From NCBI RefSeq assembly GCF_003076455.1, contig NZ_CP020918.1:806001-870000 (forward strand): a stretch of 64,000 nucleotides of DNA, written 5' to 3'. Made by a program: the position numbers and the translations under genes. This DNA is from Flavobacterium faecale (GTDB taxonomy: Bacteria > Bacteroidota > Bacteroidia > Flavobacteriales > Flavobacteriaceae). The number at the start of each line of letters is the position of its first letter. Positions within the stretch are counted from its first letter, which is position 1. A model generated the notes under the pieces. That model had not been told where the DNA came from, did no database searches, and was given only the letters and a program-made list of their open reading frames with translations. Of the stretch, positions 1-64,000 are shown in pieces.

Positions 1-1244
1 GCAGCTTTCAAACTAGCTTCGTGCGCTAGGACATCATTCTTTAAATCCAATTCGATTTGGGAATAATACAATAATGCTTGATTAAATTTTTGTTCGAATA
101 ATAAAATATCAGCCAGCTCCATTTTTGCATCCGCTTTTTGATAGTCATTCAATGGCAAATCCATCGCTTTTTTGATAATTGCTCTTGCTGCTTCAGGTTT
201 ATTTAAATTAAAAGCTGTAAAATGTGCCTGCATCAACTGCAAAGATAAGCTAAAAGGCCCGATTTCATATTCTTTCAGCAAGGCTTCTAGCTCCGTTTGA
301 ATCATAGGATAATCCTTGGGCAGTGCTTTGTCAATTTTCATTTTCATCAAATACAAATTGGCTTGCAGAAGTAAATCGCGATCTTTGGCATTTTCTAATA
401 CGAATTGAAGCGCATTAATCGCTGTATCATTATCCTCCTCTTCAATACACGTTTGTGCCAGATTAACTATGTTGGACAACGAGATAGGATTGCGTTTGTA
501 GATTGCTTTTTCTTGGATGAATGATTTCGAAAATTCCTTTTGTTGCATATAAAACCAACTTAAGTATTGATTCCAAAAAACATCTTGGTTTTTTTGAACC
601 CGCACAATCAATGCTTTTCGAAGCAAATCACTGAAAGTAGATTCTCCTTCGCCAGTCATATAGCGTGACATTTGATTCTGAATCAAAACTTCATTTTGTG
701 GGTTCACGTAGGCTTCTTCTAAGAAAGTGTCTACCATTTTCTCCATATTACCCATCTGACCATATAGTAGCCCTTTTTGATAGTTAAAGGTAAGATTTGG
801 CATTTTTATCTCGGCGGCTTCATATGCTTTTAGGGCGTAATCAAGTAACACTTTTTTTTCAAAAGTTGCCGCAACACCATACACTTCGTAGGGATTTTGA
901 TTTATTCGATCAAGAGCTTGATCGTAGAATGCTTTTGCTTTGCTTTCGTTTTTTTGTAATTGGTAATTGTATCCCATTTCAACCAAAACACTAGCTTGAC
1001 GGTATTTATTTAACTGAATCGCAATGGCTTTTTCGGCTACATCAAATTGTTGTAACTGTTGCAGGCAATCTACCGTTCGAACAAAATACTGTAAATTTTG
1101 CGGCACCGATTCAAGTAGTTCTTGGTAACTAATTTTTGCTTTTTCGAAATCGCCCTTGTCGTAGTAATATTGCGCTAATTGTTCGTTTTGTGCAACACTA
1201 CACAACGAGAATAATAGGGCAATAAGTAGCAATAGCTTTTTCAT
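1..1244 (-). CDS. Secreted/periplasmic TPR-repeat protein, C-terminus cut by window edge
   Basis: The frame stays open from an ATG to the window edge (about 414 codons), so the C-terminus is missing. The protein begins with a clear signal peptide (MKKLLLLIALLFSLCSVAQ, probable cleavage after AQ). It continues as helical repeats of TPR type, for example 'YYYDKGDFEKAKISYQELL' near residue 30 and 'LADILLFEQKFNQALLYYS' near the visible end. Such proteins in Bacteroidota are usually periplasmic or outer-membrane-associated scaffolds; the specific role here is unknown. It lies downstream of serS on the same strand, but a strong terminator hairpin separates the two, so it probably has its own promoter. 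Confidence 0.8.
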   Translation of the reverse strand, partial: MKKLLLLIALLFSLCSVAQNEQLAQYYYDKGDFEKAKISYQELLESVPQNLQYFVRTVDCLQQLQQFDVAEKAIAIQLNKYRQASVLVEMGYNYQLQKNESKAKAFYDQALDRINQNPYEVYGVAATFEKKVLLDYALKAYEAAEIKMPNLTFNYQKGLLYGQMGNMEKMVDTFLEEAYVNPQNEVLIQNQMSRYMTGEGESTFSDLLRKALIVRVQKNQDVFWNQYLSWFYMQQKEFSKSFIQEKAIYKRNPISLSNIVNLAQTCIEEEDNDTAINALQFVLENAKDRDLLLQANLYLMKMKIDKALPKDYPMIQTELEALLKEYEIGPFSLSLQLMQAHFTAFNLNKPEAARAIIKKAMDLPLNDYQKADAKMELADILLFEQKFNQALLYYSQIELDLKNDVLAHEASLKA

Positions 1245-1264
1245 TAGTATAAAAATAAAAAAAA

Positions 1265-1303
1265 CAATTTTCAGTCACAATGAAATACTGCGACTGAAAA
1301 TTG
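1265..1303 (-). terminator. Rho-independent terminator of serS
   Basis: Perfect 12-bp inverted repeat (CAATTTTCAGTC / GACTGAAAATTG) with a 15-nt loop, directly followed on the minus strand by a run of eight T. It begins 8 bases after the serS stop codon. Confidence 0.85.
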
Positions 1304-1311
1304 CTTCCTAT

Positions 1312-2583
1312 TTAATTGATGATATCAAATCCACAGTAAGAGCGCAGGGCTTCTGGGATAACGATTCCTTCTGGTGTTTGGTAATTTTCTAAAATTCCGG
1401 CCAAAACTCTCGGCAATGCCAATGAACTTCCGTTTAAGGTATGAGCCAATTGGTTTTTTCCGTCTTTATCTTTAAAACGTAACTTCAAACGATTGGATTG
1501 AAAAGTCTCAAAATTAGAAACAGAAGAAATCTCTAACCAACGATCTTGTGCCGTTGAAAATACTTCAAAATCATACGTCAATGCAGAAGCAAAACTCATA
1601 TCACCGCCACAAAGACGAAGAATGCGGTACGGTAATTTTAATTCATCTAAAATTCCTTTAATGTGCTCTACCATTCCGTCAAGTGCTTCGTATGATTTGT
1701 CAGGGTGCTCCACTCGTACAATTTCGACCTTGTCAAATTGGTGCAAACGGTTCAATCCTCGTACATGCGCACCATAAGATCCTGCCTCACGACGGAAACA
1801 TGGCGTGTATGCGGTTGTGAGCACCGGCAATTCGCTTTCGCTCAAAATTACATCTCTAAATATGTTTGTAACTGGTACCTCGGCAGTTGGAATCAAATAC
1901 AAATCATCTGTAGCATCATGGTACATTTGCCCTTCTTTGTCTGGCAATTGTCCTGTTCCATAAGCAGAAGCTTCGTTCACCAAATGCGGTACTTGAACTT
2001 CATTGTATCCTGCAGCTGTATTTTTGTCTAAAAAATAATTGATTAAGGCACGTTGCAAACGCGCTCCTTTGCCTTTGTACACAGGAAAACCAGCACCCGC
2101 AATTTTATTACCTAGTTCAAAATCAATGATATCGTATTTTTTTACTAACTCCCAATGCGGTTGCGCTCCTTCGTGTAAAGTAGGAACCGTTCCTGCTTCA
2201 AAAATATTTAGATTTTCTTCTGGTGTTTTTCCAACCGGCACGATATCGGCAGGCAAGTTTGGAAGTGTATATAATTTTTCGGTTAATTCGGCTGCCAAAG
2301 CATCTACAACTTCAGCAAGTTCTTTGCTTTTTTCTTTTAGAGAAACCGTTTTTTCTTTTAGAATAGCTGCTTTTGCTTTCTCTCCGCTTTTCATTAATCC
2401 ACCTATGTCTTTGGATAATTTATTAGATTCGGATAAGATGTTGTCCATTTCAACTTGTGTAGCGCGACGTTTTTCGTCCAGTGCTACTACCTCTTCTACC
2501 ACAGTTTTGGCATCCATATTCTTTTTTGCCAAAGCTTGGATTACTTTCTCCTGATTCTCTCTAATAAATGCAATTTGTAACAT
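1312..2583 (-). CDS. serS: Seryl-tRNA synthetase
   Basis: Charges tRNA-Ser with serine in the cytoplasm. The 423-residue length is normal for bacterial SerRS. The N-terminal ~110 residues form the long antiparallel coiled coil that contacts the tRNA (rich in K/E/L). The class II catalytic core follows: a 'GTGQLP' segment near residue 205, motif 2 'FRREAGSYG' near 265 and motif 3 'LNGSSLALPRVLAGILEN' near 385. The start is the only sensible one: 'MLQIAFIREN' is the usual SerRS beginning. A possible -7 element (TAAATTTG on the minus strand) lies about 45 bases upstream. Confidence 0.97.
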   Translation of the reverse strand: MLQIAFIRENQEKVIQALAKKNMDAKTVVEEVVALDEKRRATQVEMDNILSESNKLSKDIGGLMKSGEKAKAAILKEKTVSLKEKSKELAEVVDALAAELTEKLYTLPNLPADIVPVGKTPEENLNIFEAGTVPTLHEGAQPHWELVKKYDIIDFELGNKIAGAGFPVYKGKGARLQRALINYFLDKNTAAGYNEVQVPHLVNEASAYGTGQLPDKEGQMYHDATDDLYLIPTAEVPVTNIFRDVILSESELPVLTTAYTPCFRREAGSYGAHVRGLNRLHQFDKVEIVRVEHPDKSYEALDGMVEHIKGILDELKLPYRILRLCGGDMSFASALTYDFEVFSTAQDRWLEISSVSNFETFQSNRLKLRFKDKDGKNQLAHTLNGSSLALPRVLAGILENYQTPEGIVIPEALRSYCGFDIIN

Positions 2584-2627
2584 AGCTTAATTTTTATAAC
2601 TCTAGTTGTTCTTTTTGATAAAGTAAG

Positions 2628-2635
2628 CAAATTTA
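2628..2635 (-). promoter_or_regulatory. Possible -7 element of serS promoter
   Basis: On the minus strand this reads TAAATTTG, an exact match to the Bacteroidota -7 consensus TAnnTTTG, 45 bases before the serS ATG. No matching -33 TTTG is at the usual 19-21 nt spacing, so confidence is moderate. Confidence 0.45.
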
Positions 2636-2752
2636 AGGATTTGTTTCATATAAAGTAGGACAATATGAAAAACTTCAAATCTATCTAGTTTTATAGCGAT
2701 TTGAACCATAAAAGGACAGTTGATATCTTGTGGTCCTTTGCGAAAAAAGGAA

Positions 2753-2906
2753 CTCGGATTAAACAGATTCGCTAGCGCGAAGACACAGATAAAAACAGAT
2801 TTTCTTTTTTTCGAAAATGACAACTTTTTCTATTTTCTACTTAGATAAAAAGAGACCCGGATTAAACAGATTAGTTAGCGCGAAGGCTTGGATCAGAAGC
2901 GATTTT
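2753..2906. repeat. Two ~50-bp imperfect direct repeats between serS and the lectin-like gene
   Basis: Two copies about 103 bases apart share 'CGGATTAAACAGATT' followed by 'AGCGCGAAG' after a few variable bases, then a degenerate third block. They look like decayed copies of an intergenic repeat. A weaker relative ('GCGATCGGATTAAAAGCGGA') sits near 43,120. No coding function is supported in this interval. Confidence 0.55.
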
Positions 2907-2940
2907 ATACTTAAAACTGAATTTGCCGAAAACTAAAAAA

Positions 2941-2960
2941 GATCCTCAGTGATGAGGATC
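2941..2960 (-). terminator. Terminator of the lectin-like secreted protein gene
   Basis: 8-bp perfect stem GATCCTCA / TGAGGATC with a 4-nt loop, flanked by A6 and T4, so it could work in both directions. It begins about 30 bases past the stop codon of the minus-strand gene. Confidence 0.85.
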
Positions 2961-2990
2961 TTTTGATATAATTTTAAAAACTAAATAGTA

Positions 2991-4031
2991 TTAGTTGATA
3001 ACGATTTTTCTAGTGCTTGTTTTACCATTTTCGGTAATTTTCATGATGTAATTCCCTTTGATGATTGTAGAAACATCTACCAATCCAGAAGTTACTTCTT
3101 TTGACAATACTTGTTTACCTAAAACATTGTAAATTACTACTGTTTTAACGTCACCGCTATTGCTATTGATAAATAATTTTCCGTCTCTTACTGGATTTGG
3201 ATATACGCTTAATCCTTGGATGTCATTTTGAGCAACGCTAAGATTTGCACCAGTAACAGAAGCCCAAGTAGTACCAATTCTAAGCTCGTCTAAATCTAAA
3301 TTTGGTGTTTTTGCGTTTGAATCTTGTCTAATATAAATTCTATCAAGATTAGTTCTGTTGCTTCCGGTAGTACTACTAAGTAACGGACTTGGTTCTGTAC
3401 CATTAATTACAGGGTTTATCCACATTTTTGCAGTAGGAGTAGCAGCGTCAAAAGTATTGCTAACGACTACCATATACGTTGTACCAACAGTAATCGCAGT
3501 ATTATCCCAAACCACATTACTAACTGTAGAATCTAAATCTAAACCAAAATTGATAACACCAGCAGCTGTCATTCTAGAAAAAACACATGCTCCGTAATTT
3601 GTATTAGCCGTATTTGTGCTACTTTGTTGACCTGAACTAATAAACTGAACAGGACTAGCAGTTGGAAAAGTGTCATAAAAATTGGCGGTTCCAGAACCTG
3701 CATTAATTCGTACTAGAAATGAATAGTAAAGGGTACCAGAAGTTGTATTAGTAAAATACTTGATAGGGTCTGAATTCCCTCCGCTGATATTTACAGCATT
3801 TCCTGTTGCACCTTTTGCTCCTGTGATAAAACTATCTAAACCGTCAACAATAATATCATCTACGGTACTAGTTGTTGCATTTGTCCAATTTCCTGACCCT
3901 ACTAAAGCATTACCAATTGGATAATCAAAACCATCATAATAAGGCAAAGTTGATACATTTGATGCGTTTTGTGCATTTGATTGCAAACTAGCAAAAGCTA
4001 AACCAGCAAATAAAAGTAATTTTGTTTTCAT
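2991..4031 (-). CDS. Secreted T9SS cargo protein with LamG/concanavalin-like domain, alginate regulon member
   Basis: 346 residues with a signal peptide (cleavage near 'SNAQ', residue ~21). A middle domain of ~230 residues is rich in Gly/Ser/Thr and short beta strands ('PYYDGFDYPIGNAL', 'LDLDELRIGTTW'), as in LamG/concanavalin-like folds. The final ~75 residues are a type A T9SS sorting domain ('LSVYPNPVRDGKLFINS' ... 'NYIMKITENGKTSTRKIVI'), so the protein is exported and probably surface-bound. I see no catalytic lyase motif. Its promoter carries the same phased operator as the alginate lyases, which places it in the same regulon. Carbohydrate binding is inference; it could also be an uncharacterised enzyme. 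Confidence 0.8.
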   Translation of the reverse strand: MKTKLLLFAGLAFASLQSNAQNASNVSTLPYYDGFDYPIGNALVGSGNWTNATTSTVDDIIVDGLDSFITGAKGATGNAVNISGGNSDPIKYFTNTTSGTLYYSFLVRINAGSGTANFYDTFPTASPVQFISSGQQSSTNTANTNYGACVFSRMTAAGVINFGLDLDSTVSNVVWDNTAITVGTTYMVVVSNTFDAATPTAKMWINPVINGTEPSPLLSSTTGSNRTNLDRIYIRQDSNAKTPNLDLDELRIGTTWASVTGANLSVAQNDIQGLSVYPNPVRDGKLFINSNSGDVKTVVIYNVLGKQVLSKEVTSGLVDVSTIIKGNYIMKITENGKTSTRKIVIN

Positions 4032-4061
4032 AATAATTAGTGTTTAAGTTAGTTGTTTTAT

Positions 4062-4104
4062 TTGGTACTCCAAATTGGTTACCCAATCTGCGATACCAAA
4101 TATA
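4062..4104 (-). promoter_or_regulatory. Tandem operator and -7 element upstream of lectin-like gene
   Basis: Two 12-bp near-palindromes, TTGGTACTCCAA and TTGGTTACCCAA, start exactly 13 bp apart. A minus-strand TATATTTG (-7 match) lies 10 bases further upstream. A degenerate third box overlaps the -7. The boxes end 31 bases before the ATG. Same architecture as at the lyase and susC promoters. Confidence 0.7.
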
Positions 4105-4219
4105 ATGCAATTAATTAATAATAAAAAAATGTTATTCGTAAAAAAGATGAATTTATCGACTAGATTGAATAATTTGTTGTATTTACTTACTATTCTACAT
4201 ATGACAGTAGAGGAACATC

Positions 4220-7024
4220 TTAATTTTTTATCATAATCTTCTTGTTTCCAACTGTTTTATTAAATTCATTTATTAATTTCAAGAAGTAAATGCCCGAAGG
4301 AAGGGTAGCAACATCAATTGAATAATATGCCTCACCTTGCTCTTTAAGATTTTCATTTAGAAGTATTTGTCCATTACTATTGGTCAAAATAGCTTTAGTA
4401 GCAGTGACACCCTCTTTTGGATACACATACATTACTTGTGAAGCGGGATTTGGGTACAGTAAAAAAGCACTATTTAATACGTTATCTTTAACCTTTAAAG
4501 CAGCTGCTTTGCCATAGAATTCAATTTCAGATATGGTTGTGTACGAGTTCGAATTATTTCCTCGTCCTACGATTTTTACATATCTCGCTACATTGGTAAA
4601 GGAGTAGCTTTCGAAAGTAGTTGAGGCTGCAGCAGCACTTTGAATACGCACAGGAGTAGAATAGTCAATTCCGTCTTCAGAAAATTGAATATCATAAAAA
4701 TACCATTTTGTAGTCGATCCAGTTGTTGCAATTTTTATAGTCTCTAGTGTAAATATAGATCCTAGATCATACACAATTACACCCGTATCTTGATTATCTG
4801 ACCATCTTGTTGCTGCATTTTTATCCAACGAGTTAATGGCATAATTAAAATTAGTACCTCCTACTTGTTCAGAAGTAGCTGTTGCAGTAACAGGATTTCC
4901 ATTGCTACCAGAATTAATTAGCACAGCTCCTGAAGGCACACCTTCTTGAACAATACTCACATTTACAGGCGATAAGCCAGCACCTGTCACCGAAATTGTT
5001 CCCGTTCTAGAAGTTGTTGCAGTATTGGAGCTTGCTGTAACTGTAATCATACCGTTACTATTACCCGAATTTGTGTTTATTGAAAACCAACTCGCAGTAC
5101 CAACGCTGGCTGTCCAACTTACATTGGACGTAATTGTTGCCGTTTTTACCTCTCCTGCTGCACTAAAATTTGAAACAGAAGACACAGTCAAAACAGGCCC
5201 GACTTGTGTAATTGTAATCATTACAGGATCTACTCCTTGTCCCGTTACTGTTAAAATCCCTGTTCTTGTAGCTCCTGACGGATTGGCTGTAGCGGTAATC
5301 CCAATGGAACTATTACCCAAACCTGAATTTGCACTAAGCGCTAGCCAACTACTATCTACAGTAGCAGACCATGCCAAATTGGTAGTAACTGTAGTTGTTT
5401 TGGTTTCTCCAGATAATTCAAAACTTGTTACAGGAGACAATGTAAGAGGCACATTTTCATAAGCCAATGGACCAACCGTTGCTGCAGTCATAGGCAAATA
5501 ACGCACTGACGCTGTACTATATTGATCAGCTCCTGGATTACTTGTAGCAGGTCTTGATTGCCCCTCTATATCCTCATCATTTACTATAGCATTTGTATTG
5601 GAATATAATGGAGTAGTGCTAGAAGACTTCCAAGTACTTGTTGCAGCATCAAAAACCAAATTAGGATTTTCGACAATAACCTCATTAGGACTTGACAAGG
5701 TCGTGGTGATTCCGCCAGAGATTAATGTGGCAGGAGAAACCGGGTACATTAAATTATTGGACCAAGTTATGGCACTCCCTTGGTCTTTACCATCAACGAT
5801 TTTTACAAGACTATTTCGGTCACTTGTGATTAAATTATTAGCAATCGTAATTTGATTAACGGGTTTGCTATACGCTCCGTTGTTGCTAAAACCTATTTCG
5901 ATACCTTGATCATTGTTCACCAAAGTATTATAAGCAATTACCACACGTTCTGCTCTAAAATGATTACTCAACGTATTATTATTTGGACCATCAATGTCGT
6001 CACCTTGCGTAATTGTTATAGGAGCATCCCACTTGGTACCATTTAATCCTTCAAAATAATTATTGATAATCACATGATCTGTTCCATACACACGCATACC
6101 ACCTGTATACAACTTTGTCGTTCCGTCGGGAGCCAAGCCAATTGGACGTCCATTTCCAAAAAAGTAATTCCCCTCTGCCCTATTACGATTTCCATGTCTA
6201 AAAGACAAAGTCCCATAATTTCCTCTAAACGTGTTGTGTCTTATAATATTATCACAGGATTTAACGGATAGCACTTCAGGGTCCCCATCACAATTTTCGA
6301 ATAAATTATATTCTACCGTAGTAAAACCACTAGATTTGGACATGTCACTCCAGCCTACACGTACGGACTCCTGCTCATTGGTAGCTCTTGGAGAATTATC
6401 TTTAAAATGATTGTGATCAATTACATCATATTGGGACTGTACTTTGGCATTGGTTCCATCAATCGTAATATAATGTCCTGGTAGATTTTTTTCTTTAAAA
6501 ATATTATGATCAACACGATTGTGGTGACTCAAAAATTGATACGGTAGAGTGACATCATCATAAACACCTCCAATATAAACCCATTTTACCGATGAGACGC
6601 CGTCAGAAATAGTAAGTTTGAATATATTTCTAGTTACTCGTACATTATTACTTCCTTCAAACTTAACAATGGTACTTTTACCAGTACAGTTAAAATTAAA
6701 GCCTTCAAGAATAATATTTGCTGACTTTTTAAAGGAGAAATAAGAATCTCCCGTAAAAGTAACCCCTCCAACCGATTGTGGTTTAATGATAATTGGCTTA
6801 TCTGCCGTTGCGTTTACCGAGGTCGTTGTCACTTTGAAACCTGAATAACTTCCATCTTTTACCAAAAAGGTTCCGCCTGTGGATCCAGCGGCATTTACAG
6901 CCGTTTGCAAAGTACTCGCACTAGTGTATACCGTTTGTGCGACTGAAACATTTAAAAATAGAATAGCAGTTAAAACCAAAATTGGTTTCAACAAACTACT
7001 CTTCGTCAAAGTAATTTTTTTCAT
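4220..7024 (-). CDS. PL6-family alginate lyase with BACON, discoidin and T9SS sorting domains
   Basis: 934 residues when started at the ATG that gives 'MKKITLTKSS', which is followed directly by a signal peptide ending 'VSVAQ'. An in-frame ATG 66 bases upstream would add 22 non-signal residues and lies within the operator, so I reject it. Residues ~30-530 form a right-handed beta-helix with PL6 signatures: a Lys in 'EVLSVKSCDN' (K255) and an Arg in 'SFRHGNRN' (R276), the places of the catalytic Lys/Arg pair known in PL6 lyases. Two BACON-like domains (~535-710), an F5/8 type C (discoidin) domain (~715-850) and a T9SS sorting domain follow. It probably cuts alginate outside the cell; whether it is endo- or exolytic cannot be read from the sequence. 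Confidence 0.9.
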   Translation of the reverse strand: MKKITLTKSSLLKPILVLTAILFLNVSVAQTVYTSASTLQTAVNAAGSTGGTFLVKDGSYSGFKVTTTSVNATADKPIIIKPQSVGGVTFTGDSYFSFKKSANIILEGFNFNCTGKSTIVKFEGSNNVRVTRNIFKLTISDGVSSVKWVYIGGVYDDVTLPYQFLSHHNRVDHNIFKEKNLPGHYITIDGTNAKVQSQYDVIDHNHFKDNSPRATNEQESVRVGWSDMSKSSGFTTVEYNLFENCDGDPEVLSVKSCDNIIRHNTFRGNYGTLSFRHGNRNRAEGNYFFGNGRPIGLAPDGTTKLYTGGMRVYGTDHVIINNYFEGLNGTKWDAPITITQGDDIDGPNNNTLSNHFRAERVVIAYNTLVNNDQGIEIGFSNNGAYSKPVNQITIANNLITSDRNSLVKIVDGKDQGSAITWSNNLMYPVSPATLISGGITTTLSSPNEVIVENPNLVFDAATSTWKSSSTTPLYSNTNAIVNDEDIEGQSRPATSNPGADQYSTASVRYLPMTAATVGPLAYENVPLTLSPVTSFELSGETKTTTVTTNLAWSATVDSSWLALSANSGLGNSSIGITATANPSGATRTGILTVTGQGVDPVMITITQVGPVLTVSSVSNFSAAGEVKTATITSNVSWTASVGTASWFSINTNSGNSNGMITVTASSNTATTSRTGTISVTGAGLSPVNVSIVQEGVPSGAVLINSGSNGNPVTATATSEQVGGTNFNYAINSLDKNAATRWSDNQDTGVIVYDLGSIFTLETIKIATTGSTTKWYFYDIQFSEDGIDYSTPVRIQSAAAASTTFESYSFTNVARYVKIVGRGNNSNSYTTISEIEFYGKAAALKVKDNVLNSAFLLYPNPASQVMYVYPKEGVTATKAILTNSNGQILLNENLKEQGEAYYSIDVATLPSGIYFLKLINEFNKTVGNKKIMIKN

Positions 7025-7054
7025 TTTAGTATAATTTAGGTTGGTTAGCAAGCA

Positions 7055-7095
7055 TTGGATAACCATTTTGGTTAACCAATAATAATTCAAATATA
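7055..7095 (-). promoter_or_regulatory. Tandem operator and -7 element upstream of PL6 lyase
   Basis: TTGGATAACCAT and the perfect palindrome TTGGTTAACCAA start 13 bp apart, followed upstream by TATATTTG on the minus strand. A weaker box (TTGGTTAGCAAG) lies on the gene-proximal side. The boxes end 31 bases before the chosen ATG, the same distance as at the lectin-like gene. Confidence 0.75.
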
Positions 7096-7173
7096 AACAT
7101 TACAGCGAACCAAGCAACATTTCTTTATAAAAATCACAAAACAAACAATAACAACAACTTAACACAACAAAAA

Positions 7174-7206
7174 AAATCCAAACCACCTTTACAGCAATTT
7201 GGATTT
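7174..7206 (-). terminator. Terminator of cupin gene
   Basis: AAATCCAAA / TTTGGATTT stem, 15-nt loop, then eight T on the minus strand. It starts about 42 bases past the cupin stop codon. Confidence 0.75.
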
Positions 7207-7247
7207 TGATTTATTAGAAGTATAAATTCTTGAATCTACAAACTTTT

Positions 7248-8075
7248 TTACTTTTTATCTTCGCTCACATTATGCGTTTTTAACCATTCTTCTCCTTTAC
7301 TATCCATGAAAAAATCCATCCAAACATAATACAAAACATCATCTTTTTCAACAGAAACAGAATGCATCGATCCCAGCGGAATATGCAATAATGAATATTC
7401 AAGCAATGGTCTTTGAGCATCATCTGCATAAACTATGATATTATTTTTTGAAAGCCCTAAGAATAATTGCTCCAACATAGGATGTTTGTGAGCTCCTACT
7501 TTATCAGGTCCTTTGGTTTGTACAGTTCCCATTGCTATTCTTGGAATAATCTTGTTAGGCATAATGGTGCGGCTGATCGTATTTGGACTTTTTATAGGCT
7601 CTGTGTAAGGCCTACAGTCTTCAAACTTTGCATAATAAACCTTTTGCGTATTTTCTATCGGAAACTCATTCAACTCTACAAGGTCTTGCGCAGAAAGCTT
7701 AGTAACGATTTTTAAGTAATGAAGCGTATCGTTCTTAGCGGTTTTGATTGAGATGCTCTTTGCTACATTAGGTAATAAGATAGTTTCTGGAACAATTTCA
7801 TATTTTATATTCATTGTCTTTACCGTTCCTTTGCCTTTAAAAAACAGATAAATAGATTTGTATCCTTCATTGGCATCATCCACAATTGATTTGTTGCCCG
7901 TAAGCGCGATATGCTCTACTTGTATTCCTTCTATTTCGTTTTGTAGAATAAGTTTAGAATACTTTTGTGTATTATTTTCTAACTGTATAATTAATTTCTC
8001 AACCGGAATCTCTTGCGCTTGAAGTGCTGTAATGAGCGATAGCCCTACTACTATAGTAATAATTTGCTTTTTCAT
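7248..8075 (-). CDS. Secreted cupin-domain protein of the alginate locus
   Basis: 275 residues with a signal peptide (cleavage near 'LQAQ'). The C-terminal half has the two cupin motifs: 'GAHKHPMLEQLFLGL' near residue 195 (metal ligands H-x-H and E) and 'PLGSMHSV' near 235 (third His). The N-terminal half is beta-rich and could be a second, degenerate cupin. Cytoplasmic KdgF-type cupins that linearise 4,5-unsaturated uronates are known in alginate and pectin pathways, but they are about 110 residues. This protein is longer and exported, so that function is only a hypothesis. It sits between the PL6 gene and susD. A terminator precedes it and I see no tandem operator upstream. Confidence 0.75.
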   Translation of the reverse strand: MKKQIITIVVGLSLITALQAQEIPVEKLIIQLENNTQKYSKLILQNEIEGIQVEHIALTGNKSIVDDANEGYKSIYLFFKGKGTVKTMNIKYEIVPETILLPNVAKSISIKTAKNDTLHYLKIVTKLSAQDLVELNEFPIENTQKVYYAKFEDCRPYTEPIKSPNTISRTIMPNKIIPRIAMGTVQTKGPDKVGAHKHPMLEQLFLGLSKNNIIVYADDAQRPLLEYSLLHIPLGSMHSVSVEKDDVLYYVWMDFFMDSKGEEWLKTHNVSEDKK

Positions 8076-8161
8076 TTTTATTAAATTTTATTTATAAATA
8101 AAACCGGAAGTAATCTGATCGTTCTAAACCACCTAATAAAGATACGTTTAGAAAATAAAAA

Positions 8162-8196
8162 AGATATACCGATCTGAATTTCGGATCGGTATATCT
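8162..8196 (-). terminator. Terminator after susCD
   Basis: 13-bp perfect stem (AGATATACCGATC / GATCGGTATATCT) with a 9-nt loop, followed by a T-rich tract on the minus strand. It is about 105 bases downstream of the susD stop and before the cupin gene. Confidence 0.85.
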
Positions 8197-8299
8197 AAAA
8201 AAAACTAATTTAATCAACTAATGCTATTTTCAAGGATAAAATTATCATCCTATAAGCGTTTATAGTTTGTTTAGAAACTATTTTTTAATTTCTCTTCAA

Positions 8300-9838
8300 T
8301 TAATACCCTGCATTTTGCGGTAATAAATTTGGATTTCTTGTCAACTCATTAGCTGGTAAAGGGAACAAATATTTTCTTGCTGTTACGAAAGCAGGTTTTG
8401 CACCTTCTAGTCCAGAAGCACTAAAAACCGTTGGACCTAAATCTCTTCTTGCAATATCATACCATCTTGAAAACTCAAAAGCCAATTCCCATTTACGATC
8501 TTCTAGAACCAAAGTTCTCATTGCATCTTTTGATAATGTTGTAATATCAGCTGGAAAAACACTAGCTGTACCACCTGCAGCTCCTGCTCTCGCTCTTGCT
8601 CTAACTCTATTTGTCCAAGTAACAGCATCAGCAGTCTGACCTACTTCGTTTGCTGCTTCAGCTCCAATAAGCAATACTTCGGCATAACGCATCATTAGAT
8701 AATTACTATTTGTAGTTCTACCATTACCATCTGCAGCAGGACCTGCTTTTCGAGTATATTTCGCAATATGGGGACGGTTATCACCAGCAGTATAATAAGT
8801 TGTGAATTTGGTATACGGTTGTCTCAATCCTTTGAATACTCCTGTCGCATCAAAGCTCACTGCTCTTCTATAATCTAAAGAGTTCCAAGTGTTGTAAACA
8901 TTTAGAGAAGGTACTAAGATCGACCATCCTCCACTGTATCCATACTGCTCATCGGCTCTAATACCTGTAAAAGCAGCCAAGTAATCACGACCTTGATCTC
9001 CATCAGACTTTCCAATAAAATCGATTACAAATATTGGCTCCTTTGAAGCATCTGTTTTAGAATAGTCAAATAAGTTTTGAAAATCAGTTTCTAAGCCTAA
9101 ATTATACGTCCCCTCTTTTGAAATAATATCCTTTGCTTCATCATAAGCAAGTTGAAAGTTAGCAGGATCATATTGCCCCATAGTCAAATACACGGAAGCC
9201 AAAAATGAACTTGCAGCTGATTTTGCAGGGATTGCTCTTGTGATTTGAGTATCTGGCAACCATTCTTTTGCAAATTTTAAATCTGCAATGATATTTTTGT
9301 AAACCTCAGCAACTGAAGTTTTACTAATTGATCCTGCAGCTTGTACATCTGTAACTGGTTTGTCAATATATGGAATCGCTCCAAATTGCCTTACCAGATG
9401 GTAATAAACAAAAGCTCTAATAAAATAGGCCTGTGCCACCACTTTATTTTTTGCAGCTGCATCTGCAGTTACATAACTCGCACCGTCAATAGCTTGATTG
9501 GCTGCACCAATAATTTGGTAACATTTTGGCCAATAGACTGCAATATTTGCATTATCTGCTAATATTCCAACATTACTAAACTGTACACGCTCAGGATTGG
9601 TAACATTGACATTCAAATCTACCATATCACTAGCCAACATTAATGACATTGACATTTCTCTTGACATGAAATACCTATGTTCCATGTGAGCGTAAGCACC
9701 ATTTATAGCAATTTGAACTTTATCTATGGAAGTAAAGAACGAAGAAGGTGTTAATAATCCAACTGGTTGTTCTTCTAAATCAGAACAGCCTATCATGGAC
9801 ATTCCAATTAAAACGAATATATATTTAAATTTTTTCAT
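8300..9838 (-). CDS. susD: SusD/RagB-family surface glycan-binding lipoprotein
   Basis: 512 residues. A lipoprotein signal peptide ends in 'MIGC' with the modified Cys at residue ~18 followed by 'SDLEEQP', an acidic stretch as in Bacteroidota surface lipoproteins. The rest is the helical SusD fold, with TPR-like pairs such as 'AYFIRAFVYYHLVRQFG' and the conserved near-C-terminal 'NYLMMRYAEVLLIGAEAAN'. It caps the SusC pore and binds alginate oligosaccharides (inferred from context). The gene follows susC with a 24-base gap, so the two form one transcript. Confidence 0.95.
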   Translation of the reverse strand: MKKFKYIFVLIGMSMIGCSDLEEQPVGLLTPSSFFTSIDKVQIAINGAYAHMEHRYFMSREMSMSLMLASDMVDLNVNVTNPERVQFSNVGILADNANIAVYWPKCYQIIGAANQAIDGASYVTADAAAKNKVVAQAYFIRAFVYYHLVRQFGAIPYIDKPVTDVQAAGSISKTSVAEVYKNIIADLKFAKEWLPDTQITRAIPAKSAASSFLASVYLTMGQYDPANFQLAYDEAKDIISKEGTYNLGLETDFQNLFDYSKTDASKEPIFVIDFIGKSDGDQGRDYLAAFTGIRADEQYGYSGGWSILVPSLNVYNTWNSLDYRRAVSFDATGVFKGLRQPYTKFTTYYTAGDNRPHIAKYTRKAGPAADGNGRTTNSNYLMMRYAEVLLIGAEAANEVGQTADAVTWTNRVRARARAGAAGGTASVFPADITTLSKDAMRTLVLEDRKWELAFEFSRWYDIARRDLGPTVFSASGLEGAKPAFVTARKYLFPLPANELTRNPNLLPQNAGY

Positions 9839-9862
9839 TGTGTGTCTTTTTTATATTTACTA

Positions 9863-12800
9863 TTAAAACTTCAAACTAGCACTAAAGTTAACTGATCTCA
9901 CTGTTGGGAAATTTCCAAAATCGAATCCTTTAGTAGAATTTGATGTCGATGTACTTCCTCCTCCAGAACCAAAATAACTTACCTCAGGATCTAAGCCAGA
10001 ATATTTTGTAAAAGTCAATAAGTTCTGCGCACTCAAAGTCAATCTTAAGCTTTCTACCCCCATTTTTTCAGTAAATTTTGAAGGAACGTTGTATCCTAAT
10101 GCAATATTTTTCAATCTAATATAACTTCCGTCTTCAACAAAACGAGATGAAATTTCTCTTCTATCAGCAACAACACGAGGAATGTTAGCATCTGTATTAG
10201 TAGGTGTCCAAGCATTTAACACATCCGTAAGTGCATTCGAGCTACCTCTAAACAATTGTGCTTTGGTCAAGTTAAACACATCACCTCCGTAAGAACCTTG
10301 GAAAAAGATATTCAAATCCCAATTTTTATAACTGAAGTTATTTGTGATACCCATATTCCAATCTGGATTTGGATTACCAATAATTTTTCTATCAGCAGTT
10401 GTAATCGATCCATCACCACTCACATCTGTAAACATAGGGTCACCTGCAACTCCACCAGCAGCTATAGCCAAACCTGTTGGCAATGTACCACCTTGATAAA
10501 CTCCTTGGTATTCTAAACCGTAGAATACACCTGCAGCTTCTCCTTCTCTCAAAATGTGTGTTCCTGAATTATTGCTAAAAAATCCTGGAGCAGCATTCAA
10601 AATCACATCTGTACCACCAATTAATTTTTCCACTTTGTTTTTATTTGTAGACCAGTTAAAATCTGTCGTCCATCTAAAATCATTGTTTGTGATATTCTTT
10701 GTATTTAATGAAATTTCAAAACCTTTATTGTTAATTTCACCAACGTTTCTAATACTAGCCAACGTTTGGAAACCTAAATATTGTGATTGACTGTTATCAG
10801 CCATTAATAAATCTTTCGTATTAATATTGTAATAATCTAATGAAAGCGACACTTTGTTATTCAACAAACCTAAATCCAAACCAAAGTTACTTTGATAAGA
10901 AGACTCCCATTTCAAGTTATCGTTTGCTGCTTGATCAGGTACAACTGCATTTACTGCTGCACCACCAAGACCTGCATAAATAGTAGATAATTTTGCCAAT
11001 GATTGGTAAGCAGAAATTGCTTGGTTACCTGTAACACCATAACTAGCTCTTAATTTCAAGTTCGAAATTGATTCGCTATCTTTCAAGAAGTCTTCATTCG
11101 AAACTTTCCATCCTAATGCTCCAGAAGGAAAGATTGCATATTTATGGTTTTTTGCAAAGTTTGAAGCTCCATCACGTCTTACCGTAGCAGTCAACAAATA
11201 TTTGTCGTTATAGTCATAATTTAATCTACCAAATTGAGATTCAATTTCTTGCTCAACAAATGAAGACGTTGGCAATACAGAAACAGAACTACCCGCTAAA
11301 TTAAAGTAAGAGAAACTATCATCAGTAAAACGTTGTGCTCCTGCAGAAAAACGTTCAGAACTTGTTTTTTGATACGAGTAACCCGCTAATAAGTTCAAAG
11401 TACCTTTTCCTATTTCTTTTTTATATGACAAATAACTCTCTGTTAATATATCTGTCTTTTTCAAATTAGAAATACTTGCTTTACCACCTGTTCCTCTACC
11501 AGCCGTAACCAATAATGTAGATGGTCTAAATGAACCTACAGTTGTATTTGTAGTACTGTATCCAAAAGTTGTTTTGAAAGTAAGATCTTTTATAATATCA
11601 TAATTAGCATATAAATTTGATCTACTAATATCCGTTTTTGTTGTATTTACTGCTTCAGTTGCAATTGCGTACGGATTATCAACTTCATCAGCAATATTAT
11701 CTGTAGTATTCAAACCTGTAACTGGATCTTTCACTCCGTAATCTGGTCTAAATCTAAACATAAGAGAGATCACATCATCACCACCACCATTTGCAGTTTC
11801 ACCTGTTGATTGTGTTGGAACACCATTTTTTGAAGACCTACTTGAAAAAAGGTTAAAACCTAATTTTAATTTGTCTGTAACCTGAGCATCAATGTTAGAT
11901 AAAAAAGTCATTCTCTCAAAATCCGAGTTGATGATAACACCGTCTTGTTTGAAATAATTTGCAGAAGCATAGAAGTTTACTTTTTCAGTACCTCCAGAAA
12001 AAGAGAATTGGTGATTTTGAGTACTTCCGCTTTTGTATAATAAATCTTGCCAGTCTGTATCTGCAGTTCCTGCAACAAAACTTGGGTTTGTTAATTTCTT
12101 GTAAGCAATAAATTGTTCTGCGTTTAACAAATCCAATCTGTTAGCTGTATTTTGAACAGAATAGCTACTATTCACCTCTACAGTTAATTTTCCGTTTCTA
12201 CCTTTCTTAGTCGTTACCATTACAACACCATTAGATCCTCTAGAACCATAAATAGCAGTTGCCGATGCATCTTTTAAAACTTCGATAGATTGAATATCAC
12301 TTGCTTGTGGCATTGACGCCCCAACAAATCCATCCACTACAATCAAAGGATCACTACCAGCACTGATAGAAGTGTTACCCCTAACCTTAATACTAATAGG
12401 AGCACCTGGCTCACCACCATTATTAGATTGAACAACTACACCTGCAGCACGTCCTTGCAAAGCTTGTGCAGCATCTGCAAGTGGAAAAGCGTTGATTTCT
12501 TCAGCTTTTATCGAAGATACCGAACCTGTGATGTCACTCTTTTTACGAGAACCATAACCCACAACAACTACTTCATCAAGTTGACTGTTATTTTCAACCA
12601 AAACAATATTCAAGGTCTTTTGATTGGTAATCGTCACAGATTGCATTTTATAACCTATGTATGAAAATTGAAGAACATCTCCTTTTTTAACATCAACTTG
12701 AAATTTACCATCAAAATCTGTAGATGAACCTTTAGTTGAATTGGCTATAATTACATTGGCTCCAGGAATTGGCATTTTACCTCCATCCATTATAGTACCG

Positions 12801-12883
12801 GACAATCGATACCCGCCCTGTGCAAATAATGAAATGTTGAATATCAACAGTAACATTAAAGTAAGTTTAGTTTTTAAATTCAT
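9863..12883 (-). CDS. susC: SusC/RagA-family TonB-dependent outer-membrane importer
   Basis: 1006 residues with a signal peptide ending 'SLFAQ'. Domains: a carboxypeptidase-regulatory-like domain (~22-105, 'GTIMDGGKMPIPGANVII'), a TonB box region 'DEVVVVGYGSRKKSDITG' (~105), a plug (~115-225, 'ALQGRAAGVVV', 'DPLIVVDGF', 'DASATAIYGSRGSNGVVMV'), then a 22-strand barrel ending in the aromatic 'SASLKF'. It imports oligosaccharides across the outer membrane with TonB/ExbBD energy. Substrate alginate is inferred from the flanking PL6/PL7/PL17 genes. A tandem operator overlaps the -7 element 133 bases upstream, leaving a long 5' leader. Confidence 0.96.
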   Translation of the reverse strand: MNLKTKLTLMLLLIFNISLFAQGGYRLSGTIMDGGKMPIPGANVIIANSTKGSSTDFDGKFQVDVKKGDVLQFSYIGYKMQSVTITNQKTLNIVLVENNSQLDEVVVVGYGSRKKSDITGSVSSIKAEEINAFPLADAAQALQGRAAGVVVQSNNGGEPGAPISIKVRGNTSISAGSDPLIVVDGFVGASMPQASDIQSIEVLKDASATAIYGSRGSNGVVMVTTKKGRNGKLTVEVNSSYSVQNTANRLDLLNAEQFIAYKKLTNPSFVAGTADTDWQDLLYKSGSTQNHQFSFSGGTEKVNFYASANYFKQDGVIINSDFERMTFLSNIDAQVTDKLKLGFNLFSSRSSKNGVPTQSTGETANGGGDDVISLMFRFRPDYGVKDPVTGLNTTDNIADEVDNPYAIATEAVNTTKTDISRSNLYANYDIIKDLTFKTTFGYSTTNTTVGSFRPSTLLVTAGRGTGGKASISNLKKTDILTESYLSYKKEIGKGTLNLLAGYSYQKTSSERFSAGAQRFTDDSFSYFNLAGSSVSVLPTSSFVEQEIESQFGRLNYDYNDKYLLTATVRRDGASNFAKNHKYAIFPSGALGWKVSNEDFLKDSESISNLKLRASYGVTGNQAISAYQSLAKLSTIYAGLGGAAVNAVVPDQAANDNLKWESSYQSNFGLDLGLLNNKVSLSLDYYNINTKDLLMADNSQSQYLGFQTLASIRNVGEINNKGFEISLNTKNITNNDFRWTTDFNWSTNKNKVEKLIGGTDVILNAAPGFFSNNSGTHILREGEAAGVFYGLEYQGVYQGGTLPTGLAIAAGGVAGDPMFTDVSGDGSITTADRKIIGNPNPDWNMGITNNFSYKNWDLNIFFQGSYGGDVFNLTKAQLFRGSSNALTDVLNAWTPTNTDANIPRVVADRREISSRFVEDGSYIRLKNIALGYNVPSKFTEKMGVESLRLTLSAQNLLTFTKYSGLDPEVSYFGSGGGSTSTSNSTKGFDFGNFPTVRSVNFSASLKF

Positions 12884-13015
12884 AATTTAATTTTTAGTGA
12901 TTAAAATAGTTGGTTTACTTATAAAAAACAGATAGCATTATGTTTTTCATTTATTCAAAAAAATCTCTTTAGTTTAGAAAGACTAAAAATCGTCTTTTTT
13001 AACTGCGTCACCAAA

Positions 13016-13045
13016 CTGGTTTTCCAATTTGGTTTTCCAAATATA
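13016..13045 (-). promoter_or_regulatory. Tandem operator overlapping -7 element of susC promoter
   Basis: Boxes CTGGTTTTCCAA and TTGGTTTTCCAA start 13 bp apart. Read on the minus strand, TATATTTG runs directly into the first box (TATATTTGGAAAACC). A bound repressor would cover the -7 element and transcription start. The ~100 bases between this site and the ATG hold no other recognisable signal. Confidence 0.75.
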
Positions 13046-13351
13046 ACGTTAATTTCCATGTTAAAAAAACTTTAATGCGATTAATTCAAAAAAAACACTG
13101 TAAAAATTTCATAATGAATTAAAAGGATTAAAATATTTCATAATTAGCAGTAAAAACAGAAACAGTCCATCCTTCTAAGCCCTCGCCAGCACTAGCATTT
13201 ATACCACTGAAATAAATAAAAAACAATATGACAATCATCAACAATTAAAAACAAGACCATCGTTAACAATGCTATAAATTCACGACCTTAACCAATCAAT
13301 TAACCTATGATTAACTGAATTTCAAAGTAATAAGACTAGATGCTTAAACAA
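13046..13351. other. Gap between susC promoter and KDPG-aldolase terminator
   Basis: AT-rich interval with no ORF of credible length and no hairpin that I can support. Confidence 0.6.
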
Positions 13352-13388
13352 AAAAGTCCCAAACTACATAGGGTAGTTTGGGACTTTT
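13352..13388 (-). terminator. Terminator of kdgK-eda operon
   Basis: 15-bp stem (AAAAGTCCCAAACTA / TAGTTTGGGACTTTT) with a 7-nt loop and flanking A/T runs. It lies about 40 bases beyond the aldolase stop codon. Confidence 0.9.
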
Positions 13389-13428
13389 AATCATTCTAGT
13401 CTTCCGACTAGTTAAGTTTTGAAAGTGA

Positions 13429-14097
13429 TTACTTTCTAAGACTTTTTATAATTTCGATACATTCTCTAGTCAATGCTTCAATTTTTGCAATATCAAAAAC
13501 ACCGTTTGCATCTGCTTTTATTAATTTTGAACCTAATCCAACGCAAGTAACACCTGCATCAAACCAGCCCTTTAGGTTTTCTCTTGTTGGAGACACACCA
13601 CCTGTAGGCATGATCGATGTCCAAGGTTGAGGCCCTTTGATTCCGTTAATAAATTCTGGACCATAAATATCTCCAGGAAATAATTTTACAATTTCGCAAC
13701 CTAATTCTTCTGCTCTTGCTATCTCTGTAAGTGTACCACATCCAGGAGACCAAAGTACTTTACGACGATTACAAGCAATAGCAATATCTTCTCTTAAAAC
13801 TGGTGTTACAATAAAGTTGGCACCTAATTGCATGTATAAAGACGCAGAAGCAGCATCAGTCACCGATCCTACTCCTAGAATCATTCCTGGCAACTCTGCA
13901 ATTGCATATTTATTTAAAGCAGCAAAAATTTCGAAAGCAAAATCACCTCTACTAGTAAATTCTAGTAAACGTGCTCCACCATCGTAACATGCTTTCAATA
14001 CTTGTTTACTTACTTCAACATCTTTATGATAAAATAAAGGAACAATTCCTGTATCTTTCATTACTTGTGCTACTTCTATTCTTGTAAATTGAGCCAT
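13429..14097 (-). CDS. eda: KDPG/KHG aldolase
   Basis: Cleaves 2-keto-3-deoxy-6-phosphogluconate to pyruvate and glyceraldehyde-3-phosphate, the last step of the DEH branch. 222 residues from the ATG giving 'MAQFTRIEVAQ'. The ATG 60 bases upstream overlaps the kdgK coding end and gives a non-homologous N-terminus, so I set it aside. Class I aldolase features: 'LLEFTSRG' with the active-site Glu near residue 44, 'GVGSVTD', 'SPGCGTLTE', and the Schiff-base Lys in 'CEIVKLFPG' near 140, then the phosphate-binding 'MPTGGVSP'. It lies 13 bases after kdgK, so the two are co-transcribed. Confidence 0.95.
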   Translation of the reverse strand: MAQFTRIEVAQVMKDTGIVPLFYHKDVEVSKQVLKACYDGGARLLEFTSRGDFAFEIFAALNKYAIAELPGMILGVGSVTDAASASLYMQLGANFIVTPVLREDIAIACNRRKVLWSPGCGTLTEIARAEELGCEIVKLFPGDIYGPEFINGIKGPQPWTSIMPTGGVSPTRENLKGWFDAGVTCVGLGSKLIKADANGVFDIAKIEALTRECIEIIKSLRK

Positions 14098-14110
14098 AGT
14101 TTTTATATTT

Positions 14111-15133
14111 TTATCTTGAAACTTTTCCTGAAAAATCACCAGAAAGTAATTTTTCAATTTCTGGTTTGGTAACTAAATTGTAATCTCCTGAGATCGTGTG
14201 CTTCAAACAACAAGCAGCTACTGCAAAATTCAAAGCTCTTTGTTCGTCCAAAGGTTCTTCATTCAAGCCATAAATTAATCCACCCATGAATGCATCTCCA
14301 CTTCCTACACGATCAATTACTGGAGTCACCTCTTGAACAGCTGCATTGTACAATTTTTTTCCGTCATACATAACGCCACCTATACGCTGGTGTGATGCAC
14401 TCACAGAATAACGCAAAGTAGTTGCAACATATTTCAAATCAGGACACATTTTGAAAATAGTATCATAAAGAGAAGGAAGCAATTCTCCTTTCGTATAATC
14501 TGGGTCAACTTTGTCCAATCCAAGCATGAAGTAAGCAGTATCAATATCACCCAAAATAACGTGGCTGTATTTCAACATCTCTGGCATTACATCTTTTGGT
14601 TGAACACCGTAATTCCATAATTTTGCACGGTAATTTAAATCGGTAGAAATGGTTAATCCCATTTCGTGAGCGATTTTTATAGCTTCTAGACAAGCTTGAG
14701 TAGCACTTTCAGACAGAGCAGGTGTAATTCCGCTCCAATGAAACCAAGTTGCTCCTTTTAAAATCTCTCTCCAATTGATCTCCCCTACTTTCAAATCGGC
14801 CATAGAACTGTTTGCTCTATCGTAAATCACGTTGCTTGCACGCGTACTTGTTCCTGTTTCCAAAAAATAAATACCCAAACGATCACCACCAAACAATACG
14901 TTATCACAACCTACATCTAGCTTACGCATTTCTTTTAAAGCACTAATTCCTAATTCATTATTAGGTATCTTAGTTACATACTCTGCAGTCATACCATAAT
15001 TCGCCAATGATACCGCTACGTTAAATTCACCCCCACCATAAGTAGCTTTGAATGATTCTGCTTGAGAGAATCGCAAGTGCCTATCTGTCGATAAACGGAG
15101 TAAAATTTCACCAAAAGTGATTACTTTTTTCAT
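14111..15133 (-). CDS. kdgK: 2-keto-3-deoxygluconate kinase (PfkB family)
   Basis: Phosphorylates KDG to KDPG in the cytoplasm. 340 residues with the ribokinase/PfkB layout: N-terminal substrate site 'TYGGGEFNVAVSLANYG' near residue 32, and C-terminal signature 'DRVGSGDAFMGGLIYGL' near 283, where the Asp of GSGD is the catalytic base. Most PfkB kinases have GAGD there. It leads the two-gene operon with eda. The tandem alginate operator is absent upstream. Instead a -7-like TACTTTTG is followed at once by a hairpin plus U-run. Confidence 0.93.
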   Translation of the reverse strand: MKKVITFGEILLRLSTDRHLRFSQAESFKATYGGGEFNVAVSLANYGMTAEYVTKIPNNELGISALKEMRKLDVGCDNVLFGGDRLGIYFLETGTSTRASNVIYDRANSSMADLKVGEINWREILKGATWFHWSGITPALSESATQACLEAIKIAHEMGLTISTDLNYRAKLWNYGVQPKDVMPEMLKYSHVILGDIDTAYFMLGLDKVDPDYTKGELLPSLYDTIFKMCPDLKYVATTLRYSVSASHQRIGGVMYDGKKLYNAAVQEVTPVIDRVGSGDAFMGGLIYGLNEEPLDEQRALNFAVAACCLKHTISGDYNLVTKPEIEKLLSGDFSGKVSR

Positions 15134-15190
15134 CTTATTAAATTCCTAATTGATTACTACTACTTTAGCTGCGCCAAAAAAATATAAAAA

Positions 15191-15218
15191 AACCTTCAAT
15201 CGTTTTCGAAAGAAGGTT
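15191..15218 (-). terminator. Hairpin with U-run in the kdgK leader or end of the SDR transcript
   Basis: AACCTTC / GAAGGTT stem, possibly extended by an inner TCGTTTTCGA pairing, followed by seven T on the minus strand. It is about 270 bases past the SDR stop and about 60 bases before the kdgK ATG. It may end SDR transcription. A -7-like element immediately upstream also allows it to be a leader attenuator for kdgK. Confidence 0.6.
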
Positions 15219-15226
15219 CAAAAGTA
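15219..15226 (-). promoter_or_regulatory. Possible -7 element for kdgK-eda
   Basis: Minus strand TACTTTTG, an exact TAnnTTTG match, ending right before the hairpin described at 15191-15218. No convincing -33 box is visible. Confidence 0.4.
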
Positions 15227-15426
15227 ACTTTTTTTACGTTAAAACAGATAGTTTTTTTGACAAACAGCCATTATTTATCTGCATTTAACACTATATTTAA
15301 TTTAATTTGAAAGGCAAACATTAAAGCTAATCTACTAGCAAATTGAAAGATAGATCTCTTTCGATTAAGACAACAAGCTAAATTGCTATACATATTCACA
15401 CGAATACAAATATTTGTTAAATAACT
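15227..15426. other. Gene-free interval between SDR gene and kdgK promoter
   Basis: AT-rich; no ORF or alginate-type operator seen here. Confidence 0.6.
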
Positions 15427-15454
15427 CCAAATACGAACATTTGTTCCTATTTGG
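15427..15454 (-). repeat. 28-bp inverted repeat downstream of the SDR gene
   Basis: Two 14-nt halves, CCAAATACGAACAT and TTGTTCCTATTTGG, complementary at 12 of 14 positions, 35 bases after the SDR stop. On the minus strand no T-run follows, so it is more likely an mRNA 3' stem-loop or a protein site than a simple terminator. Confidence 0.5.
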
Positions 15455-15488
15455 ATTTTTTACAGCTTTCAAATAAAATAGAACTTTC

Positions 15489-16253
15489 TTAGATTCCTAA
15501 TGCTTGACCACCACCAATTTGAATAGTTTCTGCAGTGATGAAAGATGCATCTGCACTAGCCAAGAAAGCTACAACACCTGCAACTTCTTCTGGCTCACCT
15601 AATCTTCCTAGTAATACACTACTTTTCCAGGAAGCAAAAACTTCTGGTTTAGTTGCTTTAATTTGAGCGTGAAAAGGAGTATCGATAGTTCCAGGAGAAA
15701 CAGCGTTAACTCTAATTCCGTACTCAGCTAAATCTTTAGCAAGTGCTCTAGTGATCGATTGAACTCCACCTTTTGAAACTGCATAGATACCAGCTCCTGG
15801 TCCTGCACCGTTCCAAGCTGCGTTTGATGTATAGTTGATGATTGATGCATTCTCTCCTTTTTTCAAGAAAGGAATAGCTGCTCTTGATGCATAGAAAACA
15901 GAATCAAGGTTCAAAGCCATAACAAATTTATATTCTTCGTTTGTCATATCTTCAAATCTAGCTCTAACACCAATACCACCTGTATTGTTAACCAACACGT
16001 CGATTTTACCGAATTTTTCCCCAATTTTCGCAATATTAGCAGCAACAGCATCACCGTCAGTCATGTCAAAACCGTAATACTCAGCAGTAATTCCTTCAGC
16101 AGTAAGTTCAGCCAATTTTTCAGCTCCAGCTGCATCATCAATACCATTTAAAACAACAGTATATCCATCTTTCCCTAATCTTTTAGCTACTGCAAATCCT
16201 ATACCTCCAGTTGCACCTGTAATAACTGCAACTTTTCCTTCTACTTTACTCAT
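15489..16253 (-). CDS. SDR-family oxidoreductase, probable DEH reductase
   Basis: 254 residues, classical short-chain dehydrogenase. Cofactor motif 'TGATGGIG' near residue 13, 'NNTGG' near 90 (the usual NNAG), catalytic Tyr/Lys in 'YAVSKGG' near 157, and active-site Ser in 'INYTSNAAW' near 140. In alginate pathways such enzymes reduce 4-deoxy-L-erythro-5-hexoseulose uronate (DEH) to KDG with NAD(P)H. That role follows from its place between the transporter and kdgK, not from a diagnostic residue. It starts 41 bases after the transporter stop, so the two are probably co-transcribed. Confidence 0.85.
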   Translation of the reverse strand: MSKVEGKVAVITGATGGIGFAVAKRLGKDGYTVVLNGIDDAAGAEKLAELTAEGITAEYYGFDMTDGDAVAANIAKIGEKFGKIDVLVNNTGGIGVRARFEDMTNEEYKFVMALNLDSVFYASRAAIPFLKKGENASIINYTSNAAWNGAGPGAGIYAVSKGGVQSITRALAKDLAEYGIRVNAVSPGTIDTPFHAQIKATKPEVFASWKSSVLLGRLGEPEEVAGVVAFLASADASFITAETIQIGGGQALGI

Positions 16254-16294
16254 CTTTATCTTATTTAAATTGTTTGTTTATCTCTTTTGAATTA

Positions 16295-17755
16295 TTATAT
16301 TTTTTCGATTTTACCAATCGTTAAGAAAATTGCGATCAAAGACATTGGTACCAAAGCGGATAGCAATCCGAATAATAATGGCCAGCTCGAAATTTGTCCT
16401 GCAAATGATATAGCCAAAATGGTACCTAATACTGCCGAAGCTCCTCCTAAACCAGCTAACGAACCTACCGATTTACCACCGTGTAAATCACTTGGCAAAG
16501 TTTGAATATTGGTCATCATAAATTGAAAACCTCCCAATACAAATGCCATCAAGATTACTGCTAATGATGCATTAGGAACCATCACTGATGTTAAAATTGC
16601 AGGGACTACTACTGCTCCACCAATTAACATAGCCGTTTTACGGGCTCTATCTACAGTTGCTCCTCTACGGATTAAAAATCCTGAGAACCAACCACCGGCT
16701 ATACTTCCAACCATCGCACCTACATAAGGTACCCATGCAGAGAAAGCGAGCTCTTTAATATTCAAATTAAATTCCTCAACTAAGTACATTGGTAAAAATG
16801 TTACAAACATCCACCAAATTGGATCTAAAAAGAAACGACCCAAAATCACTGAATAATTCTTTTTGTTTGACAACAATTCTCCCCAAGTTTTGGCAACTTC
16901 CGTACTTACATTGTTCACTGTTTGGTCTCCCAAAATATATTCACGCTCTTCGTCTGTGATCCAAGAGTGTTCTTTTGGCCCTTTGGTGTTGATAATCAAC
17001 CATGGAATCAACCATGCAATTCCCAAAACCCCTACTACAACAAAAGTCATTTTCCAACCAATTGTCATGTATAAGGATAAAATAACAATTGGTGCCAAGA
17101 TAGAACCTATAGAAGCTGCGGCTCCAAATAAACCTTGTGCAAAAGCGCGTTCTTTTTGAGGAAACCATTCTGCATTACTTTTGGTTGCTCCAGGCCATGG
17201 ACCTGCTTCACCCAATCCTAACATCATTCTAAATCCTGTCAAAGAAACTTTACCTTGAGATAATGAAGTTAAAGCATCTGCTAGACCCCAAACTAGAACT
17301 GAAGCTACAAAACCGCGACGTGTTCCAATTTTATCATATAATTTACCCGAAAACAATTGACTAAAACCGTAGGCAATCATAAAGAAAATAGTAATTATTC
17401 CTAATTCGTCTTTAGCTTGCTTTGATGCTTCTTCAGCAGTAGCATTCTTATCTACAATTCCGAGTTCATAAGCGATACCTTGACGGTTCACTACTGTTTG
17501 ACCCTCGTCTTTGAAGTTCACCATATCCGCTTTTTGGATAAACTGCTCGCCTCTTTTGGTTACCAAAAGATAACTATTGTCTTTTGCTTGAAACTGCGCT
17601 TGATTTTCACTAGCACCAGCATCAATAGCATCAACCAATTTATATTCAATATTGGCAACCCACATGTAGTTCAGTGTTCCTCTGTCCAAATAGTTAATTA
17701 TGGTAATCAGCATAATTAAACTTACGATCCACCATCTTAATCCTTTTACTTTCAT
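16295..17755 (-). CDS. MFS transporter, ExuT-like anion:cation symporter, with large first-loop insertion
   Basis: 486 residues, about 50-60 longer than ordinary hexuronate transporters. TM1 (~8-28) carries the family motif 'NYLDRGTLNY'. A hydrophilic stretch of about 75 residues (~40-115, rich in Asp/Glu/Lys/Gln) then sits where TM1 and TM2 are normally joined by a short periplasmic loop. TM2 onwards is typical ('GLGEAGPWPGATKSNAEWFP' near 195). It probably imports the unsaturated monouronate or short oligomers across the inner membrane. First gene of the unit with the SDR. Confidence 0.88.
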   Translation of the reverse strand: MKVKGLRWWIVSLIMLITIINYLDRGTLNYMWVANIEYKLVDAIDAGASENQAQFQAKDNSYLLVTKRGEQFIQKADMVNFKDEGQTVVNRQGIAYELGIVDKNATAEEASKQAKDELGIITIFFMIAYGFSQLFSGKLYDKIGTRRGFVASVLVWGLADALTSLSQGKVSLTGFRMMLGLGEAGPWPGATKSNAEWFPQKERAFAQGLFGAAASIGSILAPIVILSLYMTIGWKMTFVVVGVLGIAWLIPWLIINTKGPKEHSWITDEEREYILGDQTVNNVSTEVAKTWGELLSNKKNYSVILGRFFLDPIWWMFVTFLPMYLVEEFNLNIKELAFSAWVPYVGAMVGSIAGGWFSGFLIRRGATVDRARKTAMLIGGAVVVPAILTSVMVPNASLAVILMAFVLGGFQFMMTNIQTLPSDLHGGKSVGSLAGLGGASAVLGTILAISFAGQISSWPLLFGLLSALVPMSLIAIFLTIGKIEKI

Positions 17756-17813
17756 AGTTTTACCTTATTGAATTGACTTTAATTTAATTTAAAATAGAGC
17801 CAAAAGTTATCTG

Positions 17814-17835
17814 TACCTAAGGTTGTACACCTAGG
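17814..17835 (-). promoter_or_regulatory. Imperfect palindromic region upstream of the MFS gene
   Basis: TACCTAAGGTTGTACACC followed by TAGG contains overlapping partial dyads around TGTACA, 59-80 bases before the transporter ATG. It does not match the TTGGTnnnCCAA boxes. Function unknown. Confidence 0.25.
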
Positions 17836-17932
17836 CTAAATTGTATTCTAATATAAAAAGTTGTTTATTTCGATAGAAAAAACTCGGTGCTACCTCTTTG
17901 TTTTTTTCATCTTGAAAACGACTTGCAAATCG

Positions 17933-18643
17933 TTATGAATGATAACAATACTCATACAAAGATTTGAAATGCTCCTTCATCTTTTGCTTTGCTAATTGCG
18001 GGTTTTGAGCAACGATTGCATCAAAAACCTCTTTATGCTCATTGATCCTATCCATTACATCATTTTCATTTTTATCACAAACATGATATTTTTCGAAATT
18101 GATTAAGATTTCAGGTGTAATGATCAACATCATATTATTAATGGTACTATTTCCACTTGCTTTTGCAATAGCCAAATGAAAAATTAAATCTTCCTGAACT
18201 GCATTTTCTCCACTTAATGCCTTTGCGGCATAGGCTTCTAGAGCAACTTTAATATCTTCAATATCTTCTTCTGTTCTTCTTGTTGCAGCTAGACGAACCG
18301 TTTTTAATTCGATTAAAATTCTAGTTTCCACTAATGATTTAAAATCAGACACGCCTAATCTCAAAATATCATCAATAATAGCGTTGATTGCTATTTTACC
18401 AATATTTGCTACAAAAGTTCCACTTTGTGGAATAGATTTCAAAATACCGTAAAATTCTAATTTTTGAATCGCTTCACGAACACTACTTCTACTAGCTTCG
18501 AATTTTTCAGAAAGCATTCTTTCAGATGGTAGTTTATCTTGTGGCTCTAAATTTTTATAATTGATATAATCCCTAATTTTACCAATGATAGCATTAAGCG
18601 ACTCTTTATTATTATCTTTTCTTGTGATTACTTCTAAATTCAT
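17933..18643 (-). CDS. GntR-family transcriptional regulator, FadR subfamily (candidate alginate repressor)
   Basis: 236 residues. N-terminal winged helix (~18-80: 'DKLPSERMLSEKFEASRSSV', 'GTFV' wing), then an all-helical FCD domain with likely metal/effector ligands ('EDLIFHLAIA' near 146, 'NEHKEVFDAI' near 200, 'MKEHFKSLYEY' near 222). It sits inside the alginate locus between the transporter and PL7 genes. FadR-type proteins bind TnGTnnnACnA-like palindromes, which the phased TTGGTnnnCCAA boxes fit. A GntR/FadR-family repressor (AusR) controlling alginate genes is known in Zobellia galactanivorans. A box 22 bases before its own ATG suggests autoregulation. The effector is likely a pathway intermediate such as KDG (inference). 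Confidence 0.92.
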   Translation of the reverse strand: MNLEVITRKDNNKESLNAIIGKIRDYINYKNLEPQDKLPSERMLSEKFEASRSSVREAIQKLEFYGILKSIPQSGTFVANIGKIAINAIIDDILRLGVSDFKSLVETRILIELKTVRLAATRRTEEDIEDIKVALEAYAAKALSGENAVQEDLIFHLAIAKASGNSTINNMMLIITPEILINFEKYHVCDKNENDVMDRINEHKEVFDAIVAQNPQLAKQKMKEHFKSLYEYCYHS

Positions 18644-18664
18644 AATACTTAAATTTTTTTAACC

Positions 18665-18689
18665 CTGGTTAACCAGATTGGTTCGTAAA
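18665..18689 (-). promoter_or_regulatory. Operator upstream of the GntR regulator gene
   Basis: A perfect palindrome CTGGTTAACCAG, and 13 bp further a half-degenerate box TTGGTTCGTAAA. Only one box is intact here, unlike at the lyase promoters, which would fit weaker autoregulation. Confidence 0.65.
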
Positions 18690-18752
18690 ACTAATTAAAA
18701 AAACAACACGATAATAAAAAAGAGCAGACAAATATGTACTACTAATATACTA

Positions 18753-19619
18753 TTAATGAGATGCTTTCAAAGAATATATCTTGACCTTAGCAAAAGAATC
18801 TGGGTTTTTTGATTGAAAATAGTTTCCTGCTTTGAAATAATTTTCAAATACTCCCCATTTTTTGATGCTAATATCATCATACACAAATGATTCTCCTCCA
18901 TTTAAAATCACCTCCAAACGACCATCTGAAACTTTAACCTCAAGAGTGAATCTATCAAAATCAACTTTTTCTTTAAAATCTCTACCTTCATCATCTCCCC
19001 ATGCGTCTGCAGGAAGGATATCTTTTAATGAAGCATTCTTGTCTTTTAATACCTTTGTTTTTACTCTAATTTTTCCTTTGTCCCAATAGATTTTTAATAT
19101 TGGAGCAGCATTATTATCTTTTTGACCTATTAGATCACGTTGTTCATCTGTCAATCGACCATGGATTTGTGCAACAATTATGCGGCTGTATTTACCATCA
19201 TCTTCTTTCGAAACCTCTTGGACTTTGAATGTTCCTTTTAAATAGCCACCTTGAGCAAATGTCCAGTTGGTATCTGAGTCACCAACCTTCATCGTTTCTC
19301 TAAGCTCCGATCTCGAATAATGACTGTTTGCAGTAGAGGTACCTGATGGAAAAGCATAGAAAACAATTGATTTGTCTTTTTTGTCTTCGTACATGTACTT
19401 ATTAGTTGCCTCATTTGTGGCAAAATCTAAAATTTCAGGGTATTTTAAATCCAAGGTTTTTCCTGGTTTATCAAGATTTTCTGCCGGTGTAGTTACTGTC
19501 CAATGTGATAAGTCAATGTTGGCTACATTCTTCGTGTCGTTTGCCTCTTGGCTATACCCTACAGTTGCGACTGCCATTGTAGCAAATAGAAGAGATTTTG
19601 AAAATTGTAATTTCATCAT
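18753..19619 (-). CDS. PL7-family alginate lyase
   Basis: 288 residues with a signal peptide (cleavage near 'VGYSQ'). All three PL7 motifs are present: 'RSELR' (103-107), 'QIH' (151-153) and 'YFKAGNYFQ' (261-269), which carry the catalytic Arg, Gln, His and Tyr. QIH rather than QVH is usually associated with acceptance of guluronate-containing substrate. The last motif reads NYFQ where NYNQ is more common. No T9SS domain follows, so it is secreted by Sec only or periplasmic. From memory, the length equals that of FlAlyA of Flavobacterium sp. UMI-01 (not checked). The second Met is an equally good start. A tandem operator precedes it. Confidence 0.95.
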   Translation of the reverse strand: MMKLQFSKSLLFATMAVATVGYSQEANDTKNVANIDLSHWTVTTPAENLDKPGKTLDLKYPEILDFATNEATNKYMYEDKKDKSIVFYAFPSGTSTANSHYSRSELRETMKVGDSDTNWTFAQGGYLKGTFKVQEVSKEDDGKYSRIIVAQIHGRLTDEQRDLIGQKDNNAAPILKIYWDKGKIRVKTKVLKDKNASLKDILPADAWGDDEGRDFKEKVDFDRFTLEVKVSDGRLEVILNGGESFVYDDISIKKWGVFENYFKAGNYFQSKNPDSFAKVKIYSLKASH

Positions 19620-19696
19620 TGTTACTTAGGTTATTGATTAGTCGTATCTGATTTGAAACCTGAAGACTTAAATCAGATATTTTTTATAACACCAGT

Positions 19697-19726
19697 TTGG
19701 TAAACCAATTTGGAGAACCAAATGTA
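19697..19726 (-). promoter_or_regulatory. Tandem operator overlapping -7 element of the PL7 promoter
   Basis: TTGGTAAACCAA and TTGGAGAACCAA start 13 bp apart. On the minus strand TACATTTG overlaps the distal box by three bases. The boxes end 78 bases before the ATG. Confidence 0.75.
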
Positions 19727-19853
19727 GTAACAATTATTAAGTAAAAAAAACAAAACCACAATTATTTTTAAAATAATGTTAAAAAAATCTACTTTAAAAG
19801 TCTGAATCAGAACCTCTTCACAACTAATTGACAGTAAGAAGCTGATTTTTACT

Positions 19854-19898
19854 AAAAAAGTCTGCAAATTATTCCATTGAATATTTTGCAGACTTTTT
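19854..19898 (-). terminator. Terminator of the PL17 gene
   Basis: AGTCTGCAAA stem with TTTGCAGACT, a 16-nt AT-rich loop and A/T runs on both sides. It lies about 180 bases after the PL17 stop and upstream of the PL7 promoter. Confidence 0.75.
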
Positions 19899-20080
19899 CA
19901 TTTTTCTAATTATTGAACATTATTCTTATTTTTTAGAAAATTATATTGAATAACATTCAATTCACGTACACTATTTCGCCTTAAGAGTTCATGTAAATGG
20001 GTAACTAAAAGCTTTTTAATCGAAATCAACTTGCAAGATGAGTTGCTTCATGACATGCAATAATCCTCTGACTTAAAAAC

Positions 20081-22345
20081 TTACTTAATCAATGTACTGT
20101 AATGAGCTCCAACCCAACTATAGGTTTGATCTTTAACTGTCAATGTGTGTTGTGCTGTAGTCGAATTATCTTCTGTAGCTAGGATAAATAAACCAACTGA
20201 TCCATTAGTATTTTTAATTGCAACGGCTACATATTTTTCGTCTTCATATGCTTTTTCAACATTTGCAATTGCACTGAAAGCATTTACGGCATTCTCGGTC
20301 ACGGGGCTATAACTACCATGTGACTCAATAACGTTTACAAAAGTTGTCTTTTTTATGTTCTTTTTTCTAATAATAACCGAAGCGTCTCTTCTTAAATTAA
20401 AATTAGGATCGTTTGCTCCCAACCTAGCCAATATTAATTCGTCTCCCGCACTAGTCGCAGAAGTCATCGTGTAAAAACTACCATCATACAACCATGAAAA
20501 CTTTGTATTTGCTTCAGCTGCCACACCAAAACCTTCTTTCCATAAATGTTGGTAACCAAAAGCAGTACCAAGAGGCTCCAACGTTTTTGGGGACTCATAT
20601 TTAAAATTAGCCGTCATCATTTGACCCAAGTAGTTAAACGGTAAATCGTATTGATTGGCTGTTTTTGAATCCACCTGAAAAATATCCAACAACAATGGTT
20701 TTTCATATCCTTCTAAGTCCCATAAAACCATCGAACGTTGCATATGAGTACCTGGATAGGCATTATCCTCAATAGCACTTATAATTTGAACTTTTGGATT
20801 GTAAACGTCATACAAATATTTCTTTGAAGCGTATAGATTTCCTATTTCAAAGTCGCCTTTAAAATGCGAAGTTTCATTTTGGATAATGGTGTTGTGAGCG
20901 ATGGTTTGTTTTGCCCAAGTAGCATTTTCTTTTAAATAATTACCTCCCCCTTTTTGTTCGATATTTACAAAACGAGCCAAACCGTAATCCTGCAGTATTT
21001 CGTCGCTATTTTGATAATATGAAAATGATAATTTATCAAAATGACCATGACTAGACCCTTGAGCGGCATATTTCATCACCAAAGTCAATTCATTGTCTTT
21101 GATTTTATTTCGAATAATAGCCACACCACCTTCTTGCCCATCTGAACCATCAGATAAATCAATTGATTTTTTGATAAAAGGTTTTGTCAATTTATTTTTA
21201 ATTCCGAGTGCTACTGCCATACCTGAATTATCCAACTGCACGCGACCCTGCTTTTCTGCAATAGAAAGTAACGAAGGATCTCTACCATCATATAAATAAG
21301 CGATATCAACTGCTGAAACTAATTCTCTAGAGTAATACGACATTCCTTTTTGACCATCGTTCAAAGGAAAAAATTCTCCCGCAGAATTAGTCAAATTAAG
21401 CAAAGCATAAATCGATTTATTTAGTATTCCGTTTTTATACTCAAAAATTTTAAGTTCTGGTTTGGTGTTTTGTAATGCTTCTGCAAAAACCATAAAAGGG
21501 TACATTGCATATCTCTGATAATATGGTCCTTCATTATAATATCCATCTGGAGAAAAAGGTTCGTCAACATTCGCAAGAAAACCTGTTTTTTGTCCTGGTT
21601 TCTTAATTAATCCACCGTCATTATCTTTCATCCCTACAGGCAAGGTATCCTCTTTCAAGCCATGCAAAGCTCTATCCAACAATTCGTTATCATCCATAAC
21701 CAAGGCAATCATCCCCACAGCAACATTTCCCCATGTACTATGATTGTGCACTCTATTAAAGAATTGCGGAGAGCCAATGGAAATAAAATCAGCATATGGT
21801 TTGAACAATTCTTTTTCGATAATAGCTCTGTCTTTGGCTCCAATAAAATCATAGACACAGTCATAGGCTTGACTTACATAAACTAGCCAATTTGAATCAT
21901 TTAAGGCTTGCCAAAACAATTTTCCACGAGCATAAGAACGTTCTTGCGGGTGCAAAGGCAAGGTAGGATATAGTTTGGTATAAGCCATCAACATATCCTT
22001 TACATATACTGCATACTTTTTGTCTCCCAGAATTTGGTACAAAACACCTGCTTTTTGAATGATAAGCCAGTTTTTTTTATGTCTCTCATGCGTATATCCA
22101 CCTGAGAAATCTTTAGGAATTGGTACTTCGATGCCGTGCAAAATTTCGGCATCAACCTCTTTTTTCACCTCAGCTACTGAGGCATCAAAAAGTGGCACTG
22201 TACCCAATTTTGATCTAATTTCTTTTACTCCCTTTTGGGTTAAAACCAATCGTGGGTGCCCTTGCGCAATGCCGTTCTGACAAACCAACAAAACCAATCC
22301 CAACACAAATGTTCCTAACCAATTATTCTTTCTAGTATACGTCAT
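20081..22345 (-). CDS. PL17-family oligoalginate lyase (heparinase II/III superfamily)
   Basis: 754 residues with a signal peptide ending 'NGIAQ'. An N-terminal (alpha/alpha) barrel (~30-390) has 'NRVHNHSTWGN' with the Asn-His pair at 201-202 and 'SPDGYYNEGPYYQRYA' near 265-280, as in characterised PL17 exolyases. The C-terminal beta-sheet domain carries the heparinase II/III signature 'SSHGHFDKLSFSYY' near 430. Such enzymes release the monomer DEH from alginate oligomers, usually in the periplasm. It has no T9SS domain, which fits that location. First gene of the locus in transcription order, with its own operator. Confidence 0.94.
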   Translation of the reverse strand: MTYTRKNNWLGTFVLGLVLLVCQNGIAQGHPRLVLTQKGVKEIRSKLGTVPLFDASVAEVKKEVDAEILHGIEVPIPKDFSGGYTHERHKKNWLIIQKAGVLYQILGDKKYAVYVKDMLMAYTKLYPTLPLHPQERSYARGKLFWQALNDSNWLVYVSQAYDCVYDFIGAKDRAIIEKELFKPYADFISIGSPQFFNRVHNHSTWGNVAVGMIALVMDDNELLDRALHGLKEDTLPVGMKDNDGGLIKKPGQKTGFLANVDEPFSPDGYYNEGPYYQRYAMYPFMVFAEALQNTKPELKIFEYKNGILNKSIYALLNLTNSAGEFFPLNDGQKGMSYYSRELVSAVDIAYLYDGRDPSLLSIAEKQGRVQLDNSGMAVALGIKNKLTKPFIKKSIDLSDGSDGQEGGVAIIRNKIKDNELTLVMKYAAQGSSHGHFDKLSFSYYQNSDEILQDYGLARFVNIEQKGGGNYLKENATWAKQTIAHNTIIQNETSHFKGDFEIGNLYASKKYLYDVYNPKVQIISAIEDNAYPGTHMQRSMVLWDLEGYEKPLLLDIFQVDSKTANQYDLPFNYLGQMMTANFKYESPKTLEPLGTAFGYQHLWKEGFGVAAEANTKFSWLYDGSFYTMTSATSAGDELILARLGANDPNFNLRRDASVIIRKKNIKKTTFVNVIESHGSYSPVTENAVNAFSAIANVEKAYEDEKYVAVAIKNTNGSVGLFILATEDNSTTAQHTLTVKDQTYSWVGAHYSTLIK

Positions 22346-22373
22346 AAATAATACATTTAACCAATTTACATTT

Positions 22374-22403
22374 TTGGTTTACCAATTTGGTTCTCCAAAT
22401 ATA
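22374..22403 (-). promoter_or_regulatory. Tandem operator overlapping -7 element of the PL17 promoter
   Basis: Perfect palindrome TTGGTTTACCAA (one mismatch in the core) and TTGGTTCTCCAA start 13 bp apart. Minus-strand TATATTTG runs into the distal box, as at susC. The boxes end 29 bases before the ATG. Confidence 0.78.
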
Positions 22404-22624
22404 TCGATATTTTTAGGAAATAAAAATTTAAAACAGAAAAATATCCGATACGGTTACTGAAGCAAACCAAATAGACACACAAAACAACAAAACAATTGAT
22501 ACCAAATATAAATATTTTATCTCCCTAAAAACCAATACATTATTTATATAACTTTACTTTTTTTCTAGTCGCCCAATGCATGTAGTCCTTACCTACTATT
22601 TACTTTTCGATTAGCCTTATAACA
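22404..22624. other. Divergent intergenic region, PL17 / DUF1800
   Basis: AT-rich spacer between divergent genes. No exact TAnnTTTG match was found on the plus strand; 'TTTACTTTTTT' about 75 bases before the DUF1800 ATG is the nearest. Confidence 0.4.
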
Positions 22625-24475
22625 ATGCTTATTAAATACCAAAAAACCAAACCATTCGTACATCATAATTCAGGTAATGCTATGTCCCAAACTTTAAACC
22701 GCCGGAAACTTTTTACTCTTGTTTTAAAAAATTTCAAAACTACGCTATCAAAGAGAGATCCTTTATTCGAAAAGTATTCTCGAAAAATTTTTAAAGGTCG
22801 AAAATACCAAAGCGCAAACAATTTGACAGCGCGAGTTGCACCCGTAACTAGTGGATTACAGCCTTACACAGGTGTATGGGGAAAAGCACAAGCACTACAT
22901 TTATTAAAAAGAACAGGTTTTGGACATAAAAAAAATGACCTAGACAACTTGCTCACTATATCCATGAGTGACGCGGTAGCCACCATTTTGACAATAGACA
23001 GCACACCACCATCACCACCAGTAAACGGATATAATAATTTGGTCCCAGATGAAAATGGCCTCCCTTACGGTGCCGATTGGACGACGGACATTCTACTAAG
23101 TGGACAAGGAACAACCAACCGACAACGTAATCTTTCTTTAGCACAATGGATTTTTGGATTAACCGTAAATCAAGGTGCAAGTATCAAGGCCAAATTATCA
23201 TTGTTTTGGTACCACTTTATCCCGGTTGATTTTGAAACCGTTCGGACATCAAATGGTACTCATTCTGCTAGATTATTACATTCTTTTACCAAAATGTATT
23301 ATGACAATCCGCTTGTGAATTTCAAAACACTCATTCGAACCATGGCGACACAACCTGCAATGATGTATTATTTGAATAATAATTCGAACTCAAAAACGTC
23401 TCCAGATGAAAATTTTGCTCGGGAGATTATGGAATTATTCACGCTAGGAAAAGACCCTTTGAGCCAGTACACTGAAGCCGATGTGGTACAAGCCGCAAAG
23501 GTTTTAACTGGTTGGCGAGTTTCAAATTTGACCACGGTTAATCCAGACACTACTTTCAATAGCAGTTTACACGAGACAAGTACAAAACAATTTTCTTCAT
23601 TTTTCAATACTACAACAATATCCAACACAGGTGCAACAGAACTTGATGCTTTTATCGATATGCTCTTTTCAAAATCTCAAGTGGTTTCTGAGTATATCTG
23701 CCGTCGTATCTATCGTTACTTTGTGTATTATGACATCGATTCTTCGATAGAAGCCACAATTATTACTCCTTTGGCACAAGCTTTTGTGGCTAATAATTGG
23801 AATATTTTACCCGTGCTAGAGCAACTTTTTAAAAGCCAACATTTTTATGATATTGCCAATAGAGGTGTTTATATCAAATCTCCTTTTGACTTGGTAATTG
23901 GTAGTTTACGCACCTTTAACCTAAATCATACCGTTGCCGACGCTACCAACTACGAAGCACAATATAGAGTGTGGAATTACTTTAACAGTTCAATATTGGT
24001 AGGACTAGAACAAAGCATAGGATCGGTGCCAAACGTTTCGGGCTACCCTGCTTTTTATCAAAATCCCTCTTTTCATGAATATTGGATCAATTCAAGTACT
24101 ACGCAAAAACGCTTTGATTTTTTGAATAAAATTTTTAACGGTTACAATTTAAATTATAACGGACTAATTACCCGAATCGAAGTGGATTTAATCGCCTTTA
24201 TTCAGCAATTTGATGCTGCAACTTGTGCCGATCCCGACTTATTGGTTTCTGAATGTATTGCCTATTTACTGCCAATCGATTTGAGTTTGGAACAAAAAAA
24301 TGTAATAAAAACACAATCCTTACTTTCGAATCAAACAACAAATAACTATTGGACAGCTGCCTGGAATCTCTACCTCAGCAACCCCACAAACACGACCAAT
24401 AAAAACACCGTCAAGTCACGATTAAAAACATTACTCGTGACGATCACACAATTAGCAGAATATCAATTAATGTAA
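22625..24475 (+). CDS. DUF1800 family protein
   Basis: 616 residues (597 if the in-frame ATG giving 'MSQTLNRRKLF' is the start, which I slightly prefer). The DUF1800 core begins near residue 85 with 'ALHLLKRTGFGHKKNDLDNL', continues with 'IKAKLSLFWYHFIPVDFETV' and the strongly conserved 'DENFAREIMELFTLG' near 258, then 'VVQAAKVLTGW'. The biochemical role of the family is unknown. It is nearly always paired with a DUF1501 gene, as here (11-base gap), so the products probably act together. No canonical signal peptide is visible; the basic N-terminus has an 'NRRK' pair. Confidence 0.9.
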   Translation: MLIKYQKTKPFVHHNSGNAMSQTLNRRKLFTLVLKNFKTTLSKRDPLFEKYSRKIFKGRKYQSANNLTARVAPVTSGLQPYTGVWGKAQALHLLKRTGFGHKKNDLDNLLTISMSDAVATILTIDSTPPSPPVNGYNNLVPDENGLPYGADWTTDILLSGQGTTNRQRNLSLAQWIFGLTVNQGASIKAKLSLFWYHFIPVDFETVRTSNGTHSARLLHSFTKMYYDNPLVNFKTLIRTMATQPAMMYYLNNNSNSKTSPDENFAREIMELFTLGKDPLSQYTEADVVQAAKVLTGWRVSNLTTVNPDTTFNSSLHETSTKQFSSFFNTTTISNTGATELDAFIDMLFSKSQVVSEYICRRIYRYFVYYDIDSSIEATIITPLAQAFVANNWNILPVLEQLFKSQHFYDIANRGVYIKSPFDLVIGSLRTFNLNHTVADATNYEAQYRVWNYFNSSILVGLEQSIGSVPNVSGYPAFYQNPSFHEYWINSSTTQKRFDFLNKIFNGYNLNYNGLITRIEVDLIAFIQQFDAATCADPDLLVSECIAYLLPIDLSLEQKNVIKTQSLLSNQTTNNYWTAAWNLYLSNPTNTTNKNTVKSRLKTLLVTITQLAEYQLM

Positions 24476-24486
24476 TTTATAAAGAG

Positions 24487-26097
24487 ATGAAAAGAAGAAG
24501 CTTTTTAAAAACAAGTGCTATCGCAACTATCCCTTTAGCATTAAATGGTGTTCCGGTTATGGCATCCTCAAGCATAGACAGCAACGCTCTAGACCTACTA
24601 GCAACAGCGGCCATCAACTGTGGTAAAATATTAGTTATAATTCAAATGAATGGAGGAAATGATGGTTTAAATACCGTTTTCCCTTTGGACAAGTGGACCA
24701 ACTTGAACAATGCCAGATCCAATATTTTGATGAATCAATCCTCTGTTTTGACCTTGGCAAACAATAGCACGACAGGTTTGCACCCCGGAATGAGCGACAT
24801 GAAGAATTTGTATGACAATGGAAAACTCATGATCATACAAGGAGTTTCCTATCCTAATCCTAGTTACAGCCATTTTCGAGCTACAGATATTTGGTTCACC
24901 GCATCCAACAGCAACCAAGACCTAGATAGTGGTTGGTTGGGTAGAGCACTTGACAAAGTGTATCCAAATTTCCCTAACAATTATCCAAGTAGCGATATGC
25001 CCGATCCACTGGCGATACAAATTGGGTCGACACTGCCATTTTCATTGCAAGGCCCTAACATTAATATGGGGTACAATGCTCCCAATCCTGATGCTTTATT
25101 GAATGTAATCAACCAAATCACAGATCCTGCGCCAAATTCTGACTATGGTTCTGAACTTACTTTTTTGAGGTTGATGAAAGACCAAAGCAATGTTTATAGA
25201 ACAGCAATACAAAATGCCTATAACACGACCCAAGCACAATCTGCAACCTATCCTTCATCCAATAAGTTGGGTGATCAATTAAAAATTGTAGCCAAATTGA
25301 TTAATGGAGGTTTACAAACACCGATTTATATTGTTAATCACCCCAATACCTCAGACCTACATAGCGCGCAAGTAGATACGACCGACAAAACCCAAGGTTC
25401 GCACCGCAACAATCTAAGTATCCTATCACAAGCTATTGGAGCCTTTCAGCAGGATCTGGAATTAATGGGGAAATCTGAACTAGTTACCGGAATGACCTTT
25501 AGTGAATTTGGTCGAAGAATAAAGAGCAATGCCAGTTTAGGGACGGATCATGGTGCTGGAGCTCCGGTATTCTTTTTTGGTGCTGCCCTAAACACCAATT
25601 CTGGTACAGTGGCTGGAACAACAGAACCTGTCCCGGGAATGGTTGGAAAATCACCCAATTTACCTTTGAATGCAGCCGTAAATGATCAAGTCGAAATGCA
25701 ATTTGATTTTCGTCAAATTTATTCCTCTATCATGCAAGATTGGTTGTGCATGACGGAGGCGCAAACAACAGAAGTACTAGGAAGTAATTTTGCTAAAATT
25801 CCGATTTTTAAAACGGCCACTTTGGATCAAAATATAACCGATCAATCTGCTTTCATGTCCGTTTATCCCAACCCGATCAAGGATAAGGTGATCAATATCA
25901 CGTTCAAAGTAGATTTGAATGGGTATGTTATGCTAAAATTGTTTACCAGTCAAGGCGCACTAGTGCACCAGAAACCATACAAAGTGAGTGGAAGTTTTTT
26001 AACAGCAAATATTGAAAATAGTCTAGCGCAAGGAATTTATATTTTAGAAATTGAATACAATAATAATCGATTCCGCATAAAAGTGATTATTTCTTAA
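24487..26097 (+). CDS. DUF1501 family protein with Tat signal and T9SS sorting domain
   Basis: 536 residues. It starts 'MKRRSFLKTSAIATIPLALN', a twin-arginine signal (RRSFLK), so it is exported folded. The DUF1501 domain (~45-455) belongs to the alkaline-phosphatase/sulfatase-like superfamily: 'LVIIQMNGGNDGLNTVFPL' near 56, 'NPSYSHFRATDIW' near 128, and 'FSEFGRRIKSNASLGTDHGAG' split near 340-360, with possible metal ligands D/H. The last ~80 residues are a T9SS type A sorting domain ('MSVYPNPIKDKVINITF'). Tat export followed by T9SS is unusual. It forms an operon with the DUF1800 gene. Substrate unknown. Confidence 0.9.
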   Translation: MKRRSFLKTSAIATIPLALNGVPVMASSSIDSNALDLLATAAINCGKILVIIQMNGGNDGLNTVFPLDKWTNLNNARSNILMNQSSVLTLANNSTTGLHPGMSDMKNLYDNGKLMIIQGVSYPNPSYSHFRATDIWFTASNSNQDLDSGWLGRALDKVYPNFPNNYPSSDMPDPLAIQIGSTLPFSLQGPNINMGYNAPNPDALLNVINQITDPAPNSDYGSELTFLRLMKDQSNVYRTAIQNAYNTTQAQSATYPSSNKLGDQLKIVAKLINGGLQTPIYIVNHPNTSDLHSAQVDTTDKTQGSHRNNLSILSQAIGAFQQDLELMGKSELVTGMTFSEFGRRIKSNASLGTDHGAGAPVFFFGAALNTNSGTVAGTTEPVPGMVGKSPNLPLNAAVNDQVEMQFDFRQIYSSIMQDWLCMTEAQTTEVLGSNFAKIPIFKTATLDQNITDQSAFMSVYPNPIKDKVINITFKVDLNGYVMLKLFTSQGALVHQKPYKVSGSFLTANIENSLAQGIYILEIEYNNNRFRIKVIIS

Positions 26098-26250
26098 TTT
26101 TTAAGGATATGCGCCACTAAATCACAAGTTGATTAGTAGCGGATCAGACTCCCGAAGATTAGAAACTTTGTTATCATTATTGTGGTACAGAAAGACCCAA
26201 CGGGATTAACATGATTTTACTTAACGCAATAAAGAGACGACTCTAACATA

Positions 26251-26289
26251 AAAAAGGGCACAAAGTATTTAATACCATGTGTCCTTTTT
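26251..26289. terminator. Bidirectional terminator between DUF1501 and DMP19 genes
   Basis: AAAAAGGGCACA pairs with TGTGTCCTTTTT (one mismatch), 15-nt loop, with A and T runs on either side. It lies between convergent genes. Confidence 0.75.
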
Positions 26290-26349
26290 CTATTTGCTAA
26301 AATATTTTTGTATATCGCATCTACTTTAGCCAATCGCTACGTAATGGAC

Positions 26350-26889
26350 TTATTCTCTTTTAATTTCTCTTCCCACAAATTCTTCTAGTAATTCGAACAT
26401 TCCATCTACCGAAAGAACTTGAGTATCTGGATGCTCTTTTAGAAAAGCAGCATTAAGCTCCACCAAATTTTCTTCTATTTCGAAAAAAATATCGTTGTTG
26501 ATGATATCTCGAATCGGGTTTACACCTTCCAATTTACTTTTGAAAAACTTATCTCTTTTGACACTACTCATCAAATTGACTTTTTTGCACTGCGCCTGAA
26601 ACAATTCCAAATGTTTTGGAGCACCAAGCAGTTCCAAACCATCGGCAATAAGGCCGTTCAATTCCATGTTCCATTTCGAATTATAAACAAATTGCGCAAA
26701 ATTCCCTTGCGTACATTGTGCCACATAATAATCCATGTAGTAACTCATGATGGCGTCTTCATGAATCAAATCGTCATCGATTTTTTCTTCGCGCATGAGG
26801 TTGATAACCGATATATTGGAGTTAATAATGTCTTGTGGATTGCCACTATTGGCTGCTGTTTCTGAAATGATGATAGTACCAAATTCCAT
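26350..26889 (-). CDS. DMP19/DUF4375-type protein
   Basis: 179 residues, soluble, acidic, mostly helical. The pattern 'HEDAIMSYYMDYYVAQCTQGNFAQFVYNSKW' (split near residues 43-73) matches what I recognise as the DMP19/DUF4375 family, often annotated as DMP19 C-terminal. No enzymatic residues can be named and the function is unknown. It stands alone, convergent to the DUF1501 gene. Confidence 0.6.
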   Translation of the reverse strand: MEFGTIIISETAANSGNPQDIINSNISVINLMREEKIDDDLIHEDAIMSYYMDYYVAQCTQGNFAQFVYNSKWNMELNGLIADGLELLGAPKHLELFQAQCKKVNLMSSVKRDKFFKSKLEGVNPIRDIINNDIFFEIEENLVELNAAFLKEHPDTQVLSVDGMFELLEEFVGREIKRE

Positions 26890-27019
26890 GAAAATGTTGT
26901 TTTAAAAAGTTGAAGAAGCAAATTTCGGGTAAAAATGTGAAGGATAAAATCTTTTTGACCACAGATTTTTTCAACTTGTCAAATTACATCTTAAAAGTCA
27001 AATCGCAATCTCAAATAAA

Positions 27020-27382
27020 CTAAGTCAAACATTTTCTATTGTCTTGTTTTTCGACTAGAAAAAAAAGTATCGCGCCTGCAAAATAGAGCACAACATCAAT
27101 CCAATCTGCGGTATATCGTTGACTAACTTTTGGAAGATAATATTCGAAAAAAAAGGAATAATAAGAAGCAAGAATCAGCACAAATACCAACGAAAATTGA
27201 AAGTTTTGATCTTTTTTTAAATAGCGAATAAAAAAGTATAGCGTACCCAATACCAGCGGAAGACACAAAAAATCATTCACATAATTATTAACCAACCAAT
27301 GCAGTGGTAAACCTAGGTGTTGACACAGATAAATTGTCAATGCTACGATAAATACCGGGAAGCAAATTAATCTTTTTAACAT
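27020..27382 (-). CDS. Small four-helix integral membrane protein
   Basis: 120 residues from the ATG giving 'MLKRLICFPVFIVAL'. A frame-compatible ATG 30 bases upstream overlaps the previous gene's end and would add ten residues (MRRQQVKNGA), so I do not choose it. Four hydrophobic segments: ~3-22, ~35-52, ~62-82 and ~90-108. The pattern 'VNDFLCLPLVLGTLYFFIRY' is seen in Bacteroidota membrane proteins sometimes labelled magnesium-citrate secondary transporter; I would not rely on that name. It follows a zinc-ribbon membrane protein gene with a 10-base gap. Confidence 0.65.
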   Translation of the reverse strand: MLKRLICFPVFIVALTIYLCQHLGLPLHWLVNNYVNDFLCLPLVLGTLYFFIRYLKKDQNFQFSLVFVLILASYYSFFFEYYLPKVSQRYTADWIDVVLYFAGAILFFLVEKQDNRKCLT

Positions 27383-27392
27383 AGCACCATTT

Positions 27393-27710
27393 TTAACCTG
27401 CTGCCGCCGCAATCACCATCGAAATAATTCCACCGACCAAAAAAGCAAGAAACATCCAGATGTAATAACTTGCTTGAAAAAAAGTTCTGATGATTACATT
27501 TTTATGCTCCGAACCTTTTTTAAGGAATATTTCAATTTTGCTAGGCTTTTCATCTAGTAACTCTTTTTGTTTGTTTTTTTGCTCGATTTTTTTTTCGCGT
27601 TCCAAGTTGCGTTTGAGTACCATGTCTAATAAAGCGTTGCAGTTAGTGCAATATTTTTTATTTAAATTGACGGTGCCGCATTCTGGACAAGTTATATAGG
27701 AATCATTCAT
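27393..27710 (-). CDS. Zinc-ribbon membrane protein
   Basis: 105 residues. The N-terminus has two knuckles 'CPECG' (8-12) and 'CTNCN' (21-25), forming one zinc ribbon. A Lys/Glu-rich charged helix follows (~33-70, probable coiled coil), then one C-terminal transmembrane segment ('MFLAFLVGGIISMVIAAAAG'). Topology suggests a tail-anchored cytoplasmic zinc ribbon. Function unknown. Likely co-transcribed with the four-helix membrane protein that follows. Confidence 0.75.
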   Translation of the reverse strand: MNDSYITCPECGTVNLNKKYCTNCNALLDMVLKRNLEREKKIEQKNKQKELLDEKPSKIEIFLKKGSEHKNVIIRTFFQASYYIWMFLAFLVGGIISMVIAAAAG

Positions 27711-27915
27711 TAAAACGTTTTTCTAATTACATACTTCAGCTTATTTCTGACCTCTAGCAAAAACAATACAAGCTGTCTAGCTCCTCATTACATTATAGCC
27801 TCTTCAAAAATCTAGCTACTATTATTGCTAGTAAAGATAACCTAAAGGAACGGAGTGTAAAATAGATTGTAACAAAATAATCTTACAAATAAATAATCTT
27901 TACCCTTCATTCGAT

Positions 27916-28071
27916 TCATCCGTTTTCTTTTTGTTGGTTCATTTTGGTCACCAACGCTTTTATCCGCAAGGCCGAAGCTTTTTTATCTGCTTGCAATTTT
28001 GCCTTTTTCTTATTGAGCAACTTGGTGTGTAGCGCTTTGTTTTTAGTATTTTTTTCGGGTCCTTTCGGCAT
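27916..28071 (-). CDS. Small Lys-rich basic protein (51 residues)
   Basis: Reads 'MPKGPEKNTKNKALHTKLLN' then a Lys/Ala/Gln-rich helix to 'MNQQKENG' and a TGA stop. About 30% Lys, no hydrophobic segment, likely one long basic helix. Codon pattern and an ordinary ATG context make it look coding, and I believe similar short basic proteins occur in other flavobacteria (not checked). It may bind nucleic acid or ribosomes (inference only). It stands 205 bases upstream of the zinc-ribbon gene. Confidence 0.5.
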   Translation of the reverse strand: MPKGPEKNTKNKALHTKLLNKKKAKLQADKKASALRIKALVTKMNQQKENG

Positions 28072-28412
28072 GTTGACAATCTTAGCTTGTTAGTAATGTA
28101 AAGATAAAAAAATATTGAAGTCTATATTAAAGATAAAATTAGAAACAAGGAAATTTATAATATTTCGAAACTATTACTTGTATTCATTTGTACTGTAACT
28201 ATTATTTTGAACGCCCTAAAAGGAATAAAATAATTTCATTTAATAACAACTTCAAAAATATTTAACAACCAAATCTCACTGGTATTTTCAATTGGCCGTA
28301 AAAATTAATTATTTGAAATTAAAAAATAATCTGACATTCAATACATTACAAAAATATTCAAAATTTATTGGCTATACCTGCTCCTGCTGCTAGTTTTTAT
28401 ACCAAATAACAG
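28072..28412. other. Gene-free AT-rich interval before tRNA-Trp
   Basis: No ORF, hairpin or repeat that I can support. Confidence 0.5.
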
Positions 28413-28420
28413 TATATTTG
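28413..28420 (+). promoter_or_regulatory. -7 element of tRNA-Trp
   Basis: TATATTTG, exact TAnnTTTG, 31 bases before the mature 5' end. A T-rich stretch upstream could serve as -33, though spacing is short. Confidence 0.55.
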
Positions 28421-28451
28421 CGACTCAAGAGCAGTTCATTCTGTTCGTACT

Positions 28452-28522
28452 ACGGGCGTAGTTCAAGGGTAGAATAGCGGTCTCCAAAACCGTTGATGGG
28501 GGTTCGAATCCCTCCGCCCGTG
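28452..28522 (+). tRNA. trnW: tRNA-Trp (anticodon CCA)
   Basis: Acceptor stem ACGGGCG pairs with CGCCCGT. The anticodon loop CTCCAAA is closed by GCGGT/ACCGT, giving anticodon CCA. The T arm holds the invariant GTTCGAATC. The discriminator is G, as bacterial TrpRS requires. CCA is only partly encoded (CA follows). It stands alone, not in a tRNA cluster. Confidence 0.95.
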
Positions 28523-28534
28523 CAAGTACATTTT

Positions 28535-28576
28535 AAACAACAAAGTCTAAGGGTTCTTCCTTAGACTTTGTTGTTT
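28535..28576 (+). terminator. Strong hairpin after tRNA-Trp
   Basis: 18-bp perfect stem (AAACAACAAAGTCTAAGG with its complement) and a 6-nt loop GTTCTT. It starts 12 bases after the tRNA. There is no long T-run, but the stem itself ends in TTGTTGTTT. Confidence 0.75.
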
Positions 28577-28717
28577 ACATTAAAACCTACTGCTAAAATT
28601 TCTAAACATAATTCTATAAGTAAATAGTCGCGAAGAAAAATGATTTACATTCTTCTTAATTACTATACTTTTAGTTCGTTTATGTTACGAATGTTTTTAA
28701 TGGTTGATTGATTTTGA

Positions 28718-29197
28718 TTACAATTTCCAAACCTTCGTAACCACTTCTTTCAATTCTTCCATTTTTTGAGTGCCTATCAAAAGGCTTTTGCCGTTTTTTA
28801 GTTCAAGGGCTAGTCCTTTATTTCCTTTTGTGTTATAGACAGTACCATATTTTGTAAACAGTCGAATGCCGTAACCAACAAAACTATATGTAATTAGTTC
28901 CGCTGATTTCACATCTTGCCATTGGATACTCTTATTTGTGAAAGAAAAAAAGTTTATTAGAATTTCTTTGTCGTTGATTGTGGTTTTCAATTTCGAAAAT
29001 AAAAACAAAAGCAACAGCCCAAATGACACTACGGCAGCAATAATGAGTCCGCTGTCTGACATGGGTTTATCTCCAAAAACGCCTCCTAAAATAATCTGTT
29101 TGTAAATTCCGTAAGCAGGCATGAGAGCAACACCAATAAGTACAAGCCAAAGCCACCATTGGGTAAATTTTTGTTCTTCTTGGAAATGAGTTTTCAT
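28718..29197 (-). CDS. Two-TM membrane protein with PH-like C-terminal domain
   Basis: 159 residues. Two hydrophobic helices (~15-37 and ~50-68) are followed by a ~90-residue beta-rich cytoplasmic domain ('TTINDKEILINFFSFTNKSI', 'IQWQDVKSAELITYSF', 'ALELKNGKSLLIGTQKMEEL'). The repeated strand pattern and the final helix resemble bacterial PH-like domains. Function unknown. Monocistronic, divergent from metG. Confidence 0.7.
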   Translation of the reverse strand: MKTHFQEEQKFTQWWLWLVLIGVALMPAYGIYKQIILGGVFGDKPMSDSGLIIAAVVSFGLLLLFLFSKLKTTINDKEILINFFSFTNKSIQWQDVKSAELITYSFVGYGIRLFTKYGTVYNTKGNKGLALELKNGKSLLIGTQKMEELKEVVTKVWKL

Positions 29198-29385
29198 TGA
29201 TTGAGTTTTTCTACTTTATCAAATATAAGCAATTCTTAAAAATGAAATATAATTAAATACACTAAATTCCTAGCCCTGATAGCAGTGAAATCCTTTTGGG
29301 GGCTTTTGTTTTGCCCACAAAAGATTGGAACGGATAACAGGAAATAGCTCCTAATAAAAAGTAGTAAACTTTGAATTGTATTGCT

Positions 29386-29393
29386 TATTTTTG
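29386..29393 (+). promoter_or_regulatory. -7 element of metG
   Basis: TATTTTTG, an exact TAnnTTTG match, 77 bases before the metG ATG. No -33 box with normal spacing was identified. Confidence 0.5.
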
Positions 29394-29469
29394 CACCCAA
29401 TAAAATAGATACATGAAGTAAGCCTAGGCGAATTACATGTGGCAATTATAAAAACAATACTGTTTACAC

Positions 29470-31578
29470 ATGATACAGAATCCAAAAAGATATACCATTA
29501 CTGCTGCTTTGCCTTATACTAACGGACCCATCCACATTGGACATTTGGCGGGTGTTTACGTACCAGCTGACATTTATTCTCGTTACCTGAGAGCACACAA
29601 CAAAGATGTTTTGTTTGTATGCGGAAGTGATGAGCACGGTGTGGCCATCTCGATGAAAGCGAAGAAAGAAGGCATTACACCTCAGGAAGTAATTGATAAA
29701 TATGATGTAATCATTAGAAAATCATTCATTGATTTTGGCGTTTCATTTGATAACTACTCGAGAACTTCGGCTAAAATTCATCATGATACTGCTCAAGATT
29801 TTTTTAAAAAATTATACGAACAAGGTGATTTTATCGAGCAAGTAACAGAACAATTATATGATGCAAAAGCAGATCAGTTTTTGGCAGATCGTTTTGTAAC
29901 GGGTACCTGCCCAAAATGTGGTAACGAAGAAGCATACGGAGATCAATGTGAAAAATGCGGATCTACCTTGAACGCTACCGATTTGATTAATCCAAAATCG
30001 ACTATTACCGGAGAAATTCCTGTGATGAAAGCAACTAAGCACTGGTTCTTGCCATTGGATAGATACGATGCTTTTTTGAGAGAATGGATTCTTGAAGGAC
30101 ATAAAAATGACTGGAAACCTAATGTTTATGGTCAAGTAAAATCGTGGATTGACGGTGGATTAGAGCCTCGTGCCGTGACGCGTGACTTGGACTGGGGAAT
30201 TGACGTTCCAGTTGAAGGTGCCGAAGGGAAAAAATTATATGTGTGGTTTGATGCGCCTATTGGATACATTTCTGCATCTAAAGAATGGGCATTGCGCGAA
30301 GGAAAAGAATGGGAACCGTACTGGAAAGACCAAGACACAAAACTGGTACATTTTATAGGGAAAGACAATATTGTGTTTCACTGTGTGATTTTCCCAGCGA
30401 TGTTAAAGGCGGAAGGATCTTATATTTTACCTGATAATGTTCCTGCAAATGAATTCCTGAACTTGGAAGGAAATAAATTGTCAACGTCTAAAAACTGGGC
30501 AGTTTGGTTGCACGAATATTTGGAAGAATTTCCGGGGCAGCAAGATGTTTTGCGTTATGCTTTAACATCAAATGCTCCAGAAACAAAAGACAACGACTTT
30601 ACTTGGAAGGATTTTCAAGCTAGAAACAACAATGAATTGGTAGCAATTTTTGGAAACTTTATCAACCGTGTGGTGGTGTTGACCAATAAATATTATAATG
30701 GAATTGTTCCTACACCAATCTCACTAACCACCGAAGGTGGAATGACCGAGTTTACGGAAGTAGATTTGCAAACGTTGGCGGAATTAAAAGCATATCCTGC
30801 TGTGATTTCGAGTTCGATTGAGCGTTACCGTTTTAGAGAAGCATTGGGAGAATTAATGAATGTGGCTCGTTTGGGTAATAAATATTTGGCAGACGAAGAG
30901 CCTTGGAAAGTAATGAAAGACAACCCAGAGCGCGTACACACACAAATGTATGTGGCGTTGCAGATTTCGGCAGCATTGAGTACACTTTGTGAGCCATTCT
31001 TGCCTTTTACTTCTGAAAAACTAAAACGCATATTGAATATTACAGCTGCAGATGCTCCAATAACTTGGGATACGATTTCGGAATCTTCAGATTTATTGGT
31101 AGCTGGACACCAAATAGGACAAGCAGAATTACTTTTTTCAAAAATAGAAGACGAAGAAATTCAAAAACAAATAGACAAATTGGAAGCTACAAAAACCGCT
31201 AATAAGGAAGAGATTGCTTCGTCCCTCGCAAAGACGGAACCACAAAAAGAAACAATTCAGTTTGAGGATTTTGCCAAAATGGACATTCGAGTGGGTACAA
31301 TTCTAGAGGCCGAAAAAATGCCAAAGGCAAACAAACTTTTGGTTTTAAAAGTTGATACCGGAATTGATGTTCGCACCATCGTGTCGGGAATTGCAGAAAG
31401 TTTCAAACCTGAAGACATTATCGGGAAACGCGTGAGTGTTTTGGTAAATTTAGCACCAAGAGCATTACGCGGCGTAGAAAGTCAAGGTATGATTTTGATG
31501 GCTACTAATACTGAAGGGAAATTGGTTTTCATCAATCCAGATGCAGAAGGTGTTCCTAATGGAGATATGGTTAGTTAA
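29470..31578 (+). CDS. metG: Methionyl-tRNA synthetase with C-terminal tRNA-binding domain
   Basis: 702 residues, the length of the dimeric bacterial type. Class I signatures: 'HIGH' at 22-25 and the KMSKS equivalent 'NKLSTSKNW' near 335. A Cys4 zinc knuckle '[19 protein letters not shown]' sits near 143-161. The anticodon-binding helical domain follows, then from ~593 an EMAPII/Trbp111-like OB domain ('[20 protein letters not shown]') that helps bind tRNA and dimerise. A Lys/Glu-rich linker ~560-590 joins them. A REP palindrome just after the stop supplies the terminator. Confidence 0.97.
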
Positions 31579-31602
31579 AAAAGAAAATAAATATTTATTC
31601 GC

Positions 31603-31636
31603 AGAGACGTTGCATTGCAACGTCTCTTTTTTTTTC
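31603..31636 (+). terminator. REP-like palindrome acting as metG terminator
   Basis: Perfect 12-bp arms AGAGACGTTGCA / TGCAACGTCTCT around a single T, then a run of nine T. It starts 24 bases after the metG stop. The same palindrome recurs twice in the neighbouring transposase locus. Confidence 0.8.
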
Positions 31637-31830
31637 CACAACGTTTATAATTTCAACCAAAACGTAATTTCATTTCTTCCAAAACGTAATTTTTTATTCG
31701 CAAAAACATATTATTGATGTCAAAAATTTCTCTATCGAATATGTTTCCATTTATTGGAACATTTATATTTTTGGAATGCATTTATATTTGACATATTTAT
31801 TATATTCGTTATTGTTAACATCCACAATCA

Positions 31831-31855
31831 AGAGACGTTGCAGTGCAACGTCCCT
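31831..31855 (+). repeat. REP-like palindrome, copy 2
   Basis: AGAGACGTTGCA G TGCAACGTCCCT: same arms as copy 1 with one mismatch in the outer stem. It lies 18 bases before the transposase start codon. Confidence 0.85.
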
Positions 31856-31873
31856 ACCGCAAACGATTCTAAA

Positions 31874-32488
31874 ATGCCTGATAAATTTCGAAATAAATAC
31901 CGCATCTCCTCCAGCCGATTAAAAAATTGGGATTACGGAAAAAATGGCGCCTATTTCATAACTATTTGTACTGGAAACCGAGAGCACTTTTTTGGCGAAA
32001 TTGTATCCGTAAATAATGATAACGAAATACAATTTACTGAAATTGGTCAATTCGCACATCAATTTTGGTTAGAGATTCCCAAACATTTTCCGTTTGTGGA
32101 ATTAGGAAATTTTCAGGTAATGCCCAATCATATTCATGGTATATTGATTATTGATAAAAAAGACAATGTGGATGCGTTGCGTTTACAGACGTTGCGTGTG
32201 GATGATGTACAGACGTTGCCCGTGGATGATGTACAGACGTTGCAGTGCAACGTCTCTACCGAAAACAAAAAAATGGCGATGATTTCACCAAAATCGGGAT
32301 CGATTTCTACCATCATACGTTCTTATAAATCGGTGGTAACCAAAAACAGCCATCATATTGACGCTAAATTTAAATGGCAAGAACGTTTTCACGACCATAT
32401 TATTCGTACATCAGATTCGTTTGAACGCATTCAAAATTACATCGAAAATAATGTGGCAAATTGGAAAGAAGATAAATTTTTCGATTAG
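31874..32488 (+). CDS. REP-associated tyrosine transposase (RAYT, Y1/TnpA_REP family)
   Basis: 204 residues from the ATG giving 'MPDKFRNKYRISSSRLKNW'. A longer frame begins 120 bases upstream but translates the REP palindrome itself, so I reject it. The HUH nuclease motif is 'MPNHIHGILII' near residue 86 and the likely nucleophile Tyr is in 'IQNYIENNVANW' near 190. 'GAYFITICTGNREHFFGEI' near 23-41 is typical. These single-strand nucleases nick and move REP palindromes. Between the HUH motif and the C-terminal half, ~30 residues ('VDDVQTLPVDDVQTL') are encoded by tandem REP-derived sequence. Confidence 0.9.
   Translation: MPDKFRNKYRISSSRLKNWDYGKNGAYFITICTGNREHFFGEIVSVNNDNEIQFTEIGQFAHQFWLEIPKHFPFVELGNFQVMPNHIHGILIIDKKDNVDALRLQTLRVDDVQTLPVDDVQTLQCNVSTENKKMAMISPKSGSISTIIRSYKSVVTKNSHHIDAKFKWQERFHDHIIRTSDSFERIQNYIENNVANWKEDKFFD
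32183..32257 (+). repeat. REP palindrome copy 3 with 24-bp tandem repeats inside the transposase gene
   Basis: Three in-frame units of 24 bp, each containing GTACAGACGTTGC or a close variant plus GTGGATGAT. The last unit completes a full palindrome (ACAGACGTTGCA / TGCAACGTCTCT). Translated as VDDVQTL repeats. Confidence 0.85.
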
Positions 32489-32592
32489 AAAAATCTTTCT
32501 AAACCGATTATTACAATATCGAATTAAAGAATTAGAACACAATTTATTATCAAACCACTGAGTAATACTTTTAATAGCTCAATAATGCAAAA

Positions 32593-33474
32593 ATGACAAA
32601 CGCAAAACCTAGATTAGCCCTCGTTTTCGGAATACTTTGTATTTCTATTTTTCCAATATTGGTGAAGCTCAAACTAACTCCGGGGTTAATTTCAGCTTTT
32701 TATAGGATGGCTATCGCTTTCTCCTTATTATTACCATATGTTGTGTTAACAAAAAAGCTACACATACCTTCATTAAAATATTGCCTATTGGCTACTATTT
32801 GCGGTATTTTGTTCGCATCAGATGTAGCGGTTTGGAATATTGCGATTCAAGAGTCAAGTGCTACTCAAGCCTCTTTACTCACCAACTTATCACCTCTATG
32901 GGTAGGAATGTTATCTTTTGTGTTTTTAAAAAACAAACCCGCAACCAATTTTTGGATCGGCACTGTAATAGCCTTATTTGGTATGGCCATGTTGGTAGGT
33001 TTTCGATTTTTTTTAGAACTAAATTTTGATGCAGCTTTCTTGTTGGCTGTATTGTCTGGAATATTTTATTCTATCTATTTATTGGTGAGTAAAAAAGCAC
33101 TTAGCCAAATTGATGTTTTATCTTTTATGACCATTAGTTTACTAGCATCCTCCATATATTTGGCCATTGTTTGCTTGATTATGAACGAACCTTTTTCTGG
33201 TTTCACAAATCAGGGGTGGCTAGTATTATTTACACAAGCAGTTGTTTGCCAATTAATGGCATGGATATCAGTAAGCTATGCCACACAACACATGAGACCA
33301 ACTCGGGTTTCCCTAAGTTTATTAGGGCAAGCTGTCTTGACAACAGTTTTGGCTTGGGCATTTTTAGATGAAAACATTACTTTAAATATGATCATTGGTG
33401 GTATCATATTATTGAGTGGTATTAGAATCACTTTCTACACCAAAACAATTTCATTACAAAATAAATCTGCTTAA
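32593..33474 (+). CDS. EamA-family (DMT superfamily) transporter
   Basis: 293 residues with ten predicted membrane helices arranged as two five-helix halves. Conserved EamA features: 'FYRMAIAFSLLLPYV' near 36, 'SSATQASLLTNLSPLWVGML' near 90, and in the second half 'SVSYATQHMRPTRVSLSLLG' near 225. Likely an inner-membrane metabolite or amino-acid exporter; substrate unknown. It is 39 bases ahead of a HAD hydrolase gene, so possibly co-transcribed. Confidence 0.88.
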   Translation: MTNAKPRLALVFGILCISIFPILVKLKLTPGLISAFYRMAIAFSLLLPYVVLTKKLHIPSLKYCLLATICGILFASDVAVWNIAIQESSATQASLLTNLSPLWVGMLSFVFLKNKPATNFWIGTVIALFGMAMLVGFRFFLELNFDAAFLLAVLSGIFYSIYLLVSKKALSQIDVLSFMTISLLASSIYLAIVCLIMNEPFSGFTNQGWLVLFTQAVVCQLMAWISVSYATQHMRPTRVSLSLLGQAVLTTVLAWAFLDENITLNMIIGGIILLSGIRITFYTKTISLQNKSA

Positions 33475-33512
33475 AAAGCGTAACAAACTATATTAGAAAT
33501 CAACTAACAAAC

Positions 33513-34202
33513 ATGAAAAATTTAAAAGTGATAGCCTTCGATGCTGATGATACCTTATTTGTCAACGAAACTTTTTTTGGAGAAGCAGAAGAAAAGTTCT
33601 GTAGCCTTATGAGCGACTACTTATCAAAACAAAGCATTTCACAAGAACTCTTCAAAACACAAATCAACAATTTACCTACTTACGGATACGGAATCAAAGG
33701 CTACATCTTGTCGATGATCGAAACTGCAATGAGCATATCCAACAATACTATACCTGTAGAATATATCGAAAAGATCATTCAGTACGGAAAAGACTTGACC
33801 GAAAAGCCTATTGAATTACTCGAAGGTGTTGTTGAAACCTTAGAATTACTAACCGGAAAATATAAATTGGTCGTAGCTACAAAAGGCGATTTATTAGATC
33901 AAAGACGAAAATTACATAAATCAGGATTAGGAAAATATTTTCACCATATTGAAGTTATGTCAGATAAACAGCAAATCGATTATTTAGATTTACTAAAACG
34001 ATTAGAGGTAGCTCCTGAAGATTTTTTAATGATTGGAAACTCGTTAAAATCGGATATTTTACCAGTATTAGAAATTGGAGGATATGCTGTCCATATTCCG
34101 TTTCATACTACATGGGAACATGAGCGTATAAATCATAAAATTGAGCACGAAAACTTCAGAACTGCCGTTATCATGACAGAATTAGCTAATTTACTGTCTT
34201 AA
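33513..34202 (+). CDS. HAD-superfamily hydrolase
   Basis: 229 residues. Motif I 'FDADDTLFVNE' (9-19) has the nucleophile Asp and the acid/base Asp two residues on. Motif II is 'VVATKGD' near 120. Motif III Lys is probably in 'DKQQIDYLDLLKRL', and motif IV 'MIGNSLKSDI' near 175 replaces the usual GDS with GNSLKSD. A helical cap (type C1) lies between I and II. Probably a phosphatase on a small phosphorylated metabolite; which one cannot be told. Confidence 0.88.
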   Translation: MKNLKVIAFDADDTLFVNETFFGEAEEKFCSLMSDYLSKQSISQELFKTQINNLPTYGYGIKGYILSMIETAMSISNNTIPVEYIEKIIQYGKDLTEKPIELLEGVVETLELLTGKYKLVVATKGDLLDQRRKLHKSGLGKYFHHIEVMSDKQQIDYLDLLKRLEVAPEDFLMIGNSLKSDILPVLEIGGYAVHIPFHTTWEHERINHKIEHENFRTAVIMTELANLLS

Positions 34203-34480
34203 AAACTCCGTTTTAACCTCTTATATCTTATAAAAAATAGCTTTTTCAATGTTGTTTCTATGTTAAAATTGAAAAAAAGAGCAAATAAGGATATATGTCA
34301 AAATGGAGTTATTTATTACAATACTAATAATTTTATCCCTTAATTTTTAAATGATTTGCAAAATAAAGTCCTAATAACGCAAATTGTACCGTGATAATTA
34401 TTTAACATTTGTACTGAAAAATAAGCAAAAAGACAAACGAAGGGTAAAAACTGTTAATTTTCGAAAAAAATATATACTTT
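34203..34480. other. Gene-free interval upstream of ompA-like gene
   Basis: AT-rich, no ORF. 'TATACTTTTA' about 27 bases before the next ATG differs from TAnnTTTG by the final base and may be its -7 element. Confidence 0.4.
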
Positions 34481-34498
34481 TATAAAAAATTTAAAACA

Positions 34499-35725
34499 AT
34501 GAAAAAACTTATAATTACTTTGGTTTTTGCATCAGCTTTTACAGGAGTAAATGCACAGAATGAGGCAAAAAAAGAAAACGAAACTGAGAAGTACAACAAA
34601 TGGTCTATCGAAGTTGCAGGTGGAGTTAGCAAACCTTTGAACCGTTTAGGTGGTTCTTTCGGATTTGTAACACCAGTTACTGTTGATTTAGGTCTTAGAT
34701 ACATGATCAACAACAAATTTGGTATCAAAGGAGACTTAGGTTACAACACATTGCAAGAAAAAGACGGAGCACCAGAATTCAATTCAAGATACTACAGAGG
34801 AGATATCCAAGCTGTAGCTAACTTAGGTAGAATTATGAACTTCGAAACTTGGACAAATACAATCGGACTTTTAGGTCATGGTGGTGTTGGTTTAGGAATG
34901 GTTAGATCTGGTGATGTTAAGGACTGGGTTGGAAACGGAATCTTAGGATTAACTTTGCAAGCTAAACTTTCTGATCACTTTGCATTAACAATGGACGGAA
35001 GTGCTATTTTAAATGTTAGACAAGATTTATTGTTTACAGCTGCTCCATCTGGTAAAGTTGGTTACGGTGGAATCCTTAACGGTACTGTTGGTGTTACTTA
35101 CTATATTGGTAAAAACACAAAACATGCTGACTGGATTGTACTTGATTCAACAAACGGATTGGAAAAAAGAGTTTCTGAGTTAGAAGCTATGAACGCTGAT
35201 ACTGACAGAGACGGAATCGTTGATTATTTAGATCTTGAGCCAAACACTATGTCTGGAGCAATGGTTGATGGTAAAGGACGTGCTATTGATGCAAACAAAA
35301 ACGGAATTCCTGACGAAATCGAAAAATACATCGATGCAAAATACAAAGGTGGAAACGGTTCTGGAGTTAGTGATGACACTATCAAAGGTTTAGTTAATGG
35401 TGGATACGTAAGTGTATTCTTTGACTTTAACAAATCTACTCCAAACACTGAATCTACAGATGCTGTAGCTTACGTATTGACTTACTTAAGAAACAATCCT
35501 TCTGCTTCAGTTGACATTATTGGTCATGCTGATGAAGTTGGAAGTACATCTTACAACAACAACTTATCTTCTGCAAGAGCAAATAACGTTAAAGAAACTT
35601 TATTGAAATCTAACATTGCTGCTTCAAGATTGAACGTTGTAGCTGCTGGTGAAGATACATCAGTAGATGTAAACTCTGATGCTGCTAGAAAATTAGTAAG
35701 AAGAGTATCTTTCATGATAAAATAA
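34499..35725 (+). CDS. OmpA-family outer-membrane porin with TSP3-type calcium repeats
   Basis: 408 residues with a signal peptide (cleavage near 'VNAQ'). An N-terminal eight-strand barrel (~30-225) is followed by thrombospondin type 3-like Asp-rich repeats ('NADTDRDGIVDYLDLEPNT', 'DANKNGIPDEIE', ~233-285). The C-terminal OmpA peptidoglycan-binding domain (~305-408) has 'VFFDFNKSTPN', 'GHADEVGSTSYNNNLSSARA' and 'GEDTSVD'. Codon use is strongly biased towards a few preferred codons, suggesting high expression. It anchors outer membrane to cell wall. Two strong hairpins follow. Confidence 0.95.
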   Translation: MKKLIITLVFASAFTGVNAQNEAKKENETEKYNKWSIEVAGGVSKPLNRLGGSFGFVTPVTVDLGLRYMINNKFGIKGDLGYNTLQEKDGAPEFNSRYYRGDIQAVANLGRIMNFETWTNTIGLLGHGGVGLGMVRSGDVKDWVGNGILGLTLQAKLSDHFALTMDGSAILNVRQDLLFTAAPSGKVGYGGILNGTVGVTYYIGKNTKHADWIVLDSTNGLEKRVSELEAMNADTDRDGIVDYLDLEPNTMSGAMVDGKGRAIDANKNGIPDEIEKYIDAKYKGGNGSGVSDDTIKGLVNGGYVSVFFDFNKSTPNTESTDAVAYVLTYLRNNPSASVDIIGHADEVGSTSYNNNLSSARANNVKETLLKSNIAASRLNVVAAGEDTSVDVNSDAARKLVRRVSFMIK

Positions 35726-35743
35726 TTAATTATCACATATTAA

Positions 35744-35780
35744 AAAGCTCCAAAGAGAAATCTTTGGAGCTTTTTTTTTA
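35744..35780 (+). terminator. Terminator of ompA-like gene
   Basis: Stem AGCTCCAAAGA / TCTTTGGAGCT with GAAA tetraloop and eight or nine T, starting about 20 bases after the stop codon. Confidence 0.95.
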
Positions 35781-35804
35781 GTATCACATGAGTGTGTGTA
35801 CAAA

Positions 35805-35846
35805 TAGAAACGCCTCAAAAGTATCTTTTGGGGCGTTTCTATTCTA
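35805..35846. terminator. Second long hairpin after ompA-like gene
   Basis: 19-bp stem (AATAGAAACGCC.CAAAAG with CTTTTGGGGCGTTTCTATT, one G-U pair) and a 3-4 nt loop. It has no clear T-run; it may be a backup terminator or a small RNA fold. Confidence 0.6.
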
Positions 35847-36300
35847 TAACGCTTTCGAACTAAAAAATCATTAGGTATAGCTCAGTTGATTGAAACGATA
35901 GGTAACACAAAATTAGAAGCCTCTAACTAACCCAACAATTCACAGATAATATTTTACAACTTAGAATCAATTACAAAAAACTACGTCATTCACAATTCAT
36001 GACTTATAAGTCAATATCAAATGAATCCATGCTTTAACTCGTTACGACCTTCATCCTCGATACAATTAAAATATAAGCTGTAACTATCTCTTTTTCTTTA
36101 GAAGTTTTATAAGAATGACAATAACTAGGTTCTGAACAGTCCAACAAACATCACATTCTACTACAACATAAAATAATTGATAACACTCCTAGAATCACAA
36201 ATGACTCTTAAGAACTTACCAATCTCACCTTACCCCTTGGCTACGAAATAACACAGTTCATCCATAAGGTAAATGCAACTAAATTTCGTTGAATAAAATG
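35847..36300. other. Gene-free 450-bp interval
   Basis: No credible ORF. A short stretch (GGTATAGCTCAGTTGATTG) resembles a tRNA D-arm, but no anticodon or T arm follows. Confidence 0.5.
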
Positions 36301-36338
36301 AAAAAGCCCTAGCAAGTAGCGTACTCACTAGGACTTTT
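36301..36338 (-). terminator. Terminator of ssb
   Basis: AAAAGCCCTAG pairs with CTAGGACTTTT (one mismatch), followed by A/T runs, about 18 bases beyond the ssb stop. Confidence 0.7.
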
Positions 36339-36356
36339 ATTTATAGACTAAAGAAA

Positions 36357-36689
36357 CTATTTACTCAACAGCAATATCTCTGTTACCACTACTTCTGTGA
36401 CATAACGCTTCTCTCCATTTTTGTCGTCATAAGTGCGATGGGTCAATTTTCCTTCAATTGCAATTTCTTTCCCTTTCACTACATATTTTTCAATAATCTC
36501 TGCAGTCCTTCCCCAAGCAACCAAACGATGCCATTGTGTCTCTTCCACCTTCTCCCCTTTTTCGTTTTTGTAACTATCATTTGTGGCTAGTGTGAAGTTG
36601 GCTAATTTTTTTCCACCTTCAAAATTTTTGATCTCTGGGTCGTTACCTAAGTGACCAATTAACTGAACTCTGTTTTTTAATGCATTCAT
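36357..36689 (-). CDS. ssb: Single-stranded DNA-binding protein, short form
   Basis: 110 residues holding essentially only the OB fold: 'MNALKNRVQLIGHLGNDPEI' at the N-terminus, 'ANFTLATNDSYKN' near 30, 'TQWHRLVAWGRTAEI' near 52, 'GKEIAIEGKLTHRTYDDKNG' near 75. It lacks the Pro/Gly-rich tail and acidic DDDxPF-type tip used by the main cellular SSB to recruit repair proteins, so it is likely a secondary SSB. Confidence 0.93.
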   Translation of the reverse strand: MNALKNRVQLIGHLGNDPEIKNFEGGKKLANFTLATNDSYKNEKGEKVEETQWHRLVAWGRTAEIIEKYVVKGKEIAIEGKLTHRTYDDKNGEKRYVTEVVVTEILLLSK

Positions 36690-36870
36690 GGCGTATATAT
36701 TTTATAAGTTATTTGTACGTGTTGACACTTTCAATTCATCAACAGTGCAAAGATGCGACAGCGGCAAAAAGTTATTCGGTTATCATTCAATTACTTTCGG
36801 TTGTAAATATTTGTAAGCGTTTGTAAACGGATACATTTTTTCGTATCTTAGCATAAATCAAACAGACTAT

Positions 36871-38400
36871 ATGCAAGCAGAAATTAATAAAGTTGAATTA
36901 AGAAACTTAAAAGTAGCAGATTATAAAGAGTTAAAAAAATCGATGATCGAATCGTATCCTGAGATGGCAGACAGCTATTGGGACGAAGCGCAAATCAAAA
37001 AACTATTAAAGCTTTTCCCCGAAGGACAATTGGTTATTATTGTTGATGATGTGGTGGTAGGATCAGCTTTGTCACTTATTGTCGATGAAGATTTAGTAGA
37101 CAAAAATCATAATTACGCACAAATCACAGGTCAATATACTTTCTCTACACATACTTATAAGGGAGATGTATTATATGGAATTGATGTTTTTGTCCACCCA
37201 AAATACAGAGGACTCCGTTTAGGACGAAGACTGTATGATGCTCGAAAAGAAATTTGCGAACAGTTCAACCTAAAATCTATTGTTTTTGCAGGAAGGATTC
37301 CGAACTACGGAAAATATGCACTAGAACTTACTCCAAAGGAATATATTGACAAGGTAAAAAGAAAAGAAATTCATGATCCCGTACTTTCTTTTCAGTTAAG
37401 CAACGAATTTCACGTGATGCGAATCATGAAGAATTATTTGCAAGGTGATACACAATCAAAAGAGTTTGCAGCCTTACTAGAATGGAATAATATTTATTAT
37501 GATGACAGTCCCAAAATCATCAATCAAACAAAAAGTGTCATTCGATTAGGACTGATTCAATGGCAAATGCGTCCGCTGAAAGATCTTGATGCTTTGTTTG
37601 AACAGTCAGAATTTTTTATTGATGCTGTGTCTGGGTACGGAAGTGATTTTGCGGTTTTCCCAGAGTTATTTATCGCTCCTTTGATGGCAGACTACAATCA
37701 TTTATCTGAAGCTGATGCTATTAGAGAATTGGCAAAATATGCGGAACCGATTAAAAGACGTTTTCAAGAATTAGCAATTGCTTACAATATCAATATCATT
37801 ACCGGAAGTATGCCTAATTTGATTGATGGCGTACTATACAATTGTGGTTTTTTATGTAAACGAGATGGTACAAACGAAATGTATACCAAAATACACATCA
37901 CACCAAACGAAGTATTCCATTGGGGAATTACGGGCGGAAACACCATTCAAACATTCGATACTGATTGCGGAAAAATTGGAATTATAATTTGTTACGATGT
38001 GGAGTTCCCAGAACTTTCGAGACTTATGGCGGATGAAGGAATGAACATTCTATTTGTACCATTCTTGACGGACACACAAAACGGATACACACGTGTGAAA
38101 CATTGTGCACAAGCCCGTGCTATTGAAAACGAGTGTTATGTGGCTATTGCGGGTTGCGTAGGGAACTTACCGAAGGTAAACAACATGGACATTCAATATG
38201 CACAAACAGCAGTATTTACACCTTCTGATTTTGCTTTTCCAAGTAACGGAATCAAAGCGGAAACTACACCTAATACAGAAATGACCCTTATTGTTGATGT
38301 CGATTTAGATTTATTAAAAGAGCTTCACGAGCATGGTAGTGTCAAAATTTTGAAAGATAGACGTCACGACTTATACAAAATAAAGAAAACTATTAAGTAG
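36871..38400 (+). CDS. GNAT acetyltransferase - carbon-nitrogen hydrolase fusion
   Basis: 509 residues. The GNAT domain (~5-200) has the acetyl-CoA-binding segment 'HPKYRGLRLGRRLYDARKEI' near 110. The nitrilase-superfamily domain (~225-505) has a complete Glu-Lys-Cys triad: Glu in 'AVFPELF' near 270, Lys in 'YTKIHITPNE' near 345 and Cys in 'IIICYDVEFPE' near 376. It probably hydrolyses a small amide while the GNAT half acetylates an amine. The fusion is a known family, but its substrate is not clear to me. Monocistronic. Confidence 0.92.
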   Translation: MQAEINKVELRNLKVADYKELKKSMIESYPEMADSYWDEAQIKKLLKLFPEGQLVIIVDDVVVGSALSLIVDEDLVDKNHNYAQITGQYTFSTHTYKGDVLYGIDVFVHPKYRGLRLGRRLYDARKEICEQFNLKSIVFAGRIPNYGKYALELTPKEYIDKVKRKEIHDPVLSFQLSNEFHVMRIMKNYLQGDTQSKEFAALLEWNNIYYDDSPKIINQTKSVIRLGLIQWQMRPLKDLDALFEQSEFFIDAVSGYGSDFAVFPELFIAPLMADYNHLSEADAIRELAKYAEPIKRRFQELAIAYNINIITGSMPNLIDGVLYNCGFLCKRDGTNEMYTKIHITPNEVFHWGITGGNTIQTFDTDCGKIGIIICYDVEFPELSRLMADEGMNILFVPFLTDTQNGYTRVKHCAQARAIENECYVAIAGCVGNLPKVNNMDIQYAQTAVFTPSDFAFPSNGIKAETTPNTEMTLIVDVDLDLLKELHEHGSVKILKDRRHDLYKIKKTIK

Positions 38401-38586
38401 TTACTGAGTTCTAAACGACTAAGTTCCTAAGAACAAGTGAATACTTACATATGTATGGTCCTTTGGATTGAAAACGCAGACAAAAAACAGTTTAGTCCTA
38501 ATTCTTCAAAACAAAAACCATATAATTACAAGTTACTAGATTTATAAAATGTTCTAGATTCAACGTTTTAGGGACTTAGAATCGAA

Positions 38587-38955
38587 ATGAAAAAAAATAA
38601 TCTAACTATGAAGAGTTGTTTAGAATGTGGTGAAAAAATCATCGGTCGAGAGGACAAAAAATTCTGTAGTGATGGCTGCCGAAATGCTTATAATAATAAG
38701 ATCAACAAAGACAGCAACAACTATATGCGCAACATCAATAATAAGTTGCGAAAGAATTACCGAATCCTATGCGGCTTAAACACCGAAGGAAAATCAAAGA
38801 CAACCAAATCAAAGTTACTAAGTCAAGGATTTGATTTTGATTTTTTTACCAGTATTCTAAAAACAAAAACAGGAAATACCTATTATTTCTTGTACGATCA
38901 AGGATACCTACTTTTAGAAAATGATTTTTATATGCTAGTCAAAAAAGATATTTAA
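38587..38955 (+). CDS. Zinc-ribbon (DUF2116-like) small protein
   Basis: 122 residues (115 if started at the internal ATG before 'KSCLECGEK'). The N-terminus has 'CLECG' and 'FCSDGCRNAYNNK', a Cx2C...Cx3C ribbon followed by a basic Asn-rich helix. The C-terminal half ('GFDFDFFTSILKTKTGNTYYF', residues ~82-102) looks globular. Likely nucleic-acid binding (inference). Fifteen bases before the M28 peptidase gene, possibly one transcript. Confidence 0.75.
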   Translation: MKKNNLTMKSCLECGEKIIGREDKKFCSDGCRNAYNNKINKDSNNYMRNINNKLRKNYRILCGLNTEGKSKTTKSKLLSQGFDFDFFTSILKTKTGNTYYFLYDQGYLLLENDFYMLVKKDI

Positions 38956-38969
38956 TTCCGTTACGCATC

Positions 38970-41351
38970 ATGATAAAAAAGTTTGGTTCCCTCATTATCG
39001 TTAGCATCCTATTACTAGTTTTAGGATTCATGTATTACACCATAATGCCGCAAGCGAGCACAGAAACAAATGTGCCTTTAAACGAATTTTCGACCAAGAG
39101 GGCATTTGCACATGTTCAAGCAATAGCCAAAAAGCCTCACTATGTAGGTTCCAAAAATCATGAAGTTGTAGCGCAATATCTTCAAACCAAGTTAAAAAAA
39201 CTAGGATTAGAAACCAGCATTCAAGAAGGCTATACTTTAACCGATTGGGGTAATTTGGTTTATTCGAAAAATATTATGACGCGTATCAAAGGAAGCCAAT
39301 CCTCTAGCGCATTACTATTGCTCACCCATTATGACAGCGCACCGCATTCGGCCTCATTTGGAGCGAGTGATGCAGGCTCGGGCGTAGCGACCATCTTAGA
39401 GAGTGTTCGTGCTTTTTTACATGCCAAAAAACAACACAAAAACGACATCATCATCCTGTTTTCTGACGCAGAAGAATTAGGACTTAATGGCGCATCATTA
39501 TTTGTTACCCAACACAAATGGGCCAAAGAAATAGGATTAGCGCTCAACTTCGAAGCTAGAGGAACATCTGGACCTAGCTATATGCTTATGGAAACCAATG
39601 GTGGTAACGCTGGCTTGGTGAATCATTTTGCAAATGCTAGCATGCCTTTCCCTGTTTCCAACTCCTTGATGTATAGCATTTACAAAATGTTGCCCAACGA
39701 TACCGATTTAACTGTATTTAGAAAACAAGGAAATATCCAAGGACTAAATTTCGCCTTCATCGATGGTCATTACAACTACCATACAGCACAAGACGACAGC
39801 AAGCACCTAGATCAAAATACCTTAGCACATCAGGGTTCCTACCTAATGCCTTTATTAGATTATTTTTCGAATATAAATCTAAAAACCACAGCATCGACTG
39901 ACGACGATGTGTATTTTAGTCTGCCATTCAGCTTTGTACATTATCCCTTTGATTGGGTGCAAATCATGCTTTATGTTGCCATTGCTATTTTTGTACTCAT
40001 CGTGTTTTTAGGCAAAGCGAAAAGAATTTTGTCTTTTGGAGCCATCGCAAGAGGTTTTGTCCCACTGTTTGCTAGCTTGCTGTTTTCAGGAGGATTGGCT
40101 TATTTTGGATGGAAAGTATTGTTGTCGATCTATCCACAGTACAATGATTTACTAAATGGGTTCACGTATAATGGGCATGACTACATAGCGGCCTTTGTCG
40201 CATTATCAGTATCCATTTGTTTTTTCTTTTACAACCTCATCCCTAGCACCAAAGGCACAAAGTCCAATTGGGTAGCACCATTATTTATTTGGTTAGTCAT
40301 CAATGGTGCTATCGCCTTTTATTTGCAAGGTGCAGGTTTCTTGATTCTTCCGGTATTTTTTGCACTTGTTAGTTTTGGAACGTATACTGCCATCCAAAAG
40401 AACAGTCCCTGGCTAAACTTGGTTGTGGCACTACCTGCGCTATTAATCATTGCACCATTTATCTATATGTTTCCAGTAGGATTGGGACTCAAAATGTTGG
40501 TTGGTAGTGCAGTTTTGACAGCATTACTCTTCAGTTTACTACTGCCCGTATTTGACAATTTCGACAGAAAAGGAATTTGGTCTTTGTTTTTCATTATCTT
40601 ATCCATAGGCTTTTTTACAAAGGCACATTTTGCATCTGGTTACGAAAAAGGCAAGGCAAAATCCAATAGTTTAGTTTACCTATACGATGCTGATTTGCAT
40701 AAAGCCTCGTATGTGACGTACGACAAAAACCTAGACAACTGGACACAAAAATATTTAGGATCTAACCCACAGACTACAAAACTGCAAGAGGATATTCCGT
40801 TGTTTAGCAAGTACAACAGTAAATTTACCTATGCCACAGAAACCACCGTTCAGGCTATTGCCCCACCAACAATTGCGTTTTTAAAAGATAGCTTAGCGGG
40901 TAACTTACACTATTACAAAATTAAAATCACACCCAACCGAAACGTTAATCGTTACGACATTTTTGCAGACGAGAAAATGGATTTTCAGCATTTTAAAGCC
41001 AACGGTGTGTCGCAACTCGAAGCCAGCACTGATCGAATGGAACGAAACGGAAAAAAAATAGTAAGCTTCTATGTTGTAAACAATCGTCCGTTAGAACTCG
41101 AATTTATACTCAATCGTGCAACAATTTTTGATATGAATCTACTCGAAAGTTCGTTTGATTTATTACAAAATCCTTTATTCAACATAGTGCCAAGAGAAGA
41201 TTGGATGATGCCTACACCATTTGTACTTACTGATGCTGTTTGTATTAAAAAGAAAATCAAACCGAGTCCTGTTATTATTGAAGCCATTCCTGAAAACACT
41301 ACTGCAGTACAACAAAATATCGCCACAGTACCACTACCTGTTACCAACTAG
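38970..41351 (+). CDS. M28-family metallopeptidase with multi-pass membrane C-terminus
   Basis: 793 residues. One N-terminal TM (~6-25), then the M28 aminopeptidase domain (~35-310) with zinc ligands in 'LTHYDSAPHS' (H120), 'FGASDAGSG' (D134), catalytic Glu pair 'DAEELG' (168-169), 'FEARG' (near 191) and a final His in 'HYNYHTAQDD' near 270. About eight further TMs lie at ~330-560 and a soluble periplasmic domain fills the rest. This is the ER-aminopeptidase-like layout seen in Bacteroidota, so the catalytic site faces the periplasm. Confidence 0.92.
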   Translation: MIKKFGSLIIVSILLLVLGFMYYTIMPQASTETNVPLNEFSTKRAFAHVQAIAKKPHYVGSKNHEVVAQYLQTKLKKLGLETSIQEGYTLTDWGNLVYSKNIMTRIKGSQSSSALLLLTHYDSAPHSASFGASDAGSGVATILESVRAFLHAKKQHKNDIIILFSDAEELGLNGASLFVTQHKWAKEIGLALNFEARGTSGPSYMLMETNGGNAGLVNHFANASMPFPVSNSLMYSIYKMLPNDTDLTVFRKQGNIQGLNFAFIDGHYNYHTAQDDSKHLDQNTLAHQGSYLMPLLDYFSNINLKTTASTDDDVYFSLPFSFVHYPFDWVQIMLYVAIAIFVLIVFLGKAKRILSFGAIARGFVPLFASLLFSGGLAYFGWKVLLSIYPQYNDLLNGFTYNGHDYIAAFVALSVSICFFFYNLIPSTKGTKSNWVAPLFIWLVINGAIAFYLQGAGFLILPVFFALVSFGTYTAIQKNSPWLNLVVALPALLIIAPFIYMFPVGLGLKMLVGSAVLTALLFSLLLPVFDNFDRKGIWSLFFIILSIGFFTKAHFASGYEKGKAKSNSLVYLYDADLHKASYVTYDKNLDNWTQKYLGSNPQTTKLQEDIPLFSKYNSKFTYATETTVQAIAPPTIAFLKDSLAGNLHYYKIKITPNRNVNRYDIFADEKMDFQHFKANGVSQLEASTDRMERNGKKIVSFYVVNNRPLELEFILNRATIFDMNLLESSFDLLQNPLFNIVPREDWMMPTPFVLTDAVCIKKKIKPSPVIIEAIPENTTAVQQNIATVPLPVTN

Positions 41352-41444
41352 AATAAAAAACATAACAAACAATAAAGTAAACTATTCTAAATCATTTGTT
41401 TACCAAAAATAATCCCGTATCTTTAAAAATCAAATACACTGATC

Positions 41445-42074
41445 ATGAAAGATATAAAGCAACTAAACAGGAAATCAAAAGCTGCAATGGTTTTAATCTT
41501 TGTAACCTTATTACTGCTGATTAGCAACTACTTTATTGGACAAAATTCTAAGAAAACGAATGAACACATACGAGCAATTTACAATGATCGGTTGTTGGTT
41601 AGTCATTATATTTTTCAATACAACAATACCATCCATCAAATCATAGCAGCAGCTTCACAGCCGAAAGCAACCGAAGGCAAAACTCAAATTTGGATACAAA
41701 ACCAAATAGAAGCTATGGAGGTTTTGCACAAAAAATATCTCCAAACTGTTTTGACCATCGATGAGCAGGTTCATTTTTCAAAATTGCAACAACAATGCAC
41801 ACAATTAGTTGTATTAAGTGAACAATATCGCTGGGAAGAAACAACTTATCTAGCACATCAAACGCTATTAACCTTAACAACCTTGTCGCAATTGCAAATT
41901 GACGAAGGAAAAACAACCCTTACAACTGCAAATGCACTACACAGCGGCAATCAACTCGTAACTCAATTTGAGGTAGGCCTTTTCATTCTGCTAGGGTGTT
42001 TATCGATGTATTTGTTGGTTTTAAAAAAAATGAAGTACAACATAAAAATCCCCCAAGCACCAAGCTTAAACTAG
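41445..42074 (+). CDS. Stand-alone four-helix-bundle (4HB_MCP-like) membrane protein
   Basis: 209 residues. TM1 (~14-30), a periplasmic helical region (~35-170) like the 4HB ligand-binding domain of chemoreceptors ('NEHIRAIYNDRLLVSHYIFQ'), TM2 (~178-197), then a 12-residue tail with no HAMP, kinase or signalling domain. It may sense something and signal through a partner, or be a remnant of a larger receptor. I see no frameshifted continuation downstream. Function unknown. Confidence 0.75.
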   Translation: MKDIKQLNRKSKAAMVLIFVTLLLLISNYFIGQNSKKTNEHIRAIYNDRLLVSHYIFQYNNTIHQIIAAASQPKATEGKTQIWIQNQIEAMEVLHKKYLQTVLTIDEQVHFSKLQQQCTQLVVLSEQYRWEETTYLAHQTLLTLTTLSQLQIDEGKTTLTTANALHSGNQLVTQFEVGLFILLGCLSMYLLVLKKMKYNIKIPQAPSLN

Positions 42075-42560
42075 TTTTTTGGGACTTTGTGTTTAGGTTC
42101 GAAAACTTGTAATAATCGGTTTATGTATGTAGGCATTAGGATGAACAAACGCTGAACTTCACCGAAGTTTCCGCCAGGAATAGCCGAGCGTAAATATTGT
42201 GATCTCCCATTTGAAGTTAATATACCCAAAAATTTTGATGTATAAAAAAAGACAAACCAGGAAGATGTTTTTTGAGTAGTTTGCATATGTAACTTGAAAG
42301 AGTTCTAGATATGAGAATACGGGAAGATAATTAGTTACCCAAAAGATAACAATTTAGGGAGTACTGAAATAGAGCTCATATAAACAAAAGTTTCTATTCT
42401 GCCTAACATACCACGACACAGTAACTTTTATCACTCTAAACATGCTTAAAATTCGAAATAAAAGCGGTACTTATTAACAATTAAACTAATTTGTAAACAA
42501 CATATAGCCAGTTTGATAAATAAAATCCTGATAATCAAACGTTTAGCGCTTATTTCTGAA
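42075..42560. other. Gene-poor interval before the small-peptide locus
   Basis: A minus-strand frame of 71 codons (42071-42286) overlaps the previous gene's stop and has no recognisable features. I do not annotate it as a gene, though it could be a degraded one. Confidence 0.4.
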
Positions 42561-42571
42561 TTTACAAAAAA

Positions 42572-42602
42572 TTAGGTGTATTATAAAAATGCATTATCTT
42601 TG
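42572..42602 (+). promoter_or_regulatory. Promoter of the 20-residue peptide gene
   Basis: TTAG, 19 bases, TATCTTTG: the second is an exact TAnnTTTG and the first is one mismatch from the -33 TTTG. It predicts a start near 42608, immediately before a hairpin. Confidence 0.6.
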
Positions 42603-42610
42603 TAAAACGA

Positions 42611-42638
42611 AAAACCCTGAATGACGGTTCAGGGTTTT
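42611..42638 (+). promoter_or_regulatory. 5'-end hairpin of the small-peptide transcript
   Basis: 11-bp stem AAAACCCTGAA / TTCAGGGTTTT with a 6-nt loop. By position it would form at the very 5' end of the transcript, 40 bases before the ORF, and could act as an attenuator or protective stem. Confidence 0.6.
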
Positions 42639-42677
42639 CTAGGAAAATATTTTCTAAATAACTTAAATCCAACACTT

Positions 42678-42740
42678 ATGGAACAAGTAATCATTACACT
42701 AACATTAATACTATTATTAGTGTTAGCAGTTAAGCATTAA
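42678..42740 (+). CDS. Tiny hydrophobic peptide (20 residues), toxin-like or membrane peptide
   Basis: MEQVIITLTLILLLVLAVKH then TAA. The central 15 residues are almost all Ile/Leu/Val/Thr/Ala with charged ends, so it would insert in a membrane. It sits in a compact unit: consensus promoter, 5' hairpin, ORF and rho-independent terminator, about 190 nt in all. Length and composition resemble type I toxin peptides such as Ibs or Ldr, but I recognise no family and see no proven antitoxin RNA. A TATATTTG on the minus strand at 42795-42802 could start an antisense RNA. It could also be a small regulatory RNA with an incidental ORF. Confidence 0.45.
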   Translation: MEQVIITLTLILLLVLAVKH

Positions 42741-42749
42741 CATCTAAAA

Positions 42750-42773
42750 CCACTCCTTATGGGGTGGATTTTT
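42750..42773. terminator. Terminator of the small-peptide transcript
   Basis: 7-bp stem CCACTCC / GGGGTGG (one G-U pair), TTAT loop, then ATTTTT on the plus strand and TTTT on the minus strand, so it may work both ways. Confidence 0.8.
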
Positions 42774-42885
42774 AGTACTAACAAATGATATGCGCAAATA
42801 TACGTATCAAAGTTGAATAATATTAGTAATACTTAAATTTTTATATAATTTCTGTGAATAATATAGCTGGTTGATTTGAATTATA

Positions 42886-42972
42886 ATGAGGGTAAAGCTT
42901 GCACTTGCCTTTTTAGTATTTCTACTTATACCAGCGGGGGGTAGTTACTTAGCATATAAATGTTTGTTTTAA
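42886..42972 (+). CDS. Possible 28-residue single-TM peptide
   Basis: MRVKLALAFLVFLLIPAGGS then YLAYKCLF and TAA. It reads like one membrane helix with a basic N-terminus. It ends 36 bases before a bidirectional hairpin. No TAnnTTTG element at a sensible distance is visible, and there is no recognisable family. It may be a chance ORF. Confidence 0.3.
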   Translation: MRVKLALAFLVFLLIPAGGSYLAYKCLF

Positions 42973-43008
42973 CATGAAAGCATAACAATCCCTTTTTTAT
43001 AACCAAAA

Positions 43009-43040
43009 AAAGTTGTAATCGTTTTAATGATTACAACTTT
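43009..43040. terminator. Bidirectional terminator, end of LRR protein gene
   Basis: 12-bp perfect stem AAAGTTGTAATC / GATTACAACTTT, 8-nt loop, seven T on the minus strand. It lies about 115 bases past the LRR gene stop. Confidence 0.85.
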
Positions 43041-43156
43041 CATATTATTTTGCTTGATCAATTTTGTGGGCATAGCCATCCCGAAGCGTCAGCACTGCGC
43101 TTACGATTCAAGAAAAACCTGCGCGATCGGATTAAAAGCGGACTTTGTAAATATAG

Positions 43157-44143
43157 TTATTTAACAATCAGTTCTTTAGTTAGATTTTGATTTCCCATTT
43201 GAAAGAATAATAGATAAGTTCCTTTTGCCCAATTAGTCACGTCAATTTGGCTAGGATTTAGAATGGTTTTTGTCAAGGCGCCACTCATTGTATAAACTTT
43301 CAAAGTTTCTATTGTCTTGGTAGAATTAATAAAAATGATATGGCTTGCTGGGTTTGGATATACTTTGACGGTGTTGTTTAGCACTACATCATTTACCCCT
43401 AAATTATATTGGCAATTAGTACTGAATGAAGAGGTATTGTCATATGACCATGTTGTTGTTCGAACGCTAGACATGTCGTCTACTTGGATGCAAGATAAAG
43501 TCGAATTTCCGGTAGATTTCATCAAATTGAAAAATAATGTTTTACCATTGTTTAAGTTCAAAGACTTTAATTTATTCGTTCTACAGTCAATAGAGGTTAA
43601 TTTCACATTTAAACTAATGTCAATATTTTCAATTTTATTGCTTTCACAACCTAGGTCGGATAGCAGAACGTTTTTTGATAAGTCTAATACTGTAAGTTGA
43701 TTGTAGCCTGTTCTAAGCCTTGTAAGGTTGGTGTTTTTAGAAAGATTTAAAGAGGTGAGTGAGTTGTACGTGCACTCTAGGGTTGTTAGCTCTGTTAGAG
43801 GTTCTAGATTTAATACAGTTAGTTTGTTTCCCGAACAATATAATGATGTTAATTTGTTGTTACTCGCAAGGTCTAATGTAAGTAAACTGTTATAAGTACA
43901 ATTTAGAGAGTTAAAGTTAATAAAAGATTCAATTCCGGATAAAGATGCAATTGATTTCCAGCTACAGTCCATTGATCCAGTGTAGGCTGCTGCTTCTGCT
44001 GTACTGATTTCCGCATCGCCATTCGTGTTAATGCTGGTTTTGGAAACTAGGAAGGCTTTGAACTTTGCGTCTGGAATTATAACATTTTGGGATTGTACAA
44101 GCGTAAAAGTCAGTAAAAAAAGGAATTGTAAAATTGATTTCAT
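43157..44143 (-). CDS. Secreted leucine-rich-repeat protein with T9SS sorting domain
   Basis: 328 residues with a signal peptide (cleavage near 'VQSQN'). About seven LRRs of 20-22 residues fill ~55-215 ('LTSLYCSGNKLTVLNLEPL', 'NLTRLRTGYNQLTVLDLSK'), of the short Bacteroidota type. The last ~75 residues are a T9SS sorting domain ('VKVYPNPASHIIFINSTKTI' ... 'LTKELIVK'). Probably displayed on the surface for binding or adhesion. Monocistronic. Confidence 0.88.
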   Translation of the reverse strand: MKSILQFLFLLTFTLVQSQNVIIPDAKFKAFLVSKTSINTNGDAEISTAEAAAYTGSMDCSWKSIASLSGIESFINFNSLNCTYNSLLTLDLASNNKLTSLYCSGNKLTVLNLEPLTELTTLECTYNSLTSLNLSKNTNLTRLRTGYNQLTVLDLSKNVLLSDLGCESNKIENIDISLNVKLTSIDCRTNKLKSLNLNNGKTLFFNLMKSTGNSTLSCIQVDDMSSVRTTTWSYDNTSSFSTNCQYNLGVNDVVLNNTVKVYPNPASHIIFINSTKTIETLKVYTMSGALTKTILNPSQIDVTNWAKGTYLLFFQMGNQNLTKELIVK

Positions 44144-44303
44144 ATTAATTTTTGCTGGATTATTAGGGCGCGAAGGTAGGATTTTTAAGTATTATTGATT
44201 GAATACTATCCAGAAACTTTGAATACAATCTGTAAAACATTTGGCAGGTTCTGATTTTGTTGGTTTTATAGTATTTTATTGAGAAAATAAGTTAGGTTTA
44301 AAG

Positions 44304-44439
44304 ACCCGATCGCTCGGATTAGAATATGAATTAGAAGTAATCTGGCTAGATTTGTTATAGTCGCCAATTGTTATGGGCACGGAATGTAATTCCGTGCTAT
44401 CGTTAGCGAGGACTTTAGTGCATATCCGAGCGATCGGGT
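44304..44439. mobile_element. MITE-like 136-bp element with 16-bp perfect terminal inverted repeats
   Basis: The ends are ACCCGATCGCTCGGAT and its exact complement. Inside is a further small palindrome (GCACGGAATGTAATTCCGTGC region). There is no ORF. Related sequence (ACCGCTCGGATATG, twice) occurs near 47,280-47,334. It could be a non-autonomous transposon or a REP-type repeat. Confidence 0.55.
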
Positions 44440-44532
44440 TTACAACTGTTCGCCATCTAAAAGTTATTTATCCATAATTCAACATATTAAATTTCTCGTG
44501 GTAAATCCTGGTGGTAGTAATTTAAGTAATGG

Positions 44533-45108
44533 TTAAAATTTAATGTCGTATTTTATTCCAAAATTAGTCAGGACAAAATTTAATTTTTCTTTGAGGTTTT
44601 CGAATGATTTATAAGCATCAAAATCTAACCATTGATATTTTATTCTCCGCCATAGAATTTCAATCAGGTTTAACTCTGGAGAATAAGGTGGCAAAAAGTA
44701 AATTAAAACATCTTTTTCTTTCCATTGTTCTATTTTAGCCATAAACTTCTTTGATTTGTGTATGGGAGAATTGTCAAGAATTACAATGGTTTTTTTAATG
44801 GTTTGTTCCACAAATCGATTCATAAAACTGATGATTCTATCTGAATTAAAGGTTGTTTCAAGTGTTTCGAAATAGAGTTTATTTTTACGGGTCATTAATC
44901 CAACTACATTCTGATATTTACCTTTAGCAGCGGGTAACAAAATTGGATTATCCTTTGTTTGCCAAGCATAAGGCACATTAGGAGAGAGTCCAAAATGACT
45001 TTGGTCTCCAAAATATAAATCAATATAACCGCTATCTTCCAAACTCTTTAATGTTTCTATCTGCTCTTGTTTAAATCTAAATTGTTCTTCGTTGCGTTTG
45101 CCTTTCAA
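44533..45108 (-). CDS. IS630-family transposase, C-terminal DDE part
   Basis: 191 residues from the first ATG in frame, though homology clearly extends upstream without an ATG ('KLLGYKWKRARLSLKGKRNE'). The DDE triad is intact: Asp in 'IDLYFGDQSHFGL', Asp in 'IVILDNSPIHKSKKF', Glu in 'YSPELNLIEILWRRIKYQW'. It needs fusion to the HTH part by a shift of reading frame at the end of the upstream ORF, near a T6-A4 run. The stop codon lies outside the terminal repeat, in flanking DNA. Confidence 0.9.
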   Translation of the reverse strand: MKGKRNEEQFRFKQEQIETLKSLEDSGYIDLYFGDQSHFGLSPNVPYAWQTKDNPILLPAAKGKYQNVVGLMTRKNKLYFETLETTFNSDRIISFMNRFVEQTIKKTIVILDNSPIHKSKKFMAKIEQWKEKDVLIYFLPPYSPELNLIEILWRRIKYQWLDFDAYKSFENLKEKLNFVLTNFGIKYDIKF

Positions 45109-45576
45109 AGAGAGTCTAGCTCTTTTCCACTTATAGCCCAGTAACTTTTAAAAAATTCTGCAAAGTCTTTTTGCAGATGACAATATTGTGTTGCTCCTCA
45201 AAGTAAATTAATACATTTTTTAAATTTCTATTGTGAAGTTCTAATTGCTTGGAAACTTCTTCCGTATAGTCTTTTAAAAGAGTTTTTGCTCCTCTTCCTT
45301 CTGATATAGCAAGAGAATCAACCCCAATACTAGCCCAACTATCAAACCAACGTTCAATCGTTCTGCGACTGACTTTAAAAATAGAAGCCAAGTCTTTAAT
45401 CTTGTGTCTTTGATGTGATAAAACAAGGCATTGACTACGTTTCCTAACAGTATTATTAGGGCTATTTTGGTAAAGGTGCTCTAGTACCAAAACCTCTTCT
45501 TCTTTTAGTGTTACATATCTCATAATGAGATAAATATAGTAAATTTTTCATATATTAACAACAAAATACGACATTA
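44541..45576 (-). mobile_element. IS630-family insertion sequence
   Basis: 14-bp perfect inverted repeats TAATGTCGTATTTT / complement define ~1036 bp including the TA at each end, as expected for a family that targets TA. It encloses the two-frame transposase. Confidence 0.85.
45131..45523 (-). CDS. IS630-family transposase, N-terminal HTH part
   Basis: 130 residues. Helix-turn-helix of Tc1/mariner type: 'VRKRSQCLVLSHQRHKIKDL', 'SIFKVSRRTIERWFDSW', 'GRGAKTLLKDY'. The C-terminus 'FLKVTGL' stops just where other family members continue with 'LGYxWKRARLS', which is present in another frame. A one-base indel or translational frameshift is therefore needed for a full transposase. The slippery-looking AATTTTTTAAAAG lies at the junction. 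Confidence 0.88.
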   Translation of the reverse strand: MRYVTLKEEEVLVLEHLYQNSPNNTVRKRSQCLVLSHQRHKIKDLASIFKVSRRTIERWFDSWASIGVDSLAISEGRGAKTLLKDYTEEVSKQLELHNRNLKNVLIYFEEQHNIVICKKTLQNFLKVTGL

Positions 45577-45619
45577 TTTTATTCTTATTACTTATTAACT
45601 TTCAGAATTTAAAAAAAAG

Positions 45620-46081
45620 ATGAATAAAATATTTTTAACATTAAGTATGTTCGCAATATTGGGAATCAGTTGTGCAAATAAAATTAAAAACCCCAATATG
45701 GAAGTTAAAGTAAATACTGTAGGAAAATTAAATTCTAATGATTTCGATACAAAAAGTGGTACTTTCTATTCTATTAAAATAGATTTAGTAAATAATACTA
45801 ATTCTCCTATTCATTTTTGGGTTATGTCTTGTTCTTGGCAAGATAATTTTGTATTTAATACTGATACAACATACTTTTACAGTCTAGGCTGCGATAGTAA
45901 TTATCCTATTATTATGGAAATACTACCAAGGCATAAGTTAACTTTTAATGGTATTATTCATAGTAATGGTTATGTAAATTTGAATAAAAAAAATGATATA
46001 AAATTGGGATTTGTTCTAATTAATAAAAAAGAATATGATATTTTAAAAATGTCTGATTTTAGAGTTCTTAGATTCAAGTGA
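45620..46081 (+). CDS. Hypothetical lipoprotein between two insertion sequences
   Basis: 153 residues. Signal peptide with lipobox 'LGISC' (Cys at ~18), then a beta-rich domain ('FYSIKIDLVNNTNSPIHFWV', 'MEILPRHKLTFNGIIHSNG'). Family not recognised. Very AT-rich, with many Asn/Lys/Ile codons compared with neighbours. It starts 43 bases after the IS630 end and ends one base before the IS30 end, so it may be a resident gene trapped by both or a gene carried with them. Confidence 0.7.
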   Translation: MNKIFLTLSMFAILGISCANKIKNPNMEVKVNTVGKLNSNDFDTKSGTFYSIKIDLVNNTNSPIHFWVMSCSWQDNFVFNTDTTYFYSLGCDSNYPIIMEILPRHKLTFNGIIHSNGYVNLNKKNDIKLGFVLINKKEYDILKMSDFRVLRFK

Positions 46082-46112
46082 TAAATGCAACACTCCTTAT
46101 TTGTTTAAATAA

Positions 46113-46164
46113 AGCCTACTGATAAGTCTTGAAGATCTAGATCTTCAAGACTTATCAGTAGGCT
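46113..46164. repeat. Perfect 52-bp palindrome inside the IS30 element
   Basis: Two 26-base halves with no spacer, from AGCCTACTGATAAG to CTTATCAGTAGGCT, centred on AGATCTAGATCT. It lies 22 bases inside the left IS end and 47 bases before the transposase ATG. Confidence 0.95.
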
Positions 46165-46211
46165 ACGAAAAAAATTTCTCTTATTTTTGGGTTACTAAGC
46201 ACAAAAAAAAG

Positions 46212-47174
46212 ATGTCACATTTAACGATTGAACAAAGATACGAAATTGCTACACTTCGTTCACAAGGATTTTCAATGAGTAAAATTGGAGGGTTTATAGG
46301 TAGAGATAAATCTGTAATTTCAAGAGAGCTATCCAGAAATTCCGATCAAAGAAATAATGTTTATAAAGCTAAATTAGCCCAAAGTAAGGCCAGTATTCGA
46401 CAGCATGAAAAAGCTAAGAAAATACGCTTTACTGAACAGATAAAAGCACGTGTTATTCATCTTTTAGAAGAAGATTTCAGTCCTGAACAAATAGTAGGAT
46501 ATTGCAGTGATAAAAACTTTGAATGTGTTTCGATTGAAACAATTTATCAATTCATTTGGAGCGACAAAAAGAAAGGCGGACAACATTATAAGCACCTACG
46601 CACAAAAGGAAAGCGATATGCTAAAAGAGGGGCTTTAAAAGGCTCAAGAGGTATTATTAAAGATAGAGTTGGTATTGAAAACAGGCCGTTGGTTGTAGAA
46701 GAAAAGCAAAGAATTGGGGATTTAGAAATTGATTTGGTAATAGGTAAAAATCACAAAGGAGCTTTGTTAACAATAAATGACAGAGCATCAGGTGTGCTTA
46801 AAATGGCTAAAATAAACAGTAAGGAATCACAAGAAATTCAGGAGAAATTAATTGAATTATTAATGGATTGGAAGCCCATTTTGCACACCATTACATCTGA
46901 TAATGGGAAAGAGTTCGCTAACCATAAAAAAGTATCTGAAATATTAGAAATCTCATACTTCTTTGCCAACCCATATTGTAGTTGGGAAAGAGGTGCTAAT
47001 GAAAATTTAAATGGTTTAGTAAGACAATATTTTCCAAAAAAATATAACTTTGATTTAATAACAGAAGAAGAGGTTTTAAGAGTAACAAATAAATTAAATA
47101 ACAGACCCAGAAAAAGATTTGGTTTTAAAAGTCCAAATGAAATTTTTGAGCAAAAACTTAAACAATGTGCATAA
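46212..47174 (+). CDS. IS30-family transposase
   Basis: 320 residues, normal for the family and apparently intact. N-terminal HTH ('SMSKIGGFIGRDKSVISREL', residues ~21-40), then the DDE catalytic core: Asp in 'LEIDLVIGKNHKG' near 172, Asp in 'TSDNGKEFANH' near 232, Glu in 'WERGANENLNGLVRQYFPK' near 265. The C-terminal 'NNRPRKRFGFKSPNEIF' is typical. Cuts and joins IS ends; no sign of frameshift. Confidence 0.95.
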   Translation: MSHLTIEQRYEIATLRSQGFSMSKIGGFIGRDKSVISRELSRNSDQRNNVYKAKLAQSKASIRQHEKAKKIRFTEQIKARVIHLLEEDFSPEQIVGYCSDKNFECVSIETIYQFIWSDKKKGGQHYKHLRTKGKRYAKRGALKGSRGIIKDRVGIENRPLVVEEKQRIGDLEIDLVIGKNHKGALLTINDRASGVLKMAKINSKESQEIQEKLIELLMDWKPILHTITSDNGKEFANHKKVSEILEISYFFANPYCSWERGANENLNGLVRQYFPKKYNFDLITEEEVLRVTNKLNNRPRKRFGFKSPNEIFEQKLKQCA

Positions 47175-47184
47175 GGTTGCATTT

Positions 47185-47669
47185 GTTAATTGAATCCACC
47201 GTTGTTTTAATTACTAAGATTAAGAATCAAAAAGATATCATTTGGAGTGAACAGACGATACTGAATTAGAATCTTACCGCTCGGATATGCAGTAATTTAT
47301 CTCTTGAACGGATAGAACCGACCGCTCGGATATGTAAAAAAATGCCTTTGCGTGGAAGCGCGGAATTACTTCGTCCGTTCGCTGTCGCTCGGGTGCATTC
47401 AGTGCCCACAAAGTTGAGCAAACATAACTAGCCCAATCACGCAGGCTTTCACGCAAACCTTCCCACAGCCATTTGCCTGTGCCCGTGAAGTTGCTCACAT
47501 TTAGTAAAAGAAAGCTGTAACAAATAAAACAGCTACAACTTTCTTTGCTTGTAAAAATAGTAAGACCTTAAAATTGATTGCTTTTGGATTAGAGTTGTTG
47601 CAAACACAACTCCCTCACATATTAATACACTGCTAAATCAAAAATAATCAGATTTAAAATTTCTATTTA
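47185..47669. other. Gene-free interval with relic repeats
   Basis: Two direct copies of ACCGCTCGGATATG (starting at 47276 and 47321) and a GC-richer block up to ~47500. A 74-codon minus-strand frame here is probably not a gene. The repeats relate to the MITE-like element near 44,304. Confidence 0.5.
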
Positions 47670-48530
47670 TCACTTTAAGCTTTTTATAATCGCCATAACA
47701 TCTTCCTCTCCAAAACCATCGTTTAGTGCTTTGCTGTAACTTGTAAGCAATGGCTGCGCCAATGGTGACGTTAAACCTGCCTCATTGGCTAGTTTTAAAT
47801 CTTTGACAAGATGTTTAAGAGCAAACGCTGCCGGAAAAGAATCATTTAAAATTGCAGTCGATTTGATTTTTGTAATGCCATTTGCACAGGCACCTTCGTT
47901 TACAATTGCAAGCATATCTTCTTTACTCACACCATTGTTCTCTGCAAACAATACGGTTTCTGCCAGTCCTTGAAGATTAAGGCCTAAGAGGTAATTGATA
48001 GCTAATTTAGCCGAACTTGCTACTCCTGCTACCCCAACATAAATCGAAGTTTTACCAAGCGCCTCAAAAACAGGTTTTACTTGTTCATAAGCTTCTGGTT
48101 GACCTCCAACTATGATTACCAATGTCCCATCCTCTGCCGGTTTCACGCTGCCAGAAACGGGTGCATTTACAAAAGCAATTTGGTGTTCCTCGCACAGCCT
48201 TGCTAGATAACGGGAAGTATCGGGTGCAACGGTACTCATGTTAATAATGGTTTTTCCAGACCCACTTTTTGAGAACAAACCGCTAGTTTTTTCTTCGAAT
48301 ATCTCTTTTACGGCAGCATCGTTGGACAACATCGTCACTACGACATCACAGTTTTCTATAACTTCCTGCGGACTATTTGCAGAAGTTGCACCAGCCTCAA
48401 TCAGCGGCGTTTCTTTATCTTTGGATCGATTGAACACGGTCACCTCAAAACCCGCCTTCAATAAATTGCGTACCATTGGATTGCCCATATTTCCTAGACC
48501 AATCCAACCTAATTTCAAATTTGTGCTCAT
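47670..48530 (-). CDS. NAD(P)-dependent beta-hydroxyacid dehydrogenase
   Basis: 286 residues. Rossmann fold 'GWIGLGNMGNPMVRNLLKAG' at 9-28, the substrate-binding 'FVNAPVSGSVKPAEDGTL' near 115-135, and catalytic Lys in 'AKLAINYLLG' near 170 with the conserved Asn four residues on. The C-terminal helical domain ends 'DVMAIIKSLK'. It belongs to the family of 3-hydroxyisobutyrate, tartronate-semialdehyde and succinic-semialdehyde reductases; the substrate cannot be decided. Monocistronic. Confidence 0.9.
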   Translation of the reverse strand: MSTNLKLGWIGLGNMGNPMVRNLLKAGFEVTVFNRSKDKETPLIEAGATSANSPQEVIENCDVVVTMLSNDAAVKEIFEEKTSGLFSKSGSGKTIINMSTVAPDTSRYLARLCEEHQIAFVNAPVSGSVKPAEDGTLVIIVGGQPEAYEQVKPVFEALGKTSIYVGVAGVASSAKLAINYLLGLNLQGLAETVLFAENNGVSKEDMLAIVNEGACANGITKIKSTAILNDSFPAAFALKHLVKDLKLANEAGLTSPLAQPLLTSYSKALNDGFGEEDVMAIIKSLK

Positions 48531-49017
48531 CTTTATTCTGTTTTTTTAAAGGATATTATCGAATGCTAATTTAAATCTTTTAATTTGAACGCTACTCTTT
48601 TGAAAAGTTAGAATAATGCTAATAATGCTGTCTTTTATCTGTTTGAACGTCCTACTGCACTATCAAATTATCTAGAATTAAATTTATTTTTATATCTACT
48701 TAATCCTTTGATTGACTTGGAGTAACATTTTTTTAGCTATAATTTCTTCGATCTACATTTTAATATCATTCTAATTTGAGGTACCCAATTCGAAGAAAGA
48801 GCTTTGAAGATCTTTTGCCGTATTTCAAGATTATAAGATTGAACAACTAGGTTCATTCACTCGCTATTTAGATCATTTCATTAACAATCAACAACTTATC
48901 ATTATTTCTACATAATAGTAACTCTTTCTAAACAACCCTTTCGATAAAAATAAAAAGGTAGTACCGATAGATTGTTATTAAATTAAGAACTTTTTATCGT
49001 TTGCTACCAAAATGGAT
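48531..49017. other. Gene-free interval between divergent genes
   Basis: AT-rich, no credible ORF, no strong hairpin seen. Confidence 0.5.
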
Positions 49018-49025
49018 TACTTTTG
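49018..49025 (+). promoter_or_regulatory. -7 element of the epimerase-like gene
   Basis: TACTTTTG, an exact TAnnTTTG match, 24 bases before the chosen ATG and downstream of the alternative in-frame ATG at 49001, which it therefore argues against. Confidence 0.5.
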
Positions 49026-49048
49026 TAAGACTAAACAAAGCATTACAA

Positions 49049-49873
49049 ATGACACAAATAAGTATTTTGGGCTGCGGATGGCTTGGGTTACCCTTGGCCA
49101 AATCCTTGAAACAAAAAGATTTTGACGTTAAAGGTTCTACAACCTCTACAGATAAAAAAGCAAGTCTAGAAACTGTAGGAATCAAACATTATGCTATTGC
49201 TCTAGAGACAAATACCGTTCAAGATTCTGTCCCCTCTTTTTTGGACGGAAGCGAAGTATTAATCATTGCTATTCCGCCAAAACTACGAGGAAAAAACAAA
49301 GACTATTCCGACGCCAATAAGAACTCATTTGTCAAAAAAATACAAAATTTAATTCCGTTTATCGAAAACTCTACTGTTGACAAAGTAGTGTTTATTAGTT
49401 CTACAGCCGTGTACGGAGAGGCGAACGCCACACTCGATGAAGATGCTGTCGCTATGCCCGTTACCGAAAGCGGTAAACAGTTGCTAGAAATCGAAAATAT
49501 GTTACTAGCCAATACCAACTTGCAAACTACCATCATACGATTTGGCGGACTTATTGGACCTGATCGAAATCCTGCTCGCTTTTTGGCAGGAAAAGAAAAT
49601 CTTCCTAATCCAGATGCAGCTGTAAACCTGATTCATTTAGACGATTGCATTGGAGTAATTGAAGCGATCATGGCACAAGAGTATTGGAATGCAGTTGTAA
49701 ATGCAGTCGCGCCACAACACCCCTCAAGAAAAGAATACTACACTCAGAAGGCAATTCAAGAAGGGCTACAACCGCCTACTTTTGATGAAGAAACGCCCTC
49801 TATTGGTAAAATAATAGGGTCGAATATTTTGACACACAAACTACAATATTCATTTACCCAACCGCTACTATAG
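49049..49873 (+). CDS. NAD(P)-binding epimerase/dehydratase-like protein (YeeZ-like)
   Basis: 274 residues from 'MTQISILGCGWLGLPLAKSL'. The glycine motif GCGWLG is the Rossmann signature of this branch, followed by 'VFISSTAVYGEANATLDED' near 105 with a Ser/Tyr active-site-like pattern and 'IIRFGGLIGPDRNPARFLAG' near 155. Similar proteins are annotated as SDR-family or YeeZ, of unknown substrate. An upstream ATG would add 16 residues but precedes the probable promoter. The stop overlaps the GTG start of the next gene by one base. Confidence 0.82.
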   Translation: MTQISILGCGWLGLPLAKSLKQKDFDVKGSTTSTDKKASLETVGIKHYAIALETNTVQDSVPSFLDGSEVLIIAIPPKLRGKNKDYSDANKNSFVKKIQNLIPFIENSTVDKVVFISSTAVYGEANATLDEDAVAMPVTESGKQLLEIENMLLANTNLQTTIIRFGGLIGPDRNPARFLAGKENLPNPDAAVNLIHLDDCIGVIEAIMAQEYWNAVVNAVAPQHPSRKEYYTQKAIQEGLQPPTFDEETPSIGKIIGSNILTHKLQYSFTQPLL

Positions 49874-50817
49874 TGATTACAAAGATAAAAGACAACTTCA
49901 GCAATAGCCTCAAGTCGATAGGCTTACCCATCCTTGCCGTAATTTGGGTTGGCTTTTTTTGGGGTACAACTTGGATTGCGTCCAAGGAAGGTGTGCGCTA
50001 CATGCCCGCTATACAAATGGTCGCCATCAGGCAATTTCTAGCAGGAAGCATTTATATCCTTTACTTTTTGACTACCAAAACACCTTGGCCCAAAGGCAAA
50101 CAGTGGAAAACAATTTTAATTCTGGCGGTCTTAAATTTCACCATAAGCAACGGATTGAGTACAATAGGTGTGAAGTACATCAGCAGCGGTTTGGGCGCTA
50201 TAATTTCGGCTGTTTTCCCCATTTGGATTGTGATAATTTCTTTTTTCAGAGGCGAAAGAATTGCTAAACTAGCCATTGCAGGCCTTTTGATTAGTTTTGG
50301 AGGAATCTGCATTATATTTTATGAACATTTGGCGGATTTTTTAATTCCAGACTTCAGACTCGGAATTTTTCTTTCGATCATAGCCACTATTACTTGGTCT
50401 TTTGGAACTTTATATGCCAAGAAAAAAGCAAGTTCTTATAGTCCATATTTCAGTTTAGGTTTTCAAATGTTTATTTCTAGCCTACTCCTATTCACCTACA
50501 ACGGAATTACAGGTACTACCGTGAACATAACCGAAATACCAACAATAACTTGGTTTGCCATTGGGTATTTGGTCATTATAGGATCACTGGTCACCTTTAC
50601 CATTTTCATTTATACCGTTCAAAAGCTTCCACCCGAGATTAGTAGCATTTATGTGTACATCAATCCAGTAGTTGCGATTTTGTTAGGATCGGTATTGTTT
50701 GATGAGCCACTCACTTTGTCCATCGCCATGGGAGGAGCTGTTACGTTGTCTGGACTCTTTATCGTCAACAAATCACTGCGAAAAACACGCGCTACGCAAA
50801 ATACTTTGATAAAATAG
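49873..50817 (+). CDS. EamA-family (DMT superfamily) transporter
   Basis: 314 residues starting at GTG, overlapping the upstream stop by one base, so translation is probably coupled. Ten TMs in two repeats: 'WVGFFWGTTWIASKEGVRYM' near 21-40, 'SSGLGAIISAVFPIWIVIIS' near 105-125 and 'LPPEISSIYVYINPVVAILL' near 255. The C-terminus is short and basic. Exports or imports an unknown metabolite. Confidence 0.88.
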   Translation: MITKIKDNFSNSLKSIGLPILAVIWVGFFWGTTWIASKEGVRYMPAIQMVAIRQFLAGSIYILYFLTTKTPWPKGKQWKTILILAVLNFTISNGLSTIGVKYISSGLGAIISAVFPIWIVIISFFRGERIAKLAIAGLLISFGGICIIFYEHLADFLIPDFRLGIFLSIIATITWSFGTLYAKKKASSYSPYFSLGFQMFISSLLLFTYNGITGTTVNITEIPTITWFAIGYLVIIGSLVTFTIFIYTVQKLPPEISSIYVYINPVVAILLGSVLFDEPLTLSIAMGGAVTLSGLFIVNKSLRKTRATQNTLIK

Positions 50818-50995
50818 TTTCGAAATTTCGACACAAATGCTACTTTATATTTTTTCATTTTCGAATAAAAACGGCTGCACGGCAAACATCTTTTTGTAGC
50901 TAGCAATAATTTGATACACCTCTTCTATTTTGTTGGATTAAACTGAAGTAATTTTGGGTTATTTGTAGCTAATTTAAAATTCTAATAAGCACAAA

Positions 50996-51021
50996 AAAAC
51001 CCAAGCTTTCACTTGGGTTTT
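50996..51021 (-). terminator. Terminator of the M13 peptidase gene
   Basis: 10-bp perfect stem AAAACCCAAG / CTTGGGTTTT, 6-nt loop, seven T on the minus strand, about 20 bases beyond the stop codon. Confidence 0.95.
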
Positions 51022-51041
51022 CAATACTATTCTATTTTTTA

Positions 51042-53105
51042 TTACCAGATTTTAACTCTATTTTCTGGTGCTACATACATGGCGTCTGTTTTTTGGACAT
51101 TGAAGGCTTTATAAAAAGCATCAACATTCAGCAAAGGAACATAAGCACGGTACATAGCAGGCGAATGTGGATCTGTTTTTACTTGGCTCTTGATCGCTTC
51201 GTCTCTAGATTTTGATCTCCATATTGTTGCCCAAGAGATAAAGAAACGTTGCTCTGGTGTATAACCATCAATCAAACCTGGATTTCCATTTTCTTTCAAA
51301 TAGATTTGCAAACCATCATAAGCAGCGTTCACGCCACCCAAATCACCTATATTTTCACCTAGGGTAAACTTCCCGTCTACAAAAACACCTGGAAGAGGCT
51401 CTAGAGCACTATATTGATTTGCAAGTGCAGTAGTTAGAGCTGCAAATTGTTTCGAATCGTCTGCCGTCCACCAGTCAACTAGATTTCCGTCAGCATTGTA
51501 TCTCGCACCCGAATCGTCAAATCCATGTGATATTTCGTGCCCAATTACAGCACCGATACCCCCATAATTCATAGCTTCGTCAGCTTTGTAATTATAAAAG
51601 GGAGGCTGTAAAATCGCTGCCGGAAATACAATTTCGTTATACGATGGATTGTAATATGCGTTTACCGTTTGCGGTGACATACCCCAACGTGTTTTGTCTA
51701 CAGGTTTGTTCAAATCGTCTAGATCTTCTTCAAAACTCCATTTTTGTAGATTTTTACTATTATCGAAATAAGAAACTCCCTCGTCTGGACTACCGATTGT
51801 CAAGGCAGAATAATCCTTCCACTTATCAGGATATCCGATTTTGATTACCGATTTTTCTAATTTTTCAATTGCTTTTACTTTAGTTTCAGGTGACATCCAA
51901 GCCAATGCATTGATTCTATTTCTAAAAGCAATAAACACATTTTTGATCATCTTTTCGGCTTTGGCTTTCGCTTCTGCAGGGAATTTTTTCTCAACATACA
52001 ATTTACCCAAGGCCTCGCCTATACGCCCATTGATTACTTGCAATGCACGCTCGTCACGAGGACGTTGCTTGATTGCTCCTGTTAATGTTTTTTCGTAAAA
52101 ATCAAAGTTTGCATTCTCGATATCTGTTGTAAGTTGGGTCGTAGATTTGTTCAACAACGTCCAACGTAAATAAGCTTTCCAATCATTTACACGGCTTTTG
52201 TCCATAATTTGGGTCAAAGCAGTCATGTATTTGGGTTGTGATACGATTAAAGTATCTACTTTTTTCAATCCCATATCGCTCATATAACTGTTCCAATTCA
52301 TGATTGGCGCCATTTTTTGTAAATCGGCAACGGTCATTGGATTGTATGATTTTCTGCGATCACGTCGTTCTACACGATCGAATCTTGGTGTTGACATTTC
52401 GATCTCCAAAGCCAAAATATGCGCAGCCTGTTTTTTGGCATTTGCTGGTTTTTCACCCAAGTACCCAAGCATTCTTTCGATATGCAAAAGGTATTTATCT
52501 CTTTTCTCTTTTGAATCTTTCTCATCTGAAACGTAATAATCACGATCAGGTAAACCTACAATTCCAGGTCCAACACTAATTACGTTTTTGTTACTGTTTT
52601 TGGCATCTGCTCCAATGTTTACATTCAAGAATCCAATACCACCCAAAGGTTGCATTTCGCTTAAAAAAGCCTGCAAATCTGCGACGTTTTTAATGTTATT
52701 AATTTTCTTTAAATACGGCTTCAATGGTGCAATACCAGCCTTGTTACGACCAATAGTGTCTAGAATCGAACGGTATAGATTGATTGCTTTTCCTTGATCT
52801 GTAGTCGAGGTGTACTTCGGGTTAGCAACAGCCTCTTTCAAAATAGCCAAAGCATCATCATCTGTTCTTTGTCTTAATTCGTCAAAACTTCCCCAACGGG
52901 TACGATCAGACGGAATCTCGGTTTTGTCAAGCCAAATACCATTTACAAATTTATTAAAATCGTCTCCTGGCTTTATTTTCAAGTCCAAACTAAGCTCAGA
53001 AGCTGCTTGATTGGGGACATCAGTTTTTGTTTGTGCCTCTGCAGACAGCGCCAATTGTGTTGTTACAGCAACTACAAAAAGCTTTTTTGCAAAATGTGTT
53101 TTCAT
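51042..53105 (-). CDS. M13-family (neprilysin/PepO-like) zinc metallopeptidase
   Basis: 687 residues with a signal peptide (cleavage near 'SAEAQ'). The N-terminal helical M13 domain ('DDFNKFVNGIWLDKTEIPSD' near 50) forms the cap. The C-terminal catalytic part has 'NEIVFPAAILQPPFY' near 488, zinc motif HExxH as 'VIGHEISHGFDD' near 525 and third ligand Glu in 'NIGDLGGVNAAYDG' near 590. It ends 'VAPENRVKIW', the usual M13 terminus. Probably degrades peptides in the periplasm or outside. Monocistronic. Confidence 0.95.
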   Translation of the reverse strand: MKTHFAKKLFVVAVTTQLALSAEAQTKTDVPNQAASELSLDLKIKPGDDFNKFVNGIWLDKTEIPSDRTRWGSFDELRQRTDDDALAILKEAVANPKYTSTTDQGKAINLYRSILDTIGRNKAGIAPLKPYLKKINNIKNVADLQAFLSEMQPLGGIGFLNVNIGADAKNSNKNVISVGPGIVGLPDRDYYVSDEKDSKEKRDKYLLHIERMLGYLGEKPANAKKQAAHILALEIEMSTPRFDRVERRDRRKSYNPMTVADLQKMAPIMNWNSYMSDMGLKKVDTLIVSQPKYMTALTQIMDKSRVNDWKAYLRWTLLNKSTTQLTTDIENANFDFYEKTLTGAIKQRPRDERALQVINGRIGEALGKLYVEKKFPAEAKAKAEKMIKNVFIAFRNRINALAWMSPETKVKAIEKLEKSVIKIGYPDKWKDYSALTIGSPDEGVSYFDNSKNLQKWSFEEDLDDLNKPVDKTRWGMSPQTVNAYYNPSYNEIVFPAAILQPPFYNYKADEAMNYGGIGAVIGHEISHGFDDSGARYNADGNLVDWWTADDSKQFAALTTALANQYSALEPLPGVFVDGKFTLGENIGDLGGVNAAYDGLQIYLKENGNPGLIDGYTPEQRFFISWATIWRSKSRDEAIKSQVKTDPHSPAMYRAYVPLLNVDAFYKAFNVQKTDAMYVAPENRVKIW

Positions 53106-53236
53106 TTTTAAGTGAAGTATTGAATTAGTAACTACAAATCTAACTAGAAATACCTTTCAAAATCATAAAATGTTCATAAACCATCGTTTATACGAATAAA
53201 ACAAAAATTGATTTTGTATTTTTACAGAAAAAAAAT

Positions 53237-53914
53237 ATGCCCCCTTTTTTTCGCAAATACCGCATTTTTATTGCTGTTTTCGCCGTCTTTTCGGCCATAA
53301 CTTTATTTTTATTTTATGGCGCACTCAAGCCCAAAAAGACCTTACCAATATACAACCCTGCAGATGTAAATCCTGAATTGGTAGACAGCACCGTGCAATA
53401 TGTGAGCAAGTACCACACAATTGCTGACTTTTCGTTCATCAATCAAAATGGAGATACGATTACCCAAAAAAATTATGAAGGTAAGATCTACGTAGCCGAT
53501 TTTTTCTTTACGACTTGCACCTCTATTTGTCCAAAGATGTCAACAAATATGACCGAAGTACAAAAAGCTATTTTGGATAATCCGAAAGTGTTATTGCTAT
53601 CACATACTGTTTTTCCTGAAACCGATAGCGTTTCTGTTTTGAAAAAATACGCTATAAAATATGGTGTGAAAGATGAAAAATGGAACCTTGTTACCGGATC
53701 AAAAAAAGACATTTACACCATGGCACGAAAATCATATCTTGCTGTAAAAATGGGCAAACCAAACGAATTGCTTGATATGGTACACACAGAGAATTTTGTT
53801 CTCGTGGACGAAAAACGTCGCATCCGTGGGTTTTATGATGGTACTAAACAAGAAGACATTGAGCGCTTGATTACTGATATCAATTTCTTGAGCCACAATG
53901 AAGAGGAAGACTAG
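53237..53914 (+). CDS. SCO1/SenC-family protein
   Basis: 225 residues. One N-terminal TM anchor (~9-29), then a thioredoxin-like domain facing the periplasm. The copper/redox motif CxxxC is in 'FFFTTCTSICPKMSTNM' near 95, with the third ligand His in 'MVHTENFVLVDEKRRIRGFY' near 180. Usually involved in copper delivery to cytochrome oxidase or in thiol redox chemistry. Just upstream of the feo genes, but its 3' end is ~120 bases from the feoA promoter, so probably separate. Confidence 0.92.
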   Translation: MPPFFRKYRIFIAVFAVFSAITLFLFYGALKPKKTLPIYNPADVNPELVDSTVQYVSKYHTIADFSFINQNGDTITQKNYEGKIYVADFFFTTCTSICPKMSTNMTEVQKAILDNPKVLLLSHTVFPETDSVSVLKKYAIKYGVKDEKWNLVTGSKKDIYTMARKSYLAVKMGKPNELLDMVHTENFVLVDEKRRIRGFYDGTKQEDIERLITDINFLSHNEEED

Positions 53915-54003
53915 TATCACGTACCGCAAGTTGTTTTATGAGTAATAGCCCGCAAGCACCTTATTTTTATCACAATTATATCTGTAAGCAATGCTAAAAA
54001 ATG

Positions 54004-54043
54004 ACAAATGTCATTTGTATTCCTTTTATAATATGTACTTTTG
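54004..54043 (+). promoter_or_regulatory. feoA promoter with 7-1-7 palindrome
   Basis: ACAAATG T CATTTGT, a perfect 7-1-7 inverted repeat, covers the -33 TTTG. Eighteen bases later is TACTTTTG (-7). The 7-1-7 form suits a Fur- or DtxR-family iron repressor. Confidence 0.65.
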
Positions 54044-54069
54044 CAATCTTAATTCAATCTAAATAAGAC

Positions 54070-54309
54070 TTGCGTACCACGATCAATTCTCTCAAAAAAG
54101 GCGAAAAAGCCATAATCAAAGACTTTGACATTGATGTTATTCCGTTGAAATTACTCGAAATGGGTTGTTTGCCGGGTAATATGGTTCAGTTGTTACAAAT
54201 CGCACCTTTTGGCGACCCTTTATATTTAGACATAAATGGTTCGCACTTAGCAATTAGAGTAGAAACAGCAGCAGAAATAGAGGTTGAATTGGTTCAAGTA
54301 AAACTTTAA
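54070..54309 (+). CDS. feoA: FeoA ferrous iron transport protein
   Basis: 79 residues, a single SH3-like FeoA domain ('LKKGEKAIIKDFDIDVIPLK', 'LLEMGCLPGNMVQLLQIAP'). The start is TTG, 27 bases after the -7 element; there is no in-frame ATG upstream that follows the promoter, and the first internal ATG would cut the domain. It assists FeoB. Directly upstream of feoB and almost certainly in the same operon. Confidence 0.93.
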   Translation: MRTTINSLKKGEKAIIKDFDIDVIPLKLLEMGCLPGNMVQLLQIAPFGDPLYLDINGSHLAIRVETAAEIEVELVQVKL

Positions 54310-54413
54310 CAAAACGATTGGCACAGTTAGTTGGGAACCCAAACTAGCACAAAAACCTATTGGCCTTGGTTGGAGTTTATTGGACTAATATAAAAATTAT
54401 AAGTAGTACAAAA

Positions 54414-56513
54414 ATGATTAACGATAATATTAATGTTGCCCTGATAGGAAATCCAAACGTAGGGAAAACTTCGGTCTTCAATCAACTTACGGGATTAAAC
54501 CAACAAGTGGGAAACTATCCTGGAATCACGGTCGAAAAAAAGATTGGGTTTTGCAAATTACCCAATAATGTCAAAGCAAACATCTTAGATTTACCAGGAA
54601 CCTATAGCTTAAATGCCTCATCAATTGATGAAAACGTAGTCATTGAGTTGCTATTAAACAAAAACGACAAATTATACCCAGACGTCGCTCTTGTGGTGAC
54701 TGATGTCGAGAATTTAAAACGAAACCTACTTCTTTTCACACAAATAAAAGACCTTGAAATTCCAACCATCCTAGTCATCAATATGGCCGACAGAATGGAA
54801 CAAAAAGGGATCACACTAGACCTACCGTATCTTGAGGAGCAGTTGAAAACAAAAATCGCCCTCGTAAGCTCGCGTAAAGGGTTTGGTATAGACGAATTAA
54901 AAAAACTGATTACCACTTACAAAACCATTTCTAGCGAACCTTGTTTGAATGCTTCTGTAATTGATCCTGAGTATTTTGATAGTTTACGAAAAGCTTTTCC
55001 TAGTCAATTGCTGTACAAATTATGGCTCGTAATTACTCAAGATGTGAATTTTTTGAATTTGGAGCGAAAAGAAATCCAGAGTTCATTCACCAAATCACAT
55101 ACGGACCTAAAGCGTTTACAGCAGAAAGAAACCATTAAAAGATACCAATTTATCAATGATGTGCTCAAGGTAGCACTCAAAGTAGACATCTCCATTGCAA
55201 AAGATTTACGCAGTAAGATTGACCGAGTTTTAACGCACAAAGTATGGGGTTATGCCATCTTTTTTGCGATTTTGTTTATCATTTTTCAATCTATTTTTGA
55301 GTGGTCCAAAATTCCGATGGATTTTATTGACTCCTCATTTGCCTCATTGAGTTCTGCAGCAGCCAAACATTTACCAGAAGGTGTGTTTACTAGCTTACTA
55401 TCCGAGGGGATTATTCCGGGAATTGGAGGAATCTTGATCTTTATCCCTCAAATTGCCTTCTTATTTTTGTTTATTTCGATACTAGAAGAAAGCGGGTACA
55501 TGAGCCGCGTAGTCTTTTTGATGGACAAAATCATGCGTAAATTTGGATTGTCAGGTAAGAGTGTGGTACCCTTAATTTCTGGGACTGCCTGCGCAATACC
55601 GGCTATTATGGCAAGTCGAAATATCGAAAACTGGAAAGAACGTTTGATCACCATTCTAGTAACACCTTTTACAACTTGTTCGGCTCGATTGCCCGTGTAC
55701 GCGATCATCATCGCCTTAGTAATTCCAGATGAATATGTATTTGGGTTCTTGAATTTGCAAGGACTGACCTTGATGTTATTGTACTTATTGGGATTTGGAA
55801 TGGCAATATTCTCTGCTTATGTATTGAATAAAATCATGAAAATTAAGGGCAAAACCTTTTTTGTAGTCGAAATGCCAAACTACAAATTACCAATGTTCAA
55901 GAATGTAGCCATCAATGTGATCGAAAAAACGAAAGCTTTTGTTTTTGGAGCTGGTAAAATAATCTTGGCTATATCTATTATTTTATGGTTTTTGGCCTCA
56001 TACGGACCCGGAAAAAACTTTAAAAACGCAGATAGCATTCTACGTTCGAAAACTGAAAACAGTACTATTAATGAAGCTGAACTAGAAAATAAGATTGCAT
56101 CCTACAAATTAGAGAACTCCTATATTGGAATCATGGGAAAAGCTATTGAACCAGCAATATCACCCCTAGGATACGATTGGAAAATTGGTATAGCCATCAT
56201 TAGCTCTTTTGCAGCTAGAGAAGTATTTGTGGGTACATTGGCCACGATTTACAGCGTAGGTGGATCTGACAATGAAGATACTATAAAAAATAAAATGGGT
56301 GCCGAAATCAATCCTATTACAGGTCAGAAGGTTTTTAACTTTGCCTCTGGTATTTCGTTACTCCTATTTTATGCCTTTGCCATGCAATGCGCAAGTACAC
56401 TAGCGGTTACCCGTAAAGAAACCAACTCGTGGAAATGGCCGTTGGGTCAATTGATCTTCATGAGTGGGTTTGCCTATTTAGTCGCATTTATTGCTTTTCA
56501 ATTTTTAAAATAA
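54414..56513 (+). CDS. feoB: FeoB ferrous iron transporter
   Basis: 699 residues from the ATG giving 'MINDNINVALIGNPNVGKTS'. An ATG 54 bases upstream would add 18 unrelated residues. The G domain (~6-170) has G1 'GNPNVGKTS', G2/G3 'NYPGITVEKK' and 'DLPGTYSL', and G4 'NMAD'. A helical spacer follows, then the membrane domain with two Gate motifs ('ESGYMSRVVFLMDKIMRKFG' and 'SSFAAREVFVGTLATIYSVG') and Cys in 'SGTACAIPAIMASR'. Imports Fe2+ across the inner membrane. Confidence 0.97.
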   Translation: MINDNINVALIGNPNVGKTSVFNQLTGLNQQVGNYPGITVEKKIGFCKLPNNVKANILDLPGTYSLNASSIDENVVIELLLNKNDKLYPDVALVVTDVENLKRNLLLFTQIKDLEIPTILVINMADRMEQKGITLDLPYLEEQLKTKIALVSSRKGFGIDELKKLITTYKTISSEPCLNASVIDPEYFDSLRKAFPSQLLYKLWLVITQDVNFLNLERKEIQSSFTKSHTDLKRLQQKETIKRYQFINDVLKVALKVDISIAKDLRSKIDRVLTHKVWGYAIFFAILFIIFQSIFEWSKIPMDFIDSSFASLSSAAAKHLPEGVFTSLLSEGIIPGIGGILIFIPQIAFLFLFISILEESGYMSRVVFLMDKIMRKFGLSGKSVVPLISGTACAIPAIMASRNIENWKERLITILVTPFTTCSARLPVYAIIIALVIPDEYVFGFLNLQGLTLMLLYLLGFGMAIFSAYVLNKIMKIKGKTFFVVEMPNYKLPMFKNVAINVIEKTKAFVFGAGKIILAISIILWFLASYGPGKNFKNADSILRSKTENSTINEAELENKIASYKLENSYIGIMGKAIEPAISPLGYDWKIGIAIISSFAAREVFVGTLATIYSVGGSDNEDTIKNKMGAEINPITGQKVFNFASGISLLLFYAFAMQCASTLAVTRKETNSWKWPLGQLIFMSGFAYLVAFIAFQFLK

Positions 56514-56519
56514 AAGATC

Positions 56520-56648
56520 ATGCAAGAAATTTTAGCCTTTACCGCTCTAGCAATAGCAGTTGGTTTTATTGCCAAGAAATATTTCTGGAAGAAGAAAAAG
56601 AACAGCAAAAACAACTGTGGTAGTGATACCGATTGTGGTTGTCACTAA
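56520..56648 (+). CDS. FeoB-associated Cys-rich membrane protein
   Basis: 42 residues. One TM helix ('ILAFTALAIAVGFIAKKYFW'), a basic stretch 'KKKKNSKN', then 'CGSDTDCGCH' at the C-terminus with three Cys and one His able to bind iron. Begins six bases after the feoB stop. Such tails are known next to feoB in several phyla (FeoB-associated Cys-rich family). It may act as a small metal-handling or FeoC-like partner. Confidence 0.85.
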   Translation: MQEILAFTALAIAVGFIAKKYFWKKKKNSKNNCGSDTDCGCH

Positions 56649-56661
56649 TTTTTTAACAACA

Positions 56662-56708
56662 AAAAAGCCGTAAACAAATCAATTAAGATTTGGTTTACGG
56701 CTTTTTTT
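56662..56708. terminator. Bidirectional terminator of the feo operon
   Basis: AAAAAGCCGTAAAC / GTTTACGGCTTTTT with inner CAAATC/GATTTG pairing and flanking A and T runs. Confidence 0.9.
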
Positions 56709-56779
56709 ATGGGCAAAAAGGCGATCGTACTAATTAAGGCAATTGCATCAAAACTACTGATCCTCTTACCCTATTCTAT

Positions 56780-57448
56780 TTAATTATTGAAAAGTGCTTT
56801 TTGACTTTGCAAATCAATTACTTTTTGACGTTGCTTTTCAATATCTCCAGTTTTAGATTCTAACATTTTGATGTTGTCCTGAATCGTATTTTCATTCTTT
56901 GCGATCAAATCTTTGGCTTTTTCAATATCCTTAGCTGCTTTTTCATTTTCTTTCGCTAAGTCTTTTTTATTGTCTTCCAATTTTTCAAGCGCTTTGTTTT
57001 CGTCTTTCAACAATTCATCCATGTGATTTTCAGATGCTTTATTTCCAATCTTCTTTACTAAGTCCATAGCATAAGCAAACTTCTCAGGACTATAGGCTTT
57101 ATCCAAAAATCGACCACCTAAATTAAAGAAAGCGGTATATTTATAACCATTATCTATTTTTTCAACCACTTGATGAATGTCGATCGTGTTAGTGCTAATT
57201 TCGCTAATTAAAGCATCATCTATAAAAGTTTCATTTGAGCGCTTAATCTTTCTAAGTTTACCTTTGTATTGCTTTGTAATGTCTTTTACGGCATCTTCAA
57301 TATCATCATCTGAAACGTGTGGAATAAATATACTAATTCCGGTTTGAGTTCCCTTACTCATTGTTTCAGTTACTTCTGTGGGGTTAGCAACTTGCGAAAA
57401 ACCTAAGCTGTAAGCAAATAGTGCTACTAATACAAATTTGTATTTCAT
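56780..57448 (-). CDS. Secreted coiled-coil protein downstream of mntR
   Basis: 222 residues, signal peptide cleaved near 'LGFSQ'. Residues ~30-130 form a globular alpha/beta part ('IFIPHVSDDDIEDAVKDITK'). From ~140 to 215 a highly charged coiled coil runs ('EKAAKDIEKAKDLIAKNENT'). Periplasmic location likely. No family recognised. It follows the DtxR-type gene by 55 bases on the same strand and may be in the Mn/Fe operon. Confidence 0.75.
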   Translation of the reverse strand: MKYKFVLVALFAYSLGFSQVANPTEVTETMSKGTQTGISIFIPHVSDDDIEDAVKDITKQYKGKLRKIKRSNETFIDDALISEISTNTIDIHQVVEKIDNGYKYTAFFNLGGRFLDKAYSPEKFAYAMDLVKKIGNKASENHMDELLKDENKALEKLEDNKKDLAKENEKAAKDIEKAKDLIAKNENTIQDNIKMLESKTGDIEKQRQKVIDLQSQKALFNN

Positions 57449-57503
57449 TTTAATTATTTTTAGTTATTGTACTATACAAGGTACAAAAAAGAACGCAGAA
57501 TAG

Positions 57504-58157
57504 CTAATTAAGTTTCATGAAAATATTACTCGCAATTTTATTCGAAATAGACAATACAGTACCGTCTACGTTTATTTTGACAGACAAATCAAAGGATTCT
57601 TTGTCCAAGAATTCAATCTGTGAACCCAAGGATATTTGCTGCTTGTCAAGGTATTTTAAAAAATCTGAAGAGGTATCTTTCACGCCTACGCACATGCCCT
57701 TCTGACCCACAAGCAAATCTGACAAAAGCTGCTTGTCTACCTTTTGAATGGCACCATTTTTATCTGGAATAGCATCACCATGAGGATCTTCGGTTGGGTT
57801 ACCTAAAAAATCATCCAATTTGTTAATCAATTTCTCTGACTTAATGTGTTCCAATTGTTCGGCGATATCATGCACTTCATCCCAGGAAAAGTCTAGTTTT
57901 TCGACCAAAAACACCTCCCAAAGTCGGTGTTTGCGCACAATCATTTTGGCTGCCAAACTTCCTTGACCGGTCAAAGAAACTCCTTGGTATTTTTTGTAAT
58001 TTACCAAACCTTTTTCTGCCAATTTTTTAATCATATCGGTGACCGAAGACGCCTTGGTCTCCATCATTTCAGCAATGGCATTGGTGCTCACATCACTGCT
58101 TGACACTGTGGTTAAATGGTAAATGGCTTTGAGATAATTTTCTTCTGAATGCGTCAT
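57504..58157 (-). CDS. DtxR/MntR-family metal-dependent regulator
   Basis: 217 residues. Winged helix (~1-65: 'EENYLKAIYHLTT', 'NAIAEMMETKASSVTDMIKK'), metal-binding/dimerisation domain (~70-140) with typical ligands in 'SAAMI..HRLWEVFLVEKL'-like sequence, 'DEVHDIAEQLEHIKSE' and 'GNPTEDPHGDAIP', and a C-terminal SH3-like FeoA domain (~150-217). It probably senses Mn2+ or Fe2+ and represses the transporter gene 42 bases upstream in the same operon, perhaps also feoAB. Confidence 0.92.
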   Translation of the reverse strand: MTHSEENYLKAIYHLTTVSSSDVSTNAIAEMMETKASSVTDMIKKLAEKGLVNYKKYQGVSLTGQGSLAAKMIVRKHRLWEVFLVEKLDFSWDEVHDIAEQLEHIKSEKLINKLDDFLGNPTEDPHGDAIPDKNGAIQKVDKQLLSDLLVGQKGMCVGVKDTSSDFLKYLDKQQISLGSQIEFLDKESFDLSVKINVDGTVLSISNKIASNIFMKLN

Positions 58158-58199
58158 GCGGGAAATTTGAGGGTTTGTTACTTTAATACGAGAACGGAA

Positions 58200-60071
58200 T
58201 TATTGCTTTACAATAAATAACGGAATAGAAATTTTATGTCGAATATGATCCACAGTTGTACCAAAGAGTAAATCTTTTAATCCTGTATGGCCGTGTGTAC
58301 CCATAACCAGAACATCAAATTTTCCTTGATTTATAAGCACAGGAATCACTTTGTCTGGCAGTCCAAAACCTAATTTGGTGGTGACTTTAAATCCTTTCTC
58401 TTTTAAAATAGATTCATACTCCAACAGTAATTTTTCGTCTACCGTGGTTTCGTGATCATCGGCATCATCACCAAACATGTGAGCGCCTACCGTTTCAACC
58501 ACGTGGATTAAGGTATATTCGGCCTCTTTTCCACCCAATTCAAAGGCATTATTTAGTGCCACTTCATCGGCAGTAGTAAAATCAACTGTAACGGCAATGT
58601 TCTTTTTCGAATAGGTTTGACCTTTCGGAAATTGCAATTTCAAGTGGTGCGGAGAATGATTATGAATCGTTCTATTTGATTTATCGAAAAAAGGTTTAAA
58701 AACGATATAGAGTAGTAAAATTAAGAAAGCAAATGCCAAAGGCACCACTGTAAGCCAAAGTATCAAAGGATTTTCAGCAGATTCAAGCCAACCATTAATT
58801 TCGTCAAAAACCAATTTACCATTCAAGATCACAATAATGCTCGCCACAATCCAAGAGGCAATTTGTGTCACTCTGCTAATATGAAAACCTTTCATCTTTG
58901 TTTTATCACTCACAAAATGAATTAACGGAATAATAGCAAATCCTAATTGTAAACTCAAAACCACTTGACTAAAAATCAACAATTTACCCGTTACTCCTTC
59001 ACCAAAAATAGTGATCACTACAACAGCAGGAACAATGGCAATCAAGCGCGTAATGATGCGTCGTACCCAAGGTTGAATTCGTAAATTTAGATAGCCTTCC
59101 ATAATTATCTGTCCCGCTAATGTACCGGTAATGGTAGAACTTTGCCCAGCGGCAATCAATGCAACGGCGAACAAAATTGGCGCCCATTTGGTACCCAAAA
59201 GCGGTTGTAAAAATCTGTGTGCATCTTGAATTTCGGCAACGTTATGCATACCAACTTTATAAAATGTAGCGGCGGCCAAAATCAAAATGGCGGCATTGAC
59301 AAAAAAGGCAAGGTTCAATGCAATAGTCGAATCAATAAAATTATATTTTAAAGCCTGCTTGATTCCTGCTTTCGATCGGTCAAATTTTCGGGTTTGCACC
59401 AATGAGGAGTGCAAATATAGATTGTGAGGCATTACGGTAGCTCCAATAATACCAATGGCAATGTACAAAGCAGTTTCGTTAGGCATGGTCGGGATCAATC
59501 CTAAAATTACTTTGTCCATTTCGGGTTGAGCAAAAATCATTTCGAAAATAAACGAAACCCCAATTACAGTTACCAAAGCGATAATGAAGGCTTCCATTTT
59601 TCGAATCCCTTTATTAATCAAAAATAATAGTAAAAAAGTATCCAAAACAGTAATCATCACCCCTTGAATCAACGGAATATCAAATAACAAATTGATACCA
59701 ATTGCCATTCCGAGCACTTCGGCCAAGTCACAAGCTGCTATGGCAATTTCGGCCAAAAAGTATAAAATATAATTGATGAATGGCGAATAGGTCTCACGTG
59801 AGGCCTGCGCAAGATCGCGTTGCGTAACGATACCCAAACGTGCGCTCAGACTTTGCAACAACAAAGCCATCATATTACTCATTAGTAGTACCCATAATAA
59901 CGAATAACCAAATTGGCTACCTCCGGCAATATCTGTGGCCCAATTTCCGGGGTCCATATAACCCACACTAATCAGGTAAGCGGGACCAAAAAAGGCCAAT
60001 ATTTTTTTAAAAACCGATTTTTTATTCTCTGTCGAAACCGATTCGTTTACTTCTTCTAAGGACTTGCTCAT
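58200..60071 (-). CDS. mntH: Nramp divalent metal transporter fused to a universal stress (UspA) domain
   Basis: 623 residues. The Nramp part (~20-455, eleven TMs) has the two metal-site motifs 'YMDPGNWATD' (DPGN at 40-43) and 'TVMPHNLYLHSS' near 212. From ~487 a UspA domain follows, with the ATP-binding pattern 'GTHGHTGLKDLLFGTT' near 590. Imports Mn2+ (or Fe2+) with protons; the Usp domain may gate it by nucleotide (inference). Start matches a normal Nramp N-terminus. Confidence 0.95.
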   Translation of the reverse strand: MSKSLEEVNESVSTENKKSVFKKILAFFGPAYLISVGYMDPGNWATDIAGGSQFGYSLLWVLLMSNMMALLLQSLSARLGIVTQRDLAQASRETYSPFINYILYFLAEIAIAACDLAEVLGMAIGINLLFDIPLIQGVMITVLDTFLLLFLINKGIRKMEAFIIALVTVIGVSFIFEMIFAQPEMDKVILGLIPTMPNETALYIAIGIIGATVMPHNLYLHSSLVQTRKFDRSKAGIKQALKYNFIDSTIALNLAFFVNAAILILAAATFYKVGMHNVAEIQDAHRFLQPLLGTKWAPILFAVALIAAGQSSTITGTLAGQIIMEGYLNLRIQPWVRRIITRLIAIVPAVVVITIFGEGVTGKLLIFSQVVLSLQLGFAIIPLIHFVSDKTKMKGFHISRVTQIASWIVASIIVILNGKLVFDEINGWLESAENPLILWLTVVPLAFAFLILLLYIVFKPFFDKSNRTIHNHSPHHLKLQFPKGQTYSKKNIAVTVDFTTADEVALNNAFELGGKEAEYTLIHVVETVGAHMFGDDADDHETTVDEKLLLEYESILKEKGFKVTTKLGFGLPDKVIPVLINQGKFDVLVMGTHGHTGLKDLLFGTTVDHIRHKISIPLFIVKQ

Positions 60072-60087
60072 TACTAACTGTTTGCAA

Positions 60088-60141
60088 CAAATATATGCAA
60101 TAAAGTATTACAGCCAAAAAATATATTTAGACTAAGCTAAA
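60088..60141 (-). promoter_or_regulatory. mntH promoter and DtxR-like palindrome
   Basis: On the minus strand TTTG (60115-60118), 19 bases, TATATTTG (60088-60095): a perfect Bacteroidota promoter. Just upstream at 60126-60141 is TTTAGACTAAGCTAAA, an imperfect dyad of the TTAG...CTAA type bound by DtxR-family proteins. Confidence 0.7.
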
Positions 60142-60434
60142 AAATAAACGGCAGTTTAAGAAGAATATAACTGAGCTAACAGAAAAAATTTGACCCAAGA
60201 TTAACAATTCTTAGCTTCAATAAGCAAAAGAACAATCCTATATTTGCAGAAATTAATCTGTATTCGAATGCGTCTCAATCGAATTTGATTGCCTTTGAAA
60301 AACATCTAAAAGTGCACAAACTAGTAATCGACAGCGCAAACACAAATAAAAAAATAATTTTGCTCGAATAAAAAAAGCAATACGACCTGCCTCAAAACAG
60401 TGAAGTAGGCTAGAAAAAACAAATACAACTCCCT
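60142..60434. other. Divergent intergenic region, mntH / acid phosphatase
   Basis: A plus-strand TATATTTG at 60239-60246 may be the -7 element of the phosphatase gene, leaving a ~185-base leader. Nothing else recognised. Confidence 0.45.
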
Positions 60435-61241
60435 ATGAAAATGAAACTTTGTCTACGCAAATCAATTTGTCTATTGCTCTTAGCAGCTAGTATCCCCAAT
60501 GTAATGGCACAAGAGGTTGCGCCAAAAAATGACGAAAGCCAAGTAAAAGTCTACTCTATCTTATGGCAACAAACAGCCGCAGAATATAGAGCTTTGTGTT
60601 ACCAAGCCTTTAATTTGGCTAGTTTGAGAATAAATGATATTCCGAGAAGACAATTGCGAAAAGGCAATCTTGCTATTGTAACTGATCTTGACGAAACCAT
60701 ACTAGACAATAGTTATGTTGGCGCTCAATTAATCAAAGAAAATAAGCAAATGAACGGTGCCGAATGGGACCGATGGACAGCAGCATCAAAAGTAACGGCA
60801 CTACCAGGAGCAGTTGAGTTCTTGAAAGAAGCAGCCAAAAAAGGAATAACCATTTTTTATATTTCAAACAGAGAAACTAGTGCTATACAAAGCACCTTGA
60901 TAGACCTGAAACGTCTAGGATTGCCTAACGCAGACGAAGCACATTGTTTGTTTAAATCGACTACCTCATCAAAAGAAGTTCGTAGAAATGTAGTTGAGAA
61001 AGACTATAAAATCGTGATGTTAATGGGAGACAACCTAACCGACTTCAGTACTGCTTTCGAAAAAAATAGTATTCAAGACCGATTTGACAAAACCGATTTG
61101 GACCGCAAGCAATGGGGTGACAAATTTATCGTACTACCGAACTGTAATTATGGTGAATGGGAAAATGCGTTGTATGATTACCAAAGAAAAACTGATGCAG
61201 AAAAAGCACAAATGAGACTCAACCTTTTAAAAGGATATTAA
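60435..61241 (+). CDS. Class B/C-type acid phosphatase (5'-nucleotidase, lipoprotein e(P4) family)
   Basis: 268 residues with a signal peptide (cleavage near 'NVMAQ'). No lipobox Cys is visible, so it is probably periplasmic rather than lipidated, although the family name says lipoprotein. HAD motif I is 'VTDLDETILDN' near 86 with two Asp, motif II 'IFYISNRETSA' near 140, and 'VMLMGDNLTDFS' near 198 is motif IV. Releases phosphate from nucleotides or NAD/NMN for uptake. It may start at MKMKL or two codons later. Confidence 0.93.
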   Translation: MKMKLCLRKSICLLLLAASIPNVMAQEVAPKNDESQVKVYSILWQQTAAEYRALCYQAFNLASLRINDIPRRQLRKGNLAIVTDLDETILDNSYVGAQLIKENKQMNGAEWDRWTAASKVTALPGAVEFLKEAAKKGITIFYISNRETSAIQSTLIDLKRLGLPNADEAHCLFKSTTSSKEVRRNVVEKDYKIVMLMGDNLTDFSTAFEKNSIQDRFDKTDLDRKQWGDKFIVLPNCNYGEWENALYDYQRKTDAEKAQMRLNLLKGY

Positions 61242-61272
61242 AAAAGTCTCTCTAGCTTATCGCTTTTTATAG

Positions 61273-61308
61273 AAAAACCCGAAATCGTACAATCGATTTC
61301 GGGTTTTT
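61273..61308. terminator. Bidirectional terminator, phosphatase / zur
   Basis: 15-bp perfect stem AAAAACCCGAAATCG / CGATTTCGGGTTTTT with a 6-nt loop between convergent genes. Confidence 0.97.
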
Positions 61309-61338
61309 TATTTTGATTTATGTAAAGGCATGGCTTTT

Positions 61339-61722
61339 TTAGGAGCAATTAGGACACAGGCCAGTAAGTGTAAAATTAACCTCCTTAACCAAATATTTTT
61401 CTGGTATAGAAAATTTTGGTTCCACCGAATCCAAACAAGTAACCGATTGGCATTTTTCACAGTTAAAGTGAACATGGTTGTGTGTGTGATGCTGATGGTC
61501 ATGCGTGTGATGACAACTCGCGTACTTAACCGTACCATCTGGGGTAGCAATTTTATGAATCACATCTTCATTAACCAAACGATCAAGAATTCTATAAATG
61601 GTAACTCTATCACATAAATCGACCGTCAATTTTTGAATTTCACTATGTGACAACGCCACTTTTGATTGCGTTAATAGGTCTAAAATAGCAGCTTTTGAGG
61701 CTGTATTACGAGTTGTTTTCAT
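61339..61722 (-). CDS. zur: Fur-family regulator, probably Zur
   Basis: 127 residues. Winged helix ('SHSEIQKL', 'DRVTIYRILDRLVNEDVIHK', ~25-57). A His-rich sensory loop 'CHHTHDHQHHTHNHVHFNC' (70-88) runs into structural zinc site CxxC (88-91), matched by 'CPNCS' (123-126). Neighbouring genes (COG0523 remnant, folE, MerC-like) point to zinc rather than iron. It is divergently transcribed from them over shared operator boxes, one in its own leader, so it is likely autoregulated. Confidence 0.9.
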   Translation of the reverse strand: MKTTRNTASKAAILDLLTQSKVALSHSEIQKLTVDLCDRVTIYRILDRLVNEDVIHKIATPDGTVKYASCHHTHDHQHHTHNHVHFNCEKCQSVTCLDSVEPKFSIPEKYLVKEVNFTLTGLCPNCS

Positions 61723-61737
61723 AATTATAAAAATAAT

Positions 61738-61805
61738 AACGCAATATTGTTGCGTTTAAATAAATACCCAGTATATTTGCAACAAAATTGCAATAGGCAA
61801 ATATA
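61738..61805. promoter_or_regulatory. Divergent promoters with two Zur-like operators
   Basis: Box 1: AACGCAA-TATTG-TTGCGTT (61738-61756). Box 2: TTGCAA-CAAAA-TTGCAA (61777-61793). Plus-strand TATATTTG (61772-61779) overlaps box 2, and its -33 TTG falls in box 1 with 19-nt spacing. Minus-strand TATATTTG (61798-61805) faces zur. Both directions would be blocked by the same protein. Confidence 0.8.
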
Positions 61806-61875
61806 CAAGAAAACAAAGGATTGACCAAGATTCTAATCTGAAACTGCATATTATACCACCGACACAAAAACAGTA

Positions 61876-62013
61876 ATGCCAAAGTCTAGCAAAATAAATG
61901 TTTATATCATTACCGGATTTCTTACCTCCGGAAAAACGACCCTTTTAAACCATTTGTTACAGCAATTTTCTGCCGAAACAAATGTAGTGATTGGTACGAA
62001 CTGCAATTATTAA
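61876..62013 (+). pseudogene. Truncated COG0523/CobW-family GTPase (metallochaperone remnant)
   Basis: 45 codons, 'MPKSSKINVYIITGFLTSGK' then TTLLNHLLQQF, ending 'VVIGTNCNY' and TAA. The Walker A (GFLTSGKTTLLN) is a clear COG0523 N-terminus, but full proteins have 300-400 residues with a CxCC motif, which is absent. The rest appears deleted; the next 85 bases show no continuation. It follows the Zur-controlled promoter. It might still be translated as a short peptide ahead of folE. Confidence 0.75.
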
Positions 62014-62098
62014 GAAACCAATGAGGTTTCAGTAAAATAATTTTTAAAAAAATAGCAGAATACATTATACCACAACACTCAAAATTTACACATCAATT

Positions 62099-62755
62099 AT
62101 GGAAGATTTAAACAAACTACATCAAGAACAAATAGGCGATCATCACATCGGCACCTCAGCAGAAACACCATTAAGAGCGGATGCTTTCTTGATGCCAGAC
62201 AATCAAAAAATTGAAGCCATAGCCGAACATTACCATAAAATAATGGAAATTTTAGGACTCGACTTAACCGATGATAGTTTGAGCGGAACACCCTATCGAG
62301 TAGGTAAAATGTATGTAAAAGAATTATTTTCGGGCTTGGATCCAAAAAACAAACCCAAAATTTCGGTATTTGACAATAAATACGAATACAACAAGATGTT
62401 GGTCGAAAGCCAAATTACCTTCAATTCCTCTTGTGAGCATCATTTTTTACCCATCGTGGGCGTGGCGCACATTGGGTATATCTCATCCGGAAAAGTTATT
62501 GGACTTTCGAAAATGAATCGCATTGTGGATTACTACGGAAGACGTCCTCAGGTACAGGAACGAATGACTATTCAGATTTTTAACGAACTAAAAGCTGCGC
62601 TACAAACCGATGATGTGATTGTAGTTGTAGAAGCCGAGCATTTATGTGTTTCAAGCCGTGGTGTAAATGACAAATCAAGCAAAACAACCACTTTGGAGTA
62701 TGGCGGAAAATTTGAAGACGACCAAATAAGAAATGATTTTTTTAAAATGATCTAA
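62099..62755 (+). CDS. folE: GTP cyclohydrolase I (type IA)
   Basis: 218 residues. Converts GTP to dihydroneopterin triphosphate for folate/pterin synthesis. Active-site zinc ligands are present: Cys in 'SSCEHHFLP' (C112, H115) and Cys in 'EHLCVSSRG' (C183), plus 'VGVAHIGYI' and 'LSKMNRIVDYYGRRPQVQER'. So this is the zinc-dependent form, not FolE2. Being behind a Zur-like operator suggests it is a second copy that is switched on in zinc limitation, or the sole copy co-regulated by chance. Confidence 0.95.
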   Translation: MEDLNKLHQEQIGDHHIGTSAETPLRADAFLMPDNQKIEAIAEHYHKIMEILGLDLTDDSLSGTPYRVGKMYVKELFSGLDPKNKPKISVFDNKYEYNKMLVESQITFNSSCEHHFLPIVGVAHIGYISSGKVIGLSKMNRIVDYYGRRPQVQERMTIQIFNELKAALQTDDVIVVVEAEHLCVSSRGVNDKSSKTTTLEYGGKFEDDQIRNDFFKMI

Positions 62756-62826
62756 AGATTTCCTTGAAATAATGTAACACCCTTTACCCTAAAGACAATT
62801 ATTATTTCTTCAACACTATTTTACAA

Positions 62827-63189
62827 ATGAAAAATCCAGCTACAAAAAAATCAACCGCCACTTTTGATATTTTAGGCATCTCAACAGCCACTTTATGCTT
62901 AATCCATTGCATGATTTTCCCTTTGCTTACAATACTCCCAATTGGATTATCAGACAATTGTATCATCGATGTCCTATTCGCGATGATTGGATTAGTAATT
63001 GTTTCAAAAATAGTGATGAGTAATGCTAGCAAGCAGATCAAAATAATTTTAGCTACCTCTATGTTACTCGTTGTTACCAATGTCGTACTTGAAGCAATCT
63101 TTGATATTCATTCGGTCCTACTTTTTATCGGTGGATTTGGAATGATCATTGGTCACTTTTTAAACTTCAAAGCACATAGGAATACGTAA
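62827..63189 (+). CDS. MerC-domain membrane protein
   Basis: 120 residues with four hydrophobic segments (~15-38, ~45-62, ~70-90, ~95-112). 'CLIHCMIFPLLTILPIG' at 26-42 gives the Cys-x3-Cys characteristic of MerC-like proteins. 'DNCIIDVLFAMIGLVIV' and a final 'GHFLNFKAHR' follow. In Bacteroidota such genes occur near Zur-controlled genes; a role in zinc or other metal passage is inference. 71 bases after folE, same strand. Confidence 0.82.
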   Translation: MKNPATKKSTATFDILGISTATLCLIHCMIFPLLTILPIGLSDNCIIDVLFAMIGLVIVSKIVMSNASKQIKIILATSMLLVVTNVVLEAIFDIHSVLLFIGGFGMIIGHFLNFKAHRNT

Positions 63190-63362
63190 AAAATCACTGA
63201 CTCAACGACCTAGATTTTTGAAATGATAAATAAACATTTGTGTACCGTCAATGAAATTATATTTTCAAAAATGATTTTTATCGAAAACAACTAGTACTTA
63301 ACTATTGAAAAGAATTAATTAAGTCACTCTATTTAAACATAATAGCACCAGAATTAAGCGTA
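63190..63362. other. Spacer downstream of merC-like gene
   Basis: No ORF or hairpin identified; AT-rich. Confidence 0.5.
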
Positions 63363-63443
63363 AATGCAACAATTTATCATCAATCACAAACGCAACAATG
63401 TTGTAATTAGGAATTGTTTTGTATATTCGCAACATAATTGCAT
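63363..63443 (+). promoter_or_regulatory. Promoter with Zur-like boxes ahead of the 115-residue protein gene
   Basis: Three related sites: half-site ATGCAACAATTTATC (from 63364), ACGCAA-CAATG-TTGTAA (63390-63406) and TCGCAA-CATAA-TTGCAT (63427-63443). The -7-like TATATTCG (63422-63429) overlaps the last, as in the folE promoter, and the -33 TTG lies in the middle site. Same spacing between boxes (37-38 bases) as at 61738-61793. Confidence 0.75.
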
Positions 63444-63506
63444 TAAAGTAGAAGGCAAATTAAATTTTCTTTCTTAATCAAGCATAAATAATCTTCGTTT
63501 TCGAAA

Positions 63507-63854
63507 ATGAAAAAAAAAGCATCCATAATACATGTATTTTTATCTCTAGCAGTATTGTTCGCAATAGTGCTTCAGAACGTACATGCCTATGAGCATCATT
63601 TTCAGAAAAACACAGTACAATTAGTAAAAAGTAATGCTTCAACCAGCAAGTCAATGATTAGCGATAGTCATGATTTTGTTGAAAAATGTAGTCTTTGCGA
63701 TTTTCATTTTAGCACTTTTACAGCGATCAACTTTAGTGCTATCGAATATTTAACCGCTACAAAAACGGTTTATTCAGTAGCTTTTTATCGTCAGCTATTC
63801 CCTTCTGTTTTTAATGGAAGCTTCTTTTCACTTCGAGCACCTCCTTCTTTTTAA
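63507..63854 (+). CDS. Small exported protein with His/Cys motif, zinc-regulon candidate
   Basis: 115 residues. N-terminal signal-like helix ('IHVFLSLAVLFAIVLQNVHA'), then 'YEHHF' and 'CSLCDFHF' near 61-68 (CxxC plus His), which could bind Zn2+. The C-terminus ends 'FFSLRAPPSF', a form I have seen in short proteins placed just before TonB-dependent receptors in Bacteroidota (DUF2946-like; recall only). Expressed from a Zur-like promoter and placed before the next exported protein. Function unknown. Confidence 0.75.
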   Translation: MKKKASIIHVFLSLAVLFAIVLQNVHAYEHHFQKNTVQLVKSNASTSKSMISDSHDFVEKCSLCDFHFSTFTAINFSAIEYLTATKTVYSVAFYRQLFPSVFNGSFFSLRAPPSF

Positions 63855-63926
63855 ACGATTAAAATAAAAAAAGCATGCTAATTTTTTAGTGTGGCTTTCC
63901 TTCATTTTACCTTTTAAAAAACCATA

Positions 63927-64000
63927 ATGTCCAAGAAAAAGCATGTTTTTTTCTGGCTTGTGCTGTTTTGCAGTAGCATCTATTCGCAAAATAACATCAG
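63927..64000 (+). CDS. Start of an exported protein, cut by window edge (possible TonB-dependent receptor)
   Basis: Only 24 codons are visible: 'MSKKKHVFFWLVLFCSSIYS' then QNNI, a complete signal peptide with cleavage expected before QNN. It is 72 bases after the small His/Cys protein and probably in the same Zur-controlled unit. A zinc-specific TonB-dependent receptor would fit, but nothing in the visible part proves it. Confidence 0.55.
   Translation, partial: MSKKKHVFFWLVLFCSSIYSQNNI

Follow-up and report, generated by a model that had tools for sequence, protein, structure and literature searches.

Why the alginate genes of the window (the whole 64,000-nt stretch of DNA analysed) are preceded by short palindromes repeated at a constant step, and which protein would bind them, is the question raised by this locus. 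These repeats are considered here, with a probability of about 0.85, as putative operators of an AusR-type GntR/FCD repressor, in which contact between dimers would set a clade-specific step, of 13 bp in Flavobacteriaceae and of 15-16 bp in another family. AusR, which itself carries an FCD domain, was reportedly described originally in Zobellia galactanivorans by Dudek et al. 2020. Published systems are cited below from excerpts of the papers; in these excerpts, AusR of Z. galactanivorans is a GntR-family repressor of the alginate system, acting on two operons and isolated genes (PMC7874173, PMC8286568, PMC8073546).

Boxes in the window were scored at eight symmetric positions (TTGG....CCAA, at most one mismatch per box) and box pairs were counted at spacings of 1-60. 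The symmetric consensus is TTGGTnnACCAA, a 12-bp palindrome with 2 bases between GT and AC. A preliminary description of the locus had proposed two boxes, exactly 13 bp apart, at each of six sites. When the sequence was re-read, all six coordinates proved correct (Table 1); five of the sites are pairs of TTGGTnnACCAA-type boxes with a step of exactly 13 bp, but the gntR site is weaker and consists of a single palindrome, CTGGTTAACCAG, and an intact half-site ACCAA (gene orientation). The gntR site was absent from a genome scan with the 25-bp double pattern and 3 mismatches; it is probably a weaker, autoregulatory site. The remaining pairs in the window were four 1-bp self-overlaps, one pair at 46 bp and one at 47 bp. 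In 200 dinucleotide shuffles, 13-bp pairs occurred with a mean of 0.01 and a maximum of 1, and these shuffles, together with reversed-pattern controls, rule out a chance origin of the pairs. No box (at most one mismatch) was found in the four upstream stretches scanned for the KDPG aldolase, KDG-type kinase, SDR and MFS genes.

Table 1. Putative operators, promoter elements and genes of the alginate locus, with related putative operators elsewhere in the genome (positions in the window unless marked "genome").
Feature	Position	Strand	Details
T9SS-tail secreted protein gene	2991-4031	-	downstream of 4062 operator
Double operator, T9SS-tail secreted protein gene	4062..4086	-	TTGGTACTCCAA-A-TTGGTTACCCAA, 0 mismatches on + strand
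Degenerate third box, 13-bp register, overlaps -7	4088..4099	-	TTGGTATCGCAG (gene orientation), with left half preserved and right half lost
-7 element TATATTTG, T9SS-tail gene	4097..4104	-	18 bases before operator (gene orientation)
PL6-type lyase (Chondroitinas_B, BACON, T9SS tail), 934 aa	4220..7024	-	ATG at 7024; PL6 is a reading of the Chondroitinas_B match
Double operator upstream of PL6/chondroitinase-B-like lyase	7055..7079	-	1 mismatch
-7 element TATATTTG, PL6 gene	7088..7095	-	16 bases before operator
susD	8300..9838	-	Pfam SusD_RagB
susC	9863..12883	-	TIGR04056, E 2.4e-265
susC double operator	13016..13040	-	1 mismatch on + strand
-7 element TATATTTG fused to first box, susC operator	13038..13045	-	offset -5
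KDPG aldolase, KDG-type kinase, SDR, MFS genes	13429..17755	-	pathway genes completing alginate locus
gntR, 236-aa GntR + FCD regulator (AusR-type)	17933..18643	-	Pfam GntR 8.3e-16, FCD 4e-24
One-and-a-half operator upstream of gntR	18665..18689	-	CTGGTTAACCAG + half-site
PL7 alginate lyase	18753..19619	-	Pfam Alginate_lyase2
PL7 lyase double operator	19697..19721	-	0 mismatches, gene orientation
-7 element TACATTTG fused to PL7 operator	19719..19726	-	offset -5
PL17-type alginate lyase	20081..22345	-	Pfam Hepar_II_III_C + Alginate_lyase; PL17 is a reading of those matches
PL17 lyase double operator	22374..22398	-	0 mismatches on + strand, 1 in gene orientation
-7 element TATATTTG fused to PL17 operator	22396..22403	-	offset -5
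Double operator outside window	genome 29100		precedes PL7 with F5/8C domain
Double operator outside window	genome 204818		second susC/susD/PKD/PL7 cluster
Double operator outside window	genome 1195261		PL6-like gene + divergent RraA-like gene
Double operator outside window	genome 2953073		TIM-barrel/heparinase-II pair

The boxes had been assigned to the TnGTnnnACnA pattern of FadR-subfamily proteins; this 3-nt-centre class is rejected, as TTGGTnnACCAA separates GT and AC by 2 nt and not 3. The box instead shares the TKGT-N2-ACMA palindrome with the 2-nt class (TKGT/ACMA), which is given for GntR, UxuR, PrpR and other regulators of the FadR subfamily (PMC4494728). The excerpts available describe, for this subfamily, lone palindromes, paired sites within divergons, and additional half-boxes that are weaker and lie 7-12 nt from the centre of the site; they make no mention of full palindromes arrayed at a short, fixed step, as present here (PMC4494728). 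The expectation that two dimers would lie nearly side by side likewise did not hold: at 10.5 bp per turn, 13 bp corresponds to 1.24 turns, so that neighbouring dimers would be rotated by about 86 degrees and would not share one face.

The 4.62-Mb genome (a single contig) was scanned with the 25-bp double pattern, allowing 3 mismatches and using the reversed pattern as control, which gave 14+17 matches versus 3+4. Nine distinct places had at most 2 mismatches, five in the window and four outside it. A scatter of matches unrelated to uronate genes, the outcome named beforehand as speaking against a uronate regulon, is rejected: all nine places precede lyase genes (five), susC (two), a TIM-barrel/heparinase pair or a T9SS-tail gene. 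Gene context was read for these nine and for a 3-mismatch match at 3840155, which precedes a further susC/susD pair; the scan also gave nine other 3-mismatch matches. A search for exact half-sites at all spacings between 12 and 42 returned four pairs genome-wide, all at 13. Alginate promoters, unlinked ones included, carry one, two or three operator copies, as in an AusR-type system. Two further traits of such a system were found: the GntR protein is encoded inside the alginate PUL with lyases and SusC/D, and it combines a GntR wHTH domain (Pfam match beginning at residue 18) with an FCD effector domain. It was the sole FCD protein found in the genome, and a search of solved-structure sequences returned 25 matches, including PdhR, FadR and NanR entries.

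Spacing was compared in 80 named GntR loci of Flavobacteriaceae (the best 80 of 459, 1.5 Mb, proteins 66-89% identical), which include Maribacter, Cellulophaga and Polaribacter, and among which there is no Zobellia record. Two boxes were considered as a distinct pair if one was exact and the other had at most one mismatch, at spacings of 1-70. In these best 80 of 459 loci, 162 of the 164 pairs were found at 13 bp (116), 26 bp (44) or 39 bp (2), with one each at 18 and 21 bp; counted from each exact box, the tallies at 13, 26, 39, 18 and 21 bp were 155, 64, 2, 1 and 1 (expected, 0.3 per spacing). The pattern TTGG....CCAA occurred 216 times in the relatives' loci versus 4-48 times for eleven control palindromes. 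Of the 165 runs in the best 80 of 459 loci, 58 held one box, 58 two, 47 three and 2 four. An occasional third box had already been suspected in the window, and these runs of three bear it out, as does the degenerate box at 4088-4099, in register with the -7 element. None of the 107 runs of at least two boxes lay inside an ORF, versus 41 of the 58 singles (same 80 of 459 loci), and the single boxes look largely like chance occurrences. The next gene downstream of 106 arrays was susC-like (57), PL17 (13), gntR (12), PL6 (7), PL7 (6), T9SS, MFS or RraA (1 each), or had no match to 20 reference proteins (8). At least three boxes were present in 39 of 57 arrays at susC promoters versus 10 of 50 at all others. 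Within one array the linker (1 bp between abutting boxes in Flavobacteriaceae) and the central four bases vary, and the half-sites are constant.

The arrays are also anchored to the promoter. In 93 of 104 related arrays, the -7 element TAnnTTTG has one fixed offset, its start lying 5 bases ahead of the first box, so that the operator TTG is the end of the -7 element; the element was not found in 9 arrays and lay elsewhere in 2. The arrays here consist of two boxes and those of relatives of two to four, at steps of exactly 13 bp; in relatives they mostly run from inside the -7 element downstream. In the source genome, the -5 offset was found at 5 of the 11 operators examined (susC, PL7, PL17, PL6b and TIM/heparinase) and an offset of -16 to -18 at four; TAnnTTTG was not found at the gntR and susC2 operators. 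The preliminary description was accurate on this point, both in the overlap of the -7 element with a box at susC, PL7 and PL17 and in its proximity (within about 10 bases) at the PL6 gene and at the T9SS-tail gene, there called lectin-like, where the starts at 16 and 18 bases leave gaps of 8 and 10. The -18 offset at the T9SS-tail gene is consistent with a first box that lies in register and has decayed. The -7 element of Flavobacterium johnsoniae spans T-12 to G-5 (PMC6847099); on this map, box 1 of an array with the -5 offset would extend from about -7 to +5, followed by box 2 (+7 to +18) and box 3 (+20 to +31).

Across the phylum, matches were obtained in 13 of 395 genomes, and two other families were found to have GntR relatives, which are 44-49% identical. 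One of these (f5, the second family) has a GntR relative in 42 of 150 genomes (E ≤1e-25). Core pairs were defined there as two boxes both keeping TTGGTnnACCAA, searched at spacings of 12-32. Of 43 such pairs, 39 were at 15 bp (26) or 16 bp (13), one each at 14, 27, 30 and 31 bp, and none at 13 bp; two 13-bp pairs had an exact TTGG....CCAA but no core, both in GntR-less genomes. Core pairs were present in 26 of the 42 genomes with GntR versus 1 of the 108 without. In 21 loci of this family, taken around gntR or a pattern match, 19 pairs were at 15 bp, 9 at 16 bp, 12 at 27-54 bp and none at 13 bp; with the same scoring, the Flavobacteriaceae set gave 107 at 13 bp, 24 at 26 bp and nothing else. 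The -7 fusion is retained in 21 of 23 arrays listed. The linker is 3-4 bp and the length of the inward-facing box is unchanged, so the conserved unit is TTGGTnnACCAA. In family f4 (genome G329), no array was found; two single boxes, 138 bp apart, lie close to gntR.

A tree of 43 proteins placed 20 of the 21 Flavobacteriaceae rows, diverged copies included, in one supported group (100/99), the exception being the long-branch L173. Rows of the second family did not form one group: a weak split at the root set 16 of 20 apart, and the other 4 joined the Flavobacteriaceae side (support 64/87). Genome G778, placed in the second family, encodes a Flavobacteriaceae-type GntR (69%), which falls inside the Flavobacteriaceae group; the contig encoding it also carries two 13-bp arrays. 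The view that spacing is tied to host lineage only is weakened by this genome, whose assembly is fragmented (310 contigs, 3% contamination), whose contig may be misbinned and whose own gntR promoter holds a single box. A second GntR (35% identical) in one Flavobacteriaceae genome, G184, has two single boxes 171 bp apart upstream, which have no bearing on spacing; its 13-bp label in the tree is due to another array in that locus. The first ~16 residues of GntR differ between Flavobacteriaceae and the second family; these residues are candidates for a role in cooperativity like that of the N-terminal extension of NanR (below), a difference in sequence that proves nothing by itself.

The same box at 13 bp in one family and at 15-16 bp in the other suggests that repressor dimers touching one another may determine the spacing. 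The boxes could instead be bound independently, 13 bp being the closest packing of 12-bp sites in an array confined between the -7 element and the leader. The 1-bp linkers of the abutting Flavobacteriaceae boxes and the anchoring of arrays at the -7 element would fit, but packing permits longer steps, yet exact core pairs spaced 14-24 bp were found in none of 299 Flavobacteriaceae genomes, and the second family keeps 15-16 bp with the same box; independent binding is accordingly considered unlikely. It is quite improbable that the boxes are read in another register, with a dimer on the outward-facing CCAAnTTGG and the double box acting as one site with two flanking half-sites. Although CCAA-n-TTGG is also a palindrome (9 bp) and the half-boxes at 7-12 nt from FadR-subfamily site centres (PMC4494728) offer a parallel, the linker of the second family lengthens to 3-4 bp with the inward-facing box length kept, and G778 has a single inward-facing box upstream of its gntR.

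Co-occurrence of the arrays with the GntR protein was examined in 299 Flavobacteriaceae genomes (236 genera sampled, the source genome included), with GntR presence set at E ≤1e-30 and the double box searched with 1 mismatch. GntR was present in 74 genomes. At least one double box was found in 73 of these 74 versus 21 of the 225 without GntR, and at least two in 70 of 74 versus 1 of 225; among the 21 GntR-less genomes, 20 have one double box and G201 has two. Mean matches per genome were 3.9 with GntR versus 0.10 without (reversed control, 0.08 in both). The sole GntR-positive genome missed by the box search, G094, has a diverged GntR (50% identity) with a 13-bp triple array beside its gene. 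Relatives share ancestry, so these counts overstate independence and significance is inflated. A different regulator could still be imagined on the arrays, for instance a further PUL regulator or the LacI-family protein encoded next to the distant PL6 gene, with GntR merely co-located, since a LacI-type gene adjoins one site and linkage by itself is no proof of binding. This is made highly improbable by the co-occurrence across the 299 genomes, by arrays before gntR in both families (12 of 106; 18 of 23 among arrays listed) and by the match of the box to the TKGT/ACMA 2-nt FadR-subfamily class (PMC4494728). Finally, that the 13-bp step is a by-product of 13-mer tandem duplication without selection on spacing is hardly credible, for although the arrays are inherently tandem repeats, the half-sites stay the same from box to box of an array in which the linker and the four central bases vary, off-step core pairs were not found at 14-24 bp in the 299 genomes, and array positions are tied to the -7 element.

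The paired sites very probably serve one repressor protein. Sites at alginate genes, a sole FCD protein and the co-occurrence of GntR with double boxes together indicate an AusR-type alginate regulon, in support of the earlier proposal that these are operators of a local GntR/FadR-type relative of AusR. Binding, effector response and repression by this GntR would follow by analogy with Zobellia AusR (PMC7874173, PMC8286568), which, as described, is alike in its GntR-family regulator, alginate genes and repeated operators at promoters. Single, double and triple AusR operators at promoters have already been reported in Zobellia (PMC7874173), so the doubled operator as such is known. The additions made here are the 2-base GT-AC centre, the 13-bp step, the -7 offset and the 15-16 bp of the second family; no mention of the strict step, the change between families or the fixed -7 fusion was found in the literature excerpts covered, the primary AusR paper (Dudek et al. 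2020) lying outside them.

For several GntR-type (FCD-GntR) dimers on a repeated operator, the nearest precedent is Escherichia coli NanR, which binds (GGTATA)3 as several dimers close together and more weakly when spacers are extended by 6 nucleotides (PMC8012715). Both have a GntR-type regulator and a repeated operator of defined spacing, and NanR is matched by the profile of the local GntR family. NanR differs in its GGTATA units, as opposed to full palindromes here, and in the N-terminal extension of 32 residues needed for its cooperativity (PMC8012715), as opposed to a GntR match from residue 18. In its repeat unit the array here is not of the NanR type, the boxes being palindromic TTGGTnnACCAA and not GGTATA repeats.

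In the proposed mechanism, an AusR-type GntR/FCD repressor would keep the alginate regulon off with one dimer per box. The first dimer would block sigma/RNA polymerase at the -7 element, and dimers on the following boxes would touch it and bind cooperatively, as the invariant spacing suggests, giving tight, switch-like repression; release would be triggered by an unsaturated uronate or a later alginate-derived intermediate. If the fixed step reflects contact between neighbouring dimers, it should be particular to a repressor clade. At even odds, AusR-type repressors would form a short spiral of touching dimers whose step is specified by the clade (154 and 189 degrees per step at 15 and 16 bp), with box and -7 fusion unchanged and spacing acting as a second, evolvable specificity code. 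The 13-bp arrays found with the Flavobacteriaceae-type repressor in G778 are as such a spiral predicts, misbinning being possible there; in the second family, where steps of 15 and 16 bp sometimes occur within one array, the contact would need flexibility.

With these arrays as a clean sequence signature, alginate regulons can be predicted from genomes, unlinked loci included. Their rigid, family-dependent spacing is a testable new detail on sites already known to be paired, and families that share the box but differ in step offer a natural experiment on how contact between repressors sets operator spacing.

In the second family (f5), which carries GntR relatives, the same 12-bp palindromic box as in the window was repeated with a step of 15 or 16 bp and not 13 bp, both at the two loci tabulated below and at 17 more second-family loci within L210-L228. 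Among the 23 second-family arrays listed, the gene behind the array was gntR in 18, susC-like in 4 and PL7-like in 1, and fusion to the -7 element was retained in most of the listed arrays with this longer step. Arrays with a 13-bp step were found in G778, a genome placed in the same family, on one contig with a Flavobacteriaceae-type GntR, for which transfer or misbinning are the alternatives. In another family (f4), two single boxes separated by 138 bp lie near gntR and form no array.

Coordinates of the features, by locus or in the window
Feature	Location	Position
Second-family array	L175	10336
Second-family array	L177	9826
13-bp array, G778	L230	1062
13-bp array, G778	L230	10850
Single box, f4	L176	9474
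Single box, f4	L176	9612
KDPG aldolase and KDG-type kinase genes	window	13429-15133
DUF1800 and DUF1501 (T9SS tail) pair	window	22625-26097
LacI-family regulator gene	L009	7819-8862

Neither the KDPG aldolase gene nor the gene for the KDG-type kinase has a double operator upstream. As listed, the two reading frames share 47 bp, but this overlap may not be real, since the aldolase was called from TTG and its family match begins at residue 21. The DUF1800/DUF1501 pair adjoins the alginate locus but is encoded on the other strand.

Elsewhere in the F. faecale genome, the LacI-family gene adjoins the unlinked PL6-like gene bearing a double operator, and this locus may thus be controlled by two regulators.
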